This document shows, piece after piece, positions 1 to 64,000 of a stretch of 64,000 bases of DNA (within the stretch, counting starts at the first letter, position 1; each line of letters opens with the position of its first letter). The translations under genes and the position numbers were made by a program. The notes beneath the pieces were generated by a model. That model worked only from the letters and a program-made list of their open reading frames with translations, did no database searches and was not told where the DNA came from. Where the stretch lies: assembly GCF_030695125.1 (NCBI RefSeq), contig NZ_JAUYTP010000029.1:496001-560000 (forward strand), written 5' to 3'. This DNA is from Allobosea sp. GTDB taxonomy: Bacteria > Pseudomonadota > Alphaproteobacteria > Rhizobiales > Beijerinckiaceae.

Positions 1-877
1 GGGCGACATCGGCGACGAAGGAGATCGAGGCCGGGATGACGAGCCTCGGCGCCGCGTCGAGCACGATGCGCGCCTGCGCGCCCATGGCGACGCGCCCCGC
101 CTGCCCGGTCGGCAGGAAGAAGGTCATGAACACGTCCTCGAGATCGACGAGGTTGAGCACGCGCCCGCCGGCCGCGACGACCTCGCCAGGTTGGGCGACG
201 CGGTATTGCACGCGGCCGTCGCGCGGCGCCTTGAGCGCGCTGTCGTCGATATCGGCGTCGAAGCGCCTCACCGTCGCCTTCGCCGCCGCCACCGCGGCCT
301 GCGCCCCGACGACCTGAGACACGGCCGAGCTGATCGCGGCCTCGCTGGCGGCGAGCTGGGCCTTGGCGGCGCCGACGGCGGCCGTCGTCCCCTGCGCCCG
401 CGCCCGGTCGTCATCGAGCACCTGGTCGGAGACGTTGCCGCGCTCGGAGAGCTGTTCCGAGCGGGCGAGCTTCCGGCGGGCGGCGTCGAGCTCGGCCTCG
501 CGCTGGGCGACGACCGCCGTCGCAGCGGTTTTCTCAGCCTGGCGCTGGACAACGAGGCTGCGGGCGGTGTCGACCGCGATTACCGCCCGCTCCTGCTGCG
601 CCTGCGCCTCGGCGCGCTGGGCCTCGAGGGTTTCGGTGTCCATCCGCGCGACGATCTGGCCGGCCGTGACGAAATCGCCCTCATTGGCCAGCATCTCCCT
701 GATCCGGCCGGAGACGCGCGCCGCCACGTCGATCTCCACCGCCTCGATGCGGCCATTACCGCTGGCGAGGCCCTCCGGCAGGTCGCTGGCGGTGAGCCGC
801 TGCCAGGCGAAGTAGCCGCCGCCGGCCAAAAGGATCACAGCCGCCGGCAGCAGCCAGCCACGTTGCGGAGTTTTCAT
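1..877 (-). CDS. HlyD/EmrA-type membrane fusion protein (partial, 3' end outside window)
   Basis: About 292 codons are visible from an ATG at 877 to the window edge. The product starts with MKTPQRGWLLPAAVILLAGG, a short cytoplasmic tail plus one membrane anchor (about residues 8-22). A biotinyl-lipoyl half-domain follows (NGRIEAVEIDVAARVSGRI, about 42-60), then a long Ala/Gln/Glu-rich coiled-coil hairpin (about 75-190) and the second half-domain (APRDGRVQYRVAQPGEVV, about 215-232). This order is typical of periplasmic adaptors that link an inner-membrane ABC or MFS exporter to an outer-membrane channel. Partner genes would lie to the left, outside the window. The cargo cannot be told. The family is clear; the subfamily (YhiI/EmrA-like) is an inference. 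Confidence 0.85.
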   Translation of the reverse strand, partial: MKTPQRGWLLPAAVILLAGGGYFAWQRLTASDLPEGLASGNGRIEAVEIDVAARVSGRIREMLANEGDFVTAGQIVARMDTETLEAQRAEAQAQQERAVIAVDTARSLVVQRQAEKTAATAVVAQREAELDAARRKLARSEQLSERGNVSDQVLDDDRARAQGTTAAVGAAKAQLAASEAAISSAVSQVVGAQAAVAAAKATVRRFDADIDDSALKAPRDGRVQYRVAQPGEVVAAGGRVLNLVDLEDVFMTFFLPTGQAGRVAMGAQARIVLDAAPRLVIPASISFVADVA

Positions 878-1127
878 CGGGGAGGCCTTTTGCGCAGGGG
901 TTGACGGGCTGACCGTTCGCGCATCGATGCGCCCCAGCAACGGCCAAGGATCTGGTTGCGCGCAGCACGGCTCCGCCCGTCACGTCCTGCACGGATTCAG
1001 CATTCACCCAACCGACCCGGCGGGCATTGATCGAGGTCAAGACGGCGTGGGGCACAGGACGGCCTGGGGAACCAGTCCCCGAGAGCGACGATCGGCCCCT
1101 GCTGACTTCGCCCTCGCAAGGACTATG

Positions 1128-1146
1128 ATCTCCAGTCACTAGAGGT
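1128..1146. promoter_or_regulatory. Candidate MerR-family operator
   Basis: ATCTCCAGTCACTAGAGGT reads on the other strand as ACCTCTAGTGACTGGAGAT. It is a 9-1-9 imperfect inverted repeat (7 of 9 pairs) with the ACCTC..GAG.T outline known for MerR/CadR/ZntR operators. It ends 13 nt before the MerR start codon, so autoregulation is likely. I could not fix the -35/-10 pair with certainty on either strand. Confidence 0.55.
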
Positions 1147-1159
1147 TGGAGATCCCATC

Positions 1160-1603
1160 ATGCCGGCGCCGCGCCTCGAAACCGTCATGCCGATCGGAGC
1201 GCTGGCCGAGCGCACGGGCGTGAAAGTGGAGACGATCCGCTATTACGAGCAGGTCGGGCTTTTGCCGCCGCCGGAACGCTCGGAAGGCAATCAGCGCCGC
1301 TATGGCCTGCGCCATGTCGAGCGCCTCGCCTTCATCAAGCATGCCCGCGACCTCGGCTTCGCCGTCGATGCGATCCGCACCCTGCTCAATCTCTCCGACA
1401 ATCCGGCGCTGGCCTGCGACGAGGCCCATGCCATCTCGGTCTCCCATCTCGCTGATGTCCGGCACAAGATCGCCCGGCTGCGCTCGCTCGAAAAGGAGCT
1501 CGAACGCATCGCCGCGGCCTGCTCGGGCGGCGTGGCCGCTTGCGATTGCGCGATCATCGAGGCCTTGGCCGATCACAGCCAATGCCGCCACGCTGCGCAC
1601 TGA
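1160..1603 (+). CDS. MerR-family metal/stress-responsive transcriptional regulator
   Basis: The protein has 147 residues. The N-terminal winged helix (about residues 10-50, ending [11 protein letters not shown]) is the canonical MerR DNA-binding domain, followed by the dimerisation helix (about 85-118). Cysteines at 86 (ACDEAH), 121, 128, 130 and 142 resemble the ligand positions of metal-sensing members, but the pattern does not let me choose between Zn, Cd, Pb and Cu. The start at 1160 is supported by GGAG 8 nt upstream; a second in-frame ATG at 1187 lacks such a site. No metal exporter is adjacent, so the target is probably itself, the divergent adaptor gene, or a distant gene. Confidence 0.85.
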
Positions 1604-1751
1604 CAGCACGGCGCGCCGCCACTTGAACAACCGATGGCAGGCCGATGGCGGCTGTGGAGAAACGGGCCGGCCGCATCGTCGGCCAGCGCGTTTCGATTGC
1701 GGCGCAGGGCGGGCAGGCGCTACCGTTGGACAAAGGGCTTCGGGAGAGACC

Positions 1752-2639
1752 ATGTCCAGCGACTTCGCCACTCCACCCGGTCTGCGCCATCGCCAGATCG
1801 CGGTGCGCGACACGACGCTGCATGTCGCCGAGGTCGGCTCCGGGGCACCGGTTCTGTTGCTGCATGGCTGGCCCGAATTCTGGGCGACATGGCTGCCCCT
1901 GATGAACCGGCTCCACCCCCAGTTTCACCTGATCGCACCGGACCTCCGCGGCTTCGGCGACAGCGCCAAATCATCGGCCCCGCGCAGCGACGTCGGCGCC
2001 AACAGCCATGCCGACGACATGGCCTCGCTGGTGGCCGCGCTGGGCTTCGACACGGTCGGCGTCGTCGGCCACGATGTCGGCGCCTATGTCGCGCAGGCGC
2101 TGGCGCGGCGCCATCCTCAGCTGGTCGATCGCCTGCTGTTCTTCAACTGCCCGACCCAGAGCATCGCGGGTCGCTGGGTCCATGACGGCCATGTCAACGA
2201 GGTCTGGTACCAGTCCTTCCAGCAACTGGCCCTGGCCGAGGCGCTGGTCGGCCTCAGCCGCCAAAGCTGCGCCTTGTATTTCTCGCATTTCCTGTCGCAT
2301 TGGTGCCACCGCAAGGAGGCTTTCGATCCGGCGCTCGAGCTGTGGATCGACAACTTCATGAAGCCCGGCAATCTGCGCGGCGGCTTCGACTGGTACCGCA
2401 GCCAGAACGCGTCGCGCCTGGCCGCCATCGACGGACACCCGACGCCCTCCGTGCGCATCCACCATCCGACGCGGGTGCATTGGGGCCGCCACGACCCCGT
2501 CCTGAGATCGGAATGGGCGGCCTTCGTGCCGGAGCATTTCGACGCGGCGGAGGTCACCTTCTGCGAGAGTGCCGGCCATTTCGTGCATGTCGAGGCACCC
2601 GACGAAGCAGCCGAGGTTTTCGCGGGGTTTTTCGGCTGA
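1752..2639 (+). CDS. Alpha/beta hydrolase of the epoxide hydrolase / haloacetate dehalogenase family
   Basis: The protein has 295 residues. Visible motifs are the oxyanion-hole HGWPE (about 39-43), DLRGFGDS, the nucleophile elbow GHDVGAYVA with Asp as nucleophile, the acid in WGRHDPV, and the catalytic His in [11 protein letters not shown] near the C-terminus. An Asp rather than Ser nucleophile is what separates epoxide hydrolases and haloalkanoate dehalogenases from esterases. A cap region rich in Trp, His and Phe lies between. The start at 1752 follows GGGAGAG. It lies 148 bp downstream of the MerR gene on the same strand; co-transcription is possible but not shown. The substrate is unknown. 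Confidence 0.85.
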
Positions 2640-2892
2640 GGCCCGCCATCATGGCCGGCGGCGATGCGACGCCTCTCGTTTCCCGGCCGAACGTGCATAG
2701 ATAGTCTCCTGCACAGGACGGGGCGGAGGGCCGCCAGCGTCGGAGCGCAAAGGACAGGCGATGCCGGTGTTCCGATTCCGCCAAGCACGGCGCCCAGCGG
2801 CGCCGTCTCGGCCTAGCATGAAGAACGAAACCCGATTCTGCCGGAGTCAGCGATTCGGGCCCGCTTCGTTCAGGGCTCGTTCCGCGTCCTAG

Positions 2893-5800
2893 TTGATTCT
2901 CGCGTCGCGCGCCGTCTGCAGACGCCCTAAGGGCGTCGCCGCCGCGACGCCACACCTCACGATCGGCTGCGACTTGATCCCTCCGCGCTCCCTGCCCCCT
3001 TCGGTCCGCGCCCTCGGCGTCACCGCCGTCCTCGGCCCGACCAACACCGGCAAGACCCATCTCGCGATCGAGCGGATGGTCGCCCATCCGACGGGCATGA
3101 TCGGCCTGCCCCTGCGCCTGCTGGCGCGCGAGGTCTATCAGCGCGTCGTCGACAAGGTCGGCGCTGAAGCCGTCGCGCTCGTCACCGGCGAGGAGAAGAT
3201 CAAGCCGGCTCGGCCGCGCTTCTGGGTCTGCACGGTCGAGGCGATGCCGCGCGATCTCGCCGTCGATTTCGTCGCGATCGACGAGATCCAGCTCGCCGCC
3301 GATCTCGACCGCGGCCACGTCTTCACCGACCGTCTGCTCAACCGCCGCGGGCGGGCCGAGACCATGCTGATCGGCGCCGGCACGATGAAGCCGGTGATCG
3401 AGCAGCTCATCCCCGGCGTCCATGTCGTGACGCGCCCGCGCCTCTCGCAACTCATGTTCGCCGGCGACCGGAAAATCACGCGCCTCGCGCCGCGCTCGGC
3501 CATCGTCGCCTTCTCGGTCGAGGAGGTCTACGCCATCGCCGAGCTGATCCGGCGGCAGAAGGGCGGCGCGGCGGTGGTGCTCGGCGCGCTCTCGCCGCGC
3601 ACCCGCAACGCCCAGGTCGAGATCTACCAGTCCGGCGACGTCGATTATCTCGTCGCCACCGATGCGATCGGCATGGGCCTCAATCTCGATGTCGACCACA
3701 TCGCCTTCGCCGCCGACAAGAAATATGACGGCCACCATTTCCGAAAGCTGAACCCGGCCGAGTTCGGCCAGATCGCCGGGCGTGCCGGGCGCCACCTCCG
3801 CGACGGTACCTTCGGCACCAGCGGGAGATGTCCGCCCTTCGAGGCCGATCTCGTCGAGGCGATCGAGAACCACCGCTTCGAGCCGGTGCGCCAATTACAG
3901 TGGCGCAACACGGATCTCGATTTCCGCTCGGTCGCGCAGCTTCTCGACAGCCTGAACCTGCAGCCCAGCGAGCCGGGCCTGACGCGGGCCCTGATCGCCG
4001 AAGACATGACGACGCTCGAGAATTTGGCCCGAGATCCCGACGTCAAGGCGCTGGCGCAGGGACGCCCGGCGGTCGAGCGGCTCTGGGAGGTCTGCGGCCT
4101 GCCCGACTACCGCAAGATCGCGCCGCAGCAGCATGCCGACCTCGCGACCACGCTTTATCTGCGGCTGATGCGCCATGGCCGGCTCGATATCGACTGGTAC
4201 CGGGCCCAGCTTTCGGCGCTCGATCGCACCGATGGCGAGATCGATACGCTGTCCGCGCGCATCGCCCAGGTCCGCACCTGGACCTTCGTCGCCAACCGTC
4301 CGGACTGGTTACCTGATCCGGAGCATTGGCAGGGGGTTGCGCGTCTTGTAGAGGACAAACTCTCGGATGCTCTGCACGAGCGTCTTGCGAGCCGATTTGT
4401 CGACCGGCGCACTAGCGTGCTGATGCGCCGTTTGCGGGAGAATGCGATGTTGGAGGCTGAGGTCACCACGACGGGCGACGTGCTCGTCGAGGGCCAGCAC
4501 GTCGGAATGCTGCAGGGTTTTCGCTTCACGGCGGACCCGAAGGCCGGCGGGCCGGAGGCGAAAGCCTTGAACATGGCGGCGATGAAGGCGTTGGCCAGCG
4601 AGATCGAGGCCCGCGCCGCGCGGGTCGTTCTCGCCGGAGACGATGCCTTCGTGCTGTCGCATGACGGCCTGCTGCGCTGGATCGGCGAGCCGGTCGCGCG
4701 CCTGGTCGCCGGAGAGAAGGCGATCGAGCCGCGCCTGCGGCTGCTCGTCGAGGAGCATCTTGCAGGCCAGGCTCGCGAGCAGGTCGAGGCCAGGCTTCAA
4801 CTCTGGCTCAAAACCCATGTCACCCGGCTGCTCGGGCCCTTGCAGATGCTGGAGGACGCCACGACGGCGACCGGCATCGCCCGCGGCATCGCCTACCAGA
4901 CCGCAGAATCGCTCGGCGTGCTCGAGCGCACCAAGGTCGGCGAGGAGATGAAGGCGCTCGACCAGGAGGGCCGTGCCGCCCTGCGCAACCTCGGCATCCG
5001 CTTCGGCGCCTTCCATCTCTACGTCCCCGCCTTGCTCAAGCCGGCGCCGCGCGCGCTGGCCGCCCAGCTCTGGGCGCTCAAGCATGGTGGCCCCGAATTG
5101 TCGGGGCTTGACGACATCGCCCATCTCGCAGCCTCGGGCCGGACCTCCTTCCCGGTCGACAAGGCCGTACCGAAGGGGCTCTATCGCGCCGCCGGTTACC
5201 GCGTCTGCGGCGAGCGCGCCGTGCGCGTCGACATCCTGGAGCGCCTCGCCGATCTGATCCGGCCCGCCATCGCCTATCGCCCCGGCTTGACGCAGGGGAC
5301 GCCGCCGACCGGAAGCGCCGACCAGGACGGCTTCGTCGTCACCGGCGCGATGACCTCGCTCGTCGGCTGCGCCGGCGAGGACTTCGCCTCGATCCTGCGC
5401 TCGCTCGGCTATGTCTCGGTGAAGCGTCCCGGCCCGGCGATCACCGTGCCGCTGGCGGCTGCGCCGGCCAGGCCCGCCGCGTCGCCGGCCGTCCAGACAG
5501 AACCCGCAGCGCCGGCGGAGGATCAGCCCGCCTCGGTCGCGGCGGAGGGCGGCCCGCCGGACGCCCCGAGCGAACCCGCGCCCGACGCAGCGCCTGCAGA
5601 GACGGTTGCGGCGCAAGACGCGCCAGAGCCCACCGAGATCGCGCCCATCGAGGCCGAGTTCGCCGAGCCGACGACGGACACCGATGCGCCCGCGGCCGAA
5701 ACGCCCGACGCCCCGATCCTGACGCAGGATGAGTTGGAAGCGCCACGCGAGCCGGTTCCAGCCGACATGATGTCGGCGCTTCCGACAGCGCCGGCCGAAC

Positions 5801-6402
5801 CGGCCGCCGAGGTGCAAGACGACGCTCCCCAGGCCGAAAGCGACGCGGTTCCCGCCGCTCCGGCAGAACCCGAACTGATCGAGGTCTGGCGCCCGCACCG
5901 CCACCAGGGTGGCCGGCGTCCCGAACCGGCACGCGGCCCGCGCGAAGGCGCGGGCGCTCCCGGCGAACGCCAGCCCGGCGGGCGTCGTGGCGACCGACCC
6001 AACCGCGGGCCTCGCCCGGGCGCGCCGCGCCGTGACGGCGAGACACCCGCGGCGCCCTTGGCAGCTTCGGGAGAGGCCGGTGCGGTCGCTGCAACCGCGC
6101 CGCGGCCCGAGCGCGAGGCGCGGCGCGACGAGCGGCCTCGGTCCGGCCCGCGCGGGCCACGCCCCGAGGGCCAGGGACACAAGCCCGGTCAGGGCCGCCC
6201 CGAGCAGAATCGCGGGCCACGGCCCGATTTCAAGCGGGACGGGCGCCCCGGTGGCGACAGTGGACCGCGTCGCGACGACCGTGGTGGCGAGCGGTTCCAG
6301 CAGCCGCCCCGGCCGCGCCCCGCCGATCGCGAGCCCGATCCGGATTCGCCTTTCGCCAAGCTCGCCGCTTTGAAGGCGCAGCTGGAAGGCCGCAAGAGCT
6401 GA
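2893..6402 (+). CDS. Suv3-type DEAD/H-box RNA helicase with long disordered C-terminal tail
   Basis: The protein has up to 1169 residues. Motif I is GPTNTGKTH (48-56), the Walker B/DEAD-like box is DEIQ (130-133), followed by GAGTM, VATDAIGMGLNL and QIAGRAGRH (motif VI). This set is characteristic of the mitochondrial Suv3 RNA-degradation helicase and its alphaproteobacterial homologues. Residues beyond about 850 are low-complexity Ala/Pro/Glu, then Arg/Gly/Pro-rich, an RGG-like RNA-binding tail ending in a short helix (FAKLAALKAQLEGRKS). The start is uncertain: the longest frame opens at TTG 2893 without a good ribosome site, and TTG 2974 is an alternative closer to the conserved region. It is followed 15 nt later by the S4 gene, a conserved neighbourhood in this order. 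Confidence 0.88.
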   Translation: MILASRAVCRRPKGVAAATPHLTIGCDLIPPRSLPPSVRALGVTAVLGPTNTGKTHLAIERMVAHPTGMIGLPLRLLAREVYQRVVDKVGAEAVALVTGEEKIKPARPRFWVCTVEAMPRDLAVDFVAIDEIQLAADLDRGHVFTDRLLNRRGRAETMLIGAGTMKPVIEQLIPGVHVVTRPRLSQLMFAGDRKITRLAPRSAIVAFSVEEVYAIAELIRRQKGGAAVVLGALSPRTRNAQVEIYQSGDVDYLVATDAIGMGLNLDVDHIAFAADKKYDGHHFRKLNPAEFGQIAGRAGRHLRDGTFGTSGRCPPFEADLVEAIENHRFEPVRQLQWRNTDLDFRSVAQLLDSLNLQPSEPGLTRALIAEDMTTLENLARDPDVKALAQGRPAVERLWEVCGLPDYRKIAPQQHADLATTLYLRLMRHGRLDIDWYRAQLSALDRTDGEIDTLSARIAQVRTWTFVANRPDWLPDPEHWQGVARLVEDKLSDALHERLASRFVDRRTSVLMRRLRENAMLEAEVTTTGDVLVEGQHVGMLQGFRFTADPKAGGPEAKALNMAAMKALASEIEARAARVVLAGDDAFVLSHDGLLRWIGEPVARLVAGEKAIEPRLRLLVEEHLAGQAREQVEARLQLWLKTHVTRLLGPLQMLEDATTATGIARGIAYQTAESLGVLERTKVGEEMKALDQEGRAALRNLGIRFGAFHLYVPALLKPAPRALAAQLWALKHGGPELSGLDDIAHLAASGRTSFPVDKAVPKGLYRAAGYRVCGERAVRVDILERLADLIRPAIAYRPGLTQGTPPTGSADQDGFVVTGAMTSLVGCAGEDFASILRSLGYVSVKRPGPAITVPLAAAPARPAASPAVQTEPAAPAEDQPASVAAEGGPPDAPSEPAPDAAPAETVAAQDAPEPTEIAPIEAEFAEPTTDTDAPAAETPDAPILTQDELEAPREPVPADMMSALPTAPAEPAAEVQDDAPQAESDAVPAAPAEPELIEVWRPHRHQGGRRPEPARGPREGAGAPGERQPGGRRGDRPNRGPRPGAPRRDGETPAAPLAASGEAGAVAATAPRPEREARRDERPRSGPRGPRPEGQGHKPGQGRPEQNRGPRPDFKRDGRPGGDSGPRRDDRGGERFQQPPRPRPADREPDPDSPFAKLAALKAQLEGRKS

Positions 6403-6417
6403 GCCCACGGATCGGCG

Positions 6418-6729
6418 ATGCGCGAGGATCGTCAGCGACTGGACAAGTGGCTCTGGTTCGCGCGCTTCGCTCGGACGCGTCAGGCCGCCGTGCGTCTCGT
6501 GGATGACGGCCATGTCCGGGTCGACGGGCGCCGGACAGCCAACCCGGCGCATGCTCTCAAACTGGGAGACGTGCTGACCCTGGCGTTGCCGCATGCGACC
6601 GTGGTGGCGCGCCTCCTGTCGCTCGGCGAGCGGCGCGGGCCGTACGACCAGGCGCGGCTGCTCTATGAGCGCCTGGACGGGCCGGAGCGCGGCGATCCGC
6701 CACTTGCCGCCGATGATGACGACGGATAA
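6418..6729 (+). CDS. S4-domain RNA-binding protein (Hsp15/HslR-like)
   Basis: The protein has 103 residues with one S4 fold at the N-terminus (RLDKWLWFARFARTRQAAVRLVDDGHVRVDGRR), the motif used by Hsp15 and other ribosome-associated factors to bind structured RNA. The family role is recycling or rescue of stalled 50S-nascent chain complexes. It sits 15 nt downstream of the helicase gene, so both are probably on one RNA-metabolism transcript. The acidic C-terminus (ADDDDG) is not conserved in the family as I know it. Confidence 0.85.
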   Translation: MREDRQRLDKWLWFARFARTRQAAVRLVDDGHVRVDGRRTANPAHALKLGDVLTLALPHATVVARLLSLGERRGPYDQARLLYERLDGPERGDPPLAADDDDG

Positions 6730-6901
6730 AACCGATTATCGTTTGTACACAAATGAAATTGGGCGCTTCTCGGACGTGCGGGTCTTGCCGCCGCGGGTGG
6801 GAAAAGCGGATGTCGCACCGAGCAACCGGGCCATAAGGCCTTGAACGACGCGATTTTCGGCGCTTTATGGGCCGTACTGGCAGACGGGAAGGACCTGCGA
6901 C

Positions 6902-7240
6902 ATGACCTATGTGGTCACCGAGAACTGCATCAAGTGCAAGTACATGGATTGCGTCGAGGTTTGTCCGGTCGACTGCTTCTATGAAGGCGAGAACATGCTC
7001 GTCATCCATCCCGACGAGTGCATCGATTGCGGCGTCTGCGAGCCCGAATGCCCCGCCGAGGCCATCAAGCCCGACACGGAGCCGGGCCTGGAAAGCTGGC
7101 TGCAGCTCAACTCCAAATACGCTTCGAGCTGGCCCAACATCACGCAGAAGAAGGACGCTCCGGCCGACGCGAAAGCCTTTGATGGCGTCGCCGGCAAGCT
7201 CGAGGCGCATTTCTCGGCCAACCCCGGCGAGGGCGACTGA
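6902..7240 (+). CDS. fdxA: Seven-iron ferredoxin FdxA ([3Fe-4S][4Fe-4S])
   Basis: The protein has 112 residues. It has Cys at 9, 12, 17, 21 and 25 and a second [12 protein letters not shown] cluster, with the C-x7-C-x3-CP first cluster typical of Azotobacter-type FdxA. The region after [15 protein letters not shown] is the usual C-terminal extension of this family. It is a small soluble electron carrier. The position between the helicase/S4 pair and carD matches the gene order I know from many Hyphomicrobiales. Confidence 0.93.
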
Positions 7241-7629
7241 CACAAGCGACCGCCGCGACAGCTGCGGGCCGAGTCGCGTTAACCATTCTCGCGCCGCAGG
7301 CCGCAGGCTTGCGCCGGGCTTGTGTTTACCTTTGATTCGGCGTGTTTTTTATGCTACATGATAGGCCCAGTCGCATTCGTTCCGCATGCCCCTGCGAGGT
7401 TTCCACAAACGGGGCGCCCCCTAGACAACGATGATGAGAACCGCCGGCACGGTTGGCCGGGGCAATCGACGTCTGCGTGCGCGGGGGCATCAAAGATACG
7501 ACCGGCTGAGGGAGCGTGAGGCATCGGGTCTGAAGCCCGGCAGCCCCAGGCAGAGTGTCTCCGGTCATCCGACCCGAGATTGAGAATTGCGAGCCCGCGT
7601 CAAGCGGTCCGGTCAGGAGTCGTAACGGC
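7241..7629. other. Intergenic region and carD leader; no gene seen
   Basis: These 389 bp hold no convincing coding frame. An AT-richer patch at 7325-7362 (TTGATT at 7332, TATGCT at 7350) could contain the carD promoter, which would give a leader of more than 200 nt. I could not fold a recognised riboswitch in it. Confidence 0.4.
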
Positions 7630-8232
7630 ATGTCCACGGTGAAGAAAGCTGTTGTGCGCCAGGGTTTCAAGACGGGCGAATTCGTCGTCTACCCGTCTCA
7701 TGGCGTCGGTCAGATCACGGCGATCGAGGAGCAGGAAGTCGCGGGCTTCAAACTCGAGCTGTTCGTGGTCAGCTTTGCCAAGGACAAGATGACGCTGCGC
7801 GTCCCCACCGCCAAGGCCGCCAGCGTCGGCCTGCGCAAGCTCGCCGACGCCGAGAGCGTCACCAAGGCCCTGACCACGCTGACCGGCCGCGCCCGCGTCA
7901 AGCGCACCATGTGGTCGCGCCGCGCCCAGGAATACGAGGCGAAGATCAATTCCGGCGATCTCGTCGCCATCGCCGAGGTCGTGCGCGATCTCTACCGCTC
8001 CGAGGCCCAGCCCGAGCAGTCCTATTCCGAGCGCCAGCTCTATGAGGCCGCCGTCGACCGCATGACCCGCGAGATCGCGGTCGTCGACGACATCACCGAG
8101 ACCGAGGCCCTCAAGAAGATCGAGGGCCAGCTCGCCAAGTCGCCGCGCCGTCCGGCCAAGGGCGAAGTGGTGGAAGCCGCGGAGGGCGATGTCGAAGGCG
8201 ACAACGACGACATCCAGGAAGAAGCCGCCTGA
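7630..8232 (+). CDS. carD: CarD-family transcriptional regulator
   Basis: The protein has 200 residues. The N-terminal CarD/TRCF-like RNA-polymerase interaction domain is clear (FKTGEFVVYPSHGVGQITAI), followed by the helical DNA-contacting domain (RKLADAESVTKALTTLTGRARVKRTMWSRRAQEYEAKI) and an acidic tail. CarD binds the RNA polymerase beta subunit and stabilises open complexes, especially at rRNA promoters. The ATG at 7630 is chosen over an in-frame upstream start because AGGAG lies about 10 nt before it and the homology begins there. A strong intrinsic terminator follows. Confidence 0.92.
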   Translation: MSTVKKAVVRQGFKTGEFVVYPSHGVGQITAIEEQEVAGFKLELFVVSFAKDKMTLRVPTAKAASVGLRKLADAESVTKALTTLTGRARVKRTMWSRRAQEYEAKINSGDLVAIAEVVRDLYRSEAQPEQSYSERQLYEAAVDRMTREIAVVDDITETEALKKIEGQLAKSPRRPAKGEVVEAAEGDVEGDNDDIQEEAA

Positions 8233-8262
8233 TCCAGGCGTCTCTCGGCAGACGAAACGAAA

Positions 8263-8286
8263 AACCCGGCGGGCGACCGCCGGGTT
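8263..8286 (+). terminator. Rho-independent terminator of carD
   Basis: Perfect 10-bp stem AACCCGGCGG / CCGCCGGGTT with GCGA tetraloop, followed by TTTTA. It lies 30 nt after the carD stop codon. Confidence 0.9.
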
Positions 8287-8313
8287 TTTATGCGCCCTGG
8301 CGCGTGACTCCTC

Positions 8314-8475
8314 GTCATAAAGCGCGGGTCATCCCGGACGCAGCCCTCGGGTCCGATCTTCGATCGGCCCAAGGATAAACTCCGCGGAGATCGGGAATCC
8401 ATTCCGGAGCGCTGATTGGCGAGGTTCCGGAACGGGTCCCGGGTCAAGCCCGGGACGACGTGGTGTTTCCGCACA
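8314..8475. repeat. Dyad-rich intergenic repeat (related to the one at 26125-26253)
   Basis: Contains GTCATCCCGG near the left end, GTCCCGGG-TCAAG-CCCGGGAC (8436-8456, perfect 8-bp stem) and GGTGTTTCCG at the right end. These same blocks bound the repeat at 26125-26253. Such mosaic palindromic elements are common between genes in this order. It lies between two converging genes. Confidence 0.55.
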
Positions 8476-8505
8476 CAGCCCGAATGCTCCGGAGGCAATC
8501 GCCCC

Positions 8506-9375
8506 TCACGCCGCCCCCGTCTCCGCCGCAAGGAAGGCGACCGCCTTGTCCCAGGCCTGTTTGGCCGCGGCCGCATTGTAGCGCTCGGTGCTGGTGTCGT
8601 TGTGGAAGGCGTGGTCGACCTCCGGATAGACGATGACCTCGTGCCGGATACCCGCAGCCTTCAGCGCCGCCTCGTAGTCCGGCAGTTGCTGGACGAGGCG
8701 CGTATCGCGCGCGGCATGCTGGATCAGGAGCCGCGCCTTGATCTGCGGCACCCTGGCGAGATCGGGCGAGCGACCATAGAACACGACGCCGGCTGCCAGC
8801 TCGGGGAGCGCCACGGCGAGGTCGTTGACGACGCCGCCGCCCCAGCAGAAGCCGATCGCGCCGGTCTTGCCGGTCGCATCCGGCCGTGCGGCCAGGAGTT
8901 TCAGCGCCGCCCGCCCTTGTCGCAGAACATCCTCAGCGGGCAACCGCGCAAACAGCGCGCGCGCCTCGTCGGGGTCTCTCGGCGTCCCGCCAAGCGGCGT
9001 CAGGAAGTCGAGCCCGAGCGCGGTGAAGCCTGCCAGCGCCATGCGCCGGGTGACATCCTCGATATGCGGATTGAGCCCGCGGTTTTCATGGATGACCAGC
9101 ACGCCGCCGCGCCGAGCCGCGGTCCGGGGGGCGGCCAGATAACCCTTGAGCGCCACACCGTCGATGCGGACATCGAGCCGCTCGGTCGCGATCCGGGCAT
9201 CCTCGGGGGCGATCTGCTGGGCCTGGGCATAGTTCGGCTCCAGCAGCGACAGCGCCGCCTCGGCCGCCGCCGCCGATCCCGCCAGCACCATCAGCCGGTT
9301 GAAGAAGACGCGGCGGTCGAGCGGCTTGTGGGTGTATTCGTCATAGAGTTCGACGATCCGGCGATCGAGTGCCAT
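8506..9375 (-). CDS. Dienelactone hydrolase family protein
   Basis: The protein has 289 residues. It has the dienelactone hydrolase signature: Glu in VIHENRGLNPHIEDVTRR, nucleophile Cys in GFCWGGG, Asp in HAARDTRL and His in VDHAFHND. The first about 50 residues (KPLDRRVFFNRLMVLAGSAAAAEAALSLL) form an Arg-bearing hydrophobic segment that may be an export signal, as often found in this group. The family hydrolyses dienelactone in chlorocatechol degradation, but many members act on other esters, and no aromatic-degradation genes are nearby. It stands alone between convergent carD and the M48 protease gene. Confidence 0.88.
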   Translation of the reverse strand: MALDRRIVELYDEYTHKPLDRRVFFNRLMVLAGSAAAAEAALSLLEPNYAQAQQIAPEDARIATERLDVRIDGVALKGYLAAPRTAARRGGVLVIHENRGLNPHIEDVTRRMALAGFTALGLDFLTPLGGTPRDPDEARALFARLPAEDVLRQGRAALKLLAARPDATGKTGAIGFCWGGGVVNDLAVALPELAAGVVFYGRSPDLARVPQIKARLLIQHAARDTRLVQQLPDYEAALKAAGIRHEVIVYPEVDHAFHNDTSTERYNAAAAKQAWDKAVAFLAAETGAA

Positions 9376-9453
9376 CCAAACCTCCTGCAGCGGCGGGCCA
9401 GTCGGGATCGTAGCGCCTGACGGCGCGGCAGGGCGCTTTCGCCATCCCTCATC

Positions 9454-9471
9454 GCGGCTTCGTGAAGCCGC
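9454..9471 (-). terminator. Hairpin after the M48 protease gene
   Basis: GCGGCTTC-GT-GAAGCCGC is a perfect 8-bp stem lying just beyond the protease stop codon. There is no T-run, so it may be a processing hairpin rather than a true intrinsic terminator. Confidence 0.35.
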
Positions 9472-9483
9472 CTCGCAGCGGGC

Positions 9484-10965
9484 TTATTCGGCCACGATCT
9501 TGTAGCGCTGTCCGGGCGTGAGCGCGCCCCCGCGCTCGAGGCCGTTGAGGACCGTGAACAGCTCCTGCGCCCGCTCCTGCTCGGACATCCGCGCGGCCAT
9601 CGTCGCCGCAGTGTCGCCGGCAGCGGCGGACACGACCCGGACCGTCATCGGCCTGACCGTCTGCGCCTCCTCGGCGCTCAGCACCCGAAAGCTCGCCAGA
9701 AGCGCCCGCATCGGCCGCTCGGGATCGCCGCTGCCCTTGGCCGCCAGGATGAAGCGGTAGACCCGGTTGCCGGCCTGCACCGCCGCCAGCCGGAAGGTCC
9801 AGTCCGTGCCCTTGCCCAGCGCGATCACGCCGGGCTGGCCGGCGACATCGAGCGGCTCGATCGCCGTCGTTTCGACCCCATCGATCCAGCCGGCCGCGAC
9901 ATAGGATTGCAGCGTCTGGTCAGGCTTCAGCGTGACGGAATCGAAGCGCAGCGCCTGCGCGCCGCCGGCGCCGATGCCGATCACCATGTCGCGCGCCGCC
10001 TCGAGCCCGAACCCCTCCGGCGCGGTAAAGCCGATGCGCAGCGCGCTGTTCAGATAGCGCCGCCCGCGCACGACGCCGTCGCGCGGGTCGTCGCCATAGG
10101 CGATGCCGTCGATCGCCGAAAGCCAGCGCCCGGCATCGCGCTCGCCGATGCCGGGCGCACCGATCTGGCGCGCGGCGGCGGTGACGGCAGCGATACGCTC
10201 GGGCGTCTGCGGATGGCTCGACAGCATGTCGAGCCGCTTGTCGTCGGCACTCTGGTTCTGGCCGCTGCTGCGGAAGGCGGTGTTGCGCCCGAGCGCGGCG
10301 AGGAAGCGCCCGGCACCATAGGGATCGTAGCCTGCGCGCGCGATGTTGCTGACGCTGATCTGGTCGGCGGTCAGCTCCTGCTGCCGCGAGAACCGCGCCA
10401 GCGAGAGCTTCGAGCCGGCCTGCACCGCCGCCCCCTGCGCCGGGTCCTTGAGCACCTGCGAGACGACCTGGCTGACCAGCGCCGATTCCAGCTCGCGCTC
10501 GGCCCGCTCGACGGCGTGCTGGGCCGTGACATGCGCGATCTCATGGGCGAGCACGGAGGCGATCTCGGCGGTGTCGTTGGCCAGCGCCAGAAGCCCGCGC
10601 GTGACATAAAGCCGGCCATTGGGCAGCGCAAACGCGTTCACCGCCGGTGAATTCAGAATGGTGATCTCATAGGCGCCGATCTGGCCCTCGCCCGCCTTGG
10701 CCAGCCGCTGCACCACCTCGTCGAGCACGGCGCGCGCCCGCGGCGCCCGATACTCGCCGCCAAAGGCCGCGAGCAGGCGCTGGTGCTCGCTCTCGGAGGC
10801 GCGCTGGAGCGTGCTGACGCGCGGCGCGATCTCGCCGTCGGACGCAGCCTGCGGCGGCAGCAGCACGCTCTGGTCGCCGGCGCATCCGAGCAGCAGCAGC
10901 GCCGGCAGCGCGAGCGCGGCCAGCCTGGCCCGGAGCCAACATTCATGTCGCCAGAACGCCAGCAT
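9484..10965 (-). CDS. M48-family metalloprotease, outer-membrane/periplasmic lipoprotein (BepA/LoiP-like)
   Basis: The protein has 493 residues. A lipobox (ALLLLGC, Cys28) follows a hydrophobic signal. The zinc motif HEIAH is at 141-145, with the downstream Glu expected near ELTADQISVSNIARAGYDP. This is the periplasmic protease-chaperone family that degrades misassembled outer-membrane proteins. The C-terminal part (about 310-493) includes a domain ending in GDTAATMAARMSEQERAQEL...RYKIVAE, which resembles a LysM-like module seen at the end of some alphaproteobacterial homologues. Its start lies 4 nt after the stop of the upstream nuclease-like gene, so the two are co-transcribed. Confidence 0.88.
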   Translation of the reverse strand: MLAFWRHECWLRARLAALALPALLLLGCAGDQSVLLPPQAASDGEIAPRVSTLQRASESEHQRLLAAFGGEYRAPRARAVLDEVVQRLAKAGEGQIGAYEITILNSPAVNAFALPNGRLYVTRGLLALANDTAEIASVLAHEIAHVTAQHAVERAERELESALVSQVVSQVLKDPAQGAAVQAGSKLSLARFSRQQELTADQISVSNIARAGYDPYGAGRFLAALGRNTAFRSSGQNQSADDKRLDMLSSHPQTPERIAAVTAAARQIGAPGIGERDAGRWLSAIDGIAYGDDPRDGVVRGRRYLNSALRIGFTAPEGFGLEAARDMVIGIGAGGAQALRFDSVTLKPDQTLQSYVAAGWIDGVETTAIEPLDVAGQPGVIALGKGTDWTFRLAAVQAGNRVYRFILAAKGSGDPERPMRALLASFRVLSAEEAQTVRPMTVRVVSAAAGDTAATMAARMSEQERAQELFTVLNGLERGGALTPGQRYKIVAE

Positions 10966-10969
10966 TCCG

Positions 10970-11770
10970 TCAGTCGATCAGTTCCAGGGCGGCCACCGCG
11001 GTCACATCCAGCAACAGGCCGTCGCGTCCCGACAGGATGCCTTGCGCGCGCAACCGTTTACCGCCGAGCCCGCTCGCGGTCCAGCCGGCATCCTGCAACT
11101 GTCGCCACACAGCCTTCGACAGCACGATCGATGCGGCCTCCCCACGCCGGCGAGAGAAGTTCAGATAGGTGCGTTGCGCCCGCTCGCCCACCGAAGCGAC
11201 GCGGCCCGTCACGAAGACGAGGCGGCCTTCCTGCGCCTTCAGCGCGGCAAGATCATGGCTGTCGATGGCCTCGCCGGCCGCGCCCGCGGCACCAGCCGGG
11301 AGCGGCGCGGCAGCCGGCGTCGGCCGCCGTCGCGGCGCGGCGCTGGCCGCGACCATGCCTCCATCGCAACGGGCCGGCCGCGCCTCCGGCAGGGGCACGC
11401 CAGCCCCTTCCCGCAACAATGCGTCGGCGAGGTTGCGCGGGCTGCCACTGTCAGCCGTCTCGTAAAGCCGGACGGGAAGGCGACCCCAGCGATCGGCCTC
11501 GCCCAGCACGACGAGCGCCAGATCGCGCCCGCGCCACCCGCCGATCGCACGGGCGAAGCGAGCCGCTTCCGCCTCATCCTGGCGCGGTGCGAGCCCGACC
11601 AGCCGCACCGGGCGCCCATCCGCGAGAACCGGATCGCCCGCATCGTTCAGCCCCGCCAGGCGAACCACCGGGCTGTCGGGCGCCAGCTGCGAGCAGACAT
11701 CGTCCGCCCGTACTGCGCCGCACAGCAGCGGCCCGAGGAGGAAAGCAGCAAGAAGAGGCTTCACCGGCAT
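10970..11770 (-). CDS. Exported staphylococcal-nuclease-fold/OB-fold protein
   Basis: The protein has 266 residues with an N-terminal signal peptide (MPVKPLLAAFLLGPLLCGAVRA). Residues about 45-110 look like a thermonuclease core (DGRPVRLVGLAP, EADRWGRLPVRLYE, then ADALLREGAGVPLP), where the Arg of VRLVG and the Arg of DRWGR match two catalytic positions. The usual acidic partner after GxDAPE is not obvious, so activity is doubtful. After a Pro/Ala linker the second half (about 175-265) resembles another OB-type domain (GRLVFVTGRVASVGE..RTYLNFS). It lies 4 nt upstream of the M48 gene; the pairing suggests an envelope role. Confidence 0.65.
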   Translation of the reverse strand: MPVKPLLAAFLLGPLLCGAVRADDVCSQLAPDSPVVRLAGLNDAGDPVLADGRPVRLVGLAPRQDEAEAARFARAIGGWRGRDLALVVLGEADRWGRLPVRLYETADSGSPRNLADALLREGAGVPLPEARPARCDGGMVAASAAPRRRPTPAAAPLPAGAAGAAGEAIDSHDLAALKAQEGRLVFVTGRVASVGERAQRTYLNFSRRRGEAASIVLSKAVWRQLQDAGWTASGLGGKRLRAQGILSGRDGLLLDVTAVAALELID

Positions 11771-11798
11771 GGCGATTATGCTACACGGTTTGGCGCGC

Positions 11799-11875
<77 letters not shown>

Positions 11876-11957
11876 GCTCTCCGCTCAAAGGTCCGGCAGG
11901 GCGCGGATGAAACAGTCGGGCCTCTGGCAGTAATCTCCGGCGCAGACACCGGCTCCG

Positions 11958-12701
11958 TCAGCGCGGCAACTTGACGAGATTGAGATAGGTCGGGTCGAAC
12001 TGCGAGAAGGCCGCCAGCCCTTCGAAATCGAGGATGGTGACGACGCTGCCCTTCCACGAGACGAAACCGGTCGCTCGCAGATCCTGCAATGTCCGGTTGA
12101 CATGCACCAGCGAGAACCCCAGCGCATCCGCCAGTTCGCTCTGGGCGACGGGGAAGGTGAAGCGCCCACCCTCGGCGAGCCGGGCGGCATCGAGGCGCAG
12201 GTAAAGCTCGCAGATCAGATGGCCGAGATGGGCGCTCGCCGACCGGCGCCCGCTGGACGTGATCCAGGCCCGCTGGATCGCCCCGTCGATGACCGTCGAC
12301 AGCCAGAACATCCGCCCGAGATGCGACGAGCACGCCATGACTCGCAGCAATTCGCGATGCGGCACATAGGCAGCCTCGCAATCTGTCAGGGCGACGACGC
12401 TGTGATCCATGATCTTCAGCAGCAGCGCATGCAGGTCGACGAAATCGCCCGGCACGTGCAGCGCTGTGATCTGCCGCTTGCCGTCGGCCAGAACGACCTC
12501 GCGGGCGGTAAAGCCTGACAGCACGAGGCAGCTCTCTACGGGCTGCGAGTGCTGGGAAACAAGCTCCTCGCCCTTGCGCAGGACCCGCCTGCGCCTCGCC
12601 AACCCCTCGATGAGGGCGACCTCCTCGGCGCTGATGGCGTCGCGCAGCGAGAGCGAGGTGACGAGAGGCTGCAGTGTCGCAGTCGTACTGGTATGAACCA
12701 T
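11958..12701 (-). CDS. Crp/Fnr-family transcriptional regulator
   Basis: The protein has 247 residues. A cyclic-nucleotide-binding-like beta barrel (about 25-130, with VPGDFVDLHALLL) is followed by the dimer helix and a winged helix (QSELADALGFSLVHVNRTLQDLRATGFVSW, about 190-225). The N-terminal part lacks an Fnr-type iron-sulfur Cys cluster, so an oxygen sensor of that type is unlikely. This resembles the large group of orphan rhizobial Crp/Fnr proteins. It is encoded downstream of the RND permease gene with a 60-bp gap, on the same strand. Confidence 0.88.
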   Translation of the reverse strand: MVHTSTTATLQPLVTSLSLRDAISAEEVALIEGLARRRRVLRKGEELVSQHSQPVESCLVLSGFTAREVVLADGKRQITALHVPGDFVDLHALLLKIMDHSVVALTDCEAAYVPHRELLRVMACSSHLGRMFWLSTVIDGAIQRAWITSSGRRSASAHLGHLICELYLRLDAARLAEGGRFTFPVAQSELADALGFSLVHVNRTLQDLRATGFVSWKGSVVTILDFEGLAAFSQFDPTYLNLVKLPR

Positions 12702-12761
12702 GCAGCAATCAACGCCGTGCGCCTGGCATCGTTCCCGCTCGACAACCGGCGGGGCACGGGG

Positions 12762-15700
12762 TCAGTGAGGCAGGACGGCCTGCTGTGGCCGGGCGACCAG
12801 CGGGCTATCTGGCGCACCGCCCCGCAGGCGGTTCTCCAGCCGCTGCAGCACGACGAAGAGCGAGGGGACCACCACGACCGTCAGCAGCGTCGAGCCGATC
12901 ATGCCGGTGAGCGTGGCGAAGCCGATCGATTTCTGGGCGTTGGCGCCGGCGCCGCTCGCCAGCACCAGCGGCACCAGCCCGAGGATGAAGGCGAGCGAGG
13001 TCATGATGATCGGCCGCAGCCGCAGCCGGGCGGCCTCGATCGCCGCCTCCGCCAGCGGCATCGCCTGCTTGCGATGCAGGTCGCGGGCAAAGCCGACGAT
13101 CAGGATCGCGTTTTTGGCCGAGAGCGCGATCAACAGGACGAGCCCGATCTGGGTGTAGAGATTGCTGGAGAGGCCGAGCGCCAGCATCGCGCCGGCCGTG
13201 CCCAGCAGCGCCAGCGGCACCGATAGGATGATCCCGAGCGGCGCGATCCAGCTCTCATACTGGCCGGCGAGCACCAGATAGACCAGGAGCAGGCTCAGGC
13301 CGTAGACGAGGTAGACTTGCCCGCCGAGCTCCTTCTCCTGATAGGACAGGGCCGACCATTCGAAGCCCGTCCCCGCCGGCAGGATCTTGCGGGCGATCCC
13401 CTCCAGTACGGAAAGCCCCTCCCCCGAGCTGACGTTGCGATTGGGCGCGCCGATCAGCGTCGCCGCCGGGTAGAGATTGTGGAAGCTGATCAGGGACGGG
13501 CCGATACCGGGCTTGATGTCGGCGATGGCGCCGAGCGGCACCATTTCGCCGGTCCTGGACCGCAGCTTCAGCGTCCGCAGGCCCTCGGGCTCCATGCGCG
13601 CATCGGCCTGCGCCTGGACATAGACCTGGAACACCCGTCCCGCCTTGGCGAACTGGCCGACATAGGCCGAGCCGACATAGGCGCCCAGCGCATCGGTGGC
13701 TGCGCCGAACGAGACGCCCAGCGCCTCGGCCTTGGTGCGGTCGATCGTGAGTTCGACCTGCGGCGCCTGGGCGCTGAAGGTGTTGCGCGCCGCCTGGAAC
13801 AGGTTCTGCGCCCGGGCCTGCTCGGCGATCGCGTCGGCCAGGCGCTGCAGCTTGGCGTAATCGAAGCTGCCGTCGCGCAGTTCGACCTTCATGGTGAAGC
13901 CAGAGGCATTGCCGATGCCCTGGATCGGCGGCGGCGGCAGCACCAGCGCCGCACCGTCCTCGAGATCGGCCATCGCCCGGTTGAGCGCGCCGTAGAGGCC
14001 GAGCAGATCCTCGCCCTTCTTGCGCGCCTTCCAGTCGGTCAGCATCACATAGGCGACGCCGGCGTTGGCGAGGCTGGCATTGTCGTTGAGCGCCGACAGG
14101 CCGGCAATGGCGATGACCTTGTCGACGCCCGGCACGGCCTGCGCCCGCTTGGTGACGTCGTCGAGCGCGGCCGTCGTGCGCGAAAGCGAGGCACCGTCGG
14201 GCAGTTGCACCGAGACCAGCATGTAGCCCTGGTCCTCGACCGGCAGGAAGGAGGTCGGGATCCGGCTCAGCGCATAGACGGAGGCCCCAACGAGCAGCAG
14301 TGTCACCGTGAAGACCGCCGCGCTGCGGGCGACCAGCCGGCGCACCAGCCCGACATAGGCGCGCTCGCAGGCGCCATAGCCGCGCTCGAACAGCCGGAAG
14401 ATCCACGCCCGCTGCGCGACCGGCTTGGGCCGCCGCAGCCAGAGCGCGCATTGCGCCGGCTTGAGCGTGACCGCGTTGACGGCGCTGATCAGGGCGGTTG
14501 CGGCGATGACGAGGGCAAATTGCTGGTAGATCTCGCCGCTCAGCCCCGGCAGGAAAGCGGCGGGCAGGAACACCGCCATCAGCACGAGCGTGATGCCCAT
14601 GATCGGGCCGATCAGCTCCTGCATCGCCAGCACGGTGGCGTCATGCGGGCTCAGGCCGCGCTCCATATGGTGGGTCGCGCCCTCGACGACGACGATCGCA
14701 TCGTCGACGACGATGCCGATGGCCAGCACGACCGCCAGCAGCGTCGAGATATTCACAGTGAAGCCCAGCGCCGCCATCGCCGCGAAGGCGCCGATGATCG
14801 TCACCGGCACGGTGGTCGCCGGAACCAGCGTGGCGCGCCAGTCCTGCAGGAAGATCAGGATCACCAGCAGCACGAGCACCGCCGCCTCGATCAGCGTCTT
14901 GTAGACGGCGCCGAGCGCAGCCTCGACGAAGCGGGTGGTGTCGAAGGGCACGCTCCAGCCCATGCCCGGCGGGAAGCGCGTGGAAAGCGCGGTCATCCTC
15001 GCGCCGACCTCGCGGGCAACCTCCAGCGCATTGGCCTCGGGCAGCTGGAAGATCGCAAGCCCCGCCGCCGGCTGGCCGTTGAGCCGAAAATCCTGGCCAT
15101 AGGCTTGCGCGCCGAGCTCGACCCGGGCGACGTCGCGCAGGCGCGTGATGCGGTTACCGTCGGCCTTGACGATAATGGCCTCGAACGCCTCGACCTCGTC
15201 GAGCCGGCCGGGCGCCAGCAGCGTGGTCTGGAAGGCCTGGTCGCCTGCGGTGGGCGCCATGCCGAGCTGGCCCGACGCGACCGAGCGGTTTTGCTGGTTG
15301 ACTGCGTTGACGATGTCGGCCGGGAGCAGGCCGCGCATCTGCATCTTCTGCGGATCGAGCCAGATCCGCATCGCGTACTGCCCGGCCCCGAAGACGTTGA
15401 CGGCGCCGACACCTGGCAGCCGCGCGATCTCGTCGAGCAGGTTCAGCGTCGCGAAGTTCGACAGAAACAGGCTGTCATGCCCCGCCCGGTCGGAGGTCAG
15501 CGCGACGATCTGCAGGATCGCGGTCGAGCGCTTGTTGGTCTGCACCCCTTGCGTCTGCACCACCGAGGGCAATTGCGGCAGGGCGGCGGCAACCCGGTTC
15601 TGCACCAGGATCTGCGCCTTGTCGGCGTCGGTGCCGATCCGGAAGGTCACGGTCAGCGTGTAGAGGCCGTCGCTGGTGCTGGTCGAGGACATGTAGATCA

Positions 15701-15923
15701 TGTCCTCGACGCCGTTGACCTTCTGCTCCAGCGGCAGCGCGACCTCGCGCGCGATCACCGCCGCGCTCGCACCGGGGTAGCGCGCCGTGACCTGCACGGT
15801 CGGCGGCACAACATTGGGATATTGCGAGACCGGCAGGCGCAGCAGCGCCACCAGCCCGAGGATCACCGTCAGCACGGCGATAACATTGGCCAGAACCGGC
15901 CGCTCGATGAAGAAGCGAGCCAT
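12762..15923 (-). CDS. RND multidrug efflux permease (HAE1 family, MexF/AcrB-like)
   Basis: The protein has 1053 residues, the normal length of the family. It begins MARFFIERPVLANVIAVLTV with the first membrane helix. Conserved blocks include PNVVPPTVQVTARYPGA, LPLEQKVNGVEDMIYMSSTS, GAGQYAMRIWLDP and the TM4 proton-relay segment LAIGIVVDDAIVVVEG with the paired Asp residues. The two large periplasmic loops follow in order. Its ATG overlaps the adaptor stop codon by 1 nt (TGATG), so translation is coupled. The sequence is closest to the MexF/BpeF type by inspection. No outer-membrane TolC partner is encoded next to it. Confidence 0.95.
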   Translation of the reverse strand: MARFFIERPVLANVIAVLTVILGLVALLRLPVSQYPNVVPPTVQVTARYPGASAAVIAREVALPLEQKVNGVEDMIYMSSTSTSDGLYTLTVTFRIGTDADKAQILVQNRVAAALPQLPSVVQTQGVQTNKRSTAILQIVALTSDRAGHDSLFLSNFATLNLLDEIARLPGVGAVNVFGAGQYAMRIWLDPQKMQMRGLLPADIVNAVNQQNRSVASGQLGMAPTAGDQAFQTTLLAPGRLDEVEAFEAIIVKADGNRITRLRDVARVELGAQAYGQDFRLNGQPAAGLAIFQLPEANALEVAREVGARMTALSTRFPPGMGWSVPFDTTRFVEAALGAVYKTLIEAAVLVLLVILIFLQDWRATLVPATTVPVTIIGAFAAMAALGFTVNISTLLAVVLAIGIVVDDAIVVVEGATHHMERGLSPHDATVLAMQELIGPIMGITLVLMAVFLPAAFLPGLSGEIYQQFALVIAATALISAVNAVTLKPAQCALWLRRPKPVAQRAWIFRLFERGYGACERAYVGLVRRLVARSAAVFTVTLLLVGASVYALSRIPTSFLPVEDQGYMLVSVQLPDGASLSRTTAALDDVTKRAQAVPGVDKVIAIAGLSALNDNASLANAGVAYVMLTDWKARKKGEDLLGLYGALNRAMADLEDGAALVLPPPPIQGIGNASGFTMKVELRDGSFDYAKLQRLADAIAEQARAQNLFQAARNTFSAQAPQVELTIDRTKAEALGVSFGAATDALGAYVGSAYVGQFAKAGRVFQVYVQAQADARMEPEGLRTLKLRSRTGEMVPLGAIADIKPGIGPSLISFHNLYPAATLIGAPNRNVSSGEGLSVLEGIARKILPAGTGFEWSALSYQEKELGGQVYLVYGLSLLLVYLVLAGQYESWIAPLGIILSVPLALLGTAGAMLALGLSSNLYTQIGLVLLIALSAKNAILIVGFARDLHRKQAMPLAEAAIEAARLRLRPIIMTSLAFILGLVPLVLASGAGANAQKSIGFATLTGMIGSTLLTVVVVPSLFVVLQRLENRLRGGAPDSPLVARPQQAVLPH

Positions 15924-17077
15924 CAGCGGGCCGCCTTCGCGACCGCGGCGACCGGCCTGACCCGGCTGCCGGGAATGGCGTTCTGCATCAGCCCGACGAC
16001 GACGCGATCGCTCGCGCTGAGGCCGCTGCGGATGACGCGCAAGCCGCCCTCGCTGGTCTCACCGGTCTCGACCGCCCGCTGCTCGACGATGTCGTCGGCG
16101 CCGACCACCAGCAGATAGCGGCCGGTCTGGCTGGCACCCAGCGCCGCCTCGGGTACGAGCAGCGAGGGCACATCCTTCTGCAGCGGCAGCCTGACCCGCA
16201 CGAACAGCCCCGGCAGCAGCACGCCTTGCGGGTTGGGCACAGCCGCCCGCACCGACAGCGTGCCGCTGGCCATGTCGAGTTCCGGCGCGACATAATCGAG
16301 CTGACCGGCATGCGGATAGCCGGAATCGGTCTCGAGGCCGATCTCCACGGGGATGCTGCCGAGCCCGGCCAGGGTCAGGCCGCGCTGGCGCATCGCCTCG
16401 CGGATGCGCAGCACGGTCTGCTCGTCGAGCGAGAACCGCACCTTGATCGGGTCGCTCTGGACGATCGAGGCCAGCAGCGTCGGCCCGCCGACGCCGACCA
16501 GCGCGCCCTGATCGATAAGATGGGCGGAGACGACGCCATCGAAGGGCGCCTTCACCTCGGTATAGGCGAGGTTGAGCCGCGCCTGCGCGGCTTGCGCGGC
16601 GGCCTGCTCGCGGGCGGCGGCGGTCGAATCGCGCTTGCCGAGTGCGCTGTCGAGCGCCGCTTCCGAAGCCGCCTGCCGGCTGGCGAGCTGCTTCTGGCGC
16701 ACGAGATCGGCCTCGGCCTGGACCAAGAGCGCCTTTTGCTGCGCCTCGGCGGCTTCCGCCAGCTCCAGGCTGAGGCGGTAATTGTCGGGCTCGATGACGA
16801 AGAGCACGTCGCCCTGCTTCACCGATGCGCCGTCGCGATAGCGGATATCCGTGAGCGTGCCCTGGACGCGGGCGACGAGATCGACCCGCTTGGCTGCGGC
16901 CGTCTGTCCGGTCAGTTCGAGATAGCGGGTTACCGGGCGGGCGAGCGGGGGCGCGACCCGGACTTCCGCGGGCGGAAGCGCCGGCGGCGCGGACTTCTCG
17001 TTGCAGCCGAGCAGCGCCAATCCGAGAACCATCGGCATGATGCGCAGGCCGATGCGTGGAGCCCCTTGTACCATCAC
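15923..17077 (-). CDS. RND efflux periplasmic adaptor (MexE/AcrA-like lipoprotein)
   Basis: The protein has 384 residues with a lipobox (LALLGC) after a short signal, then TARVxG-type barrel and lipoyl segments (RVDLVARVQGTLTDIRYRDGASVKQGDVLFVIEP), an alpha-hairpin rich in Gln/Ala (about 100-155), and the second lipoyl half (YTEVKAPFDGVVSAHLIDQGALV). The membrane-proximal domain ends with VVVGLMQNAIPGSRVRPV. It bridges the permease and an outer-membrane channel. It overlaps the upstream hydrolase gene by 4 nt and the permease by 1 nt, giving a tight three-gene operon. Confidence 0.94.
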   Translation of the reverse strand: MMVQGAPRIGLRIMPMVLGLALLGCNEKSAPPALPPAEVRVAPPLARPVTRYLELTGQTAAAKRVDLVARVQGTLTDIRYRDGASVKQGDVLFVIEPDNYRLSLELAEAAEAQQKALLVQAEADLVRQKQLASRQAASEAALDSALGKRDSTAAAREQAAAQAAQARLNLAYTEVKAPFDGVVSAHLIDQGALVGVGGPTLLASIVQSDPIKVRFSLDEQTVLRIREAMRQRGLTLAGLGSIPVEIGLETDSGYPHAGQLDYVAPELDMASGTLSVRAAVPNPQGVLLPGLFVRVRLPLQKDVPSLLVPEAALGASQTGRYLLVVGADDIVEQRAVETGETSEGGLRVIRSGLSASDRVVVGLMQNAIPGSRVRPVAAVAKAAR

Positions 17078-18204
17078 GGCGCTCCTCCTGCCGCCCCGCC
17101 CGGAACGAGCGCGCTGCCCAGGAGCGTGACCGAGCGCCCCAAAGTCTCGATGCCCTCGCTTAGGCTCTGCCCGCCTTGGCGCGAGGGCGCACCGCTGGTG
17201 ATCGCCCGGCCGATGGCGGCGATCGTCGAGCCGTCCCCGAACGCCTTGTTGTGGTTGCGCCCCACGCCGCCTGCGACCGCCGACAGATCATGGGCTACGA
17301 TCCCAAGTCCGCGGAATTGGTCGAGATCGGTGTTCTCGCCGGCGCGGATCTTGCCCCCGAACAGCCGGCGCGACAGGCCCAGCGCGTAATCGTCCTTGGA
17401 GGCGTAGAGCACGATGCGCGAGGTCAGCGGTCGCAGCCGCGCGATCTGGGTGCGGAACACGTCCATGTCGACATCGGGCGCGGCCAGCACGATCGTCCCC
17501 AGCCGCGCCAACGTTTTGTCGTCCCTGGCGATGGCGAGCTGGCGCAGCGTCTCCATCGTCAGCCAGTTGCCCATCGAATGGGCGAAGATGTCGATGCCCG
17601 CGATGTTCGGGTCGCGGGCGAGCCGCGCCAGCAGATCGGCCAGCGCATCGCGGCTGAAATTGGCCGAGTCCTTGTCGTAGCCATAATCGGCGAGCCCGCC
17701 CCGCGAGGGCCAGCTGAACAGGATCGGTAGGCCCTGATAGCCGGTGTCGTCGACGATCTGGCCAAGACGCATCACCGCCTCGTCAAACTGCGTGTTGTAG
17801 CCGTGGGTGAACACCAGCGCCCGGCGCCTGGCGGTGCCGGCCGCCCTCGTCGCGGCTACAAACCCCGCCGCGTCGAGATCGCGCGCCGAGACCAGCGCGA
17901 TGTGTCTGGCGGGGTCGGGCCGCTCGGCATCGGTGGGCACCGAGCCGGGTTCGCGGCCCGGCGGCAACGACAGGGTCAGGCTGGCATAGCGGACGGTGTC
18001 GCCGCGCTCGCCCGAGAAGAGATAGCCCGGCGGCTCCGCAGTCGGCCCGCGGGTGGTCACCGCCAGCAGCGTGCGGGTCGGCGTGCCCAAGCCGGGCTCC
18101 GCCACCGGCACCAGCAGGCCGCGACTGGGGCCGGCGCAGCCACCGGCGGTCAGGGCGAAGAGCCCTGCTGCCAGCAGCGCCCTGCAGCCGGTTGGACAAC
18201 GCAT
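17074..18204 (-). CDS. Lipoprotein alpha/beta hydrolase (DUF900 type)
   Basis: The protein has 376 residues with a lipobox (TAGGC, about residue 23). The hydrolase core shows RRRALVFTHGYNTQFDEAVMRLGQI, the strand ILFSWPSRG and the nucleophile elbow FAHSMGNWL (Ser), typical of the DUF900 group. The catalytic role is therefore likely, but the substrate is unknown. Its stop overlaps the start of the RND adaptor by 4 nt, so it is the first gene of the efflux operon. This linkage suggests an accessory envelope role or a linked detoxification step rather than a random neighbour. Confidence 0.8.
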   Translation of the reverse strand: MRCPTGCRALLAAGLFALTAGGCAGPSRGLLVPVAEPGLGTPTRTLLAVTTRGPTAEPPGYLFSGERGDTVRYASLTLSLPPGREPGSVPTDAERPDPARHIALVSARDLDAAGFVAATRAAGTARRRALVFTHGYNTQFDEAVMRLGQIVDDTGYQGLPILFSWPSRGGLADYGYDKDSANFSRDALADLLARLARDPNIAGIDIFAHSMGNWLTMETLRQLAIARDDKTLARLGTIVLAAPDVDMDVFRTQIARLRPLTSRIVLYASKDDYALGLSRRLFGGKIRAGENTDLDQFRGLGIVAHDLSAVAGGVGRNHNKAFGDGSTIAAIGRAITSGAPSRQGGQSLSEGIETLGRSVTLLGSALVPGGAAGGAP

Positions 18205-18255
18205 CGGAACGACCTCTCTCGGAACTTCCAGCGGGGCGGCGAAGCTGGCCGTCGC

Positions 18256-18483
18256 TCAACCGCCGCGCGCCTCGACGACCTTGCGGCAGTCGCCTGAGAG
18301 CTTCGCCTTGTTGTCCTTCAGGCAGGCGTTCATCGGCTGCGGCTGGCCGATGAAGGAGGCGCAGAGCTTCTGCGCGTCCGAGCGGCAGGCCAGCTGTTCG
18401 GCGCGCGTCGGTCCCGACTGGGCTCCGGCAAAGGAGGTGCCCGCGAGCAGCAGCGCGCCGGCAAGCAAGAACGAGGACTTCAT
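18256..18483 (-). CDS. Small exported Cys-rich repeat protein
   Basis: The protein has 75 residues. The start at 18483 is chosen because the signal peptide (MKSSFLLAGALLLAGTSFAGAQ) begins there. The mature part carries four Cys (ACRSDAQKLCASF...NACLKDNKAKLSGDCRKVVE) in the C-x7-C...C-x10-C pattern of the Cys-rich (GLG1-like) repeat family, seen in small periplasmic proteins of Hyphomicrobiales. Function is unknown. A CCAT-N4-ATGG dyad 88 bp upstream links it to the two-component system nearby. Confidence 0.75.
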   Translation of the reverse strand: MKSSFLLAGALLLAGTSFAGAQSGPTRAEQLACRSDAQKLCASFIGQPQPMNACLKDNKAKLSGDCRKVVEARGG

Positions 18484-18570
18484 GGGTCGGGCCTTTCGGT
18501 TGAATGGCGCCCTGCGATGACAGGGCCGGCAAGCCTGGAGACCATGGCCGCAGCCGCGCCCCGGGCCCAT

Positions 18571-18584
18571 GCCATGTTCATGGG
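18571..18584. promoter_or_regulatory. CCAT-GTTC-ATGG dyad upstream of the Cys-rich gene
   Basis: GCCATGTTCATGGG matches 9 of 10 arm positions of CCCAT-N4-ATGGG. An extra half site CATGGG follows at 18591. Two further copies occur at 20627 and 23725, each in an upstream region. Confidence 0.55.
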
Positions 18585-18589
18585 ATCGA

Positions 18590-20542
18590 TCATGGGATCG
18601 GCTCCGGACTCATCTCCGGTACCTTGTCCGGGATCGTTGCGGAGACGCCGCCGGCGGTCGCGGCGGCTGCGGTGGCGGGAGGTGGCACGGCGCTGGACAG
18701 ATCATCGGTCGCGATGGCGACGTTGCGCAGCATCCCCGCCACATCGCCGTCGTCGATCGCCTCCTCGATCAGCCGGCGGATGAGCGGTTGGGCCCGATCC
18801 GCGCTGGCCGCGCCGATGCTGAATGCAAAGACCAGCGAGCCGGCGGCCTCCTCCGGCTCGTTCAGCTTCACCGCGATGTCGCCGACGATCGCCTGCCGGA
18901 GAAGCGGCTCGCTGCGCAACGCGGCGGCGGCGCGGCGGGTGAACAGCACGATGTCGTCCCGGTCGGGCGTCGCGTCGAGGGCGACCGACACGCTCATCCG
19001 CATCAGCTTGCGGCTGTAATTGGTCACCGCGCCGAGTTCTCCGAGCGGAATCGTGTGGAGCCGGCCATCCTCCTCGCGCAGCCGGACGCTGCGCAGGTTG
19101 ATCTGCTCCACCAGCCCGCGCCGCGCCCCGACCTCGACCGACTCGCCGATCCGGAAGACGTCGTCGACGATGTGGAACACGCCGGAGACGACGTCCTTCA
19201 CCAGCGCCTGCGAGCCGAAGCTGATGGCGAGACCGACGATGCCCGCGCCCGCCATCAGAGGCGTGATGTCGACGCCGAGCGCCGACAGCCCAACCAGCGA
19301 GAACACCACGACGATCAGCGTGATGGTGGTGGCGCGGATGATCGGCAGCACCGTCGAGAGCCGGGCGAGCCGCGCATCCCGCTCCTGCAGGGTCAAGGCG
19401 GTTTCGCCCGGCGTCAGCGCGGCCTCGGTCCAGACATGGACCAGGGCCGCGCAGGCGGCACCCAGCACGAAGACGAGGGAAGCGAAGGTCAGCCGGTAGC
19501 CGAAGGCCTGACCACTGGCCGCCGGCAGCCAGCCGAAAGCGTCCACCAGCCAGAATTCGACGCCGATGCGCAAGATCAGCACCGCCGCCAGGCTGTCGAT
19601 CAGGACCCGGAGCACGAACAGCCGCCGCATCTCGGCCGGCTGGCGCGAGTCGCGGATGCTGACCGCCACCGCCCGGTCGAGCGCGACCGCGACCAGCAGC
19701 ACCACGATCGTGCCGACGGCACCGTGATAGAGCGCGAATGTCTCGCCGATCCAGCCCCAGACCCAGAATCCGAAGGCCAGGACGCACAGCCCCATCGCCA
19801 GAAAGCGCGGGCCGGTGCGCATGCCATGACGCCCCAGCGACGCGAAAACCTGGATCGCCGCCAGCGTCAGCCCGAGCGCGACGAGGCAGGATATCAGCTT
19901 GGCCGAAGCCGGCGACAGACCGCTGCGCAATGCCGCGGCAAGCAGGACCGCGTGCAGATGCGCGATCGCAAACAGCAGGGCAAAACGCCAGACCGCCTTG
20001 CGTGCGCCGACATCGTCCACCCCCGCCAGCCGGAACCGTCTGAGCTGCGGCTGGAACAGGGTGACCACCAGGGTCAGGGCCATCAGCCAGCGGATCAGCG
20101 CGATCACCGCCTCACGCGGCAGAATGTCCAGTCCGGGCGCAATACCGAGCCCGCGCACCAGCAGGACACGCCCGACCAGCGCCGCCGTCAGCAGCGCCAG
20201 CACCTCGAGCCCGGCGAGCCCCGCCATGCCGGCCAAGGCGCTGCGCGCCTGACCGGCCAGGCGCCGCCTGCCCGCCAGGAGTGCGCGGGTCGCGACATAG
20301 GCCACCGCCACCGCCGCGCAGAGCGCGAGCGTCCGCGGCAGGGTGTCCCCCGCCTCGGGAACGCTGCGACCGATCACGGCCGAGAGCTCATGGGGAAGCT
20401 GCGGCGCAACGCTCAGCGCCGTGACGATCTCCTGATCCAGGCGTTCCACCACCTGCCGAAGCGCATCGAGCGGAGCGATGCCGCTGCGGGCGCCCTCCAC
20501 CGCCGGCCCGGTCAGAGCCGGTATCGCCTGTGCCTCCGCCAT
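18590..20542 (-). CDS. MscS-type mechanosensitive ion channel family protein
   Basis: The protein has 650 residues. The N-terminal two thirds hold about nine or ten hydrophobic helices. The conserved channel module follows at about 425-520: pore helix ALGVDITPLMAGAGIVGLAISFGSQALVKDVVSGVFHIVDD, then the beta domain FRIGESVEVGARRGLVEQINLRSVRLREEDGRLHTIPLGE and TNYSRKLMRMSVSV, then a cytoplasmic domain. The start at 20542 is preceded by GGAGGAG, a strong ribosome site; longer frames have none. The family relieves osmotic down-shock, but extended members can have other membrane roles. It is divergent from a small exported protein with a shared dyad between. Confidence 0.9.
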   Translation of the reverse strand: MAEAQAIPALTGPAVEGARSGIAPLDALRQVVERLDQEIVTALSVAPQLPHELSAVIGRSVPEAGDTLPRTLALCAAVAVAYVATRALLAGRRRLAGQARSALAGMAGLAGLEVLALLTAALVGRVLLVRGLGIAPGLDILPREAVIALIRWLMALTLVVTLFQPQLRRFRLAGVDDVGARKAVWRFALLFAIAHLHAVLLAAALRSGLSPASAKLISCLVALGLTLAAIQVFASLGRHGMRTGPRFLAMGLCVLAFGFWVWGWIGETFALYHGAVGTIVVLLVAVALDRAVAVSIRDSRQPAEMRRLFVLRVLIDSLAAVLILRIGVEFWLVDAFGWLPAASGQAFGYRLTFASLVFVLGAACAALVHVWTEAALTPGETALTLQERDARLARLSTVLPIIRATTITLIVVVFSLVGLSALGVDITPLMAGAGIVGLAISFGSQALVKDVVSGVFHIVDDVFRIGESVEVGARRGLVEQINLRSVRLREEDGRLHTIPLGELGAVTNYSRKLMRMSVSVALDATPDRDDIVLFTRRAAAALRSEPLLRQAIVGDIAVKLNEPEEAAGSLVFAFSIGAASADRAQPLIRRLIEEAIDDGDVAGMLRNVAIATDDLSSAVPPPATAAAATAGGVSATIPDKVPEMSPEPIP

Positions 20543-20626
20543 GGCGCTCCTCCGGCGACCGTCGCGCCGATCGCCCGATCGCTTTCGCCGCAGCCCATCA
20601 CGCCCGAGGACGGCTGGGCCCGCCAC

Positions 20627-20640
20627 CCCATCTTCATGGG
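20627..20640. promoter_or_regulatory. CCCAT-CTTC-ATGGG perfect dyad between mscS-like and small exported gene
   Basis: Perfect 5-bp arms with a 4-nt centre. It lies 85 bp upstream of the MscS-like start and 98 bp upstream of the divergent small gene, so it could serve both. It shares the sequence of the dyads at 18571 and 23725. Confidence 0.6.
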
Positions 20641-20737
20641 ATACCGGGCCGCCTCTCGAGGGATCAGAGTGGAGCGACGTCACAGAGCCGAGGCCGACCG
20701 GCCGGGACACCGACGGGGAACACAAGGAATCAGCACA

Positions 20738-21046
20738 ATGGGTCGAATTCGAGCACTCGCACGCGCCGGCCTGGGTCTGGCCGCGCTGTCCGCCCTGGCC
20801 GCCATCACGCTCGGCTCCACGCCGGCGCAGGCCGTGGTCTATTGCAAGACGGTGGGCATTCCCAAGGGCTGTGTGGTGCGCCCGGCGCCGGTCGTTGTCG
20901 GTGCGCCCGTGGTCGGCGCCCCGGTTGCACGGGCGGCGGTGGCGACGCCCTATCGCGGGGTCGGCGCCGGGGCCCGCGGCGTCGGCGTGCGGCCGGGCAC
21001 GCCGGCCAATCGCGGCGGCCCGGTCAACCGCGTCGGTCGCCGCTGA
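20738..21046 (+). CDS. Small exported Gly/Val/Arg-rich protein of unknown function
   Basis: The protein has 102 residues. MGRIRALARAGLGLAALSAL..AQA is a clear Sec signal peptide. The mature part has two Cys (YCKTVGIPKGC), a repetitive Val/Pro/Ala segment, and a basic Gly/Arg-rich tail ending NRVGRR. Similar short proteins are common in Bradyrhizobium-related genomes. The ATG at 20738 follows AAGGAATC at a suitable distance. I do not recognise a function; a basic periplasmic or surface protein fits. Confidence 0.7.
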   Translation: MGRIRALARAGLGLAALSALAAITLGSTPAQAVVYCKTVGIPKGCVVRPAPVVVGAPVVGAPVARAAVATPYRGVGAGARGVGVRPGTPANRGGPVNRVGRR

Positions 21047-21055
21047 GCCGGTCGA

Positions 21056-22969
21056 TCAGCCGCCGATCCCGTCGAGATCGGCGAAGCGCGCCGGCAGGTC
21101 GAGCGTGATGCGCGTTCCGTCCGGTCCCGAGCGGATCTCCAGCGTCGCGCCGCAGCGTTCGGCGCGACGCTTCATGTTGGCGAACCCGCGCCCCGTGCCC
21201 GGCGCCGGGGCCGCACCGGGCGGCCGCTCGAAGCCCCGGCCGTCATCGGCGATGACGATCCGGCCGAGGGAGAGGCCCTGCCCGGCCGGCACCGTCTCGA
21301 TGCTGACCGCGATCGTCCGGGCATGCGCGTGCTTGACGGCATTGGTGACCGCCTCGTCGAGCAGGCGGATGATCTGGATGACATGGCCGGGCCGCAGCTC
21401 GGGATAGACCGGCAGCCCCTGCGGCGTCAGCACCCGCCAGTCGAGCTTCAGGCCATGCGCCCGCAGCTGCGCCGCGATCCGCTCCCGCCAGGCGCCGAGC
21501 GCCAGCATCAGATCGCCACCGATATCGTCCATCGCGTCGATGACGAGCCGCAGATCCCTCAAGGCCGCGCGCGCCGCCTCGCCGATCGGCGCGCCGCCAC
21601 TGCGCTGGCGTTCGCTGAGCGCGACGATGCTGACGAGCTGGCCGCCGAGCCCGTCATGCAGATCGCGCATCAACCGGCTGCGCTCGCTCGACAGGGCGAT
21701 GGCCCGCGCGCGTTCCTCGTCGCGCGCGAGGCTGGCCCGCAGTTTGTCCTCCGCCTCGCGCACCAGCGTCACCATCGAGCCCGCGAAACTGTCGACCTGG
21801 TTCAGCGCCCGGGCGAAGCGCCAGGTCAGGCCGATGCCGACCGCGATCACCATCACGGAATAGGACAGGCGCGAGAAGAAAATCCGTCGGTCCTTGGCGA
21901 TGTCGAGGACGGACAGAATGTCGTGCACGCAGAAAAACAGCACCACCGTTACGGCGCTTCCCAGGACAAGACTGATGACATCCCGCCGCCGCACGAACAC
22001 GATCGCGATCAGGACGGCGATCAGGACGAGGCAGAAGGCAACCGTCGGCGGCCCGAGCAGGAGGTAGGTCGTGCGGACCTGAGACAGGTCGCCAAACAGT
22101 CCTGTCACGGTGATGATGAGGCCCGGCACGAACAGGGCTGCCGCATAGCGTGGGAGCCGCAGCCCCAAGAAGACGACGAAGAACAGGACGCAGAAGGCGC
22201 TCTCCAGGGGCGCCGATGCGATCAGCACGGCATTGAGCCCGGCATAGACCGACTGGCCACTCGGGGCCGATACGAAGGTCTGTGCCACGCCGATCGCCAT
22301 CGAGGCGGCGAGCGCCCCGTATTCGGGCTCATGGCGGCGCATCAGCCACATCAGCCCCAGGATCACCGCCAGAACCACCTGCCAGGCGGCGAGAACCACC
22401 GGCAGGGTGACGAACATCAGGATCCGCCGGTCGTAGGCCGGCCGCAGCGCGTCATCGGGGCCGACATAGATCCGGTCGAGGAAACCCGTCAGCGGGCCCC
22501 AGACGAACAGCTTGACCGTCAGTTCGTTGGTGCCCTCGCGCAACAGCGTCGCGGGGATCACCGCGATCTCGGGCGTGCTGCGGTCGGGGCGGTTGGCGGA
22601 AGGCGTGCGGCGGCTGTCGAGAATCTCGACCCCGTTGACGGCGACCGCGACGCCATTGGTGAAGCGCGGCAGCAGCACCGACCAGGCCTGTCCGGAAGAG
22701 GCCGGCGGCCCCTCGAATGTCAGCCTGTAGCGTGGCGGGTCGTCCATCGTGAAGCGGGCGCCGAGATGATGCGGCAGTGTCACGACCGCCTCGTCGCCGG
22801 ATGCGAGACGCGCCTGCGTCAGCCGGTAGGCCGGCGAAGGCTCTGGCGCCGGCAGCCCCGCGAGCACGAGGCAGCCGAGCAAGACCAGGCCCTGCAAGGC
22901 GAGATACAGCGCCAGCCGCCGGACCAGTCGCCCCGTGGGCGCCCCCGAAGCCGTCGCAGTGTCGGTCAC
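21056..22969 (-). CDS. Membrane sensor histidine kinase (NarL/HisKA_3 type)
   Basis: The protein has 637 residues. One N-terminal helix (about 20-38) is followed by a periplasmic beta-sandwich-like domain (about 45-175), then seven hydrophobic helices (about 180-385), the layout of 7TMR-DISM kinases. A coiled segment leads to the HisKA_3 phospho-His in LMRDLHDGLGGQ (H438) and an HATPase domain with DEAVTNAVKHAHA and IADDGRGF motifs at the end. It overlaps the response-regulator gene by 4 nt. The stimulus is unknown. Confidence 0.9.
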   Translation of the reverse strand: MTDTATASGAPTGRLVRRLALYLALQGLVLLGCLVLAGLPAPEPSPAYRLTQARLASGDEAVVTLPHHLGARFTMDDPPRYRLTFEGPPASSGQAWSVLLPRFTNGVAVAVNGVEILDSRRTPSANRPDRSTPEIAVIPATLLREGTNELTVKLFVWGPLTGFLDRIYVGPDDALRPAYDRRILMFVTLPVVLAAWQVVLAVILGLMWLMRRHEPEYGALAASMAIGVAQTFVSAPSGQSVYAGLNAVLIASAPLESAFCVLFFVVFLGLRLPRYAAALFVPGLIITVTGLFGDLSQVRTTYLLLGPPTVAFCLVLIAVLIAIVFVRRRDVISLVLGSAVTVVLFFCVHDILSVLDIAKDRRIFFSRLSYSVMVIAVGIGLTWRFARALNQVDSFAGSMVTLVREAEDKLRASLARDEERARAIALSSERSRLMRDLHDGLGGQLVSIVALSERQRSGGAPIGEAARAALRDLRLVIDAMDDIGGDLMLALGAWRERIAAQLRAHGLKLDWRVLTPQGLPVYPELRPGHVIQIIRLLDEAVTNAVKHAHARTIAVSIETVPAGQGLSLGRIVIADDGRGFERPPGAAPAPGTGRGFANMKRRAERCGATLEIRSGPDGTRITLDLPARFADLDGIGG

Positions 22970-23613
22970 AGCCGGATCAGACCCTGCTGCAGCGCCTCGA
23001 ACACCGCCTCGCCGCGCGTGTTGACCTCGAGCTTTCGGTAGATGTTCTTGATGTGGCCGGGCACCGTCTGGCGCGACAGGCCGAGATGGCCGGCGATGTC
23101 GGCATAGCTGAAGCCCTTGGCGATGCCCCAGAGAATGTCGATCTCGCGCGGCGTCAGCCGCGCGGTGTTGAGCGCCGGCTGCACTGCAGGCACAGACTGA
23201 TCCTGCGTCCGCCGGACGATGAAGCGTGCGATCGAGGCTGAGATCGGCGAATGCCCGGCGACGAGATCGCGCACCGTCGCGGCGATGTCGTCGGGAAACG
23301 CGTCCTTGAGCAGATAGCCGGTGGCGCCCTGCCGGATCGCCGCGATCACGCTGTCTTCGTCTCCCAGGATCGAAATCACCATGATCTCGGTGTCGGGATA
23401 GCGCTGCCGCGTCTCCCGGATCAGCTCGAGCCCATGCCCGTCCGGCAGTTGCAGATCGGTCAGCAACACCTGCGGGCGATCCCGGCCCAGGCTCAGCCTG
23501 GCCTCGGCCAGTGTCGCGGCCGCCGTCACGACGAATTCACCGGAAGTCCCGAGCGCGTCCTGGAGCCGCCAGCGGGTCGGCGCATCGTCCTCGACGAGCA
23601 GAACCTCGATCAT
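22966..23613 (-). CDS. NarL/FixJ-family response regulator
   Basis: The protein has 215 residues. Receiver domain about 1-120 with acidic pocket VEDD (8-10) and phospho-acceptor D53 (LLTDLQLPDGHG). A LuxR-type helix-turn-helix is at about 150-210 (LTPREIDILWGIAKGFSYADIAGHLGLSRQTVPGHIKNIYRKLEV). First gene of a two-gene operon with the kinase (4-nt overlap). A CCCAT-N4-ATGGt dyad lies 112 bp upstream and matches sites near two neighbouring loci, so autoregulation plus local targets is plausible. Confidence 0.93.
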   Translation of the reverse strand: MIEVLLVEDDAPTRWRLQDALGTSGEFVVTAAATLAEARLSLGRDRPQVLLTDLQLPDGHGLELIRETRQRYPDTEIMVISILGDEDSVIAAIRQGATGYLLKDAFPDDIAATVRDLVAGHSPISASIARFIVRRTQDQSVPAVQPALNTARLTPREIDILWGIAKGFSYADIAGHLGLSRQTVPGHIKNIYRKLEVNTRGEAVFEALQQGLIRL

Positions 23614-23656
23614 GCGCCGGGTCGCTCCTGTCTGGTCGGGCCCGCTCGAAAGCGCA

Positions 23657-23681
23657 CCATCGCCCTCGCGCAGGGCGATGG
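23657..23681. terminator. Perfect 10-bp hairpin between GH31 and response-regulator genes
   Basis: CCATCGCCCT-CGCGC-AGGGCGATGG. It is about 100 nt past the GH31 stop codon and 44 nt before the response-regulator start. No T-run follows. It may end the sugar operon or lie in the leader of the regulator transcript. Confidence 0.45.
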
Positions 23682-23724
23682 CCGCCTGGATGGCAGTCTA
23701 GCCAGATGCGCCCTGGCGCGACAG

Positions 23725-23738
23725 CCCATGTTCATGGT
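23725..23738. promoter_or_regulatory. CCCAT-GTTC-ATGGT dyad upstream of the two-component operon
   Basis: Matches CCCAT-N4-ATGGG in 9 of 10 arm positions and has the same GTTC centre as the copy at 18571. Confidence 0.55.
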
Positions 23739-23779
23739 GCCCGACCGCCCGCGACGATCAGGGAAGTGCAGGCCTGGCT

Positions 23780-26068
23780 CTACCGGTAATCACCCGCCTC
23801 GATGTGCCGGATGTCGATCCGGGCGACCGAGACCGACGTCGCCGGCCGCTGCTCGATATGGAGTTCGCCGCCGCCGACCCGGAAGCGGATCGTCGCCGTG
23901 CCGTCGCCGCGCCAGTCTGCCGTCTCGCCGTCATCCTCGTAGAGTTCGCCGGTCGCGCCCTCCACCAGCCCGCAGACCAGCACCTCGCGGTCCGGGCCGA
24001 TCCCCGTCGCATCGCCGAGCGGGATCAGGGCGCCCGCCCGCAGGAAGACCGGCAGCCGGCCGAGCGGCGCCGCGATGGTGGCGACCGCGCCACCATCGAA
24101 ATGCCGGCCCTCATGCCAATCATACCAGCCGCCGGGATGGGCCGGCAGATAGACGCTGCGCTGCGTCGCGCCCTCCTCGAGCACCGGCGCAACCAGCACG
24201 TCCGGCCCGAGCATGAAGGCGTCGTCGGTCGCCACCGCCGTCGCATCCTGCGGGAAATCGTAGAGCAGCGGCCGCACGGCCGGGATGCCGTCGCGGCTGG
24301 CGCGCCACATCTGGGTGTAGAGATAGGGCATCAGCCGGTAGCGCAGCGAGAGCGCGGCCCGCACCTGCGGCACCATCTCCGGATACATCCAGGGCAGGTT
24401 GACGACGCCGTCGTCGTTCCAGGAGTTCATCACCATGCGCGGCCACAGCGCGCAGAACTCGTTGAAGCGCACGAACAGTTCCGGCCCCGGGGTGGGTCCA
24501 TGGAAGCCGCCGACATCGTGGCCGATGCTGAACATCCCCGACAGGCTCATATTGAGCCCTTGCGTCAGGTTGTAGCGCAGCGTTTTCCAGGCGGTTTCGT
24601 TGTCGCCCGACCAGGTCTGGGCGTAGCGCGAGATGCCGGCGCAGCCGCCGCGCGTGATCGCATATGGCCGCTTGCCGGGCTCGCGCGCAGCTTGCGTTTC
24701 ATGCGACAGCTTGGTCATCAGCAGCGCCTGGGCGGGGCGTGCCAACGCCTGCCGGAAGGGCCGGCCATCGCCGTCGCAGAGCGCGTCCTCGTCCCAGATC
24801 TCGTATTCGTTGTTGTCGTTCCAGACGGTGGTGAAGCCGTAGTCGAGCAGCGCGGTCTCGATGCCGTTGCGCCACCAGGCGCGGCCCTTGGGGTTGGTGT
24901 AGTCGAGATGGAAGCCTAAGCCGTCCCAGAACTGCGCGACCGCCGGCTTGCCACTGTCGCCGTCGCGAACGAGGAAATCGCCATCGAGCGCCTCCTGCAG
25001 GCGCGGATGGTCGTCGAGCAGGCAGGGCTTGAGATTGGCGACGGTAAAGATGCCGGCCTCGTTCAGCCGGGTCATCGTCGCCTTCGGGTCCGGGAACTTG
25101 TCGCGGTTCCAGTTGAAGGCATAGCGGCGATGGCCGATCTGCGTGTAGCCCGAGCCGAAATGGAACGAATCGCAGGGAATGCGATGCGTCGCGAGCTTGC
25201 CGATGAAGTCGCTGATGCGGGCATCGGCGTCGGGCGCATCGGCGATCGCCATGGAGGTGACGCCGAAGCCGTAGGACCAGAGCGGCGCGAAAGCCTGACC
25301 GCCCGTCAGCCAGGCGAAACGCTTGACCACGTCGGGCACGGTCGGGCCGGCCATCACATAGCAGTCGAGATCGCCGTCATCGCCTTTCCAGGAGCGGAAC
25401 AGGCCATGGTAATTGTCGAGCGTGCAGCCGAAATCGACGCTGCCGGTCGAGAGGTTGTCGTAGAACACACCATGCGCGCCGGCCGGCCCATCGACGATGA
25501 AGAAGGGCAGCATCTTGTAGAGCGGGTCGGACAGCTCGGCGTCGAAGCCACAGGGGTCGACGGCGTCGATGGCAAAACGTCGTCCCGTCCGGTCGAGCGG
25601 GCCGGCCTTATCGCCCAGCCCGTAATGCCGCTCGGTGTAGTCGCGCGCCATATAGTGGGCGAGCGCCCCGGTGCGCGGCGACATCAGATAGGCCTGGGTC
25701 GTGCGGTCCTGCAGGAACGGCTTGTCCTCCCCCGCGCGAAACCAGGCGATGCCGAAGGGCGACAGCGTGACCTGGGCCATGAGGCCGCCTGCCGACAGCA
25801 CGACCTTGCCCCCGTCTTCGACGACACCCGCCTTCGGGCAGGCGAAGCCTTCGAGGCTGTCGCGCGGGCGCCCCTCATAGGGCGGCTCCAGCCCGCCGGG
25901 CGCGATCGACCAGCCGCGGTCGAGCCGGTAGCCGTCACGCGGTCTGAGGGTGACCCGGCCGATATCGCCCTCGAGGATGCGCACGGTGATCGTCGCGCCC
26001 AGCCCGACATCGAACAGGGCAGCTTCGCCGTCGCGGCCGAGATAACGGCCTTGGGTGAGGGCTTTCAT
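23780..26068 (-). CDS. Glycoside hydrolase family 31 alpha-glycosidase
   Basis: The protein has 762 residues. The N-terminal beta-sandwich is followed by the TIM barrel. The nucleophile motif is VWNDNNE (D418) and the acid/base is in TWSGDN (D489); the region SFHFGSGYTQ and GFHLDYTNPKGRAWW are also typical. GH31 enzymes act on alpha-glucosides or alpha-xylosides, usually exo-acting. No signal peptide is seen, so it would act in the cytoplasm on sugars imported by the adjacent ABC system. It is the last gene of the operon; a 195-bp gap with a palindromic repeat separates it from the ATPase gene. Substrate linkage is not determinable here. Confidence 0.92.
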   Translation of the reverse strand: MKALTQGRYLGRDGEAALFDVGLGATITVRILEGDIGRVTLRPRDGYRLDRGWSIAPGGLEPPYEGRPRDSLEGFACPKAGVVEDGGKVVLSAGGLMAQVTLSPFGIAWFRAGEDKPFLQDRTTQAYLMSPRTGALAHYMARDYTERHYGLGDKAGPLDRTGRRFAIDAVDPCGFDAELSDPLYKMLPFFIVDGPAGAHGVFYDNLSTGSVDFGCTLDNYHGLFRSWKGDDGDLDCYVMAGPTVPDVVKRFAWLTGGQAFAPLWSYGFGVTSMAIADAPDADARISDFIGKLATHRIPCDSFHFGSGYTQIGHRRYAFNWNRDKFPDPKATMTRLNEAGIFTVANLKPCLLDDHPRLQEALDGDFLVRDGDSGKPAVAQFWDGLGFHLDYTNPKGRAWWRNGIETALLDYGFTTVWNDNNEYEIWDEDALCDGDGRPFRQALARPAQALLMTKLSHETQAAREPGKRPYAITRGGCAGISRYAQTWSGDNETAWKTLRYNLTQGLNMSLSGMFSIGHDVGGFHGPTPGPELFVRFNEFCALWPRMVMNSWNDDGVVNLPWMYPEMVPQVRAALSLRYRLMPYLYTQMWRASRDGIPAVRPLLYDFPQDATAVATDDAFMLGPDVLVAPVLEEGATQRSVYLPAHPGGWYDWHEGRHFDGGAVATIAAPLGRLPVFLRAGALIPLGDATGIGPDREVLVCGLVEGATGELYEDDGETADWRGDGTATIRFRVGGGELHIEQRPATSVSVARIDIRHIEAGDYR

Positions 26069-26124
26069 GGGGTCGTCTCCGGGATCGGACTATCGTTTTG
26101 GCTGTCGGGGCATGGTGTTTCGCT

Positions 26125-26253
26125 CGGAAACACCCCGTCATCCTGGGCGAGCGAAGCTCGTCCCGGGATCCATCATCGGGATCGACATCGCCCTATGATG
26201 GATCCCGGAGCTGCGCGGCTGCGCCGCTTGTCCAGGATGACGCGGTGTTTCCG
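26125..26253. repeat. Nested inverted-repeat element (129 bp)
   Basis: The outer arms CGGAAACACC-CGTCATCCTGG pair almost perfectly with CCAGGATGACGCGGTGTTTCCG at the right end. Inside lie CGGGATCCATCAT and ATGATGGATCCCGG, also complementary. The same blocks recur in rearranged form at 8314-8475. It interrupts the sugar operon between ATPase and GH31 and may act as a hairpin in the mRNA. Confidence 0.7.
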
Positions 26254-26263
26254 AAGAGGGCGA

Positions 26264-27328
<1,065 letters not shown>

Positions 27329-27330
27329 GA

Positions 27331-28383
27331 CTACTTCATTCCCGTATTGGCGATGCCGGTGGTGATGAACCGCTGCAGGAACACGAAGACCAGCGCCACC
27401 GGCAGCAGCGTCACGACCGTCATCGCGAGCAGGTAGTGCCACTGCGTCTGCAACTCGCCCTGAAAGGCGTTGAGGCCGATCTGCAACGTGTAGGATTCGG
27501 TCTTGGTCAGCACGGCGAGCGGCCAGAGGAACTCGTTCCAGCGCCACATCACCGAGAAGATCGCCAGCACGGCGAGTGCCGGCATGGCCAGCGGCATGAC
27601 GATGCGCCAGTAGATCTGCCACTCCGAGGCCTTGTCCATGCGCGCGGCCTCGATCAGGTCGCGCGGGAGCGTCAACATGTACTGCCGCAGCAGGAAGACG
27701 CCGGTCGGCGTCGCCGCGCCCGGGAGGATCACCGCCCAGAGCGAGTTCACCAGCCCGAGTTCGGTGATGACCAGATAGACCGGGACGAGGATGATCGTGA
27801 TCGGGATCATCAGCGTGCCGATCACCATCAGCATCACCGTGTTCTTGCCGCGGAACTCGTAGATCGACAGCGCATAGGCCGCCATCGAGTTAATGATCAG
27901 CGTGATGATCGTCGCCACCACCGTGACGAAGACGGAGTTCCACAGGAAGCGCGTGAAGGCGAAGCGCTCCAGCGGCTCGGTGTAGTTCTCGGTCGCGAGC
28001 TTGAAACCGCGCACGGGCGTGCGCTTGTCGATCGGAACGCGGATCACCTCCGCCGGATTGGCGGGGTCGACCATTTGCGCCTGAATGCCGATGCGCCGCA
28101 CTTGCGCCAGAACGCGCGTCGATCCGTCCGGCATCGTCACTTCGAACAGCGGCAGCGGCTGGGCATGGCCGGGAACCACGACCTCCTGCTGCGACATCGG
28201 CAGCAGCGAGGGCGGAAATTCCAGCAGCCCGGCCTGTGTCTTGAAGGACGAAAGCGCCAGCCAGAGCACGGGCCCGAACATCAGGACGACGCCCAAAGCG
28301 AGATAGGCGTAGGCCGCGACATCGGTCCAGTGCCAGCGGCCGGGCTTGCGGCGCGCGGTGGCGAGCTTGATCACGAGGCTCAT
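27331..28383 (-). CDS. Carbohydrate ABC transporter permease (MalG type)
   Basis: The protein has 350 residues with six predicted helices and the EAA loop EAARMDKASEWQIYWRIVMPLAMPAL. It has an unusually long periplasmic segment of about 90 residues between helices 1 and 2 (about 55-145), a feature of the larger MalG-like group. The start at 28383 overlaps the stop of the upstream permease by 4 nt. Together with the partner permease it forms the import channel. Confidence 0.93.
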   Translation of the reverse strand: MSLVIKLATARRKPGRWHWTDVAAYAYLALGVVLMFGPVLWLALSSFKTQAGLLEFPPSLLPMSQQEVVVPGHAQPLPLFEVTMPDGSTRVLAQVRRIGIQAQMVDPANPAEVIRVPIDKRTPVRGFKLATENYTEPLERFAFTRFLWNSVFVTVVATIITLIINSMAAYALSIYEFRGKNTVMLMVIGTLMIPITIILVPVYLVITELGLVNSLWAVILPGAATPTGVFLLRQYMLTLPRDLIEAARMDKASEWQIYWRIVMPLAMPALAVLAIFSVMWRWNEFLWPLAVLTKTESYTLQIGLNAFQGELQTQWHYLLAMTVVTLLPVALVFVFLQRFITTGIANTGMK

Positions 28384-29393
28384 GCCGCCCCCTTGCGGTT
28401 GCTGGCCGCCAGCTGTGCCAGCGTCAGCGCAAACAGCACGATGCCGAGCACGACGGAGGCTGCCGCCGCGAGCCCGAAGTTCTGGACCTGATTGGAGAAC
28501 GCCGTTTCGTAGATGTAGTGGACGACCATCAGCGTCGCGGTGCCCGGCCCGCCGCCTGTCAGCACGAAGACCTCGTCGAAGGTCTGCACGCCCTTGATCA
28601 GCGCCAGCACGATCACGACGATCATGTTGGGCCAGAGCAGCGGCAGGGTAATGCGCCAGAACACGCGCCAGCGCGGCGTCGCATCCATCTCGGCCGCCTC
28701 GTAGAGATCGGCCGGAATCGCCTGCAGGCCGGCCAGCAGGATGAGCGTGTAGAAGCCCATATGGGCCCAGACCGAAACGAAGACGATCCAGAACATCGCC
28801 CAGCTCGGGTCGACCAGGAACAGGATGCGCTCGCCCCCCAGCGAGGTGATCCCCGCGTTCAAAAGGCCGTCGCGCTGCAGGATCCATTTCCAGGTCAGCG
28901 CCACCACGACGGGCGAGAGCAGCACGGGGAAGAAATAGACGGCGCGAAAGAAGCCGCGCGCCTTGATGCGCATGTTTAGCACCACCGCCGTCACCAGCGA
29001 GAACAGCACCATCGCCGTCACCTGGAAGACGGTGAAGCGGGCGGTGTTGGCGACGCCGCGCCAGAAATGGTCCTCGCGGCAGGAGTTCGGGTCGAGGAAG
29101 GAGCCGCAGTCGAACAGATAGGCGTATTGCTCGCCGCCGACGAAAGGCCGCTGCGAGGGAAACAGCTCGGTGCCGCCCGTCACCGAGAAGACCACGTTGA
29201 TGATCAGCGGCAGGAAGACGAACAGGCCGAAGAAGACGATGTTCGGCAGAAGGAAGACATAAGCCATCCGCCGCTCGCCGATGAGGCGCTGCAGTGCGCT
29301 CATCGGCCAGTCGACGAGCCGCATCAGCAGGGACAGCGGCGCGGCGAGGAGGCGTGCGGCGCCGCGAGGCGCCGCTGTGTCGGCGGAGGCCAT
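28380..29393 (-). CDS. Carbohydrate ABC transporter permease (MalF type)
   Basis: The protein has 337 residues with helices beginning at FLLPNIVFFGLFVFLPLIINVVFSV and the coupling loop EAAEMDATPRWRVFWRITLPLLWPN. The periplasmic part between helices 1 and 2 contains two Cys (FDCGSFLDPNSCRED) that could form a disulfide. It follows the binding-protein gene by 6 nt and overlaps the MalG-type gene by 4 nt. Confidence 0.93.
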   Translation of the reverse strand: MASADTAAPRGAARLLAAPLSLLMRLVDWPMSALQRLIGERRMAYVFLLPNIVFFGLFVFLPLIINVVFSVTGGTELFPSQRPFVGGEQYAYLFDCGSFLDPNSCREDHFWRGVANTARFTVFQVTAMVLFSLVTAVVLNMRIKARGFFRAVYFFPVLLSPVVVALTWKWILQRDGLLNAGITSLGGERILFLVDPSWAMFWIVFVSVWAHMGFYTLILLAGLQAIPADLYEAAEMDATPRWRVFWRITLPLLWPNMIVVIVLALIKGVQTFDEVFVLTGGGPGTATLMVVHYIYETAFSNQVQNFGLAAAASVVLGIVLFALTLAQLAASNRKGAA

Positions 29394-29399
29394 GCGGAC

Positions 29400-30680
<1,281 letters not shown>

Positions 30681-30735
30681 GTGCGTCTCATCCCTGTTCA
30701 TGGCCGGCACTGCGAAAGCCGCCTTGGGGCTCAGT

Positions 30736-30753
30736 AAGGCAAACGTTTGCCTT
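30736..30753. promoter_or_regulatory. LacI-family operator in the sugar-operon promoter
   Basis: AAGGCAAACGTTTGCCTT is a perfect 18-bp palindrome with the central CG typical of LacI/GalR operators. It lies immediately downstream of TTGACA (minus strand, 30762-30757), so it fills the spacer between -35 and -10 of the binding-protein promoter. It is 86 bp upstream of the divergent regulator gene. Confidence 0.85.
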
Positions 30754-30756
30754 GCT

Positions 30757-30762
30757 TGTCAA
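30757..30762 (-). promoter_or_regulatory. -35 element of the sugar operon
   Basis: TTGACA on the minus strand, a consensus sigma-70 -35 box. A -10 box about 17-18 nt downstream (TTACTG region) is poor. The leader to the ATG at 30680 is roughly 40-50 nt. Confidence 0.6.
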
Positions 30763-30838
30763 CGCGACTTTGACGCCTGATGGCTGGAGAATCGATCGCG
30801 AGCCTGCCAAGACAGCGTGACGGAAGGGGAGCCGACGC

Positions 30839-31918
30839 ATGACCGCCACGCCCGCGCGCGCCGAGCCTGCCGCCGCTTCGCTCGCCACCGTGGCGCGCGA
30901 GGCCGGCGTCTCGGTCGCGACCGTCTCGCGCATCGTCAACGGCAAGCGCGGCCGCGCTTCGGCGCAGACGATCCTGCGCGTCGAGGATGCGATCGCGCGG
31001 CTGGGCTATCGCCCCAACCCCGTCGGGCGCGCCCTGAAGCGGCGCGCCAGCCGCGTCATCGCGATGCTGGCTCCCAACCTCGACAATCCCGCGATGGCGG
31101 CGATCGCGGTCTCGACCGAAGCCGCCCTCCGACGCGCCGGCTATGTCACGATCCTCTGCGACACCCATGACCGGCCGGACCTGCAGGATGAATATCTGGA
31201 GGCGATGCGCAGCCAGTTCGTCGCCGGTTACGTCATGGTCAGCGCGGTGAAGAGCCGGGGCCTGCAGAAGGCGGCCCAGCGCGGCGATCCGATGGTCTTC
31301 GTCGCCCGCCGCAGCCCCTTCGGCGGCGGCGCCTTCGTCGGGATCGACGATCGCGGCGCCGGCGCCGATGCCGCCGATTACCTGCTGGCGCGGGGGATCG
31401 ACCGCCCGGCCGTGCTGATGGCCGCGCAGAACGCCTCAAGCACGGCGGAGCGCGCGGCAGGCTTCATCACCCGCCTGCAGGAGCGCGGCATTCCGCTGAC
31501 CGCCATTCGCCAGGCCAGCGCCGAGGGGCTGAACCATATCGAGATCGGCTATGCCGCCGCGACCACGCTCGTCGCAGGCCAAGGCTGGCCCGCCGGGATC
31601 TTCTGCGTCAGTGATCTCATCGCCTATGGCGCCTACCGGCTGGCGCGGGAAGGCGATATCGCGGTGCCGCATCGCTGTGCGCTCGTCGGCGTCGACGGCA
31701 ATGCGCTGAACGCCTGGCTGGCGCCCTGGCTGACCTCGATCAGAATTCCCTACGAGCAGTACGGCGGACACATCGTCTCGCAACTGCGCCTGCTCTGGGG
31801 CGGCGAGACGGGCGCGCATATTCATGTCGGCCATGGCCGCCTGAGTGGCGGGACTGACGGCGACGAGAGCAGAGGCGGCGACATCGACCGCGACGCGGCC
31901 GCTGCCCGGGTCGACTGA
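30839..31918 (+). CDS. LacI-family transcriptional regulator
   Basis: The protein has 359 residues. The DNA-binding headpiece is at about 14-65 (LATVAREAGVSVATVSRIVNGKRGRASAQTILRVEDAIARLGYRPNPVGRALK), followed by a periplasmic-binding-protein-like effector domain (VIAMLAPNLDNP...). Divergent from the sugar-uptake operon, with an 18-bp palindrome in the shared gap. The inference is repression of uptake and GH31 genes, relieved by the sugar. The last about 25 residues are an acidic/Ala tail outside the usual fold. Confidence 0.93.
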   Translation: MTATPARAEPAAASLATVAREAGVSVATVSRIVNGKRGRASAQTILRVEDAIARLGYRPNPVGRALKRRASRVIAMLAPNLDNPAMAAIAVSTEAALRRAGYVTILCDTHDRPDLQDEYLEAMRSQFVAGYVMVSAVKSRGLQKAAQRGDPMVFVARRSPFGGGAFVGIDDRGAGADAADYLLARGIDRPAVLMAAQNASSTAERAAGFITRLQERGIPLTAIRQASAEGLNHIEIGYAAATTLVAGQGWPAGIFCVSDLIAYGAYRLAREGDIAVPHRCALVGVDGNALNAWLAPWLTSIRIPYEQYGGHIVSQLRLLWGGETGAHIHVGHGRLSGGTDGDESRGGDIDRDAAAARVD

Positions 31919-32047
31919 GTCCGGGCCGGTCCATCCGACAAGCCTCCTCGACGAGCCGACGCCGGGCATGTCAGGGCAGAGGCCCGATCTGACGGCGATC
32001 GGGCCCGCGCGAGCCCCACCACGTCGCTCCACCGCGACCCGGGAGAG

Positions 32048-32059
32048 AATGTATCCAAA
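32048..32059. promoter_or_regulatory. Degenerate copy of the ATTG-N4-CAAT operator
   Basis: AATGTATCCAAA keeps 6 of 8 arm bases and the TATC centre seen at 39404 and 60590. It is about 30 bp upstream of a sigma-54-like element. Confidence 0.35.
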
Positions 32060-32089
32060 GATCCATCTTCCTGGCATCCAGGCGCGCTT

Positions 32090-32105
32090 CGGCACATGGT
32101 TTGCA
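32090..32105 (+). promoter_or_regulatory. Probable sigma-54 promoter of the first amidase operon
   Basis: CGGCACATGGTTTGCA differs from the consensus TGGCACG-N4-TTGCA at two positions and keeps GG and GC at the -24 and -12 distance. Its expected start site is about 35 nt before the AtzG-like ATG at 32152. Confidence 0.6.
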
Positions 32106-32111
32106 TACAAT
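32100..32111. promoter_or_regulatory. ATTG-N4-CAAT type operator overlapping the -12 box
   Basis: TTTGCATACAAT keeps 7 of 8 arm bases. Unlike the four main copies it overlaps the promoter itself, so a bound protein would block RNA polymerase directly. Confidence 0.55.
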
Positions 32112-32151
32112 CATGCCGTCATTATCCGCCGATTGCAGAGAGGAGATACGC

Positions 32152-32358
32152 ATGCAGACCCCGCTGCGGGAGATCGTGGCCGTCCAGGCACGGACCTGGT
32201 CAGGCATTGAACAGCCCAATGAGGCGGCCGGCATCATGGCCGACGCGCTGAGCGTCAGCATCGCAGGCTTCACGGCGCTGCGCGGGCAGCTCGCCTTCGA
32301 GGACGAGCCGTCGAGCTTCGAGGCCGCGCTCCAGGCGACGAAGGAGCCGCAGCCATGA
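32152..32358 (+). CDS. AtzG-like small amidase partner, copy 1
   Basis: The protein has 68 residues. Start at 32152 supported by GAGAGGAG upstream. Helical N-terminus, then a short tail with FEDEPSSFEAAL. It overlaps the following amidase gene by 4 nt. In AtzE-AtzG the small helical subunit binds the amidase as a heterotetramer; the position, size and C-terminal DEP motif fit such a role, but sequence similarity is weak and this is the most divergent of the five copies here. Confidence 0.6.
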   Translation: MQTPLREIVAVQARTWSGIEQPNEAAGIMADALSVSIAGFTALRGQLAFEDEPSSFEAALQATKEPQP

Positions 32359-33788
32359 ACGCCTCGGCGAAAAGCTCGCTCCTGCATCTCTCGCTGACCG
32401 ACGCCGCCGACGCGCTGAAGGATGGCTCCGTCACCGCCGTCGAGCTCACCACCGTCGCGCTCGAGGCCTTCACCCGCGTCGACAAGGCGATCAATTCGGC
32501 GATCTGGCTGGAGGGCGCCGCTGCGCTCGAAGCCGCCGAGGCGCTCGACAAGAAGCGGAAATCCGGCGCGACACTGGGTCCGCTCCACGGCCTGCCGCTG
32601 GCCCACAAGGACATGTACTACAAGGCCGGCAAGCTCTCGACCTGCGGCTCGGCCATCCGCAAGGATTTCCGCCCGACCTATACCGCGACCGTGATGGAGC
32701 GGCTGGAGGAGGCCGGCTCGGTCACGCTCGGCGGCCTGAACATGGCCGAGTTCGCCCAGAACCCGACGGGTCATAATCAGCATTACGGCCATTGCCGCAA
32801 TCCCTGGCACACCGACTACTGCACCGGCGGCTCGTCCTCCGGCTCGGGCGCGGCGGTCGCGGCGCGGCTGGTCTATGGCGCGCTCGGCTCCGACACCGGC
32901 GGCTCGATCCGGCTTCCCGCCGCGATCTGCGGCGTCACCGGCATCAAGGCGACGCAGACCCGCGTCTCGCGCCATGGCGTCATGCCGCTCTCCTTCTCGG
33001 CCGACAATGTCGGGCCGCTGACTCAGACCGCCCGCGACGCCGCCCGCTTCCTCGGCGTGATCGCAGGCCACGATCCCAAGGACCCGACCTCGGCCTCCGA
33101 GCCGGTCCCCGACTATGAGGCCGCGCTGACCGGCGACATCCGGGGCATGCGCATCGGCGTCCCCACCAACTACTTCTTCGACGGCATCGATGCAGAGGTT
33201 CAGGCCGCCTTCGACGCCATGGTCGCTGTTCTGGAGGCACGCGGCGCCGTCATCGTGCCGGTCACGATCCCGCATATGGACGCGGTTTCGACCTATGGCG
33301 GCATCGTCTCGCGCGTCGAGGGCGGCACGATCCATGCGCAATGGATGCGCCAGCGCCCGCAGGATTATGCCGTGCATCTGAGCGGCCGGCTCTATCCCTC
33401 GCAGGGCATTCCCGGCACCTATTACCTTGAGGCGCTGGCGAGGCGTGGGGCGATCCTGAAGGCGGTGGCGGCCGCGGTCTTCGGGGTCTGCGACGCCTTC
33501 ATCACGCCGACGCTGCGGATGAAGGTGCCGACGCTGCTGGCGACCGACATCGACGCCGGCACGCCGGGCGCGATCGAAACCTTCCAGGACGTCTCGATCA
33601 ACACGCGGCCGATCAACTATCTCGGCCTGCCCTCGGTCAGCGTGCCCTGCGGGCTCGATTCCAACGGCCTGCCGATCGGCTTCCAGATCCAGGGCCGCCC
33701 CTTCGCCGAGGCGCGCGTGCTCAAGATCGCCGACGCCTATCAGCGCGACACCGACTGGCACCGCCGCCTGCCGCCGAACGTGTCCTGA
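32355..33788 (+). CDS. Amidase-signature hydrolase, copy 1 (AtzE-like)
   Basis: The protein has 477 residues. The Ser-cisSer-Lys triad is visible: K85 in LAHKDMYYKAG, the cis-Ser in CTGGSSSGSGAAV (about 157-168) and nucleophile S184 in GSDTGGSIRLP. Family members hydrolyse amides, carbamoyl or carboxybiuret-type substrates in the cytoplasm. This copy differs from the five others (for example HNQHYGHCRNPWHTDYC before the Gly-Ser loop), so its substrate may differ. Translation is coupled to the AtzG-like gene upstream. A phosphotransferase gene follows after 61 nt. Confidence 0.92.
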   Translation: MNASAKSSLLHLSLTDAADALKDGSVTAVELTTVALEAFTRVDKAINSAIWLEGAAALEAAEALDKKRKSGATLGPLHGLPLAHKDMYYKAGKLSTCGSAIRKDFRPTYTATVMERLEEAGSVTLGGLNMAEFAQNPTGHNQHYGHCRNPWHTDYCTGGSSSGSGAAVAARLVYGALGSDTGGSIRLPAAICGVTGIKATQTRVSRHGVMPLSFSADNVGPLTQTARDAARFLGVIAGHDPKDPTSASEPVPDYEAALTGDIRGMRIGVPTNYFFDGIDAEVQAAFDAMVAVLEARGAVIVPVTIPHMDAVSTYGGIVSRVEGGTIHAQWMRQRPQDYAVHLSGRLYPSQGIPGTYYLEALARRGAILKAVAAAVFGVCDAFITPTLRMKVPTLLATDIDAGTPGAIETFQDVSINTRPINYLGLPSVSVPCGLDSNGLPIGFQIQGRPFAEARVLKIADAYQRDTDWHRRLPPNVS

Positions 33789-33849
33789 TGGCTTGGCGCC
33801 GGCGGTCGCCAGCAGGCGGCCGCCGGTTCAAGCCCTGGCACCGCCTGTG

Positions 33850-34761
33850 ATGACCGTGGCCACGCTGCATGCCGACGAGGTCGAGATCGACGCCGCTCTC
33901 GTCGGCCGGCTCGTCACCTGCCGGTTTCCGCTCTGGCGCGACCTGCCCCTGAGGCGCATCGCATCGAGCGGCACCGACAACGCCATGTTTCGGCTGGGCC
34001 GGCACCTCTGTCTGCGCCTGCCGCGCTATCCGGCCGCGGCGGCGTTCCTCGCCAAGGAGCAGCACTGGCTGCCGCGCCTGGCGCCTCTCCTGCCGCTCGC
34101 CATTCCGGTCCCTCTCGCCACGGCCCCGCCGGGCGAGGGGTATCCGTTTGCCTGGTCGGTCTGCCGCTGGATTCCCGGCGAGGACGCCCATCGCGGCCCC
34201 ATCAGCGACCGCAACGGGGCGGCGCTGACGCTCGCGCGCTTCATCCAGGCGCTCCAGGCGATCGACCCGTCGGAGGGGCCGCTCAGCGGCAGCGTCGCCG
34301 TCGAGCGCGGCGTGCCGCTGCTCGAACGCGACGAGCGGGTCAGGCAGGCGATCACCGCCCTTGCCGGCGACATCGACGTCGCCGCGGTCACACGAGCCTG
34401 GGACGCAGCGCTGGCCGCGCCGCCCTGGCATGGCCCGCCCGTCTGGCTGCATGGCGACCTCCACCCCGGCAACCTGCTGCTGCGGAACGGCGCGCTCGTC
34501 GCGGTGATCGACTTCGGCGGCCTCGGCGTCGGCGATCCGGCCTGCGACCTGCTGCCCGCCTGGACGCTCTTCTCGGCCGCGGAACGCAGGGTTTTTCGGG
34601 CGCAGCTTGCCTGCGACGAAGCCGGCTGGGCGCGTGGAAAGGGCTGGGCCTTGTCGATCGCCCTGATCGCATGGCCCTATTATCGCGACACCAACCCCGC
34701 CATCGTGGACATGGCCGGCCGTACGATCGAGCGCGTCCTGGCCGATGCAGGGTCTCGCTGA
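33850..34761 (+). CDS. Aminoglycoside-phosphotransferase-family kinase
   Basis: The protein has 303 residues. Catalytic loop HGDLHPGN (201-208) and metal-binding DFGG (221-224) followed by GDPACDLLPAW are the APH/choline-kinase-like signature. The N-terminal lobe includes GTDNAMFRLGRHLCLRLPRY. The start at 33850 (ATG) is preferred over an upstream alternative start because homology begins just after it, although the ribosome site is weak. Members phosphorylate antibiotics, but many act on other small molecules; resistance should not be assumed. It lies on the strand of amidase 1 and converges with the SDR gene. Confidence 0.85.
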   Translation: MTVATLHADEVEIDAALVGRLVTCRFPLWRDLPLRRIASSGTDNAMFRLGRHLCLRLPRYPAAAAFLAKEQHWLPRLAPLLPLAIPVPLATAPPGEGYPFAWSVCRWIPGEDAHRGPISDRNGAALTLARFIQALQAIDPSEGPLSGSVAVERGVPLLERDERVRQAITALAGDIDVAAVTRAWDAALAAPPWHGPPVWLHGDLHPGNLLLRNGALVAVIDFGGLGVGDPACDLLPAWTLFSAAERRVFRAQLACDEAGWARGKGWALSIALIAWPYYRDTNPAIVDMAGRTIERVLADAGSR

Positions 34762-34785
34762 TCAGAGCCAGCCCGGGAGCCGCCC

Positions 34786-35565
34786 TCAGCGGATCGAGGG
34801 ACGCCGCTGGCCGCCATCGACCTGGATGTCGGCCGCATTGATGCCCGCGGCGCGCGGCGAGACGACGAAGGCGATCGCGTCGGCGATCTCCTGGACGGTG
34901 CTCAGCCGCTTCGCCGGAAAATCCTCCGCCTCGAACTTGGCGAAATCCTCGGGCCGTTCGGTCCTGGTCTTTTCCCAGCCCCCGCCGGGGAAGATCGTCG
35001 AGCCCGGTGAGACCGCGTTCACGCGGATGCCGTGGGGCCCCAGCTCCCAGGCCAGCGAGCGCGCGGCATGGATCAGCCCGGCCTTGGCGGCGGCATATTG
35101 CGCGCCGCGCGCGGCCGGAGCGCGCCCCGAGATCGAGGCGATGAAGACGGCGTTGCCGATGTCGCTGCGGGTGAGCGCGGGCGTCGCTTCGCGCAGCGCC
35201 GCGATCGCATGGCCGACATTGAAGCGGAAGGTCTCGTCCCAGTCGGCGTCGCTCGACGTTGCCAGCTCGCGCTCGCCGAAGCTGCCGCCGGCATTGGCAA
35301 TCAGGATGTCGAGCCCGCCATAGGCCGCGACCGTCTCCGTTACGGCCCGCGCCGACTCCGCGGGGCTGCGGAAATCCGCCTGGATGGTGAGCACTTCGCC
35401 GCCGACGCCCCGAATCTCGGCCGCGGTTGCGGCCAGCGTCTCCGCCCCGCGCGCCGCGATGGCGAGGCGGGCGCCCTCGCCGGCGAGCAGCAATGCGGTG
35501 GCCTTGCCGATGCCGCGGCTGCCGCCGGTGATCAGCGCGATCCGTCCCTTCAGACACAGATCCAT
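34786..35565 (-). CDS. Short-chain dehydrogenase/reductase
   Basis: The protein has 259 residues. NAD(P)-binding GGSRGIGKA at about 14-22, NAG in LIANAGG, catalytic YAAAKAG (Tyr/Lys), and a C-terminal IQVDGGQRRPS. This is a classical SDR of FabG-like length. ATG at 35565 follows the acetamidase stop codon by 1 nt, so it is the last gene of the five-gene operon that starts at 39339. Its role with amide hydrolysis may be oxidation or reduction of the released acid or alcohol; this is inferred from context only. Confidence 0.92.
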   Translation of the reverse strand: MDLCLKGRIALITGGSRGIGKATALLLAGEGARLAIAARGAETLAATAAEIRGVGGEVLTIQADFRSPAESARAVTETVAAYGGLDILIANAGGSFGERELATSSDADWDETFRFNVGHAIAALREATPALTRSDIGNAVFIASISGRAPAARGAQYAAAKAGLIHAARSLAWELGPHGIRVNAVSPGSTIFPGGGWEKTRTERPEDFAKFEAEDFPAKRLSTVQEIADAIAFVVSPRAAGINAADIQVDGGQRRPSIR

Positions 35566-35566
35566 C

Positions 35567-36520
35567 TCAGGCTGCCTTCGGCGAGAGAAGCTTTTTGGCG
35601 AGCATGCAGTGGATGCCCTTGGAGCCGTTCACCGTCTGCGTCACCCGCAGATCGGCGGCGATCGAGCACAGCGTATAGGCGTCCTCCCGCGAGAGGCCGG
35701 CCACCTCGCCGATCAGCATGATCATGTCGCGCAGCGCCATCTCGGCGCAGCGGTCGAGATCGGGGTCCATGCCCATGGTCAGGTAATGCGTCGGCGTCTC
35801 CGCCCGCGGATAGGTGAAGGTGAGGTCCTCGCGCAGGATGAAGGTGAAGCGGCCCTGCAGCGCGGTTTCGATCGCCGTGACGCAGACCTCGCCGTCGCCC
35901 TGCGCCGCATGGCCGTCGCCGCAGGAGAACAGCCCGCCCTCGACGAAGACCGGCAGGAAGATCGTCGCGCCCGCGACCATCTCCTTGTTGTCGAGATTGC
36001 CGCCGAAGGCACGTGGCACGATCGAGGTCACGCGGCCCCAGGCCGGCGGCGGTGCCGTGCCCATCACCCCGAAGAAGGGCGCGAGCTCGAGCTCCAGCCC
36101 CCAGGGCAGCTTGCCGATCTTGGCGTTGAGGTCGAGCGGGATGTGCAGCAGCCGCGTCGCATGGAAATCGCTCTGCAGCGTGCCGGCGAGCGGGCGGATG
36201 ACGTTGTAGCCCCAGTCCTGCCGGAGCTGGATGTCTTCGATCCGCACCTCCAGCACATGGCCGGGCTTCGCGCCCTCCACCGCGATCGGCCCGGTCAGGA
36301 TATGGCCGGGCAGGGTCTTCTCGGCATGGGCGTGGACGTCGGCGATCTCGGGCGGGGTGGTGAAGCCGCTGCCCGGCTTGGGGTGGACCTCCGGAGCACC
36401 GGTCACCGTGTCGACAGTGACCGTATCGCCGCTGGCGATCACGAGCTTCGGCTTCAGAGCCGCGTCAAAAAAGCCCCAATGGCAGGTCGCACCGCTGGCT
36501 TTCAGGTGATGATGGGTCAT
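35567..36520 (-). CDS. Acetamidase/formamidase family protein (FmdA-type)
   Basis: The protein has 317 residues. Conserved blocks GPIAVEGAKPGHVLEVRIEDI, the SCGDGHAAQGDGEVCVTAIE metal/active-site region and MTMGMDPDLDRCAEMALRDMI are typical of the FmdA/AmdA family, which releases ammonia from formamide, acetamide or related short amides. It is cytoplasmic and non-homologous to the amidase-signature enzymes. It lies in the operon AtzG-like, amidase, EamA, FmdA, SDR, and adds a second amidase fold to the island. Confidence 0.9.
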   Translation of the reverse strand: MTHHHLKASGATCHWGFFDAALKPKLVIASGDTVTVDTVTGAPEVHPKPGSGFTTPPEIADVHAHAEKTLPGHILTGPIAVEGAKPGHVLEVRIEDIQLRQDWGYNVIRPLAGTLQSDFHATRLLHIPLDLNAKIGKLPWGLELELAPFFGVMGTAPPPAWGRVTSIVPRAFGGNLDNKEMVAGATIFLPVFVEGGLFSCGDGHAAQGDGEVCVTAIETALQGRFTFILREDLTFTYPRAETPTHYLTMGMDPDLDRCAEMALRDMIMLIGEVAGLSREDAYTLCSIAADLRVTQTVNGSKGIHCMLAKKLLSPKAA

Positions 36521-36550
36521 GCGTCGTCGTCCGGTTCGAGAATGGGAGCG

Positions 36551-37657
36551 TCAGGCAGGCGGGTTGTCCGGCGGGGGCGCGACGGCCAGGCGGCGCGCGC
36601 CGGCATTGTGGCGCATCGTATAGACCGTGCCGCCGGCGACCAGCGCGGCGCCGACGATGGTGACGAGGTTCGGAAGCTCGGCGAAGACGAGGTAACCGCT
36701 CACGGTTGCCAGCAGCAGGCGGACGAAGTCGAGCGGCGCCAACGCCGAGGCCTCGCCCATTTGGTAGGCGCGGGTGACGAGCCATTGCCCGGCGGTGCCG
36801 ACGACGCCGATCCCGATCATCAGCGCCCATTCGACCGGCGTCGGCGGCGTCCAGAGGTAGACGGCGGGCAAGCCGAGCGCGATCAGCACCACGGCCCCCT
36901 GCCAGAACAGGATCGTCTCGGTGCGCTCGGACTGTCCGAGCACGCGCACCGAGATGGTGATGCCGGCGCCGAACAGCGCGCCGAGGATGGCGAGCAGCGC
37001 ATAGCCGCTCATCGCCTCACCGCCCGGCCGCAGCATCACGAAGACCCCGGCGAAACCGACCGCCAGCGCGATCCAGCGCCGCCGGTCGACGACCTCGCGC
37101 AGGATGAGGATGGCGAGCAGCGTCACGAACAGCACCTGTGCGAAGCCCAGCGCCGTCGCCTCCGCCATCGGCAGATGGATCAGCGCCGTGAAGCCGCAGA
37201 GCATGGCGCCGAGCGAGAACATCCCCCGCAGGAACTGCAGCCCCGGCCGGCGCGTGTGCATGATCCGCGGCAAGGCGCGGCCGACCACCAGAGCCAGGAT
37301 CAGCGTCATCACCAGCTGCCGGACGATCAGGATCTGCGGCAGCGGGATGCGTCCGCCGGCCAGCTTGATCAGCGTCATCATCACCGCGAAGGCGGTGAAG
37401 GCGGCGATCATCAACAGCGAGCCGCGCAGATTGGGCGTGGCCGCCAGCCACCAGCCGCGGGCGCGCTCCAGAGGACGTCGTCGCGCCGTCGGCAGGGCGT
37501 TCGCCGCAGCCGGCAGGGCGCTGGCGGCGAGGATCGAAGCGGCGGCCGCGAGGCTGTCCGCCGAGGCCTCGACGGTAACAAGCTCCGGAGCGGGATCCGG
37601 CTGCGCCTCGTCGGGGAGGAAGGCAACGGCGCGCGCCCCGGAATCATCCTCGCTCAT
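36551..37657 (-). CDS. EamA/DMT-family membrane transporter, copy 1
   Basis: The protein has 368 residues. After an Ala-rich, probably disordered N-terminus of about 75 residues there are ten hydrophobic helices in two five-helix repeats (first from GSLLMIAAFTAFAVMMTLIKLAGG). The DMT superfamily mostly exports metabolites or amino acids. Between amidase and acetamidase genes, it may export an amide-hydrolysis product or import a substrate. The extended N-terminus is unusual and the true start could lie further in. Confidence 0.85.
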   Translation of the reverse strand: MSEDDSGARAVAFLPDEAQPDPAPELVTVEASADSLAAAASILAASALPAAANALPTARRRPLERARGWWLAATPNLRGSLLMIAAFTAFAVMMTLIKLAGGRIPLPQILIVRQLVMTLILALVVGRALPRIMHTRRPGLQFLRGMFSLGAMLCGFTALIHLPMAEATALGFAQVLFVTLLAILILREVVDRRRWIALAVGFAGVFVMLRPGGEAMSGYALLAILGALFGAGITISVRVLGQSERTETILFWQGAVVLIALGLPAVYLWTPPTPVEWALMIGIGVVGTAGQWLVTRAYQMGEASALAPLDFVRLLLATVSGYLVFAELPNLVTIVGAALVAGGTVYTMRHNAGARRLAVAPPPDNPPA

Positions 37658-37694
37658 GGAACCACCAGGGCGCGGCCGTCGGCGCGCCGGCGCC

Positions 37695-39128
37695 TCATGC
37701 CGCCTGCCTGAGCGCGGCTGTCGCCGGCCGCAGCCCCGTCAGGGCCAGCGCCTTCTCGATCTGCGCCCCGATGCGCAGAACCGTCGCCTCGTCGAAGGGC
37801 CGCCCGACGATCTGCACCGAAAGCGGCAGGCCCGAGGCGGAGAATCCGGCCGGCATCGACATCGCCGGGTTGCCGGTGACGTTGAACGGCATGGTCTGGA
37901 TCGGCCAGTTCGGCGGGAAGGCGTCCGACATGCTGTCGAAGCGCGCGGCCGGCGCCAGCGCCGAGGCGCAGAGGATCGCGTCATACTGCTTGAGCAGTTG
38001 GTGGTTGACCGCGACCGCCAGCTCCCGGCGCAGGCGATAGGCCTGGGTCAGATCGGCGGCGCTTGTGGTGGCGCCCAGGATCATCCGCGTGAAGGTCAAC
38101 CTGCCGAAATCAAGCGGCCGCTCGCGGTAGTCCTTTTCGTGGATGGCGAAGGCCTCCGAGAACATGATCACCCGCCCGACCGCGTTGAACAGCTCGTAAT
38201 CGGGGATCGTCACCTCCTCGACGATCGCGCCGGCCTTCGCCAGCAGAGCCGCGGCGTTGTCGATCGCCGCCAGGACCTCGGGCGAGATGCCCTCGGCCTG
38301 CGCGAAGAAATGGCGTGGCAGCGCGATCTTCAGCCCGCTGACATCGCCGTCGAGCCCGCTGCGGAAATCGGGGGCGGGCACATCGGCGCTGGCGGGGTCG
38401 AGCGGATCATGGCCCGCGATGACCTCCATGGTGATCGCGCTGTCCTCGACCGTCCAGCTCAGCGGGCCGCAATGGTCGAGCGTGTAGGAGAGCGGGAAGA
38501 CGCCGCGCCGCGACACCAGCCCATAGGTCGGCTTCAGCCCCACCGTCCCGCAATAGGCGGCCGGCCCGCGGATCGAGCCGCCGGTGTCGGAGCCCATCGC
38601 CATGCGGCACAGCCCCGCCGCCACCGCCGCGCCCGATCCTGAGGACGAGCCGCCGGGAATGTGCTCGGGGTTCCAGGGGTTGCGCGCCGGCGGAAACGGC
38701 AGATCGAAGCTCGGGCCGCCCAGCGCGAATTCATGCGTCGAGAGCTTGCCGAGCAGCACGCCGCCCCCGGCCTTGAGCTTCGCCGCCACGACCGAGTCGG
38801 CCGCGGGCACATTGTCGACCAGCAGCTTGGAGTGGCAGGTCGTGCGGATGCCGGCCGTGTCGTAGATGTCCTTCAGCGCATAGGGCACGCCCTGCATCGG
38901 GCCGGCGTCGCTGCCCGCCTTGAAGGCGGCGTCGGCGGCTGCGGCATCGGCGAGGGCACGCTCGGCGGTGACGGTGATGAAGCTGTTCAGCGCCCCGTCC
39001 AGCGCGGCGATCCGCGCCAGCGCGTCCTGTGCGAGCGCTGTCGCGGTCACCTGGCCCGCACGCAGGGCGGCGCCGGCCTCGGCAATGGAGAGTTCGTGCA
39101 GCGGTTTGGCGGTCAAGGTCGCGGACAT
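37695..39128 (-). CDS. Amidase-signature hydrolase, copy 2
   Basis: The protein has 477 residues. K86 in YALKDIYDTAG, the cis-Ser loop PGGSSSGSGAAVAAG (about 159-172) and nucleophile S185 in GSDTGGSIRGP. The stretch LKPTYGLVSRRGVFPLSYTLDHCGPLSWTVED is shared with copies 4-6 and defines this subgroup. The ATG follows the AtzG-like stop codon by 1 nt (TGACATG). Second gene of the leftward operon under a sigma-54 promoter. Confidence 0.94.
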   Translation of the reverse strand: MSATLTAKPLHELSIAEAGAALRAGQVTATALAQDALARIAALDGALNSFITVTAERALADAAAADAAFKAGSDAGPMQGVPYALKDIYDTAGIRTTCHSKLLVDNVPAADSVVAAKLKAGGGVLLGKLSTHEFALGGPSFDLPFPPARNPWNPEHIPGGSSSGSGAAVAAGLCRMAMGSDTGGSIRGPAAYCGTVGLKPTYGLVSRRGVFPLSYTLDHCGPLSWTVEDSAITMEVIAGHDPLDPASADVPAPDFRSGLDGDVSGLKIALPRHFFAQAEGISPEVLAAIDNAAALLAKAGAIVEEVTIPDYELFNAVGRVIMFSEAFAIHEKDYRERPLDFGRLTFTRMILGATTSAADLTQAYRLRRELAVAVNHQLLKQYDAILCASALAPAARFDSMSDAFPPNWPIQTMPFNVTGNPAMSMPAGFSASGLPLSVQIVGRPFDEATVLRIGAQIEKALALTGLRPATAALRQAA

Positions 39129-39129
39129 G

Positions 39130-39339
39130 TCAGGCCCCCTTCATCAGCGTGACGAGGGAGAAGGTGTTGGAGGGCTCGGCGGCCGCCGTGCGCGGCTGGC
39201 GCAGCAGCGCGCACATGCGCTTGAGGTCGCCATAGCCGGCCAGGACGGCGTCCATCCGGTCCGCCGGGACCGCCACTTCGGCGCGCCGCAGCAGCACCTC
39301 CAGTTCGCGCTTTAGATCAGCCGCGCTCGTCTCGCTCAT
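39130..39339 (-). CDS. AtzG-like small amidase partner, copy 2
   Basis: The protein has 69 residues (MSETSAADLKRELEVLLRRA...). Helical, with VPADRMDAVLAGYGDLKRMCALLRQPR and the C-terminal AAEPSNTFSLV that matches EPxHxF in copies 3-5. Start at 39339 follows AGAGGACAGGG. First gene of the operon; the sigma-54 promoter would start transcription about 28 nt upstream. Confidence 0.7.
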   Translation of the reverse strand: MSETSAADLKRELEVLLRRAEVAVPADRMDAVLAGYGDLKRMCALLRQPRTAAAEPSNTFSLVTLMKGA

Positions 39340-39377
39340 CGCCCTGTCCTCTGGTCCACTTTTGTCGGCCCGGGCGA

Positions 39378-39393
39378 TGCAACCGCCATGCCA
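39378..39393 (-). promoter_or_regulatory. Sigma-54 promoter of the leftward amidase-2 operon
   Basis: Minus-strand TGGCATGGCGGTTGCA fits TGGCAYG-N4-TTGCW at all fixed positions, with GG and GC 12 nt apart. Expected start near 39367. Confidence 0.85.
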
Positions 39394-39403
39394 TGCCCGC
39401 TTT

Positions 39404-39415
39404 ATTGTATCCAAT
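39404..39415. promoter_or_regulatory. ATTG-TATC-CAAT operator
   Basis: Perfect ATTG/CAAT arms. It is separated from the leftward -24 box by exactly 10 bp, as at 39604, 40757 and 60590. Confidence 0.75.
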
Positions 39416-39603
39416 GCTGTGCGGCGCCTCGGGCGCCGAGTGGCTGCGATTCTCCTGTCGGCCTGCCGGAAACGGCGATGGTGAAGGGCGCATGCGCCCA
39501 ATAAAACGGCGGGTCTGTCTCGGCTTATTCGGCGCGAAAGCCGCTCGTCTCGACGCTTCCGCCTCTCGCTGGAGTGAGGCGTCCATTTTGACGGCAATGC
39601 TGC

Positions 39604-39615
39604 ATTGAATACAAT
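39604..39615. promoter_or_regulatory. ATTG-AATA-CAAT operator
   Basis: Perfect arms, 10 bp before the rightward -24 box, and 200 bp from the copy that serves the divergent operon. Confidence 0.75.
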
Positions 39616-39625
39616 CAATCGATCT

Positions 39626-39641
39626 TGGCATGGGCTTTGCT
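39626..39641 (+). promoter_or_regulatory. Sigma-54 promoter of the first isochorismatase-fold gene
   Basis: TGGCATGGGCTTTGCT matches TGGCAYG-N4-TTGCW. The leader to ATG 39724 would be about 70 nt. Confidence 0.85.
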
Positions 39642-39723
39642 GCGGCGCTGGGGCTATCGCCGGCGCGGCCCGAGGCGGGGCCTGAGCCGGCGCGACCCTC
39701 ATCCCGTCGATCAGGAGCGTCCC

Positions 39724-40431
39724 ATGCACACCATCGCGATCCCGGACTACGTTCTCCAGCGCGTCGTCGAGCGGCGCGGCAAGGTCAGGCTGTTCGAGAC
39801 GCTCGACCCGGCCCGCACCGCACTCATCGTGGTCGATCTCCAGAACGGCTTCATGGCGCCGGGCCAGCCGGCCGAAATCCCCTTTGCCCGCGAGATCGTG
39901 CCCAACGTCAACCGGATTGGGCAGGCGCTCAGGGCCGCCGGCGGCCTCGTCGTCTACATCCAGAACACGATCACGGAGGAGACGCAGGCCGACTGGTGCG
40001 TCTGGTTCGACAACTTCACCAAGGGTGACTTCAAGCAGCGCATGATCGCCGCCTTCGCGCGCGGCAGCTTCGGCCATGCGATCTATCCGGAGCTGGAGGT
40101 CCTGCCCGGGGATTGGGCGGTCGAGAAGCAGCGCTTCGGCGCCTTCGTCGAGGGCTCGTCGACGCTTCATACACAATTGCAGGAGCGGGGCGTCGACACG
40201 CTGATCATCGTCGGCACCGCCACGAATGTCTGCTGCGAGTCGACCGCGCGCGACGCGATGATGCTGAACTACAAGGTCGTCTTCGTCTCGGATGGCAATG
40301 CCTGCCGCACCGACGAGGAGCACAACGCGACGCTCGGCAACATCCTGGCCCTGTTCGGCGACGTCCAGTCGACAGATGAGGTGATCGCCACGATCGGCGC
40401 CGGCGCAGGCCTGCTACAGGCGGCCGAGTGA
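39724..40431 (+). CDS. Isochorismatase-fold cysteine hydrolase, copy 1
   Basis: The protein has 235 residues. Triad: D38 (VVDLQNGF), K135 (WAVEKQRFGAF) and nucleophile C170 (GTATNVCCESTARDA). The NVCxESTxRDA context is that of RutB/carbamoyl-type amidohydrolases rather than true isochorismatases. It therefore probably hydrolyses an amide or carbamate such as an N-carbamoyl intermediate; this is family knowledge plus context. Start at 39724 follows CAGGAG. It is a single-gene unit with its own promoter and terminator. A close paralogue lies at 46653. Confidence 0.9.
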   Translation: MHTIAIPDYVLQRVVERRGKVRLFETLDPARTALIVVDLQNGFMAPGQPAEIPFAREIVPNVNRIGQALRAAGGLVVYIQNTITEETQADWCVWFDNFTKGDFKQRMIAAFARGSFGHAIYPELEVLPGDWAVEKQRFGAFVEGSSTLHTQLQERGVDTLIIVGTATNVCCESTARDAMMLNYKVVFVSDGNACRTDEEHNATLGNILALFGDVQSTDEVIATIGAGAGLLQAAE

Positions 40432-40452
40432 AGTCCGGCACGCCCTGCCAGA

Positions 40453-40480
40453 CCGACCGCGCCCGCCCGGGCGCGGTCGG
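40453..40480 (+). terminator. Terminator after the first isochorismatase-fold gene
   Basis: CCGACCGCGCCCG pairs with CGGGCGCGGTCGG, a 13-bp GC stem (effective loop 4-6 nt), followed by TTGTC. It lies 21 nt past the stop codon. Confidence 0.65.
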
Positions 40481-40526
40481 TTGTCAGGCAGCGCGACCGT
40501 TGCGGGCGCGTGGAGTCGGCGAAACA

Positions 40527-40544
40527 TTGTGCAGCGCAGCACAA
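40527..40544. promoter_or_regulatory. Near-perfect dyad TTGTGC-N6-GCACAA
   Basis: Sixteen of 18 positions are self-complementary. It is about 240 bp upstream of the sigma-54 promoter at 40779, the distance range of enhancer sites for sigma-54 activators. It is not the NtrC consensus, whose half sites face the other way. Confidence 0.4.
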
Positions 40545-40595
40545 CGCAGGCCCGATCCACGCCCGCAATGCCCGGGCGCGGGCCGCCTTGGCGAA

Positions 40596-40607
40596 ATTGT
40601 GTGCAAT
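40596..40607. promoter_or_regulatory. ATTG-TGTG-CAAT distal operator copy
   Basis: Perfect arms, 161 bp upstream of the promoter-proximal copy at 40757. No sigma-54 box follows it, so it is an auxiliary site. Confidence 0.6.
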
Positions 40608-40756
40608 AATACCCAAGCCCTCTCCCGCCGATGCTGACTCGCGGGTGATCAGATCCGCCGATATCGCACGAAACCGCCCCATTCTGGCGAAAACCAGATC
40701 CCGCGGGCGATCGGAACACGGACGGGTCCAGCATGCCGAATCAGGCCGCCGGCAAA

Positions 40757-40768
40757 ATTGGACACAAT
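40757..40768. promoter_or_regulatory. ATTG-GACA-CAAT operator
   Basis: Perfect arms, exactly 10 bp before the -24 box at 40779. Confidence 0.75.
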
Positions 40769-40778
40769 CAAGCCGGCT

Positions 40779-40794
40779 TGGCACGGCCCTTGCT
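40779..40794 (+). promoter_or_regulatory. Sigma-54 promoter of the ABC importer operon
   Basis: TGGCACGGCCCTTGCT is a full consensus -24/-12 element. Start site expected about 40806; ATG at 40848. Confidence 0.9.
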
Positions 40795-40847
40795 AAAATC
40801 ATTCGGGACGCCGCTCACGACCTCATCGCATCCCGGAGGGAGCCTGC

Positions 40848-42467
40848 ATGCCGCACAACTCGACAACATTCCGTTCGCTCGCCGCTCGCCTTGCCGCCGG
40901 CACTGCCCTGGCGTTTGGGGCCGCAGCCCTATCCTCCATCGCTCCCGCCCAGGCCCAGACGACGCTGCGCGTCGCGATGACGGCGGGCGACATCCCGGAC
41001 GTCACCGGCCAGCCGGACCAGGGCTTCGAGGGCTACCGTTTCGTCGGCTACACGCTCTACGACTCGCTCATTCTCTGGGACCTCTCGCGCTCGGATGTCG
41101 AGGCCTCGCTGACGCCGGGTCTCGCCACGAAATGGGAGATCGACCCCAAGGACAGCAAGCGCTGGATCTTCACCCTCCGCAAGGACGTGAAGTTCCATGA
41201 CGGGTCGGATTTCAACGCCGACGTCGTGCTCTGGAACGTCTCGCGCATCACCGATGAGAAGGTCCCGCATTTCAACGCCAAGCAGTTCGCGGCGATGCGC
41301 ACCCGCACCGTCAACATCGACCGCGCCGAGAAGATCGACGACCACACCATCGCGATCATCACCAAGGAACCGGATTCGCTCTTCTACATCCAGATGAGCT
41401 TCTGGATGATGATCTCCAAGGCGCAGTTCGAGAAGGCGGGCTCCTACGAGAAATACGCCCAGATGCCCTCGGGCACCGGGCCCTACCGCTTCGCCGGGAT
41501 GGTGCCGCGCGAGCGGCTGGAGCTGACCCGCAACGAGACCTACTGGAACCCCAAGCGCATCCCCAAGCATGACCGGCTGGTGCTGCAGCCGATGCCGGAG
41601 GCAACCACGCGGGCCGCGGCGCTGCTCTCGGGGCAGGTCGATTTCATCGAGGCGCCCTCGCCCGACACGATCGCGCGGCTGAAATCCTCAGGCATGCAGG
41701 TCATCACCCTGCCCTATCCGCATAACTGGCACTACCAGTTCAACTTCGTCGACGGCCCCTTCAAGGACGTTCGCGTGCGCCAGGCGGCGAACTACGCGAT
41801 GGACCGCGGCGAAATGGTCGAGATGCTGAACGGCCTGGCCCAGGAGGGCTATGGCACCGTGCCGCCCAGCTCGCCCTATTTCGGCAAGCCGGTCCTCTAC
41901 AAGCTGGATCCGAAGAAGGCGACGGCGCTGCTCAAGGAGGCGAAATGCTTCCCCTGCGAGGTCACGCTGGCGATCTCGACCTCCGGCTCGGGCCAGATGC
42001 AGCCGCTGCCGATGAACGAGCTGGTCAAGTCGCAGCTCGAGGCGGTCGGCTTCAAGGTCAAGCTCGAGGTGATGGACTGGAACGCCCTGCTCGACGTCAC
42101 CTTCAAGGGCCGCGAGAAGTTCCCCGCCTACCACGCCGTCAATGTCAGCCGCGCCACGCAGGATCCCTTCTCCGGCATCTTCCGCTTCGCCATGCGCAAG
42201 CAATGGGCCCCGGCCGGCGGCAACTGGGGCCACTACGAGAACCCCGAGATCGAGAAGCTGATCACGGAGATCTACAACACCTTCGACCAGACGAAGCGCG
42301 ACGCGATGATCACCCGCGTCCACGAGATCATGAACGCGGACGCCGCCATGCTCTTCGTCACCCATGACCTGAACCCGCGGGCGCTCTCGCCCAAGGTCAA
42401 GGGCTTCGTCCAGGCCCAGAGCTGGTTCCAGGACCTGACGCCGATCACCGTCGGCACCACGAACTGA
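40848..42467 (+). CDS. ABC transporter substrate-binding protein (family 5), copy 1
   Basis: The protein has 539 residues. Sec signal peptide (about 1-36, ending APAQAQ) and mature start TTLRVAMTAGDIPD. Family 5 hallmarks are the KDVKFHDGSDFNADVVLWN block, RQAANYAMDR and LKEAKCFPCEVTLAIST. The family binds peptides, nickel, opines or other solutes. A CFPC pair is shared with the second paralogue at 58880. First gene of a 9.6-kb operon with the permeases, both ATPases, an isochorismatase-fold enzyme, the asparaginase-fold enzyme and two membrane proteins. AGGGAG precedes the start. Confidence 0.95.
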   Translation: MPHNSTTFRSLAARLAAGTALAFGAAALSSIAPAQAQTTLRVAMTAGDIPDVTGQPDQGFEGYRFVGYTLYDSLILWDLSRSDVEASLTPGLATKWEIDPKDSKRWIFTLRKDVKFHDGSDFNADVVLWNVSRITDEKVPHFNAKQFAAMRTRTVNIDRAEKIDDHTIAIITKEPDSLFYIQMSFWMMISKAQFEKAGSYEKYAQMPSGTGPYRFAGMVPRERLELTRNETYWNPKRIPKHDRLVLQPMPEATTRAAALLSGQVDFIEAPSPDTIARLKSSGMQVITLPYPHNWHYQFNFVDGPFKDVRVRQAANYAMDRGEMVEMLNGLAQEGYGTVPPSSPYFGKPVLYKLDPKKATALLKEAKCFPCEVTLAISTSGSGQMQPLPMNELVKSQLEAVGFKVKLEVMDWNALLDVTFKGREKFPAYHAVNVSRATQDPFSGIFRFAMRKQWAPAGGNWGHYENPEIEKLITEIYNTFDQTKRDAMITRVHEIMNADAAMLFVTHDLNPRALSPKVKGFVQAQSWFQDLTPITVGTTN

Positions 42468-42482
42468 CGCGGCCTTGCCTTC

Positions 42483-42510
42483 GGGATGCGGCCCGTCGGG
42501 GCCGCATCCC
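42483..42510 (+). promoter_or_regulatory. Strong intercistronic hairpin after the binding-protein gene
   Basis: GGGATGCGGCCC-GTCG-GGGCCGCATCCC, a perfect 12-bp stem and tetraloop, 15 nt past the stop codon and without T-run. Such hairpins commonly protect the upstream binding-protein mRNA and lower expression of the permease genes. Confidence 0.7.
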
Positions 42511-42560
42511 CCTCCGAGCCCAAAGCGATCCAGGACCCGAGCCGACCGAAGGAGACCTCC

Positions 42561-43517
42561 ATGTGGCACTACATCGCCCGTCGCATCGTCTACGCGATCC
42601 CGATTGCCATCGGCGTCACGGTCTTCTGCTTCGCGCTGGTCTTCCTGGCCCCGGGCAACCCCGTCCAGATGCTGCTCCCGGCCGATGCCAGCCAGGAGGT
42701 CGTCGACCTCATCATGAAGACCTACGGCTTCGACCGGCCGCTGCCGGTCCAGTACTGGACCTGGCTGACGCGCGCCGTCGTCGGTGACCTCGGGGTCTCG
42801 ATCCAGTCCAACCGGCCGGTGATCGACGAGGTGCTGCGCGCGCTCGGCAACACCATCTTCCTCTCCTTCGGCGCGGTGATGCTGGCCTTCTCCATCGCCT
42901 TCGTGCTCGGCACGCTGGCGGCCTATTACCGGGGCAGCGCGACCGATCGCGGCGTCACCGCCCTGTCGATCGTCGGCGTCTCGATCCCCAATTACTGGCT
43001 CGGCATCGTCCTGGTCATCATCTTCGCCGTCGAGCTGAACTGGCTGCCGGCGACCGGCATGGGGCCGCGCGGCTCGGAGACCTTCAATCTCTTCGAATGG
43101 TCCCATTTCAAGCATGTGATCCTGCCGATCGTGACGCTCTGCATGGTGCCGGTCGGCATGATCACCCGCACCACGCGCTCCGCCGTCTCGGAGGTGCTCG
43201 GCAACGAATTCGTCAATACGCTGCGGGCCAAGGGGCTCGGCGAGCTCGCGGTGATCCGGCACGCGCTGAAGAACGCCATGCCGCAGATCCTGGCCGTGAT
43301 GGGTCTGCAGTTCGGCTACCTGATGGGCGGCTCGATCCTGGTCGAGACGATCTTCAACTGGCCGGGCACGGGCTTCCTGCTGAACAAGGCGATCCTGACG
43401 CGCGACATCCCCGTCCTGCAGGGCACGATCCTGATCCTCGCCCTCGTCTTCGTCTTCACCAACCTCGTCGTCGACCTGTTCCAGACCGCGGTCGACCCGC
43501 GCATCAAGCGCTCCTGA
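42561..43517 (+). CDS. Peptide/opine-type ABC permease (DppB family)
   Basis: The protein has 318 residues with six helices. N-terminal helix MWHYIARRIVYAIPIAIGVTVF is followed by the periplasmic loop (GNPVQMLLPADASQEVVDLI...YGFDRPLPVQYWTWL) and the coupling segment VLGNEFVNTLRAKGLGELAVIRHALKNAMPQ. Start at 42561 follows GAAGGAGA. It pairs with the DppC-type gene 10 nt downstream. Confidence 0.95.
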   Translation: MWHYIARRIVYAIPIAIGVTVFCFALVFLAPGNPVQMLLPADASQEVVDLIMKTYGFDRPLPVQYWTWLTRAVVGDLGVSIQSNRPVIDEVLRALGNTIFLSFGAVMLAFSIAFVLGTLAAYYRGSATDRGVTALSIVGVSIPNYWLGIVLVIIFAVELNWLPATGMGPRGSETFNLFEWSHFKHVILPIVTLCMVPVGMITRTTRSAVSEVLGNEFVNTLRAKGLGELAVIRHALKNAMPQILAVMGLQFGYLMGGSILVETIFNWPGTGFLLNKAILTRDIPVLQGTILILALVFVFTNLVVDLFQTAVDPRIKRS

Positions 43518-43527
43518 GGAGGCGGCC

Positions 43528-44430
43528 ATGACCGATTTTACCACGGCGACCCGCCTGCTCGCAGCGGAAGAAGAGGCCCCGGCCACCAAGGTTCGCGGCT
43601 ACTGGCAGAATGTCGGCTACCGCCTGCGCTACGACTACGTGACGCTCGCCTTCGCACTGGTCATCGTCCTGATCATCGCGATGGCGGTGTTCGCGCCCTG
43701 GATTGCGCCCAAGGATCCCTACAAGACCTCGATGGCCTTCCGGCTGCGCCCGGTCGGCTTCCGCGACTTCCATCTCGGCACCGACGAGCTCGGCCGCGAC
43801 ATCCTCTCGCGCCTGATCCATGGCGGGCGCATGTCGCTGCTAATGGGCGTGGTGCCGGTGGTCTTCGCCACCTTGATCGGCGGCTTCCTCGGCGTGCTCG
43901 CCGGCTTCATCGGCGGCAAGCTGAACATGGCGATCATGCGGACCATGGACGTCTTCTACGCCTTCCCCTCGATCCTGCTGGCGGTCGCGATCTCCGGCGC
44001 CATGGGCGGCGGCATGATGAACGGTATGGTCGCGCTGACGCTGGTCTTCATCCCGCCGCTCTGCCGCATTGCCGAGACGGCGACCACCCAGGTCCGCGGG
44101 CTCGATTTCGTCGAGGCGGCGCGCGCCTCGGGCGGCTCGACCCGGTCGATCATCGCCACCCACATCCTCGGCAACGTGCTCGGGCCGATCTTCATCTACG
44201 CCTCAGGCCTGGTCTCGGTCTCGATCCTGATCGCCTCGGGCCTCTCCTTCCTCGGCCTCGGCGTCGAGCCGCCGCATCCCGACTGGGGGCTGATGCTCTC
44301 GACCCTGCGCCAGTCGATCTACGTCAACCCGATCGTCTGCGCGCTGCCGGGCGTGATGATCTTCGTCACCTCACTCGCCTTCAACATGGTCAGCGACGGG
44401 CTGCGCCAGGCGATGGACGTCAGACTGTGA
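43528..44430 (+). CDS. Peptide/opine-type ABC permease (DppC family)
   Basis: The protein has 300 residues. An N-terminal cytoplasmic segment precedes helix 1 (VTLAFALVIVLIIAMAVFAPWIAP). The FHLGTDELGRDILSRLIHGGRMSL motif and the coupling loop RGLDFVEAARASGGSTRSIIATHILGNVLGPI are diagnostic of DppC/OppC. Its stop codon overlaps a possible GTG start of the next gene, but the ATG at 44442 is the likelier start there. Confidence 0.95.
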   Translation: MTDFTTATRLLAAEEEAPATKVRGYWQNVGYRLRYDYVTLAFALVIVLIIAMAVFAPWIAPKDPYKTSMAFRLRPVGFRDFHLGTDELGRDILSRLIHGGRMSLLMGVVPVVFATLIGGFLGVLAGFIGGKLNMAIMRTMDVFYAFPSILLAVAISGAMGGGMMNGMVALTLVFIPPLCRIAETATTQVRGLDFVEAARASGGSTRSIIATHILGNVLGPIFIYASGLVSVSILIASGLSFLGLGVEPPHPDWGLMLSTLRQSIYVNPIVCALPGVMIFVTSLAFNMVSDGLRQAMDVRL

Positions 44431-44441
44431 AAGGGCCCGCC

Positions 44442-45584
44442 ATGTCCACGACACCCGCTCCGACAGCCCGCCCGCCGCAGCTCGCGACCGTGCCCGAGGG
44501 AGACCTCCGCGATCGCGGCGGCCCCTCGCAGCCGATGCTGATCGTCTCCGATCTGAAGAAGCATTTCGCGATCAAGGGAGGAATGCTCAACCGCACGCAG
44601 GGGCATGTGAGGGCCGTCGACGGCGTCTCCTTCACCGTGCTCAAGGGCGAGACGCTCGGCGTCGTCGGCGAGTCCGGCTGCGGCAAGTCCACCCTGGCGC
44701 GGCTGTTGATGCACCTCATTCCCTATGACCAGGGCGAGGTTCTGTTCGACGGCGAGTCGATCGGCGGCGTCCGCGGCCTGACCATGAAGGAGTTCCGGCG
44801 CGCCATGCAGATGGTGTTCCAGGACAGCTACTCCTCGCTCAACCCGCGCCTCCCGGTCGAGGAATCGATCGCCTACGGCCCACGCGTCCATGGCATTCCC
44901 CCCGCCAAGGCCAAGGAGATCGCCCGCGAACTCCTGACCAAGGTCGGGCTCAAGCCCGATCTCTTCGCCCAGCGCTATCCGCACGAGCTCTCCGGCGGCC
45001 AGAAGCAGCGCGTCAACATCGCCCGGGCGCTCGCGCTCGAGCCGCGGCTGCTCATCCTCGACGAGGCTGTCTCGGCGCTCGACAAATCGGTCGAGGCGCA
45101 GGTGCTGAACCTGCTGCGCCAGCTCAAGCGCCACTTCAACCTGACCTATGTCTTCATCAGCCACGATCTCGACGTGGTGCAGTACATCTCCGACCGCGTG
45201 CTGGTGATGTATCTCGGCGAGATCGTCGAGATCGGGCCGGTGGATGCGATCTACGAGCATCCCAAGCACCCCTACACCCGCGCGCTGCTGGCCTCGCGGC
45301 TCTCCTTCGATCCCGCCGAGCGCGTCCATGAGGCGCCGCTGACCGGCGATCCGCCCAACCCGATCAACCCGCCCTCCGGCTGCCGCTTCCGCACCCGCTG
45401 CCCGATGGCGGAAAGCGTCTGCGCGGAAACCTCGCCCCGGCTCGAGGGCGCCGTCGCGGCCGACCTCCATGTCGCCGCCTGCCACGTCCAGAACCCGGGC
45501 TCTGGCCACAGCCTCGCCGGCAAGGCGCCGGTGCTGGTGCCCAGGCCGAAGGTCGGCGCCGCCGCCCTGGCCGCCACCGCGTGA
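44442..45584 (+). CDS. Peptide-type ABC ATP-binding protein (DppF/OppF-like)
   Basis: The protein has 380 residues. Walker A GESGCGKST, FQDSYSSLNPR Q-loop, LSGGQKQRVNIARA signature, Walker B LLILDEAVSALD, and ISHDLDVVQYI. The C-terminal Cys-rich segment (PSGCRFRTRCPMAESVCAE) is the usual iron-sulfur-like tail of DppD/DppF. The Walker B context DEAVSALD instead of DEPTSALD is uncommon but keeps the catalytic Glu. ATG 44442 follows AAAGGG; GTG 44427 is possible. Gene order DppF-like before DppD-like is reversed from the usual dpp order. Confidence 0.94.
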   Translation: MSTTPAPTARPPQLATVPEGDLRDRGGPSQPMLIVSDLKKHFAIKGGMLNRTQGHVRAVDGVSFTVLKGETLGVVGESGCGKSTLARLLMHLIPYDQGEVLFDGESIGGVRGLTMKEFRRAMQMVFQDSYSSLNPRLPVEESIAYGPRVHGIPPAKAKEIARELLTKVGLKPDLFAQRYPHELSGGQKQRVNIARALALEPRLLILDEAVSALDKSVEAQVLNLLRQLKRHFNLTYVFISHDLDVVQYISDRVLVMYLGEIVEIGPVDAIYEHPKHPYTRALLASRLSFDPAERVHEAPLTGDPPNPINPPSGCRFRTRCPMAESVCAETSPRLEGAVAADLHVAACHVQNPGSGHSLAGKAPVLVPRPKVGAAALAATA

Positions 45585-45594
45585 GGAGAAACCG

Positions 45595-46629
45595 ATGACG
45601 ACAGCCCTAGCGCCATCCGCCGTTCCCGGCCCCGTTGCCCTCGCCGCGGTCCGCCCGCTGGTCGAGGTCGAGGATCTCTCGGTCAAATTCGTCAGCCGCG
45701 AGGCGACGGTCTCGGCCGTGAACGGCGTCTCCTTCTCGATCCAGCCGGGCGAGGTGCTCTGCATCATCGGCGAATCCGGCTCCGGCAAATCCGTGACGAT
45801 GCGCGCCTTGATGCGGCTCCTGCCCAAGGGCCGGGCCAGGATCGGCGGCAAGATGCGCGTCGGCGATCACGACATCATGGCGCTCAGCGACAAGGAGCTG
45901 ACCCAGATACGCGGCTCCACCATCTCGATGATCTTCCAGGAGCCGATGACGGCGCTCGACCCCGTCTACACGATCGGCCACCAGATCGCCGAGACCGTGG
46001 TCAAGCACGAGGGCTGCTCCTATGCCGACGGGCTTAAGCGCGGGCTGGAACTGCTCGAATTCGTCAAGGTGCCCTCGCCGGAGCGGCGCCTGAAGGCCTA
46101 TCCGCACGAGCTCTCCGGCGGACTGCGCCAGCGCGCGATGATCGCGATGGCACTGTCCTGCCGGCCGCAGCTCCTGCTGGCCGACGAGCCGACGACGGCG
46201 CTCGACGCGACCGTGCAGATCCAGGTGCTGGTGCTGCTGCGCAAGCTCCAGCGCGACATGGGCATGAGCGTGATCTTCGTCACCCATGATCTCGGCGTCG
46301 CCGCCCAGATCGCCGACCGTGTCGCGGTGATGTATGCCGGCCGCGTCGTCGAATCCGGCCCGGTGCGCGACGTGCTGATGAACCCGCAGCATCCCTATAC
46401 CCGCGGCATGCTCGCCTCCTCCGTCCATGGCAGCGCGCGCGGCGTCGACATCGAGGCGATCCCTGGCTCGCCGCCGGACATGCGCCGCCTGCCGCCGGGC
46501 TGCGCCTTCGCGCCGCGCTGCAAATTCGCCGACGAGGCCTGCCGCGCGGCGAGCCCGCCGGAAACCTCGCCCGCGCCCGACCGGACCGTCTGCTGCTTCA
46601 AGGTCGGCGCGCCCGCCCTGTCCTCCTGA
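45595..46629 (+). CDS. Peptide-type ABC ATP-binding protein (DppD/OppD-like)
   Basis: The protein has 344 residues. Walker A GESGSGKSV, Q-loop FQEPMTALDPV, signature LSGGLRQRAMIAMA, Walker B LLLADEPTTALD, HDLGVAAQIADRVAVMYAG and the Cys-rich tail (PPGCAFAPRCKFADEACRA). Start at 45595 follows GAGGAG, 10 nt after the previous stop codon. It forms the ATPase heterodimer with the DppF-like protein. Confidence 0.95.
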   Translation: MTTALAPSAVPGPVALAAVRPLVEVEDLSVKFVSREATVSAVNGVSFSIQPGEVLCIIGESGSGKSVTMRALMRLLPKGRARIGGKMRVGDHDIMALSDKELTQIRGSTISMIFQEPMTALDPVYTIGHQIAETVVKHEGCSYADGLKRGLELLEFVKVPSPERRLKAYPHELSGGLRQRAMIAMALSCRPQLLLADEPTTALDATVQIQVLVLLRKLQRDMGMSVIFVTHDLGVAAQIADRVAVMYAGRVVESGPVRDVLMNPQHPYTRGMLASSVHGSARGVDIEAIPGSPPDMRRLPPGCAFAPRCKFADEACRAASPPETSPAPDRTVCCFKVGAPALSS

Positions 46630-46652
46630 CCCCTCGCACGAGAGAGCCCGCC

Positions 46653-47363
46653 ATGCACAAGGTCGAGATTCCCGCCTATGTCACGGAGCATGTCGTCGCC
46701 CGTCGCGGCGTCGAGCATGTCTATGCCGATCTCGATCCCGCCCGCACGGCGCTGATCGTGGTCGATCTCCAGAATGGCTTCATGATGCCGGGCGTCGCCC
46801 ATGCGCTCTGCAACACGGCCCGCGAGATCGTGCCCAACGTCAACCGGATCGCCGACGCCGTGCGCCGGACCGGCGGCAAGGTGTTCTGGATCAAGAACAC
46901 CCATGACGAGGCCTGCCTGACCTCCTGGTCGCATTTCCACGAGGATCTGACGCGGCCGGAGCGGCGCGGAGCCCGCGTCGAATCCATGTCGGAAGGCAAG
47001 CTCGGCCACGAGCTTTGGGCCGATCTCGAGGTCAGTCCGGAGGACGAGATCGTTCAGAAGACGCGTTTCAGCGCCTTCATCCAGGGCTCGTCCGATCTCG
47101 AGGTGCGGCTGCGCGCACAGGGCTACGACACGCTGATCATCACCGGCACGGTGACCAATGTCTGCTGCGAATCGACCGCCCGTGACGCCATGATGCTGAA
47201 CTTCAGGACGATCATGGTCACCGACGGTAATGCCGCCAATTCCGATGCCGAGCACAACGCCTCGCTGATCGCCTTCTACCTCACCTTCGGCGACATCATG
47301 GACACGCAGATGCTGATCGGCTGTCTTGAGACAAACGCCCGCTTCCGCGAGGCGGCCGAGTAA
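46653..47363 (+). CDS. Isochorismatase-fold cysteine hydrolase, copy 2
   Basis: The protein has 236 residues. Paralogue of the product of 39724: D38, K136 and nucleophile C171 in GTVTNVCCESTARDA are conserved, and long blocks such as LDPARTALIVVDLQNGFM and AREIVPNVNRI are identical. The middle (about 82-125), which shapes the pocket in this fold, differs strongly (HDEACLTSWSHFHEDL against ITEETQADWCVWFDNF), which suggests a different substrate. It is co-transcribed with the importer and the asparaginase-fold gene. Confidence 0.9.
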   Translation: MHKVEIPAYVTEHVVARRGVEHVYADLDPARTALIVVDLQNGFMMPGVAHALCNTAREIVPNVNRIADAVRRTGGKVFWIKNTHDEACLTSWSHFHEDLTRPERRGARVESMSEGKLGHELWADLEVSPEDEIVQKTRFSAFIQGSSDLEVRLRAQGYDTLIITGTVTNVCCESTARDAMMLNFRTIMVTDGNAANSDAEHNASLIAFYLTFGDIMDTQMLIGCLETNARFREAAE

Positions 47364-47396
47364 CCCGGCGCGCGCGCCCGACACCCAGAGAGAGAT

Positions 47397-48398
47397 ATGC
47401 CTGTTTTGCCCAAGGTCGCGGTCATTGGGACCGGCGGCACGATCTGTTCCATCGGCACCGGCCCCTTCGACATCCTCGACTACGGCGCCAATGAGAAGAT
47501 GCTCCATGCCGACGCGCTGGTCGCGATGTTTCCCGACGTCGCCCAGCTTGCCGAGATCATCGCCGTTCCGTTCAAGGCGGTGCCGAGCCCCAATATCTTC
47601 TTCGAGGACTGGAAGGCGCTCGTCCTGACCTGCGACCGGCTGGTCGCCGAGCATCCCGACCTCGCCGGCATCGTCATCCTCCACGGCACCGCCTCGCTGG
47701 AGGAGACGGCCTATTTCCTCAGCCTGACGGTGAAGGTGTCGGTGCCTGTCGTCGTCGTCGGCTCGCAGCGCCCGGCGAGCGCGCTGTCGACCGATGCGGG
47801 GATGAACCTCGCCAATGCGATCCGCACCGCGGCTTGCCAGCAGGCGCGCGGGCTCGGCGTTCTCGTCCTGCTGAACGACGAGATCCACGCCGCCCGCGAC
47901 GTCACGAAGACCTCGACCTTCCGGCTGCAGACCTTCCGCTCGCCTGATTTCGGCGTGCTCGGCCATGCCGATGGCGATGCCGTCGTGTTCTACCGCAAGC
48001 CGCTGCGGAAGGCGGCGCCAGACACGGAGTTCGACATCCGCAGCCTCGACGCCCTGCCGCGCGTCGATATCGTGCTGGCCTATACCGGCTCGGACGGCAC
48101 GGCGGCCCGTGCCTTCGTCGCGGCCGGCGCCAAGGGCATCATCTCGGCCGGCTTCGCGCCGGGCTTCGCCGGCCCGGCCGATTTCGAGGTGCTCAAGGAG
48201 GCCGTGGCGGCTGGCATCGTCGTGATGCAATCGACCCGCGCCGGCTCGGGCCGCACCTTCAAAGGCAAGCGCCTGCGCGACGCCGGCTTCCTGATCACCG
48301 ACAATCTCACGCCGCAGAAGGCGCGGCTGCTTCTCGCGCTGGCGCTGACGATCAGCGCCGAGCCGGCCGAGATCGAACGCATCTTCCTGACCTATTGA
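47397..48398 (+). CDS. Asparaginase-fold amidohydrolase lacking the canonical Asp
   Basis: The protein has 333 residues. The first catalytic motif GTGGTI (T15) and the second motif with T98 and K171 (DVTKTSTFRLQTF) are present. The normal HGTDT-EET motif reads HGTASLEET: the Asp that completes the Thr-Lys-Asp triad and holds the alpha-amino group of asparagine is Ala99. A classical L-asparaginase role is therefore doubtful; the enzyme may act on an amide without that amino group. Two-domain fold otherwise intact. It lies in the importer operon between the second cysteine hydrolase and an EamA transporter. Confidence 0.85.
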   Translation: MPVLPKVAVIGTGGTICSIGTGPFDILDYGANEKMLHADALVAMFPDVAQLAEIIAVPFKAVPSPNIFFEDWKALVLTCDRLVAEHPDLAGIVILHGTASLEETAYFLSLTVKVSVPVVVVGSQRPASALSTDAGMNLANAIRTAACQQARGLGVLVLLNDEIHAARDVTKTSTFRLQTFRSPDFGVLGHADGDAVVFYRKPLRKAAPDTEFDIRSLDALPRVDIVLAYTGSDGTAARAFVAAGAKGIISAGFAPGFAGPADFEVLKEAVAAGIVVMQSTRAGSGRTFKGKRLRDAGFLITDNLTPQKARLLLALALTISAEPAEIERIFLTY

Positions 48399-48400
48399 CG

Positions 48401-49315
48401 ATGACCGTGATCCTGAAGGCGCCGGCGGGGGAGGAGCGCGACGCGCGACGCGGCGTCGTGATGATGCTCGTCGGGTTGGCGCTGTTCTCGATCCTGAACG
48501 GTGTCGTCAAGGCGCTGGCCGAGACCTTCGCGGTCAACCAGATCGTCTTCTTCCGCAACGGCTTCGCGCTCGTTACCCTGCTGCTGATGGCGCGCGGGCT
48601 CGGGGGCTTTGCCGCGCTGAAGGTCCACAACCGTCCCGGCATGGCGCTGCAGGCGGTTCAGTTCACCGCCGTGCTGCTCTTCATCTTCGTGGCCTATCGC
48701 CACATGCCCCTCGCCGACGCGACCGCGATCTCCTTCCTGCAGCCGGTGCTCGTCCTGCTGCTCTCGGCGCCGCTGCTCGGCGAGAAGGTGACGCGGCTGG
48801 GCTGGATCGCCCTCCTGCTGGGCTTGGGCGGCGTCCTGTTGATGATCAAGCCGACGGGTGGCGGCAGCCTGTTCGGCCTGACCATGTCAGTCATCGGCAC
48901 GGTCTTCAGCGCGCTCTCGCTGATCCAGCAGCGCAGCCTCTCGCGCAACGAGACCTCGCTTGCGATCGCCTTCTGGACCCTGGCCGGGTCGGCGCTGCTC
49001 GTCCTGCCGAGCCTGCCCTTCAACTGGGTCCAGCCGACGCCGGCGCAATGGGCGCTGCTAATCGGCAACGGCCTGGCCTCGGGCGCCTGCCAGTACCTTA
49101 CCACCCGCGCCCTGTTCCACACGCCGGTGGCGACGATCGCGCCGCTCTCCTACACCAAGATGCTCTGGGCCCTGATCGTGGGTTTCGTCTGGTTTGGCGA
49201 CGTGCCGACCCTGCTGGTCCTCGGCGGCTCGGCGATCGTGATCGCTGCGAGCGCGCTGGTCTATCTGGCCCCCAAGCCCGTGCCCGCCCCGGTCAGGCTC
49301 GAAGAAGCGCCATGA
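48401..49315 (+). CDS. EamA/DMT-family membrane transporter, copy 2
   Basis: The protein has 304 residues with ten predicted helices in two EamA repeats (first GVVMMLVGLALFSILNGVVKAL, second GLTMSVIGTVFSALSLIQQRSL). Start ATG 48401 lies 2 nt after the asparaginase-fold stop codon. Its end overlaps the AbrB-type gene by 4 nt. Probable metabolite exporter; substrate unknown. Confidence 0.87.
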   Translation: MTVILKAPAGEERDARRGVVMMLVGLALFSILNGVVKALAETFAVNQIVFFRNGFALVTLLLMARGLGGFAALKVHNRPGMALQAVQFTAVLLFIFVAYRHMPLADATAISFLQPVLVLLLSAPLLGEKVTRLGWIALLLGLGGVLLMIKPTGGGSLFGLTMSVIGTVFSALSLIQQRSLSRNETSLAIAFWTLAGSALLVLPSLPFNWVQPTPAQWALLIGNGLASGACQYLTTRALFHTPVATIAPLSYTKMLWALIVGFVWFGDVPTLLVLGGSAIVIAASALVYLAPKPVPAPVRLEEAP

Positions 49316-50469
49316 AGCTCCTGACATCCCCCGTCGCAGCCTGGATGCGGGACGTCCGGGCCGGCTTTGCCGCCATGCGACCCTCCCGCTTCCCCTATCC
49401 CCGCTTCGCCCTGGCGCTGGCGCTCGGTGTGGCGGGCGGCCTGCTGTTCCAGCGGCTGTCGCTGCCCTTGCCCTGGATGATGGGCCCGATGGTGTTCTGC
49501 ACGCTCGCGGCGCTGCTGCGCCTGCCGGTGGCCGCGCCGCCGGTGATCCGCCCGCCCATGACGATGGTGATCGGCGTCATGCTGGGTGCGGCCTTCAGCC
49601 CCGATCTCATGGCGCGCATCCCGCAATGGTGGCCGGCGACGCTCGGGCTCGTCGCCTTCATCGCGCTGTGCGGCGGCTCGGTTGTCTGGTATTTCCGGGC
49701 CATCGGCGGCTATGACCGCACCACCGCCTATTTCGCCGGCATGCCGGGCGGGCTGGTCGAGATGATCAGCATTGGCGAGGAGCGCGGCGGCGACGGCCAG
49801 GTCATCGCGCTAGTCCATTCGGTCCGGATCCTGCTCATCGTCATGACCCTGCCCTTCGCCATCCAATGGCTCGAGGGCGTCTCGCTGAACCGGATGGCCG
49901 GCGCGGTCTCGATCCTCTCGACCCCCGCCACCGCCGAACTCTGGCTCCTCGGCTGCGGCCTTGCCGGCTGTCTCATCGGCCATATGCTGAACCTGCCCGC
50001 GAGATATCTGCTCGGGCCGATGCTGGTCAGCGCCGCCGTCCATCTCGCGGGCTGGAGCGACTTCAAGCCGCCCTTCGAGATCGTCAACGCCGCCCAGTTG
50101 ATCCTCGGCGTCGTCATCGGCTGCCGCTTCGCGGGAACGGCGCCGCGCACCGTCGGGCACATTATCCTGCTTTCCCTGGGATCGACCGCGATCCTGCTGT
50201 TCTGGACCGCCGCCTGTGCCGCCCTGGTGTCCTGGCTGACCGGGTTTCGCGCCATGACGCTGATCCTGGCCTATTCGCCCGGGGGCTTGGCGGAAATGAG
50301 CCTGATCGCGCTCGCCGTCCATGCCGAGGTCGCCTTCGTCGCCGCCCACCACATCATCCGCATCTTCGTGGTGATGGTGGCCGCCGCACCCGTCTACGCC
50401 GTGATCGCCCGTCTGGGGCGCCGCGAGGCTGGGCAGGCTGAGCGGCGCGCCGGCATGCCGGCCGAGTAG
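49312..50469 (+). CDS. AbrB-family integral membrane protein
   Basis: The protein has 385 residues with about ten helices. GG(L/V)xEM-type repeats (YFAGMPGGLVEMISIGEE and ILAYSPGGLAEMSLIALA) and PWMMGPMV / LLGPMLVSA are the signature of the AbrB family (PF05145), sometimes misnamed ammonia monooxygenase. Members are poorly characterised and look like transporters. Start at 49312 overlaps the EamA stop codon (ATGA). Last gene of the importer operon. Confidence 0.88.
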   Translation: MKLLTSPVAAWMRDVRAGFAAMRPSRFPYPRFALALALGVAGGLLFQRLSLPLPWMMGPMVFCTLAALLRLPVAAPPVIRPPMTMVIGVMLGAAFSPDLMARIPQWWPATLGLVAFIALCGGSVVWYFRAIGGYDRTTAYFAGMPGGLVEMISIGEERGGDGQVIALVHSVRILLIVMTLPFAIQWLEGVSLNRMAGAVSILSTPATAELWLLGCGLAGCLIGHMLNLPARYLLGPMLVSAAVHLAGWSDFKPPFEIVNAAQLILGVVIGCRFAGTAPRTVGHIILLSLGSTAILLFWTAACAALVSWLTGFRAMTLILAYSPGGLAEMSLIALAVHAEVAFVAAHHIIRIFVVMVAAAPVYAVIARLGRREAGQAERRAGMPAE

Positions 50470-50487
50470 ACGCCTCGGCCACGATCG

Positions 50488-50499
50488 ATTGCATACAGT
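50488..50499. promoter_or_regulatory. ATTG-CATA-CAGT operator upstream of the GntR gene
   Basis: Seven of 8 arm bases match. It lies 56 bp upstream of a sigma-70-like -35 box and about 190 bp before the GntR start, consistent with autoregulation by the GntR protein. Confidence 0.5.
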
Positions 50500-50554
50500 T
50501 GGTTCAAGCGCCCCCGATCATGCACACTTTGTCGTCAAGGCCCGCGCTTGCTCG

Positions 50555-50583
50555 TTGACTTGCGGCAGAACTGCCACTAATCG
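50555..50583 (+). promoter_or_regulatory. Candidate sigma-70 promoter of the GntR gene
   Basis: TTGACT, 17 bp, TAATCG. The -35 box is good and the -10 box is weak. No sigma-54 element is seen here, so the regulator would be expressed separately from its presumed targets. Confidence 0.45.
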
Positions 50584-50689
50584 CCTGCGGACTGTACACG
50601 ATCGATATGATTCTGCTGCACGCATGGTCATGTCGAACCCCGGAGAAGCCCACCGCTTCATCGGCCTACTAGCAACAGGATGGCACATC

Positions 50690-51391
50690 ATGGCGACCCG
50701 CGGCGTCTCGGTCACGAACAAGCTCAGGGAAGCCTTGCTCGGGGGCGAATACGCCGGTGGCACGCGCCTGAACGAGGTCGACCTGGCAGACAGCCTGGCG
50801 GTGTCGCGGACCCCGATCCGCGCCGCGCTCTCGACCCTCGCGGCCGAAGGCTTGCTCGAATACCGCCCCAACAGCGGCTATGCGGTCAAATCCTTCGCCG
50901 CCAAGGATATCGAGGGGATCTATGTCGTGCGCGCCAATCTCGAGGGGCTGGGTGCGCGCCTCGTCGCGCAGCAGGGCCTTTCCGACCTCCATCGCGGCCT
51001 GCTCCATAAGGTGCTGACGGAGAGCGAGGAACTGCAGAATGTCGAGGATTGGAACGACGAGGTCTCAGATGTCTGGCGCGATCTCAACGACCGCTTCCAC
51101 AACACGCTGATCGAGGCCTCCGGCAACTCCCATCTGGCGATGATGCTGCGCAAGTCGCGTGCGATCCCGCTGCTGAACCAGCTCAAATTCCGCTGGTTCG
51201 ATCTCGGGACCCTGGCGCGCGCCCATGACGATCATTGCCAGATCTTCGCCGCCATCACCGGCGGACAGGTCGTCCGCGCCGAGAGCATCGCCTCCGAACA
51301 CGTCTATCGCTCGGGCCAGCGCATCATCGAGCATTGGCGCAAGATGGATACACGCAAGCCCGTCGCGGCCGCCAAGGCCCGCGCAGCCTGA
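50690..51391 (+). CDS. GntR-family transcriptional regulator with FCD domain
   Basis: The protein has 233 residues. Winged helix at about 6-70 (VTNKLREALLGGEYAGGTRLNEVDLADSLAVSRTPIRAALSTLAAEGLLEYRPNSGYAV). The FCD effector domain follows (about 80-225), with the metal-ligand type residues in DLNDRFHNTLIEASGN, ARAHDDH and SEHVYRSG. The start at 50690 is chosen from CAGGATGG upstream and the onset of homology; starts at 50624/50630 are possible. It is the only regulator inside the amide island and lies between the two long converging operons. FCD proteins bind short palindromes, so it is the best candidate for the ATTG-N4-CAAT sites. This assignment is inference. Confidence 0.88.
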   Translation: MATRGVSVTNKLREALLGGEYAGGTRLNEVDLADSLAVSRTPIRAALSTLAAEGLLEYRPNSGYAVKSFAAKDIEGIYVVRANLEGLGARLVAQQGLSDLHRGLLHKVLTESEELQNVEDWNDEVSDVWRDLNDRFHNTLIEASGNSHLAMMLRKSRAIPLLNQLKFRWFDLGTLARAHDDHCQIFAAITGGQVVRAESIASEHVYRSGQRIIEHWRKMDTRKPVAAAKARAA

Positions 51392-51401
51392 TTGCAGGCG
51401 A

Positions 51402-51427
51402 ACGGCACGGCCCGGAGGCCGTGCCGT
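51402..51427. terminator. Bidirectional hairpin between converging operons
   Basis: ACGGCACGGCC-CGGA-GGCCGTGCCGT, a perfect 11-bp stem with tetraloop, between the GntR stop codon and the stop of amidase 3. No T-run on either side. Confidence 0.65.
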
Positions 51428-51441
51428 AGAGCGGACCTTCC

Positions 51442-52851
51442 TCAGGCGGCCTTCGCCAGTCCCAGCATATCCGGGCGGCGATCGCGCCAGGCCGTGGCCT
51501 GCTCGAAGGCATGGGCCGCCCGCAGCAGCATCGCCTCCGCGAAAGGCCGTGCCGCCAGCTGGATCGAGATCGGCAGGCCATTGGGGCCGAAGCCCGCGGG
51601 CACGCAGATCGCCGGCATCCCGGTCAGGTTGAAGGCCATGGTGAAGTTCGGCTTGTCGAGATTGTCCCAGCGCGGCACCTGGTCGATCGGCGGAGCCTCG
51701 TCGGGGTTGCCGGCGGTGAGCAGCACATCGACGCCAGCCATCGCCGCCGCCATTTCCGCGATCAGCTCGCGCCGGCGCCGCAGTGCCTGGACATAGTCCA
51801 TGCCGGTGCAGAGCGCGGCGAAGACGAGGCGGTCGCGATAGCGCTGCCCGAACTTCTCCGGATTTTTCAGCATCATCCGCTCATAGGCCGCGCCGCGCTC
51901 GACCGTCGAGATGAAAAAGCCGGCCGCATTGTACTCGTGCATGGCCGAGAGCTTGATCTCGACGATCTCCGCGCCGAGGCTGTCATAGGCGGCGATCGCG
52001 GCGTCGATGCCGGCCTTGACCGCAGGCGCCACCGGCCGGTCGGTCTCGTGCCAGCGGCTGAGCACACCCACTTTCAGCCCCTTGGCCCCCTTGCCGAGGC
52101 CGGCGGTGTAGTCGGGCACCGCCCTGTTCGCGCTGGCGGGATCGGCGGGATCATGGCCGGCGAGCGCCTGCAGCATCAGCGCGCAATCCTCCGTCGTCCA
52201 GGCCATCGGGCCGATATGGTCGAGCGAATAGGCCGCCGGCGCGACGCCGGCGCGGCTGACCAGCCCATAGGTCGGCTTGAGGCCGACGATGCCGCAGAGC
52301 GCCGCAGGGCCGCGGATCGAGCCACCCGTATCGGTGCCGAGGCCGCCGAGCACGAGGCCGGCCGCGACCGCAGCGCCTGTACCGCTCGAGGAGCCCGCCG
52401 TGAAACGCTGCGTGTTCCAGGGATTGCGCGAGGGCGGCCAGGGCAGGTCGAAGGAGGGGCCACCATCGGCGAATTCATGCGTGGTCAGCTTGCCCATCAG
52501 CACGGTGCCGGCAGCATCGAGCGCTGCGGCGCAGGTCGCGTCGGTGTCGGGGATATTGCCGATGTTGTGGGCGGACTGGCAGGTCGTCAGGATCCCCTTG
52601 GTGTCGATGATGTCCTTGAGGCCGATCGGGATGCCGTGCAGCGGCGATGTCGGCCCCGAGGCCTTGATTTGCGCTTCGGCCTTCTTCGCGTCGGCCCGGG
52701 CGCGATCCTCGGTCAGGGTGACGAACGCGTGCAGCTCCGGCTCGAAGGCCTTGACGCGGGAAAGGCACATCTCGGTCAGCTCGACCGGGGACAGCTTGCC
52801 GGCCTTGATCAGGGCGGCGGCCTCGCTGATGGTCAGGATGTCCGTGCTCAT
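51442..52851 (-). CDS. Amidase-signature hydrolase, copy 3
   Basis: The protein has 469 residues. K79 in IGLKDIIDTKG, cis-Ser loop TAGSSSGTGAAVAAG (about 151-165) and nucleophile S178 in GTDTGGSIRGP. It overlaps the AtzG-like gene upstream by 4 nt. It is the last gene of the long leftward operon that starts at 60511, so it is transcribed about 9 kb from the promoter unless an internal promoter exists. The insert with two Cys (TTCQSAHNIGNIPDTDATCAAAL) distinguishes it from copies 4-6. Confidence 0.94.
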   Translation of the reverse strand: MSTDILTISEAAALIKAGKLSPVELTEMCLSRVKAFEPELHAFVTLTEDRARADAKKAEAQIKASGPTSPLHGIPIGLKDIIDTKGILTTCQSAHNIGNIPDTDATCAAALDAAGTVLMGKLTTHEFADGGPSFDLPWPPSRNPWNTQRFTAGSSSGTGAAVAAGLVLGGLGTDTGGSIRGPAALCGIVGLKPTYGLVSRAGVAPAAYSLDHIGPMAWTTEDCALMLQALAGHDPADPASANRAVPDYTAGLGKGAKGLKVGVLSRWHETDRPVAPAVKAGIDAAIAAYDSLGAEIVEIKLSAMHEYNAAGFFISTVERGAAYERMMLKNPEKFGQRYRDRLVFAALCTGMDYVQALRRRRELIAEMAAAMAGVDVLLTAGNPDEAPPIDQVPRWDNLDKPNFTMAFNLTGMPAICVPAGFGPNGLPISIQLAARPFAEAMLLRAAHAFEQATAWRDRRPDMLGLAKAA

Positions 52852-53051
52852 CGGGCGCTCTCCTCGGTCGGGAAGCTGAAGATATGGGCCGGCTCGGCCA
52901 TGTAGCTGCGCTCGCCCCGGATCCGGGCCGACATCTCGACGATGTAGCCATAGGCCTCGGCATATTCGGCGACCTGCTCGGGCGTCAGGGTGAAGCCGGC
53001 CCGCGCCAGGAAGGCGCTCATCTCGGCTTCGGATGCGATCGGTGTCGGCAT
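52848..53051 (-). CDS. AtzG-like small amidase partner, copy 3
   Basis: The protein has 67 residues (MPTPIASEAEMSAFLARAGFTLTPEQVAEY...). Helix pair, then IRGERSYMAEPAHIFSF, the clearest example of the R-x4-Y-x2-EPAHIF tail. Overlap of 4 nt with amidase 3 implies coupled translation in equal amounts. Confidence 0.75.
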   Translation of the reverse strand: MPTPIASEAEMSAFLARAGFTLTPEQVAEYAEAYGYIVEMSARIRGERSYMAEPAHIFSFPTEESAR

Positions 53052-53121
53052 GGCTGGCGGTTCTCCTGTGGCGCGGGTCGAATGCCCGCAGGCCTGCGGG
53101 CGGCGAGGGGCCGGGCTCCGG

Positions 53122-54000
53122 CTAAAGCGGAACCTGGCGACGCTTGCGGTGCTCGTCCTGGAAGATGAAGACGGTCGCGCCCATCACGATCGCGGCGCCG
53201 ACCAGCGCCCAGCGATCGGGAATCTCCTGGTAGGCGAGCCAGGCAAACAGCGCGATGAAGGGCAGGCGGGCGAAGTCGAAGGGCATGACCGTCGAGGCCG
53301 GCGCATTGCGCAGTGCCAGGAACAGCGTCAGCCGGCCGACGAACATCGCCACCGCCATCACCACCAGGAACAGCATGATGTCGAAGGACGGCGTCCGCCA
53401 GTAGAGCACGGCGGGGATCAGCCCGGTGACCACGGGGATCAGGGTGGTGACGGCGACGATGCGGCTGGTGCTCTCGATCTGCGTCAGCCGCTTCGAGATC
53501 AGGTAGCTCGACGCCATCGAAAGGGTCGAGATCATCAGCGCGATGGTCCCGGCGTCGAGCGCGACGAAGCCCGGCCGTGAGATCACCATCACGCCGACGA
53601 AGCCGACCATCACCGCCGCCCAGCGGCTGCGCGAGACGGTTTCGCCGAGCAGCACGCCGGCTAGCGCCGTCACGATGATCGGGGCGGCGAAGGTCATTGC
53701 GGTGGCCTTGGCCAGCGGCACATGGGCAAGCGCATAGAACCAGGTCAGGTTCGAGACGCAGCCGACCGCGGTCATGATCGCATAGAGCCTGCGCTTCTCG
53801 CGCCGGTCCGGCAGTGGCGTGCCGCCCCTCAGCTGCGGCCAGACGAACACGAGCATGATCAGATTGGTCAGGAAGCTGATCTGGAACGGATGCAGCTCGG
53901 TCGCGATCTGCCGGACCAGCGAATTGCCGCCCGCCAGGAAGGCCGTACTCAGGATCATCCAAAGGATGCCGGCCTGGACGGTGTTGCGGGCCTCGACCAT
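53122..54000 (-). CDS. EamA/DMT-family membrane transporter, copy 3
   Basis: The protein has 292 residues with ten helices (first TVQAGILWMILSTAFLAGGNSLVRQIA, second repeat from DAGTIALMISTLSMASSYLISKRL). It is encoded between amidases 4 and 3 on the same strand with gaps of about 70 nt. It is distinct from copies 1 and 2 by inspection. Role as exporter or importer is not determinable. Confidence 0.87.
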   Translation of the reverse strand: MVEARNTVQAGILWMILSTAFLAGGNSLVRQIATELHPFQISFLTNLIMLVFVWPQLRGGTPLPDRREKRRLYAIMTAVGCVSNLTWFYALAHVPLAKATAMTFAAPIIVTALAGVLLGETVSRSRWAAVMVGFVGVMVISRPGFVALDAGTIALMISTLSMASSYLISKRLTQIESTSRIVAVTTLIPVVTGLIPAVLYWRTPSFDIMLFLVVMAVAMFVGRLTLFLALRNAPASTVMPFDFARLPFIALFAWLAYQEIPDRWALVGAAIVMGATVFIFQDEHRKRRQVPL

Positions 54001-54069
54001 GGCTCAGCAGGTTCCTCTGCGGCTTGCGTGAGGGAGACGGGCGGCCCCGACGGGCCGCCCGACCAAGAG

Positions 54070-55476
54070 TCAGGCGGCGAGCAGGGCGGGCCGCGTCACA
54101 CGCCACTGAGTCGCCTGCTCATAGGCGTGGCCGAGCTGGAACACAGTCGTCTCGGCGAAGGGGTGCCCGGCGAGCTGGATCGCGACCGGCAGGCCCGTTC
54201 CCGCCTCATAGCCGGCGCAGAGCGCCAGCGCCGGGAGGCCCGTAACGTTGAAGGGCATGGTGATCGAGGGCTTCTGGTACATCAGCCATTTCGGCACCTT
54301 GTCGATCGCCTGCGCCGGGAAAGGCGAGCCGGCCGTCAGCAGCACGTCGACGCCGATCATCGCCTCGGCGACGGCGGCGCAGAGCTCCTGCCGGCGCCGC
54401 AGCGCCTGGACATAGTCGGCGCCTGTCAAAAGCCCGCCCATGCTGATCCGGTCGCGCGCGATCTCGCCATAGAGTTCCGGCGTCGCCCGCAGATCCGCCT
54501 GGTGGATCGCGAAGGCTTCCGACGACATGATGATCAGCCCCACCGCGGCGAAATCCATCAGCGGCGGCAGCCTCACCTCCTTGATCACGCAGCCGAGCGA
54601 CTTGTAGACCGCGATCGCCTGCTCGATCGCCGCCAGCACGGGCGGCGCCGCCTGATGGTCGGTCTCGTGGAAATGACGGATCACGCCGATGGTCTTGCCC
54701 TTCACCGTCTCGTCGAGCTTTTCGGTGAAGTCCGGCACCGCCACATCGGCGCAGGCCGGATCGAGCGGGTCATGGCCCGCCATCGCCTGCAGCATCAGCG
54801 CCGCATCCTCGACCGTCCAGCACATCGGCCCGGCATGGTCGAGCGATTGCGACAGCGGGAGGATGCCCCTTCGCGAGAGCAGCCCATAGGTCGGCTTGAT
54901 GCCCGCCAACCCGCACAGCGAGGACGGACTGCGGATCGAGCCGCCGGTGTCCGAGCCGGTCGCGCCCAGCACCATGCCGGCAGCGACCGCCGCGCCCGAG
55001 CCGGATGAGGAGCCCCCCGTGGTCCGGGCCGGATCCCAGGGGTTGCGCGCGGGCGGCGTGAACAGGTCGAAGGAGGGCCCGCCGATTGCGAATTCGAAGG
55101 TGCCGAGCTTGCCGGTGATGACCGCGCCGCTCGCGCGCAGCTTCGTAACCGTGAAGGCGTCCTCGGTCGGCACGCGGCGCTTCAGCAGGTTGGAATGCCC
55201 CGTCGTGGCCACGCCAGCCGTATCGTAGATGTCCTTCAGCCCGACCGGAATACCGTGCATCGGGCCGCGCGGCCCGCTTGTCCCGATCTCGACTTCGGCC
55301 GCCTCGGCCGCTTCCAGCGCCAGCTCCGGCGTGAAGGCGACATAGGTGCTCAAGCTGGCGTCGAGCGCCTCGGTTCGAGCGATGCAGGCCTTGGTCAGCT
55401 CGACCGGCGAGAGCTTGCGCTTTGCGATCAGCGTCGAGGCCTCGCGGATGGTGAGCAGCGTGGGATCGCTGACCAT
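54070..55476 (-). CDS. Amidase-signature hydrolase, copy 4
   Basis: The protein has 468 residues. K81 in VGLKDIYDTAG, cis-Ser loop TTGGSSSGSGAAVAAG (about 152-167) and nucleophile S180 in GSDTGGSIRSP. Start at 55476 is chosen because the AtzG-like stop codon ends 2 nt before it and the amidase homology starts just after (LLTIREASTLIAKRKLSPVELTKA). It shares the long block GIKPTYGLLSRRGILPLSQSLDHAGPMCWTVED type with copies 2, 5 and 6. Confidence 0.94.
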   Translation of the reverse strand: MVSDPTLLTIREASTLIAKRKLSPVELTKACIARTEALDASLSTYVAFTPELALEAAEAAEVEIGTSGPRGPMHGIPVGLKDIYDTAGVATTGHSNLLKRRVPTEDAFTVTKLRASGAVITGKLGTFEFAIGGPSFDLFTPPARNPWDPARTTGGSSSGSGAAVAAGMVLGATGSDTGGSIRSPSSLCGLAGIKPTYGLLSRRGILPLSQSLDHAGPMCWTVEDAALMLQAMAGHDPLDPACADVAVPDFTEKLDETVKGKTIGVIRHFHETDHQAAPPVLAAIEQAIAVYKSLGCVIKEVRLPPLMDFAAVGLIIMSSEAFAIHQADLRATPELYGEIARDRISMGGLLTGADYVQALRRRQELCAAVAEAMIGVDVLLTAGSPFPAQAIDKVPKWLMYQKPSITMPFNVTGLPALALCAGYEAGTGLPVAIQLAGHPFAETTVFQLGHAYEQATQWRVTRPALLAA

Positions 55477-55477
55477 C

Positions 55478-55666
55478 TCAGCGACCCGCCGGCGCGAAGA
55501 TATGCGCGGGCTCGGCATCATAGCCGCGCGGCTGGCGTACGCGCTCGCGCATCGCCTGCAGCATCATGTAGGCGCTGCGCATTTCCTCCATGTTCGCAGG
55601 GCTGACGCTGATGCCGGCCCGGTCGAGCAGCACCTGGAAGGCTTCGGTCGAGATGGTCTCGCTCAT
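55478..55666 (-). CDS. AtzG-like small amidase partner, copy 4
   Basis: The protein has 62 residues, the shortest copy. ISTEAFQVLLDRAGISVSPANMEEM helix, then VRQPRGYDAEPAHIFAPAGR with the same tail motif as copy 3. Start at 55666 follows a GGAGACG-type site. Encoded 1 nt before amidase 4. Confidence 0.75.
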   Translation of the reverse strand: MSETISTEAFQVLLDRAGISVSPANMEEMRSAYMMLQAMRERVRQPRGYDAEPAHIFAPAGR

Positions 55667-55698
55667 GATCGTCTCCGGGAGAGGGGAATGCGGGGCCG

Positions 55699-57117
55699 TC
55701 ACTCGGCGGCGAGCGCCTGCTGCGCCCATTGCGCCGGGCGCAGATCGCGGAAGGCCGTGGCCTTCTCGAAGGCGCTGCCGACGCGCAGCACGAGATCGTC
55801 CTGGAAGGGCCGCCCGACGATCTGCATATTCAGGGGCAGCCCCGCCGCCGAGAAACCCGAACAAACCGACAGCGCCGGCGAGCCGGTCAGGTTGAAGACG
55901 CGGGTGAAGGAGGGCCGGGAGCGCGACATCATGTTGCCGAGGTCGCCGAGCTTGGGCGCCACGCCCGGCATGGTCGGACAGATCAGCACGTCGACGCTCT
56001 CGAACACGGTCGCGATCTCGGCGATCAGCCGGCCGCGCTCGCGCAGCGCGTTGACATAGTCGCAGGCGCGGATGAAGGCGCCCATCATGATGCGCTGGCG
56101 GGCAAGCTCGCCATAAAGCTCAGGCGTCGCCTTCAGCGTCTCCTCATGGAAGGCGAAGGCCTCCGAGCGCGAGATCAGGGCGGCGACGTCGCCATATGCC
56201 GAGAGCGGTGACAGCGTGACGTCCATCACCTCGCAGCCCAACTCCCGGAAGGTCACCAGCGCCGCCTCGATGCCGGCCTTGATCTCGGGGTCGATCTCGG
56301 CGTCGCTCTCGAAGAAATGCCGGACCACGCCGATGCGCAGCCCCTTTACATCTTTCTGCACGGAACCGGCGAAGTCGGGTTTGGCGACGTCGGCGCTGCC
56401 GGGGTCGAGCGGGTCGTGCTGCGCCAGCACCTCCATCATCAGCGCGCAATCCTCGCTGGTCCAGCACATCGGCCCGCCATGGTCGAGGCTGAAGGAGAGC
56501 GGCAGGATGCCCCGGCGGCTGACCAGACCATAGGTCGGCTTCAGGCCGGAAATCCCGCACCAGGCCGCCGGCCCGCGGATCGAGCCGCCGGTGTCGGTGC
56601 CCATCGAGCCCATGGCGAGCCCGGCCGCGATCGCGGCGCCCGAGCCGGAGGAGGAGCCCGCCGGATCATGGGCGAGGTTCCACGGGTTCTTCGCCGGCGG
56701 CCAGGGCAGGTCGAAGGAGGTGCCGCCGATCGCAAACTCCCAGGTCGAGAGCTTGCCGAGGAGGATGGTGCCCGCCTCCGCCAGGAGCCGCGTCGTCGTC
56801 GCATCCGCCTCGGGCACATGGTCCTTGTAGAGGGCGGAATGGCCGGTCGTGGGGATGCCCTTGGTGTTGTAGATGTCCTTCAGCCCGATCGGCACGCCAT
56901 GCAGCGGGCCCTTGTAAGCACCCTTCATGATCTCGCCCTCGGCCTTGCGCGCGGCCGCCATCGCCTGCTCGGGCAGCACGCGGATATAGGCGTTGAGCTG
57001 CCCGTCAAAGGCCTCGATCCGGGAGAGATAGGACGCGGTCAGTTCGACCGGGGAGAGTTTCTTCGCCTTCAGCAGCGGAGCGGCCTCGGCGATGGTCAAA
57101 TTGTGCAGCGCGGTCAT
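55699..57117 (-). CDS. Amidase-signature hydrolase, copy 5
   Basis: The protein has 472 residues. K80 in IGLKDIYNTKG, cis-Ser loop PAGSSSGSGAAIAAG (about 152-166) and nucleophile S179 in GTDTGGSIRGP. ATG 57117 is preferred to a GTG at 57129, which would overlap the AtzG-like stop codon; GAGGGCC lies before the ATG. Its neighbour genes are small partner 5 upstream and partner 4 downstream, in the repeating pattern partner-amidase. Confidence 0.94.
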   Translation of the reverse strand: MTALHNLTIAEAAPLLKAKKLSPVELTASYLSRIEAFDGQLNAYIRVLPEQAMAAARKAEGEIMKGAYKGPLHGVPIGLKDIYNTKGIPTTGHSALYKDHVPEADATTTRLLAEAGTILLGKLSTWEFAIGGTSFDLPWPPAKNPWNLAHDPAGSSSGSGAAIAAGLAMGSMGTDTGGSIRGPAAWCGISGLKPTYGLVSRRGILPLSFSLDHGGPMCWTSEDCALMMEVLAQHDPLDPGSADVAKPDFAGSVQKDVKGLRIGVVRHFFESDAEIDPEIKAGIEAALVTFRELGCEVMDVTLSPLSAYGDVAALISRSEAFAFHEETLKATPELYGELARQRIMMGAFIRACDYVNALRERGRLIAEIATVFESVDVLICPTMPGVAPKLGDLGNMMSRSRPSFTRVFNLTGSPALSVCSGFSAAGLPLNMQIVGRPFQDDLVLRVGSAFEKATAFRDLRPAQWAQQALAAE

Positions 57118-57125
57118 GGCGGCCC

Positions 57126-57317
57126 TCACTTGGTCCAGAGCCGGAGCGCGTGGATGGGCTCCTGCAGGTAGCTGCGCTTGACCCGGATGTTCCGGGCGGC
57201 GGTTTCCAGATCGGCGACGGAGCCCTTCAGGGACTCCAGCGTCTCCGGGCCGACCCTCAGGCCGTATTCGGCGAGCTTGGCCTCGATCGGGATCGGCGTG
57301 GCGGGCGTGTCGGTCAT
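57126..57317 (-). CDS. AtzG-like small amidase partner, copy 5
   Basis: The protein has 63 residues (MTDTPATPIPIEAKLAEYGLRVGPETLESL...). IRVKRSYLQEPIHALRLW keeps R-x-Y-x2-EPxH of copies 3 and 4. Encoded 8 nt before amidase 5. Confidence 0.7.
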   Translation of the reverse strand: MTDTPATPIPIEAKLAEYGLRVGPETLESLKGSVADLETAARNIRVKRSYLQEPIHALRLWTK

Positions 57318-57355
57318 GGCGGCCTCCGGGGCGAGGATGAAAAGGCGAGCGGCGG

Positions 57356-58780
57356 CTATTCGGCGGCGAGGCTCATCGGCGCCGCGGCCTCCAGGGCAGG
57401 CCGGCGCGCGCGCCAGGCGGTCGCGGCCTCATAGGCCTGGGCGGCGCGGTAGATCGTCGCCTCGCCAAAGGCATGGCCGGCGATCTGGACCGAGAGCGGC
57501 AGGCCGGAGGCCGAGAAGCCGCAGCACATCGTCAGCGAGGGCATGCCGGTGACGTTGAAGGGGATGGTCAGCGGCGGCTTGCTGAACAGGCCGAATTTCG
57601 GGATTTCGGTGATCACCGGGGCGGGCGTCGCGGTGGCCGCGGAGACGACGATGTCGAAGCGCGCCATCGTCTTGGCGACAGCCGCGACCAGTTCCGTCCG
57701 CATCCGCAACGCCTGGACATAGTCGCTGGCGTCGATCAGCCCGGCCAGCAGCAGCCGGTCGCGCAGGATCTCGCCATAGAGCTCGGGCCTCGCCTGGATG
57801 TTGGGCTCATGGATGGCGAAGGCTTCCGAGAGCAGGATCATCATCCCGCAGGCGGCGAAATCGGCCAGCGGCGGCAGCGTCACCTCCTCGACCGTAGCGC
57901 CGAGATCCGCCAGCGTCGTGGCCACCCCGGCGACCGCGCCTTGCACCTCGTCCGTGGCCTCCGCCTGCGCCCCGAGCGAGGGCAGATAGCCGACGCGCAG
58001 ACCCTTCACGCCGGCGCCCAGCAGCGCCTCGGGCATGGGGTCGGGCCGGTCGGCGCTCGCGGGGTCGAGCCGGTCATGCCCGGCGAGAACCTTCATGAGG
58101 AGGGCGTTGTCCTGGACCGTCCAGGTCATCGGGCCGATGTGGTCGAGGCTCTGCGACAGCGGCAGCACGCCGCGCCGCGAGACCAGCCCATAGGTCGGCT
58201 TCATCCCGACGAGGCCGCAGAACGCCGCCGGCAGGCGGATCGAGCCGCCCGTATCGGTGCCGAGCGCCGCCGGCACATAGCCGGCCGCCACCGCGGCGCC
58301 CGAGCCTGAGGAGGAGCCGCCGGTGAAATGCGCGAGGTTCCAGGGGTTGCGCGCCGGCGGGAAGGGCAGGTCGAAGGAGGGGCCGCCCATGGCGAATTCA
58401 TGGGTTGCCAGCTTGCCGAGGATGACAGCGCCCGCCGCCTTCAGCTTCTGGGTGACGAAGGCGTCGTCGGTCGCCCAATTGTCGATGAGCTGGTGCGAAT
58501 GGGCGGTGGTGCGCACGCCCTTGAGGTCGATGATGTCCTTCAGCCCGACCGGCACGCCATGCAGCGGCCCACGGCTGATCCCGGCCATCACCTCGTCCTC
58601 GGCCTTCTTGGCCTGGGCGAGGGCAAGATCGGCGGTCACTTCGATGAAGGCATGGGTCATCCCGTCGAGCGCGGCGACGCGGGCGATCAGCGCCTTCGTC
58701 AGCTCGACCGGGGAGACGGTCTTGGCAGCGATCCCTTTGGCAAGGTCTGCGACGGTCATGAAATGCAGCGGAGCGGACAT
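57356..58780 (-). CDS. Amidase-signature hydrolase, copy 6 (no adjacent small partner)
   Basis: The protein has 474 residues. K81 in VGLKDIIDLKG, cis-Ser loop TGGSSSGSGAAVAAG (about 153-167) and nucleophile S180 in GTDTGGSIRLP. It follows the second binding-protein gene directly; the 99-bp gap upstream contains a hairpin and cannot encode an AtzG-like protein. It may work alone or use a partner encoded by another pair. Confidence 0.94.
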   Translation of the reverse strand: MSAPLHFMTVADLAKGIAAKTVSPVELTKALIARVAALDGMTHAFIEVTADLALAQAKKAEDEVMAGISRGPLHGVPVGLKDIIDLKGVRTTAHSHQLIDNWATDDAFVTQKLKAAGAVILGKLATHEFAMGGPSFDLPFPPARNPWNLAHFTGGSSSGSGAAVAAGYVPAALGTDTGGSIRLPAAFCGLVGMKPTYGLVSRRGVLPLSQSLDHIGPMTWTVQDNALLMKVLAGHDRLDPASADRPDPMPEALLGAGVKGLRVGYLPSLGAQAEATDEVQGAVAGVATTLADLGATVEEVTLPPLADFAACGMMILLSEAFAIHEPNIQARPELYGEILRDRLLLAGLIDASDYVQALRMRTELVAAVAKTMARFDIVVSAATATPAPVITEIPKFGLFSKPPLTIPFNVTGMPSLTMCCGFSASGLPLSVQIAGHAFGEATIYRAAQAYEAATAWRARRPALEAAAPMSLAAE

Positions 58781-58835
58781 GGCACGGGCCTCCTGACGGA
58801 CGGTGGCGGGCGGCGGGATCGAGCAAAGGGTGGCG

Positions 58836-58868
58836 GCGGGGGCGGGCCGGGGAGGAAACCGCCCCCGC
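58836..58868 (-). promoter_or_regulatory. Intercistronic hairpin after binding-protein gene 2
   Basis: GCGGGGGCGG pairs with CCGCCCCCGC across a 13-nt loop. It lies just past the binding-protein stop codon, as the hairpin at 42483 does for copy 1. Confidence 0.55.
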
Positions 58869-58879
58869 GCCGGTGACGC

Positions 58880-60511
58880 TCAGTCGAGGCTGATCGTCAC
58901 GAAGTCCTGCATCCAGCTCTGGGCCGGCACGAAACCCTTCACCTTCGGCGACATCGCCCGCGGATTCAGGTCGTGGACGATGAAGAGCCGCCCGGCCTGC
59001 TCGCTGACGATCTCGTGCAGCCGGGTGAACATGGCGAGCGACTTCTCCGGCTCGAAGGTGTTCATCGCCTGCACCGCCAGCTCGTCGAACTCCTTGTTGT
59101 CGAACCAGCCCCAGTTCAGCCCGCCGGGCGCGCGCCTCGCGGTCGAGAAATGGCTGATCATGCCGGAGACGGGGTCGACCGAGCCGAGCGAGATATTGAT
59201 CGCGTCATAGGTCGGCGCGCGCTCCCAGCCCTTGAAGAACAGGTCGAGCAGGGCGTTCCAGTCGAGCACCTCGAACTTGACCCGGAAGCCGACCGCTTCG
59301 AGCTGCGCCTTGACCAGCTCGTTCATCGGCAGCGGCTGCATCTGGCCCGAGCCGGAGGTCGAGATGCCGACCGTGATGGCGCAGGGGTAGCAGCCGGCCT
59401 CCTTGAGCAGGGCCGTCGCCTTCTTCGGGTCGTAGGGGTAGGTCTTCGGCTTGCCGTAGATCGCCTGGTAGGGGGTGAACAGGGCCTCGCTTGCCTCGGC
59501 GATGCCGCCGAGCATCTCGACCATCTCCTTGCGGTCCATCGCATGGTTGGCCGCCTGGCGGACCTTGATGTCCTTGAAGGCGCCGCGCTGGAAATTGAAC
59601 TGGTAATGCCAGTTGTGCGGATAGGTCAGCGTCGTCACACGCATGCCCGCCGCCTTCAGTCGCGGTAGCGTATCGGGCGACGGCGCCTCGATGAAATCGA
59701 CCTGGCCCGAGAGCAGAGCCGCCGCCCGCGTCGTCGCCTCCGGCATCGGGATCAGCACCATGCGGTCATGCTTGGGCGTGCGGGCCGGGTTCCAGTAATC
59801 GGGGTTGCGCACGAGCTCGAGCCGCTCGCGGGGCACGACCGAGCCGAACTTGTAGGGGCCCGACCCCTGCGGCGACTGCGCATAGACCTTGTAGTCGTAG
59901 CCCGCCTTCTCCAGCGCGCATTTCGAGATCACGAACCAGACGGCCATGTTGTAGGGGAAGACCGATTCCGGGACCTTGGTGTCGACGGCGATGGTGTAGT
60001 CGTCGATCTTGACGGCGCCGGCGACGTTGACCGTGCGCGAGCGGTTGCGCGCGAAATGGACGGGATTGAACTGCGGCACCTTGTCGTCGGTGATGCGCGC
60101 GATGTTCCAGAGCGCGGCCTCGGCATTCCAGGGGCAGCCATCGTGGAACTTCACGTCGCGCCGCAGCTCGAAGATCCAGCGCTTGGTGTTGGTGGGATCG
60201 GGATACCATTTCGAGGCCAGCCCCGCCGTCGGCACCGCCTCGCGGTCCGAGCGCGTCAGGTCCCAGTTCAGGAAGCTGTCATAGAGCGAGAAGCCGACGA
60301 AACGCTGGCCTTCCGCGCCCTGATCGGGATGGCCGGTCCAGTCGGGAATGTCGCCGGCGGTCATCGCGACGCGAAGGACCTTTTCCTGGGCGAGTGCCGG
60401 GGCGGATGGCGCCAGCGTCAGCGTGGCGCCGATGGCGAGCGCGGCGAGAGCCGCCGACACGCGGCAGGTCAGGCGGGAACGGGGTGTTGGGATGGAAGCC
60501 GGGAACCGCAT
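58880..60511 (-). CDS. ABC transporter substrate-binding protein (family 5), copy 2
   Basis: The protein has 543 residues from ATG 60511, which follows GGAGG. Signal peptide up to APALAQ, mature start EKVLRVAMTAGDIPDW. It is a close paralogue of the product of 40848: shared blocks include MPEATTRAAALLSGQVDFIEAPSPDT and SGSGQMQPLPMNELVK, and a CYPC pair replaces CFPC. No permease or ATPase genes accompany it, so it probably feeds the importer encoded at 42561-46629, widening its substrate range. First gene of the long leftward operon. Confidence 0.94.
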   Translation of the reverse strand: MRFPASIPTPRSRLTCRVSAALAALAIGATLTLAPSAPALAQEKVLRVAMTAGDIPDWTGHPDQGAEGQRFVGFSLYDSFLNWDLTRSDREAVPTAGLASKWYPDPTNTKRWIFELRRDVKFHDGCPWNAEAALWNIARITDDKVPQFNPVHFARNRSRTVNVAGAVKIDDYTIAVDTKVPESVFPYNMAVWFVISKCALEKAGYDYKVYAQSPQGSGPYKFGSVVPRERLELVRNPDYWNPARTPKHDRMVLIPMPEATTRAAALLSGQVDFIEAPSPDTLPRLKAAGMRVTTLTYPHNWHYQFNFQRGAFKDIKVRQAANHAMDRKEMVEMLGGIAEASEALFTPYQAIYGKPKTYPYDPKKATALLKEAGCYPCAITVGISTSGSGQMQPLPMNELVKAQLEAVGFRVKFEVLDWNALLDLFFKGWERAPTYDAINISLGSVDPVSGMISHFSTARRAPGGLNWGWFDNKEFDELAVQAMNTFEPEKSLAMFTRLHEIVSEQAGRLFIVHDLNPRAMSPKVKGFVPAQSWMQDFVTISLD

Positions 60512-60563
60512 GCGAAACCTCCGGACGGGATGGGCGAGCCGCGATGCGGCTTGATCCGGGCTG

Positions 60564-60579
60564 TGCAATGCGCGTGCCA
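60564..60579 (-). promoter_or_regulatory. Sigma-54 promoter of the long amidase operon
   Basis: Minus-strand TGGCACGCGCATTGCA is a full consensus -24/-12 element. Start expected near 60553, about 42 nt before the ATG. Confidence 0.9.
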
Positions 60580-60589
60580 AGGCCAATAA

Positions 60590-60601
60590 ATTGTATCCAA
60601 T
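60590..60601. promoter_or_regulatory. ATTG-TATC-CAAT operator
   Basis: Perfect arms and the same 12-mer as at 39404, exactly 10 bp upstream of the -24 box. Confidence 0.75.
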
Positions 60602-60673
60602 AATAGAGGGGGCCGCGGGAGATGTGGGCCAAAAACGCGATCTGACAGAGGTTGGCGCTGGGGGTCGCGATAG

Positions 60674-60685
60674 ATTGCATCCAGA
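60674..60685. promoter_or_regulatory. ATTG-CATC-CAGA distal operator copy
   Basis: Six of 8 arm bases match. It lies 84 bp (eight helical turns) from the promoter-proximal copy. Confidence 0.45.
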
Positions 60686-60838
60686 AATCCTGCCGGCAGG
60701 CGGCGCGGGATGGGGTGAGGTCGCCCGTTCGCGTCATGGCAGCCCTGCACAGTCGTTCTGGGCAGCGTTACACTGGTCGCGACCGGGTGGCGGCGCACCG
60801 CCTCGCCGCAGACGCGATCGGGGTCGGGCGTGGCTCAA

Positions 60839-60850
60839 GATGGATACAAT
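60839..60850. promoter_or_regulatory. ATTG-TATC-CATC distal operator copy (reverse orientation)
   Basis: Read on the minus strand as ATTGTATCCATC; one arm and the TATC centre are perfect. About 250 bp upstream of the proximal copy. Confidence 0.4.
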
Positions 60851-60952
60851 TTCGGTCGTGTGAATGGAATTTGGGCAGGCCGGAGGGCCGTGCGGGGCGT
60901 CGCCGCCCTGGCGAAGCAGGGTGGCCGTCGACAGCCGCGGCTTTCGTCCCGC

Positions 60953-63900
60953 TCAGAAGCTCCAGCGGATTTGGGCGGAGCCGCCATAGCGGCGCGTCCT
61001 GACCGACACTTCGGCGTCGCCGCGCAGACCGAGGCTGACACGATCCGAGATCGCGGCGTCGAGCCCCGCGGCAAGCAGCGCGCTGTCGGCGTCGGGTCGC
61101 GCGCCGCGCGTGACGAAGGCGGAGCCCGGCAGGGCGGAGAGGCTCGCCGTGATCTGCGCGTCGCGCCGGTGGTAATGCGCCCAGGCCGCGCGGAGATGGC
61201 CCCGCACCGGCACGCCTCCGACGACGGCTTGCGCCTCCACTTCCAGACCCAGTTCAGAGCGGCTGGCGATGTCGCTGCGCCCGGCGACCGCCAGCGCCGC
61301 GGCCTGGCTGCCGAAAGCGGGGCGCTCGACGAAGGTGGGGGTCCGCACCGCCACCGCCTGCAGCGCTGCCAGTGGCGAGACGGTGAAGCCGGAACCCACG
61401 AGGACAGGCAAACGCGCCTGCAGCCGGCCGCTCCACGCCGTGCTGGCATAGGACGAGACCAGCCCGCCGCCGAGCACCGGGATGCTGCGCGAGACGTCGG
61501 TGTCGATCCGGGCAAAGGCGGCCGCCGCCGAGAGATCGAGCGCGCCGAGCTGCGTCATGCCGTAGAGGCCCGCCTGCACGACGTCGCTCTCGACCCGGCC
61601 GAGCCCGCCCGCCAGAGAAGCCCGCGCCTTGCCGCCCGCCACGGCAAGGCCGGCGAGGCTGTTGGCGCCAAGCCTGATGTCGAGGCCGGCCGCCATGTGG
61701 GCCTCGTCGAGATCGCGGCGCGCCGTGCCGAGCCGGGCCGAGCCCTCGCTGCGGCCGGCGCCGCCGGAGGCCGATCCCCAGAGCGCATAGGACGGCGGGG
61801 CGAGCCGGCCCGGAGCGAGCGGCGCATCGCTCACCGCAACCGATCCGGAGCTGAAGCTGGCGAACCCCGGTCCCGGGGTACCGGGAGAGAGGCGCCCGGC
61901 CAGGCCGCTGTCGAGCATGGTGGCCAGGAACTGGCCGGACAGGCGGTGGCCGATCGCGGGCGTGGCGGCATGGACCTCGCCTGAGAGCTGGTTCACCGCC
62001 GCCGGGATCGCCGCCGCCGGCAGGTTGTAGAGCGGAAACAGCGCCGAGGGGTCGGCGCCATCGGCCACCACACGGTCGATCGCCGTGGCGACGGCGAGCG
62101 CATTGGGCGATCCCGTCGCGCCGGCTGGCGGTGTCAGCGAGCCCGCTGGTGGCGCTGTGCCCGGATCTCCCGAGCCCGGGGTCGAGGGATCGGGCGCGCC
62201 CGCACCGGGCGACGTCGGGTCGGTGACGATCGGCACGAGCGGGCGCGGCGTCAGCGTCAGTTGCACGTCCTGGGTTGTATAGCTCACCGTCGAGGTGACG
62301 CCGTCGCCGAAGCTGCCTGTGGCATCCACCGTGCTGAAGGTGCCGCTGCGCCCGCCCGCGGCCGAGAGCAGCGTGTAGGGGCTGTTGAAGCTGTAGCTGC
62401 CGCCGAGCGGCACGAGCTGCAGCCGGCCCGCCAGAGCGGCGGTTCCCGTCACCACGATCCGGTCGGCGAGCGGGCCCTGCAGCTCGGCGCGATAGGTCGA
62501 GGCCGCATCGAGCGTCAGGTCGCCGTCGATCGTCAGCGTCCCCGGCGAATTGCCAGGCGACAGCGTGCCGCCGGCCACGGTGACCGAGGGAACCGTGCCC
62601 GAGCCGCCGAGCGTGGCGCCCGCATTGAGCGCGACGCCGGAGGAGTTGGCGATCGAGCCGTTCACCACGAGCGTGCCGCCATTGACCGTGGTCGCGCCGG
62701 CATAGCCGTTCACGCCCGAAAGCGTGAGCGCGCCGGTGCCGGTCTTGGTCAGGCTGCCATTCCCGTCCGGCCCGAGATCGCCGGCGAACTGGCTGTCGCC
62801 ATTGCTGCCGCCGACGGTCAGCCGGCGCCCGGTGCCGAACGTCACCCGGGTATCCGCAGACCCGGCGAGCGCGCCGATGCTCTGGTCTCCCGTGACGAGA
62901 AGGCGCGAATTGGCCCCGCTGAGGGTCACGACCGCCAACGGCGACAGCGCGTTGGGGTTGACCGCCTCGAAGCCCGCTCCGCCCGAGATGGTGATCGCGC
63001 GCGAGTTGGGCAGCGTTCCCCCGGGGCCGATCCGCAGCAGACCGCCCGAGACATTGGTTGGGCCGGAATAGGAGCTGGCCCCGGTCAGGTCCTGGCTGTT
63101 CGCGCCGGTCTTCGTCAGCCCGCCGGTCCCGGTGATGGTGCCGGCGAAGCTTGCATTCCCGCTGCCCCCGAGCGTCAGCATGGCGAAGCCGAGCGAGACG
63201 CTCCCGCCCGCCGTTCCGGCCAGGCTGGCGACGCTCTGGCTGAAATTGGACAGCGACCAGGCGCCGCCGTTGACGGTGACCGCGGTCGCGGCGGGCAGTG
63301 CATTGGCGGTGCCCATCCTCAGGGTGCCGCCATTGACGATCGTCGCCCCGGTATAAGTGCTGACGCCGGCCAGCGTCAGCGTGCCCGTACCCTCCTTGGT
63401 GAGCCCGCCGCCGCTGCCGGAGATCTCGCCGTCGAAGGTCGAACTGGCGTTCTGCGAGCCGGCGGTGAGGCGTGATCCCAGCCCCAGCGCGATCACCCCG
63501 CCGCCGCTCAGCCCGTTCACGGCCAGGGCGGAGTTGAGCCTGTAGGTCCCGTCGACCTGAAGGTTCGTCGCCGTCTCGACGACGGCGGGATTATTCGTGG
63601 TGAGCGTCCCGCCGGGCCGGACCTCGAGCGTGCCGATGCTGGCGCCGACGCCGGTCCAGACGGTGTCGCCCGAGAAGATCAGGCGCGACGGGCCGGTGAT
63701 GCCGGTCGAGAAGGTGCCGCCGCGGATGGACAGCGACGCGGAGGCGCTGCCGATTTCGCCGCTGCCTTCGAGGCGCCTGATCACCGCATCGAAAGCCCCG
63801 AACTGGAGCGTCGCGCCGGCATTGATCGTGAACAGGTCGATCGAGTTCCCGAAATCATCGATCCCGAACGTGTTGGGGCCGCCGGCGACGACATTGCCGC

Positions 63901-64000
63901 CCTCGATGATCACCTGCCCGCGCAGGCCGCCCACCCCGTTCCAGCTGGTCACGGTGATATTCCCGGTATCGCTGGTCGAGCCGAAATAGAGGATCGCATC
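60953..64000 (-). CDS. Autotransporter adhesin (partial, N-terminus outside window)
   Basis: About 1015 residues are visible and the frame stays open at the window edge. The passenger consists of repeated autotransporter-associated beta-strand units (for example GTGGLTKTGANSQDLTGASSYSGPTNVSGG and similar at about 40-residue intervals), which fold as a beta-helix. A Pro/Gly/Ser linker (about PTSPGAGAPDPSTPGSG) leads to the C-terminal beta-barrel (about the last 290 residues, from YALWGSASGGAG) that ends in Phe (RYGGSAQIRWSF), as required for outer-membrane assembly. The signal peptide and start are not in view. Probable surface attachment or aggregation role. Confidence 0.9.
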   Translation of the reverse strand, partial: DAILYFGSTSDTGNITVTSWNGVGGLRGQVIIEGGNVVAGGPNTFGIDDFGNSIDLFTINAGATLQFGAFDAVIRRLEGSGEIGSASASLSIRGGTFSTGITGPSRLIFSGDTVWTGVGASIGTLEVRPGGTLTTNNPAVVETATNLQVDGTYRLNSALAVNGLSGGGVIALGLGSRLTAGSQNASSTFDGEISGSGGGLTKEGTGTLTLAGVSTYTGATIVNGGTLRMGTANALPAATAVTVNGGAWSLSNFSQSVASLAGTAGGSVSLGFAMLTLGGSGNASFAGTITGTGGLTKTGANSQDLTGASSYSGPTNVSGGLLRIGPGGTLPNSRAITISGGAGFEAVNPNALSPLAVVTLSGANSRLLVTGDQSIGALAGSADTRVTFGTGRRLTVGGSNGDSQFAGDLGPDGNGSLTKTGTGALTLSGVNGYAGATTVNGGTLVVNGSIANSSGVALNAGATLGGSGTVPSVTVAGGTLSPGNSPGTLTIDGDLTLDAASTYRAELQGPLADRIVVTGTAALAGRLQLVPLGGSYSFNSPYTLLSAAGGRSGTFSTVDATGSFGDGVTSTVSYTTQDVQLTLTPRPLVPIVTDPTSPGAGAPDPSTPGSGDPGTAPPAGSLTPPAGATGSPNALAVATAIDRVVADGADPSALFPLYNLPAAAIPAAVNQLSGEVHAATPAIGHRLSGQFLATMLDSGLAGRLSPGTPGPGFASFSSGSVAVSDAPLAPGRLAPPSYALWGSASGGAGRSEGSARLGTARRDLDEAHMAAGLDIRLGANSLAGLAVAGGKARASLAGGLGRVESDVVQAGLYGMTQLGALDLSAAAAFARIDTDVSRSIPVLGGGLVSSYASTAWSGRLQARLPVLVGSGFTVSPLAALQAVAVRTPTFVERPAFGSQAAALAVAGRSDIASRSELGLEVEAQAVVGGVPVRGHLRAAWAHYHRRDAQITASLSALPGSAFVTRGARPDADSALLAAGLDAAISDRVSLGLRGDAEVSVRTRRYGGSAQIRWSF

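Follow-up and report, generated by a model that had tools for sequence, protein, structure and literature searches.

The cluster described here lies within a window of 64,000 nucleotides (i.e., the whole stretch of DNA that was analyzed) and comprises five units, A to E, together with the gene of a GntR/FCD regulator (Table 1). Pfam finds amidases, isochorismatase-family hydrolases, an asparaginase, and peptide-type ABC transporters in these units, in agreement with the original assignment of A to D to amide metabolism, and the cluster operons are predicted from their gene content to serve amide uptake and breakdown. The genes of operon A are kept in relatives. A lacI-type gene (positions 30839-31918) sits just before promoter E.

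Table 1. Features of the cluster, with positions in the window (-24/-12 boxes are of the sigma-54 type)
Feature	Position	Strand	Sequence or content	Remark
Operator-like site E upstream	32048..32059	+	AATGTATCCAAA	30 bp before box E
Weak box E	32090..32105	+	CGGCACATGGTTTGCA	
Operator E	32100..32111	+	TTTGCATACAAT	over -12 box
Unit E	32152..34761	+	small ORF, amidase, APH-family phosphotransferase	
Operon A	34786..39339	-	small ORF, amidase, EamA transporter, FmdA-like amidase, SDR	Pfam
Composite A	39415 to 39378	-	ATTGGATACAAT-10-TGGCATG-N4-TTGCA	
Box A	39378..39393	-	TGGCATGGCGGTTGCA	
Operator A	39404..39415	-	ATTGGATACAAT	center -42.5
Composite B	39604 to 39641	+	ATTGAATACAAT-10-TGGCATG-N4-TTGCT	
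Operator B	39604..39615	+	ATTGAATACAAT	contains -10 of possible sigma-70 promoter (TTGACG-N16-TACAAT)
Box B	39626..39641	+	TGGCATGGGCTTTGCT	
Unit B	39724..40431	+	isochorismatase-family hydrolase	Pfam
Conserved element before C	40526..40541	+	ATTGTGCAGCGCAGCA	70 bp before C distal operator (71 in G011)
Operator C distal	40596..40607	-	ATTGCACACAAT	149-163 bp before proximal operator in 7/7 genomes
Composite C	40757 to 40794	+	ATTGGACACAAT-10-TGGCACG-N4-TTGCT	
Operator C proximal	40757..40768	+	ATTGGACACAAT	
Box C	40779..40794	+	TGGCACGGCCCTTGCT	
Operon C	40848..50469	+	SBP_bac_5, two permeases, two ATPases, isochorismatase-family hydrolase, asparaginase, EamA, AbrB-family (PF05145) protein	Pfam
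Operator-like site before gntR	50488..50499	+	ATTGCATACAGT	202 bp before gntR start
GntR/FCD regulator	50690..51391	+	predicted repressor, 233 aa	inside cluster
Operon D	51442..60511	-	SBP_bac_5, three amidases, EamA transporter, small ORF, amidase	Pfam, NCBIfam
Composite D	60601 to 60564	-	ATTGGATACAAT-10-TGGCACG-N4-TTGCA	
Box D	60564..60579	-	TGGCACGCGCATTGCA	
Operator D proximal	60590..60601	-	ATTGGATACAAT	
Operator-like site D distal	60674..60685	-	..TGGATGCAAT	84-85 bp from proximal in 6/7 genomes
Operator-like site D far	60841..60850	-	ATTGTATCCA	249-387 bp upstream in 7 genomes

At A, B, C, and D, an ATTG-N4-CAAT palindrome (here called the operator) precedes a perfect sigma-54 box with a gap of exactly 10 bp, all where the original prediction had placed them. 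With the GG of the box as -25/-24, the computed center of the palindrome is -42.5, matching the earlier estimate of about -42 and lying outside the normal enhancer range. A scan of the 5.13-Mb genome for the composite with a relaxed box gave four matches, all in this cluster (reversed control pattern, none), so that in this genome the composite is not widespread at unrelated genes. The genome contains five copies of the tight operator ATTGNAYACAAT, and all five, i.e., the four composites plus the distal site at 40596, are inside the cluster, as expected for a local regulator. Strict TGGCAYGN4TTGCW boxes number seven in the genome, four of them in this stretch, and none of the remaining three has the palindrome in the preceding 40 bp. 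Between positions 30000 and 61000 there are just five sigma-54-like boxes (up to two mismatches, GG and GC kept), each preceded at 10 or 30 bp by an operator; the mean in 60 first-order Markov resamples of this segment was 0.00 operator-box pairs.

Across the family, a scan of 397 genomes returned 86 matches, 20 with a spacer of 10 bp, 19 of which were this cluster, and 66 with other spacers. The order scan gave matches in 5/397 genomes, two of them of the same genus, while the remaining ones (G746, G671, and G710) have poor boxes. Strict spacer-10 composites were found in one genus only, the two outside it (G139 and G746) having poor boxes, and the strict-box composites of other genera have spacers of 1, 2, 13, 16, 17, 23, and 29 bp.

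Alignment of promoters A to D from seven Bosea genomes yielded 28 promoters (two operators and one box carry one mismatch), with a spacer of 10 bp in 27 and of 11 bp in one (G011). All 27 spacer-10 promoters have TGGCA and TTGC, and their mean pairwise identity, genome versus genome, is 0.93 to 1.00 for the operator and 0.34 to 0.80 for the spacer, with the lowest spacer value (0.34) at promoter D. The spacers have drifted. The palindrome centers, originally described as differing, are not free, operator column 6 being A in 27/27. The spacing could in principle be conserved merely by common descent, these being close genomes yet to gain an indel, and the confinement of strict spacer-10 composites to one genus would suit such a reading. 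We regard it as quite improbable, however, because the spacer sequence itself has diverged, other parts of these intergenic regions contain many indels, one spacer length is common to four different promoters, and two rearranged relatives, G291 and G202, have a spacer of 10 bp at a further promoter with a TGGCA-CTGCA box.

The list of four promoters, although correct, was incomplete, with a fifth, weaker one lying at about 32.1 kb in front of unit E. Its box is weak in that the T of TGGC is missing in 6/6 genomes. The distance of its upstream operator to the box is exactly constant in the six genomes, and its second operator, over the -12, reads TTTGCAT[A/G]CAAT in all of them.

In G235, G291, and G202, the cluster is rearranged and keeps gntR (GntR identity, 54 to 57%). 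In G235, operators stand upstream of 3 of the 11 sigma-54-like boxes, at spacers of 1, 19, and 20 bp, and none was found from -10 to 60 bp upstream of the other 8; one operator lies over a -12 box, and others just after the -12 and near +1 at two further boxes. The operator spacers are 1, 10, 30, and 48 bp in G291 (4/6 boxes) and 1, 10, 29, and 48 bp in G202 (4/7 boxes), compared to Markov means of 0.03 to 0.18 pairs for the three genomes. Operon A of G291 has an operator upstream and no sigma-54 box. The single 10-bp layout initially proposed holds at A to D, whereas the relatives also have spacings near 1, 19-20, and 29-30 bp.

Upstream spacings of about 1, 10, 19-20, and 29-30 bp, with one of 48 bp, are suggestive of helical phasing. 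In a small set whose members share descent and were in part chosen by the analyst, the upstream spacers fall on one helical face (n = 13, P = 0.0003; n = 10, P = 0.007; strictest set, n = 6, P = 0.014, period 10.5), the best-fit period being 9.5 to 9.7 and not 10.5. This set contains a -1 entry whose -12 box has lost GC, merges G202 with G291 (1, 10, 29, and 48) and the 11-bp spacer of G011 with A, and is restricted to sites other than operators downstream of the -24 (spacers -22, -27, and -39) and composites from other genera. Exceptions are the spacer of 48 bp in G291 and G202 and the A-B distance of 184 bp in G788, and the phasing of the far D site is not significant (P = 0.17).

The regulator encoded in the cluster has a GntR winged helix (PF00392, 55.3 bits; cutoff, 27) and an FCD domain (PF07729, 63.7 bits; cutoff, 24.3), both above the curated cutoffs, and the domain scan found no AAA+ domain. 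Of the 67 genomes of this genus, 9 have a gntR ortholog (at least 84% identity), and all seven composite-bearing genomes are among these nine; G084 has the 84% GntR and no composite. A site with at most one mismatch to TTGNATNCAA lies 188 to 202 bp before gntR in 9/9 Bosea orthologs, and sites of this type are also found before the gntR of G235 (64 bp), G291 (119 bp), and G202 (116 bp). The gene may be autoregulated via this operator-like site.

The closest solved relative is Atu1419 of Agrobacterium fabrum (PDB 6z74; E = 9.7e-25), a tetrameric repressor that reads ATGTATACAT and has two sites 190 bp apart, for which looping has been proposed (PMC7797058). As read from the alignment, eight of the nine named contact and metal residues are kept: the metal ligands N137, H141, H192, and H214 correspond to N133, H137, H182, and H204, and four of the five DNA contacts, E34, R45, T46, and R49, to E29, R40, T41, and R44, the contact glycine G66 being replaced by N61. 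Atu1419 is an FCD (PF07729) protein that represses its own gene and the catabolic genes next to it, as is predicted for the regulator in this cluster. The 10-mer palindromes share the core TG-N4-CA geometry, with G3 and C8 of the Atu1419 site agreeing with TTGNATNCAA, and the 190-bp pair (PMC7797058) is comparable to operators A and B, which are 184 to 198 bp apart among the genomes compared. In contrast to the situation here, the Atu1419 palindromes sit at predicted -10/-35 boxes, and the protein belongs to a hydroxycinnamate pathway, with methylene-tetrahydrofolate as its proposed ligand (PMC7797058).

Conjointly, these data make it probable that the palindrome is the operator of the cluster's GntR/FCD protein, which would repress five sigma-54-type promoters until released by a ligand. 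GntR would bind the operator, often at two or more copies that are apparently in helical phase, and shut the promoters off, possibly with looping by an Atu1419-like tetramer; a putative pathway ligand would then release it and turn the amide-use operons on. A repressor at -33 or over the -12 would block the sigma-54-RNA polymerase directly, while at -42, -52, or -62 it would lie against the polymerase on one face of the DNA or, alternatively, hinder the loop that brings the enhancer protein to the polymerase. Each promoter would thus operate as an AND gate of nitrogen need, read by sigma-54 plus an activator (presumably NtrC under nitrogen shortage), and of substrate presence, read by GntR. 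Counting against this explanation are the weakness of box E, the possible sigma-70 promoter at B, the imperfect phasing, the G235 boxes that lack an operator, the G084 GntR with no composite, the G291 operator with no sigma-54 box, the contact glycine that is not kept, and the negative RpoN and NtrC-site searches described below.

The original prediction called for a repressor or a co-activator acting on the sigma-54 complex. The former is preferred because some operators in E and G235 lie across the -12 or come immediately after it, and no positive evidence emerged for the latter. As a co-activator, GntR at -42.5 would aid binding of the sigma-54-RNA polymerase in a class II-like manner, for which the near-invariant 10-bp spacing (27/28) would suit direct protein contact and the sigma-54 boxes are themselves strong. 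Yet operators also occur over the -12, near +1, and at spacers of 1, 19-20, and 29-30 bp, one precedes a gene without a sigma-54 box (operon A of G291), and sigma-54 complexes would still require an AAA+ activator, a domain not found in GntR; we hence give this reading little chance. It is also unlikely that another regulator, such as a global factor or the LacI-family protein encoded at 30839-31918, binds the palindrome. Palindromic sites are recognized by LacI-family proteins as well, and the position of the lacI-type gene next to promoter E would favor such a role, but the palindrome shares its core geometry with the site of Atu1419, an FCD protein, gntR has its own upstream site in all nine Bosea orthologs, and it is retained in the three rearranged clusters. 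A global factor is unlikely in view of the confinement of the tight site to this cluster.

Highly improbable, in our view, is that NtrC or another sigma-54 activator uses the palindrome as an unusually close enhancer site. In favor of this, transcription from sigma-54 promoters depends on a protein of this kind, and the upstream regions revealed no alternative activator site. However, sites at -33 and over the -12 would obstruct the polymerase, the tight site is found nowhere else in the genome, and the dyad does not resemble GCACCA-N3-TGGTGC, the NtrC consensus of Pseudomonas (PMC12977541). A search for NtrC-type enhancer dyads upstream of A, C, and D in seven genomes and of E in the window gave 2 matches in 22 regions versus 2.00 expected from shuffles, and no shared NtrC motif was seen among PII-gene promoters. 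RpoN had no match in the window's own draft assembly and one in each of the 8/8 relatives tested, which we read as an assembly gap. In G306, NtrC and FlbD scored over the cutoff and an AtoC-like regulator under it, NtrX was assigned by its position beside ntrC, and three further weak matches were set aside.

Returning to repression by GntR, a more specific version, offered tentatively, is that the FCD tetramer bridges phased operators across the sigma-54 promoters, with repression resulting from a block of the enhancer-polymerase loop. Evolution would then, just as tentatively, have shifted operators by whole turns (about 1, 10, 20, and 30 bp) with the face kept, a natural counterpart of synthetic "quenching" enhancers. 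In the latter, a factor bound between an NtrC enhancer and a sigma-54 promoter quenches with a periodicity of about 10 to 11 bp (PMC4740811). Common to both would be a factor that, bound between enhancer and promoter, represses with a helical periodicity; the synthetic systems were engineered with LacI, TetR, or TraR (PMC4740811), and the apparent phasing here is natural. The related regulators and gene clusters offer a natural spacing series, in which about 1, 10, 19-20, or 29-30 bp separate the operator from the -24 and further operators lie over the -12 box, and by which helical-phase dependence at sigma-54 promoters becomes directly testable with native parts.

To our knowledge, few repressors act directly at sigma-54 promoters. 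PatzR of Pseudomonas sp. ADP is a sigma-54 promoter without upstream activator sites, driven by NtrC in the context of a triazine-type nitrogen source and repressed by the local regulator AtzR; AtzR is LysR-type and acts at a single promoter, in contrast to the FCD-type regulator and five promoters here. HutC-type regulators carry a UTRA ligand domain. The regulator here, with FCD as its ligand domain, is not one of them, even if it is predicted to work like HutC-type sigma-54/GntR control. GntR repression of a sigma-54 promoter is already known from Pseudomonas HutC, a GntR repressor whose footprint at PhutU reaches into the sigma-54 site (PMC12977541), which qualifies the earlier statement that no regulon with this layout has been described. 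Both systems have a GntR-family repressor (by prediction here) encoded with nitrogen-catabolic genes and a sigma-54 promoter, in the case of HutC one activated by NtrC/CbrB (PMC12977541, PMC8871633). HutC also forms higher oligomers. It is of the GntR/HutC type and reads TGTA-N2-TACA, and the available parts of these reports describe neither a conserved helical spacing nor a series of sigma-54 promoters such as the five here (PMC12977541, PMC8871633). Literature searches with five operator 10-mers brought up no recognizable bacterial operator study among the matches listed, and searches pairing GntR/FCD with sigma-54 in the same limited set of papers yielded nothing relevant among the entries listed. 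What looks new here is the use of an FCD regulator together with the phased multi-operator layout and the conservation of that layout. The cluster also supplies a candidate AND gate for amide nitrogen scavenging and a clear functional lead for a GntR regulator to which no NCBIfam model gave a name at E ≤ 1e-30.

Two other elements were considered. The palindrome was rejected as a sigma-70 -10 element at A, C, and D, where no -35 was found in 5/5 genomes (at most 3/6 matches). At promoter B, TTGACG lies 16 bp before the palindrome's TACAAT in three of five genomes, and a second, sigma-70 promoter is possible there because TTGACG or TTGGCG occupies this position in four of the five. The conserved element ATTGTGCAGCGCAGCA was considered as an enhancer site but left unassigned, with 26 genome matches (up to two mismatches) versus 5 for the control; four other matches were read, one of which is, by our own reading, upstream of a phasin-like ORF.

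The original prediction, four operons preceded by ATTG-N4-CAAT, 10 bases and TGGCAYG-N4-TTGCW, proved exact at every promoter (A to D, table below). A scan of the window's whole assembly (5,129,228 bases, 87 contigs) for the composite with a relaxed σ54 box returned 4 matches, all in this cluster, and none for the reversed control. The operator core ATTGNAYACAAT occurs 5 times genome-wide, only in the cluster, and the strict σ54 box 7 times, 4 of them in the cluster. Each of the other three boxes lies ahead of an ABC-transporter gene, for a solute-binding protein in two cases and an ATPase in the third according to Pfam; no palindrome lies in the 40 bp upstream of any of these three boxes. No Sigma54_DBD match was found in this assembly (98% complete) vs one in each of the 8 relatives tested, probably reflecting an assembly gap. 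The assignment of all units to amide metabolism is a prediction from family membership, on which "amide use" rests since, among the families shown, no amidase scanned reached a curated NCBIfam cut-off.

Features of the amide cluster and of related loci (operator/box positions for promoters A to D)
Feature	Coordinates	Strand	Genes or remarks
Promoter A	39404/39378	minus	small ORF, amidase, EamA transporter, FmdA-like amidase, SDR
Promoter B	39604/39626	plus	isochorismatase-family hydrolase
Promoter C	40757/40779	plus	peptide-type ABC transporter, isochorismatase-family hydrolase, asparaginase, EamA, AbrB-family protein, then gntR
Promoter D	60590/60564	minus	peptide-type binding protein, three amidases, EamA transporter, small ORF, amidase
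Promoter E	~32.1 kb (ORF at 32.15 kb)		small ORF, amidase
gntR	50690..51391	plus	233 aa, GntR and FCD domains
LacI-family regulator gene	30839-31918		directly ahead of promoter E
σ70-like promoter at B	39588-39615		TTGACG-N16-TACAAT, -10 inside operator
ATTGTGCAGCGCAGCA	40526-40541		before distal C operator
σ54-activator domain	G084:C1:3690122-3690616		~2 kb from gntR ortholog
Palindrome by σ54-type box	L168:2948-3547 (G268)		spacer 16

Across the family, 58 of 397 genomes gave 86 matches, 20 of them with a spacer of 10, and 19 of these 20 were this cluster in five genomes. With two genomes added from contigs (G788 and G776) to make seven, operator and box were present at 28/28 promoters A to D, the spacer being 10 in 27 and 11 in one; single mismatches occur in the operators of G011 A and G788 D and in the box of G788 B. 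Between genomes, operator identity was 0.93 to 1.00 vs 0.34 to 0.80 for the spacer. The TTGACG of the σ70-like promoter at B is present in 3/5 genomes examined.

A gntR ortholog (≥84%) was found in 9/67 genomes of the genus, i.e., these seven plus G777, whose short contig covers no promoter A to D, and G084, whose reduced cluster retains FmdA, gntR and a ATTGGATACAGT site; the composite is absent there. G084 also encodes a σ54-activator domain near gntR, a possible cluster-linked activator. Orthologs at 91 to 93% occur in three Bosea contigs (L034, L036, L037) and one Hyphomicrobiales MAG contig (L035).

The best solved match of the GntR/FCD protein is Agrobacterium fabrum Atu1419, a repressor reported to be the first GntR regulator with a tetrameric form; it reads ATGTATACAT, possibly with looping between sites separated by 190 bp (PMC7797058). 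Of the DNA-contact and metal residues named there, 8/9 are kept in the alignment, the exception being one wing glycine. Operator-like sites lie 188 to 202 bp before gntR in 9/9 Bosea orthologs; the corresponding distance is 64 to 119 bp in G235, G291 and G202. Together, the likeness to Atu1419, the residue conservation and these sites make a strong case, from sequence, for the predicted pairing of the palindrome with GntR.

In the latter three genomes the cluster is rearranged (GntR identity 57% in G235, of a different genus, and 54% in G291/G202, of the same genus). Operators stand upstream of σ54 boxes at spacers of 1, 19 and 20 in G235 (3/11 boxes), 1, 10, 30 and 48 in G291 (4/6) and 1, 10, 29 and 48 in G202 (4/7); Markov resamples gave a mean of 0.03 to 0.18 operator-box pairs (maximum 2). 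Other G235 operators lie over a box (spacer -22), just past one (-27) or downstream of one near the expected start site (-39). Upstream spacers of distinct promoters are concentrated on a single face of the helix (R 0.76 and Monte Carlo p 0.0003 for n = 13), also when each clade contributes spacer 10 a single time (p 0.007 for n = 10) and in a strict set of six (p 0.014); the best-fit period, 9.5 to 9.7 bp, is below 10.5. Given the few data points and the relatedness of the genomes, we rate operator phasing as no more than likely.

Distal operators lie at 84 to 85 bp for D (6/7 genomes) and at 149 to 151 (three genomes) or 161 to 163 bp (four) for C, and the A and B operators are 187 to 189 bp apart in five genomes, 198 in one and 184 in one; significant phasing was not found for the far D site. 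ATTGTGCAGCGCAGCA precedes the distal C operator by 70 bp (71 in one) in 7/7 genomes, although the G306 copy is altered. With 26 genomic matches vs 5 for the control (≤2 mismatches) it is over-represented, and one copy sits before a phasin-like ORF.

A fifth, weaker promoter, E, has GGCA[CT] and TTTGC boxes conserved in all 6 genomes whose stretch reaches it, with an operator, TTTGCAT[A/G]CAAT, overlapping the -12 box in each. The box lacks the T of TGGC in 6/6, and in the window A replaces the last G of TGGCAYG. A second site 30 bp before the box, AATGTATCCAAA in 3/6 and with 1 to 2 changes in the others, keeps its distance in 6/6 despite a diverged intervening stretch. The orthologous G235 amidase is likewise preceded by an operator over -12.

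The original prediction left open a repressor or a co-activator; operators over -12 and at -33, -42, -52 and -62 are most easily unified as predicted repressor sites. Those over -12 and at -33 would occlude directly, while those at -42, -52 and -62 could abut the polymerase on one DNA face, loop to one another or hinder the enhancer loop, the last possibly paralleling the hindrance described for synthetic σ54 enhancers (PMC4740811). In G306, which carries promoters A to D and gntR, the σ54-activator candidates are NtrC, FlbD, an AtoC-like response regulator and NtrX (named by its position beside ntrC), three further weak matches being set aside as other AAA+ proteins. NtrC best suits the predicted function; an NtrC-type dyad was not enriched upstream of promoters A, C and D in the seven genomes and E in the window.

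The claim that no described regulon has this layout stands in part. GntR control of σ54 promoters, as proposed here, is already known for Pseudomonas HutC (PMC12977541, PMC8871633), but neither an FCD regulator on σ54 promoters nor a native helically phased operator series was found in the literature searched. Elsewhere, ATTGT[T/G]CACAAT recurs 1 base before TGGCACATGRCTTGC in three genomes of genus g28 (L161, L162, L163), and the ORF that follows in L163 has no match in NCBIfam. ATTG-N4-CAAT by a σ54-type box also stands ahead of MSMEG_0572-family nitrogen-starvation genes (TIGR04044) in G268 and, with spacer 1, in G093 (L017); a similar layout may therefore control another nitrogen cluster.
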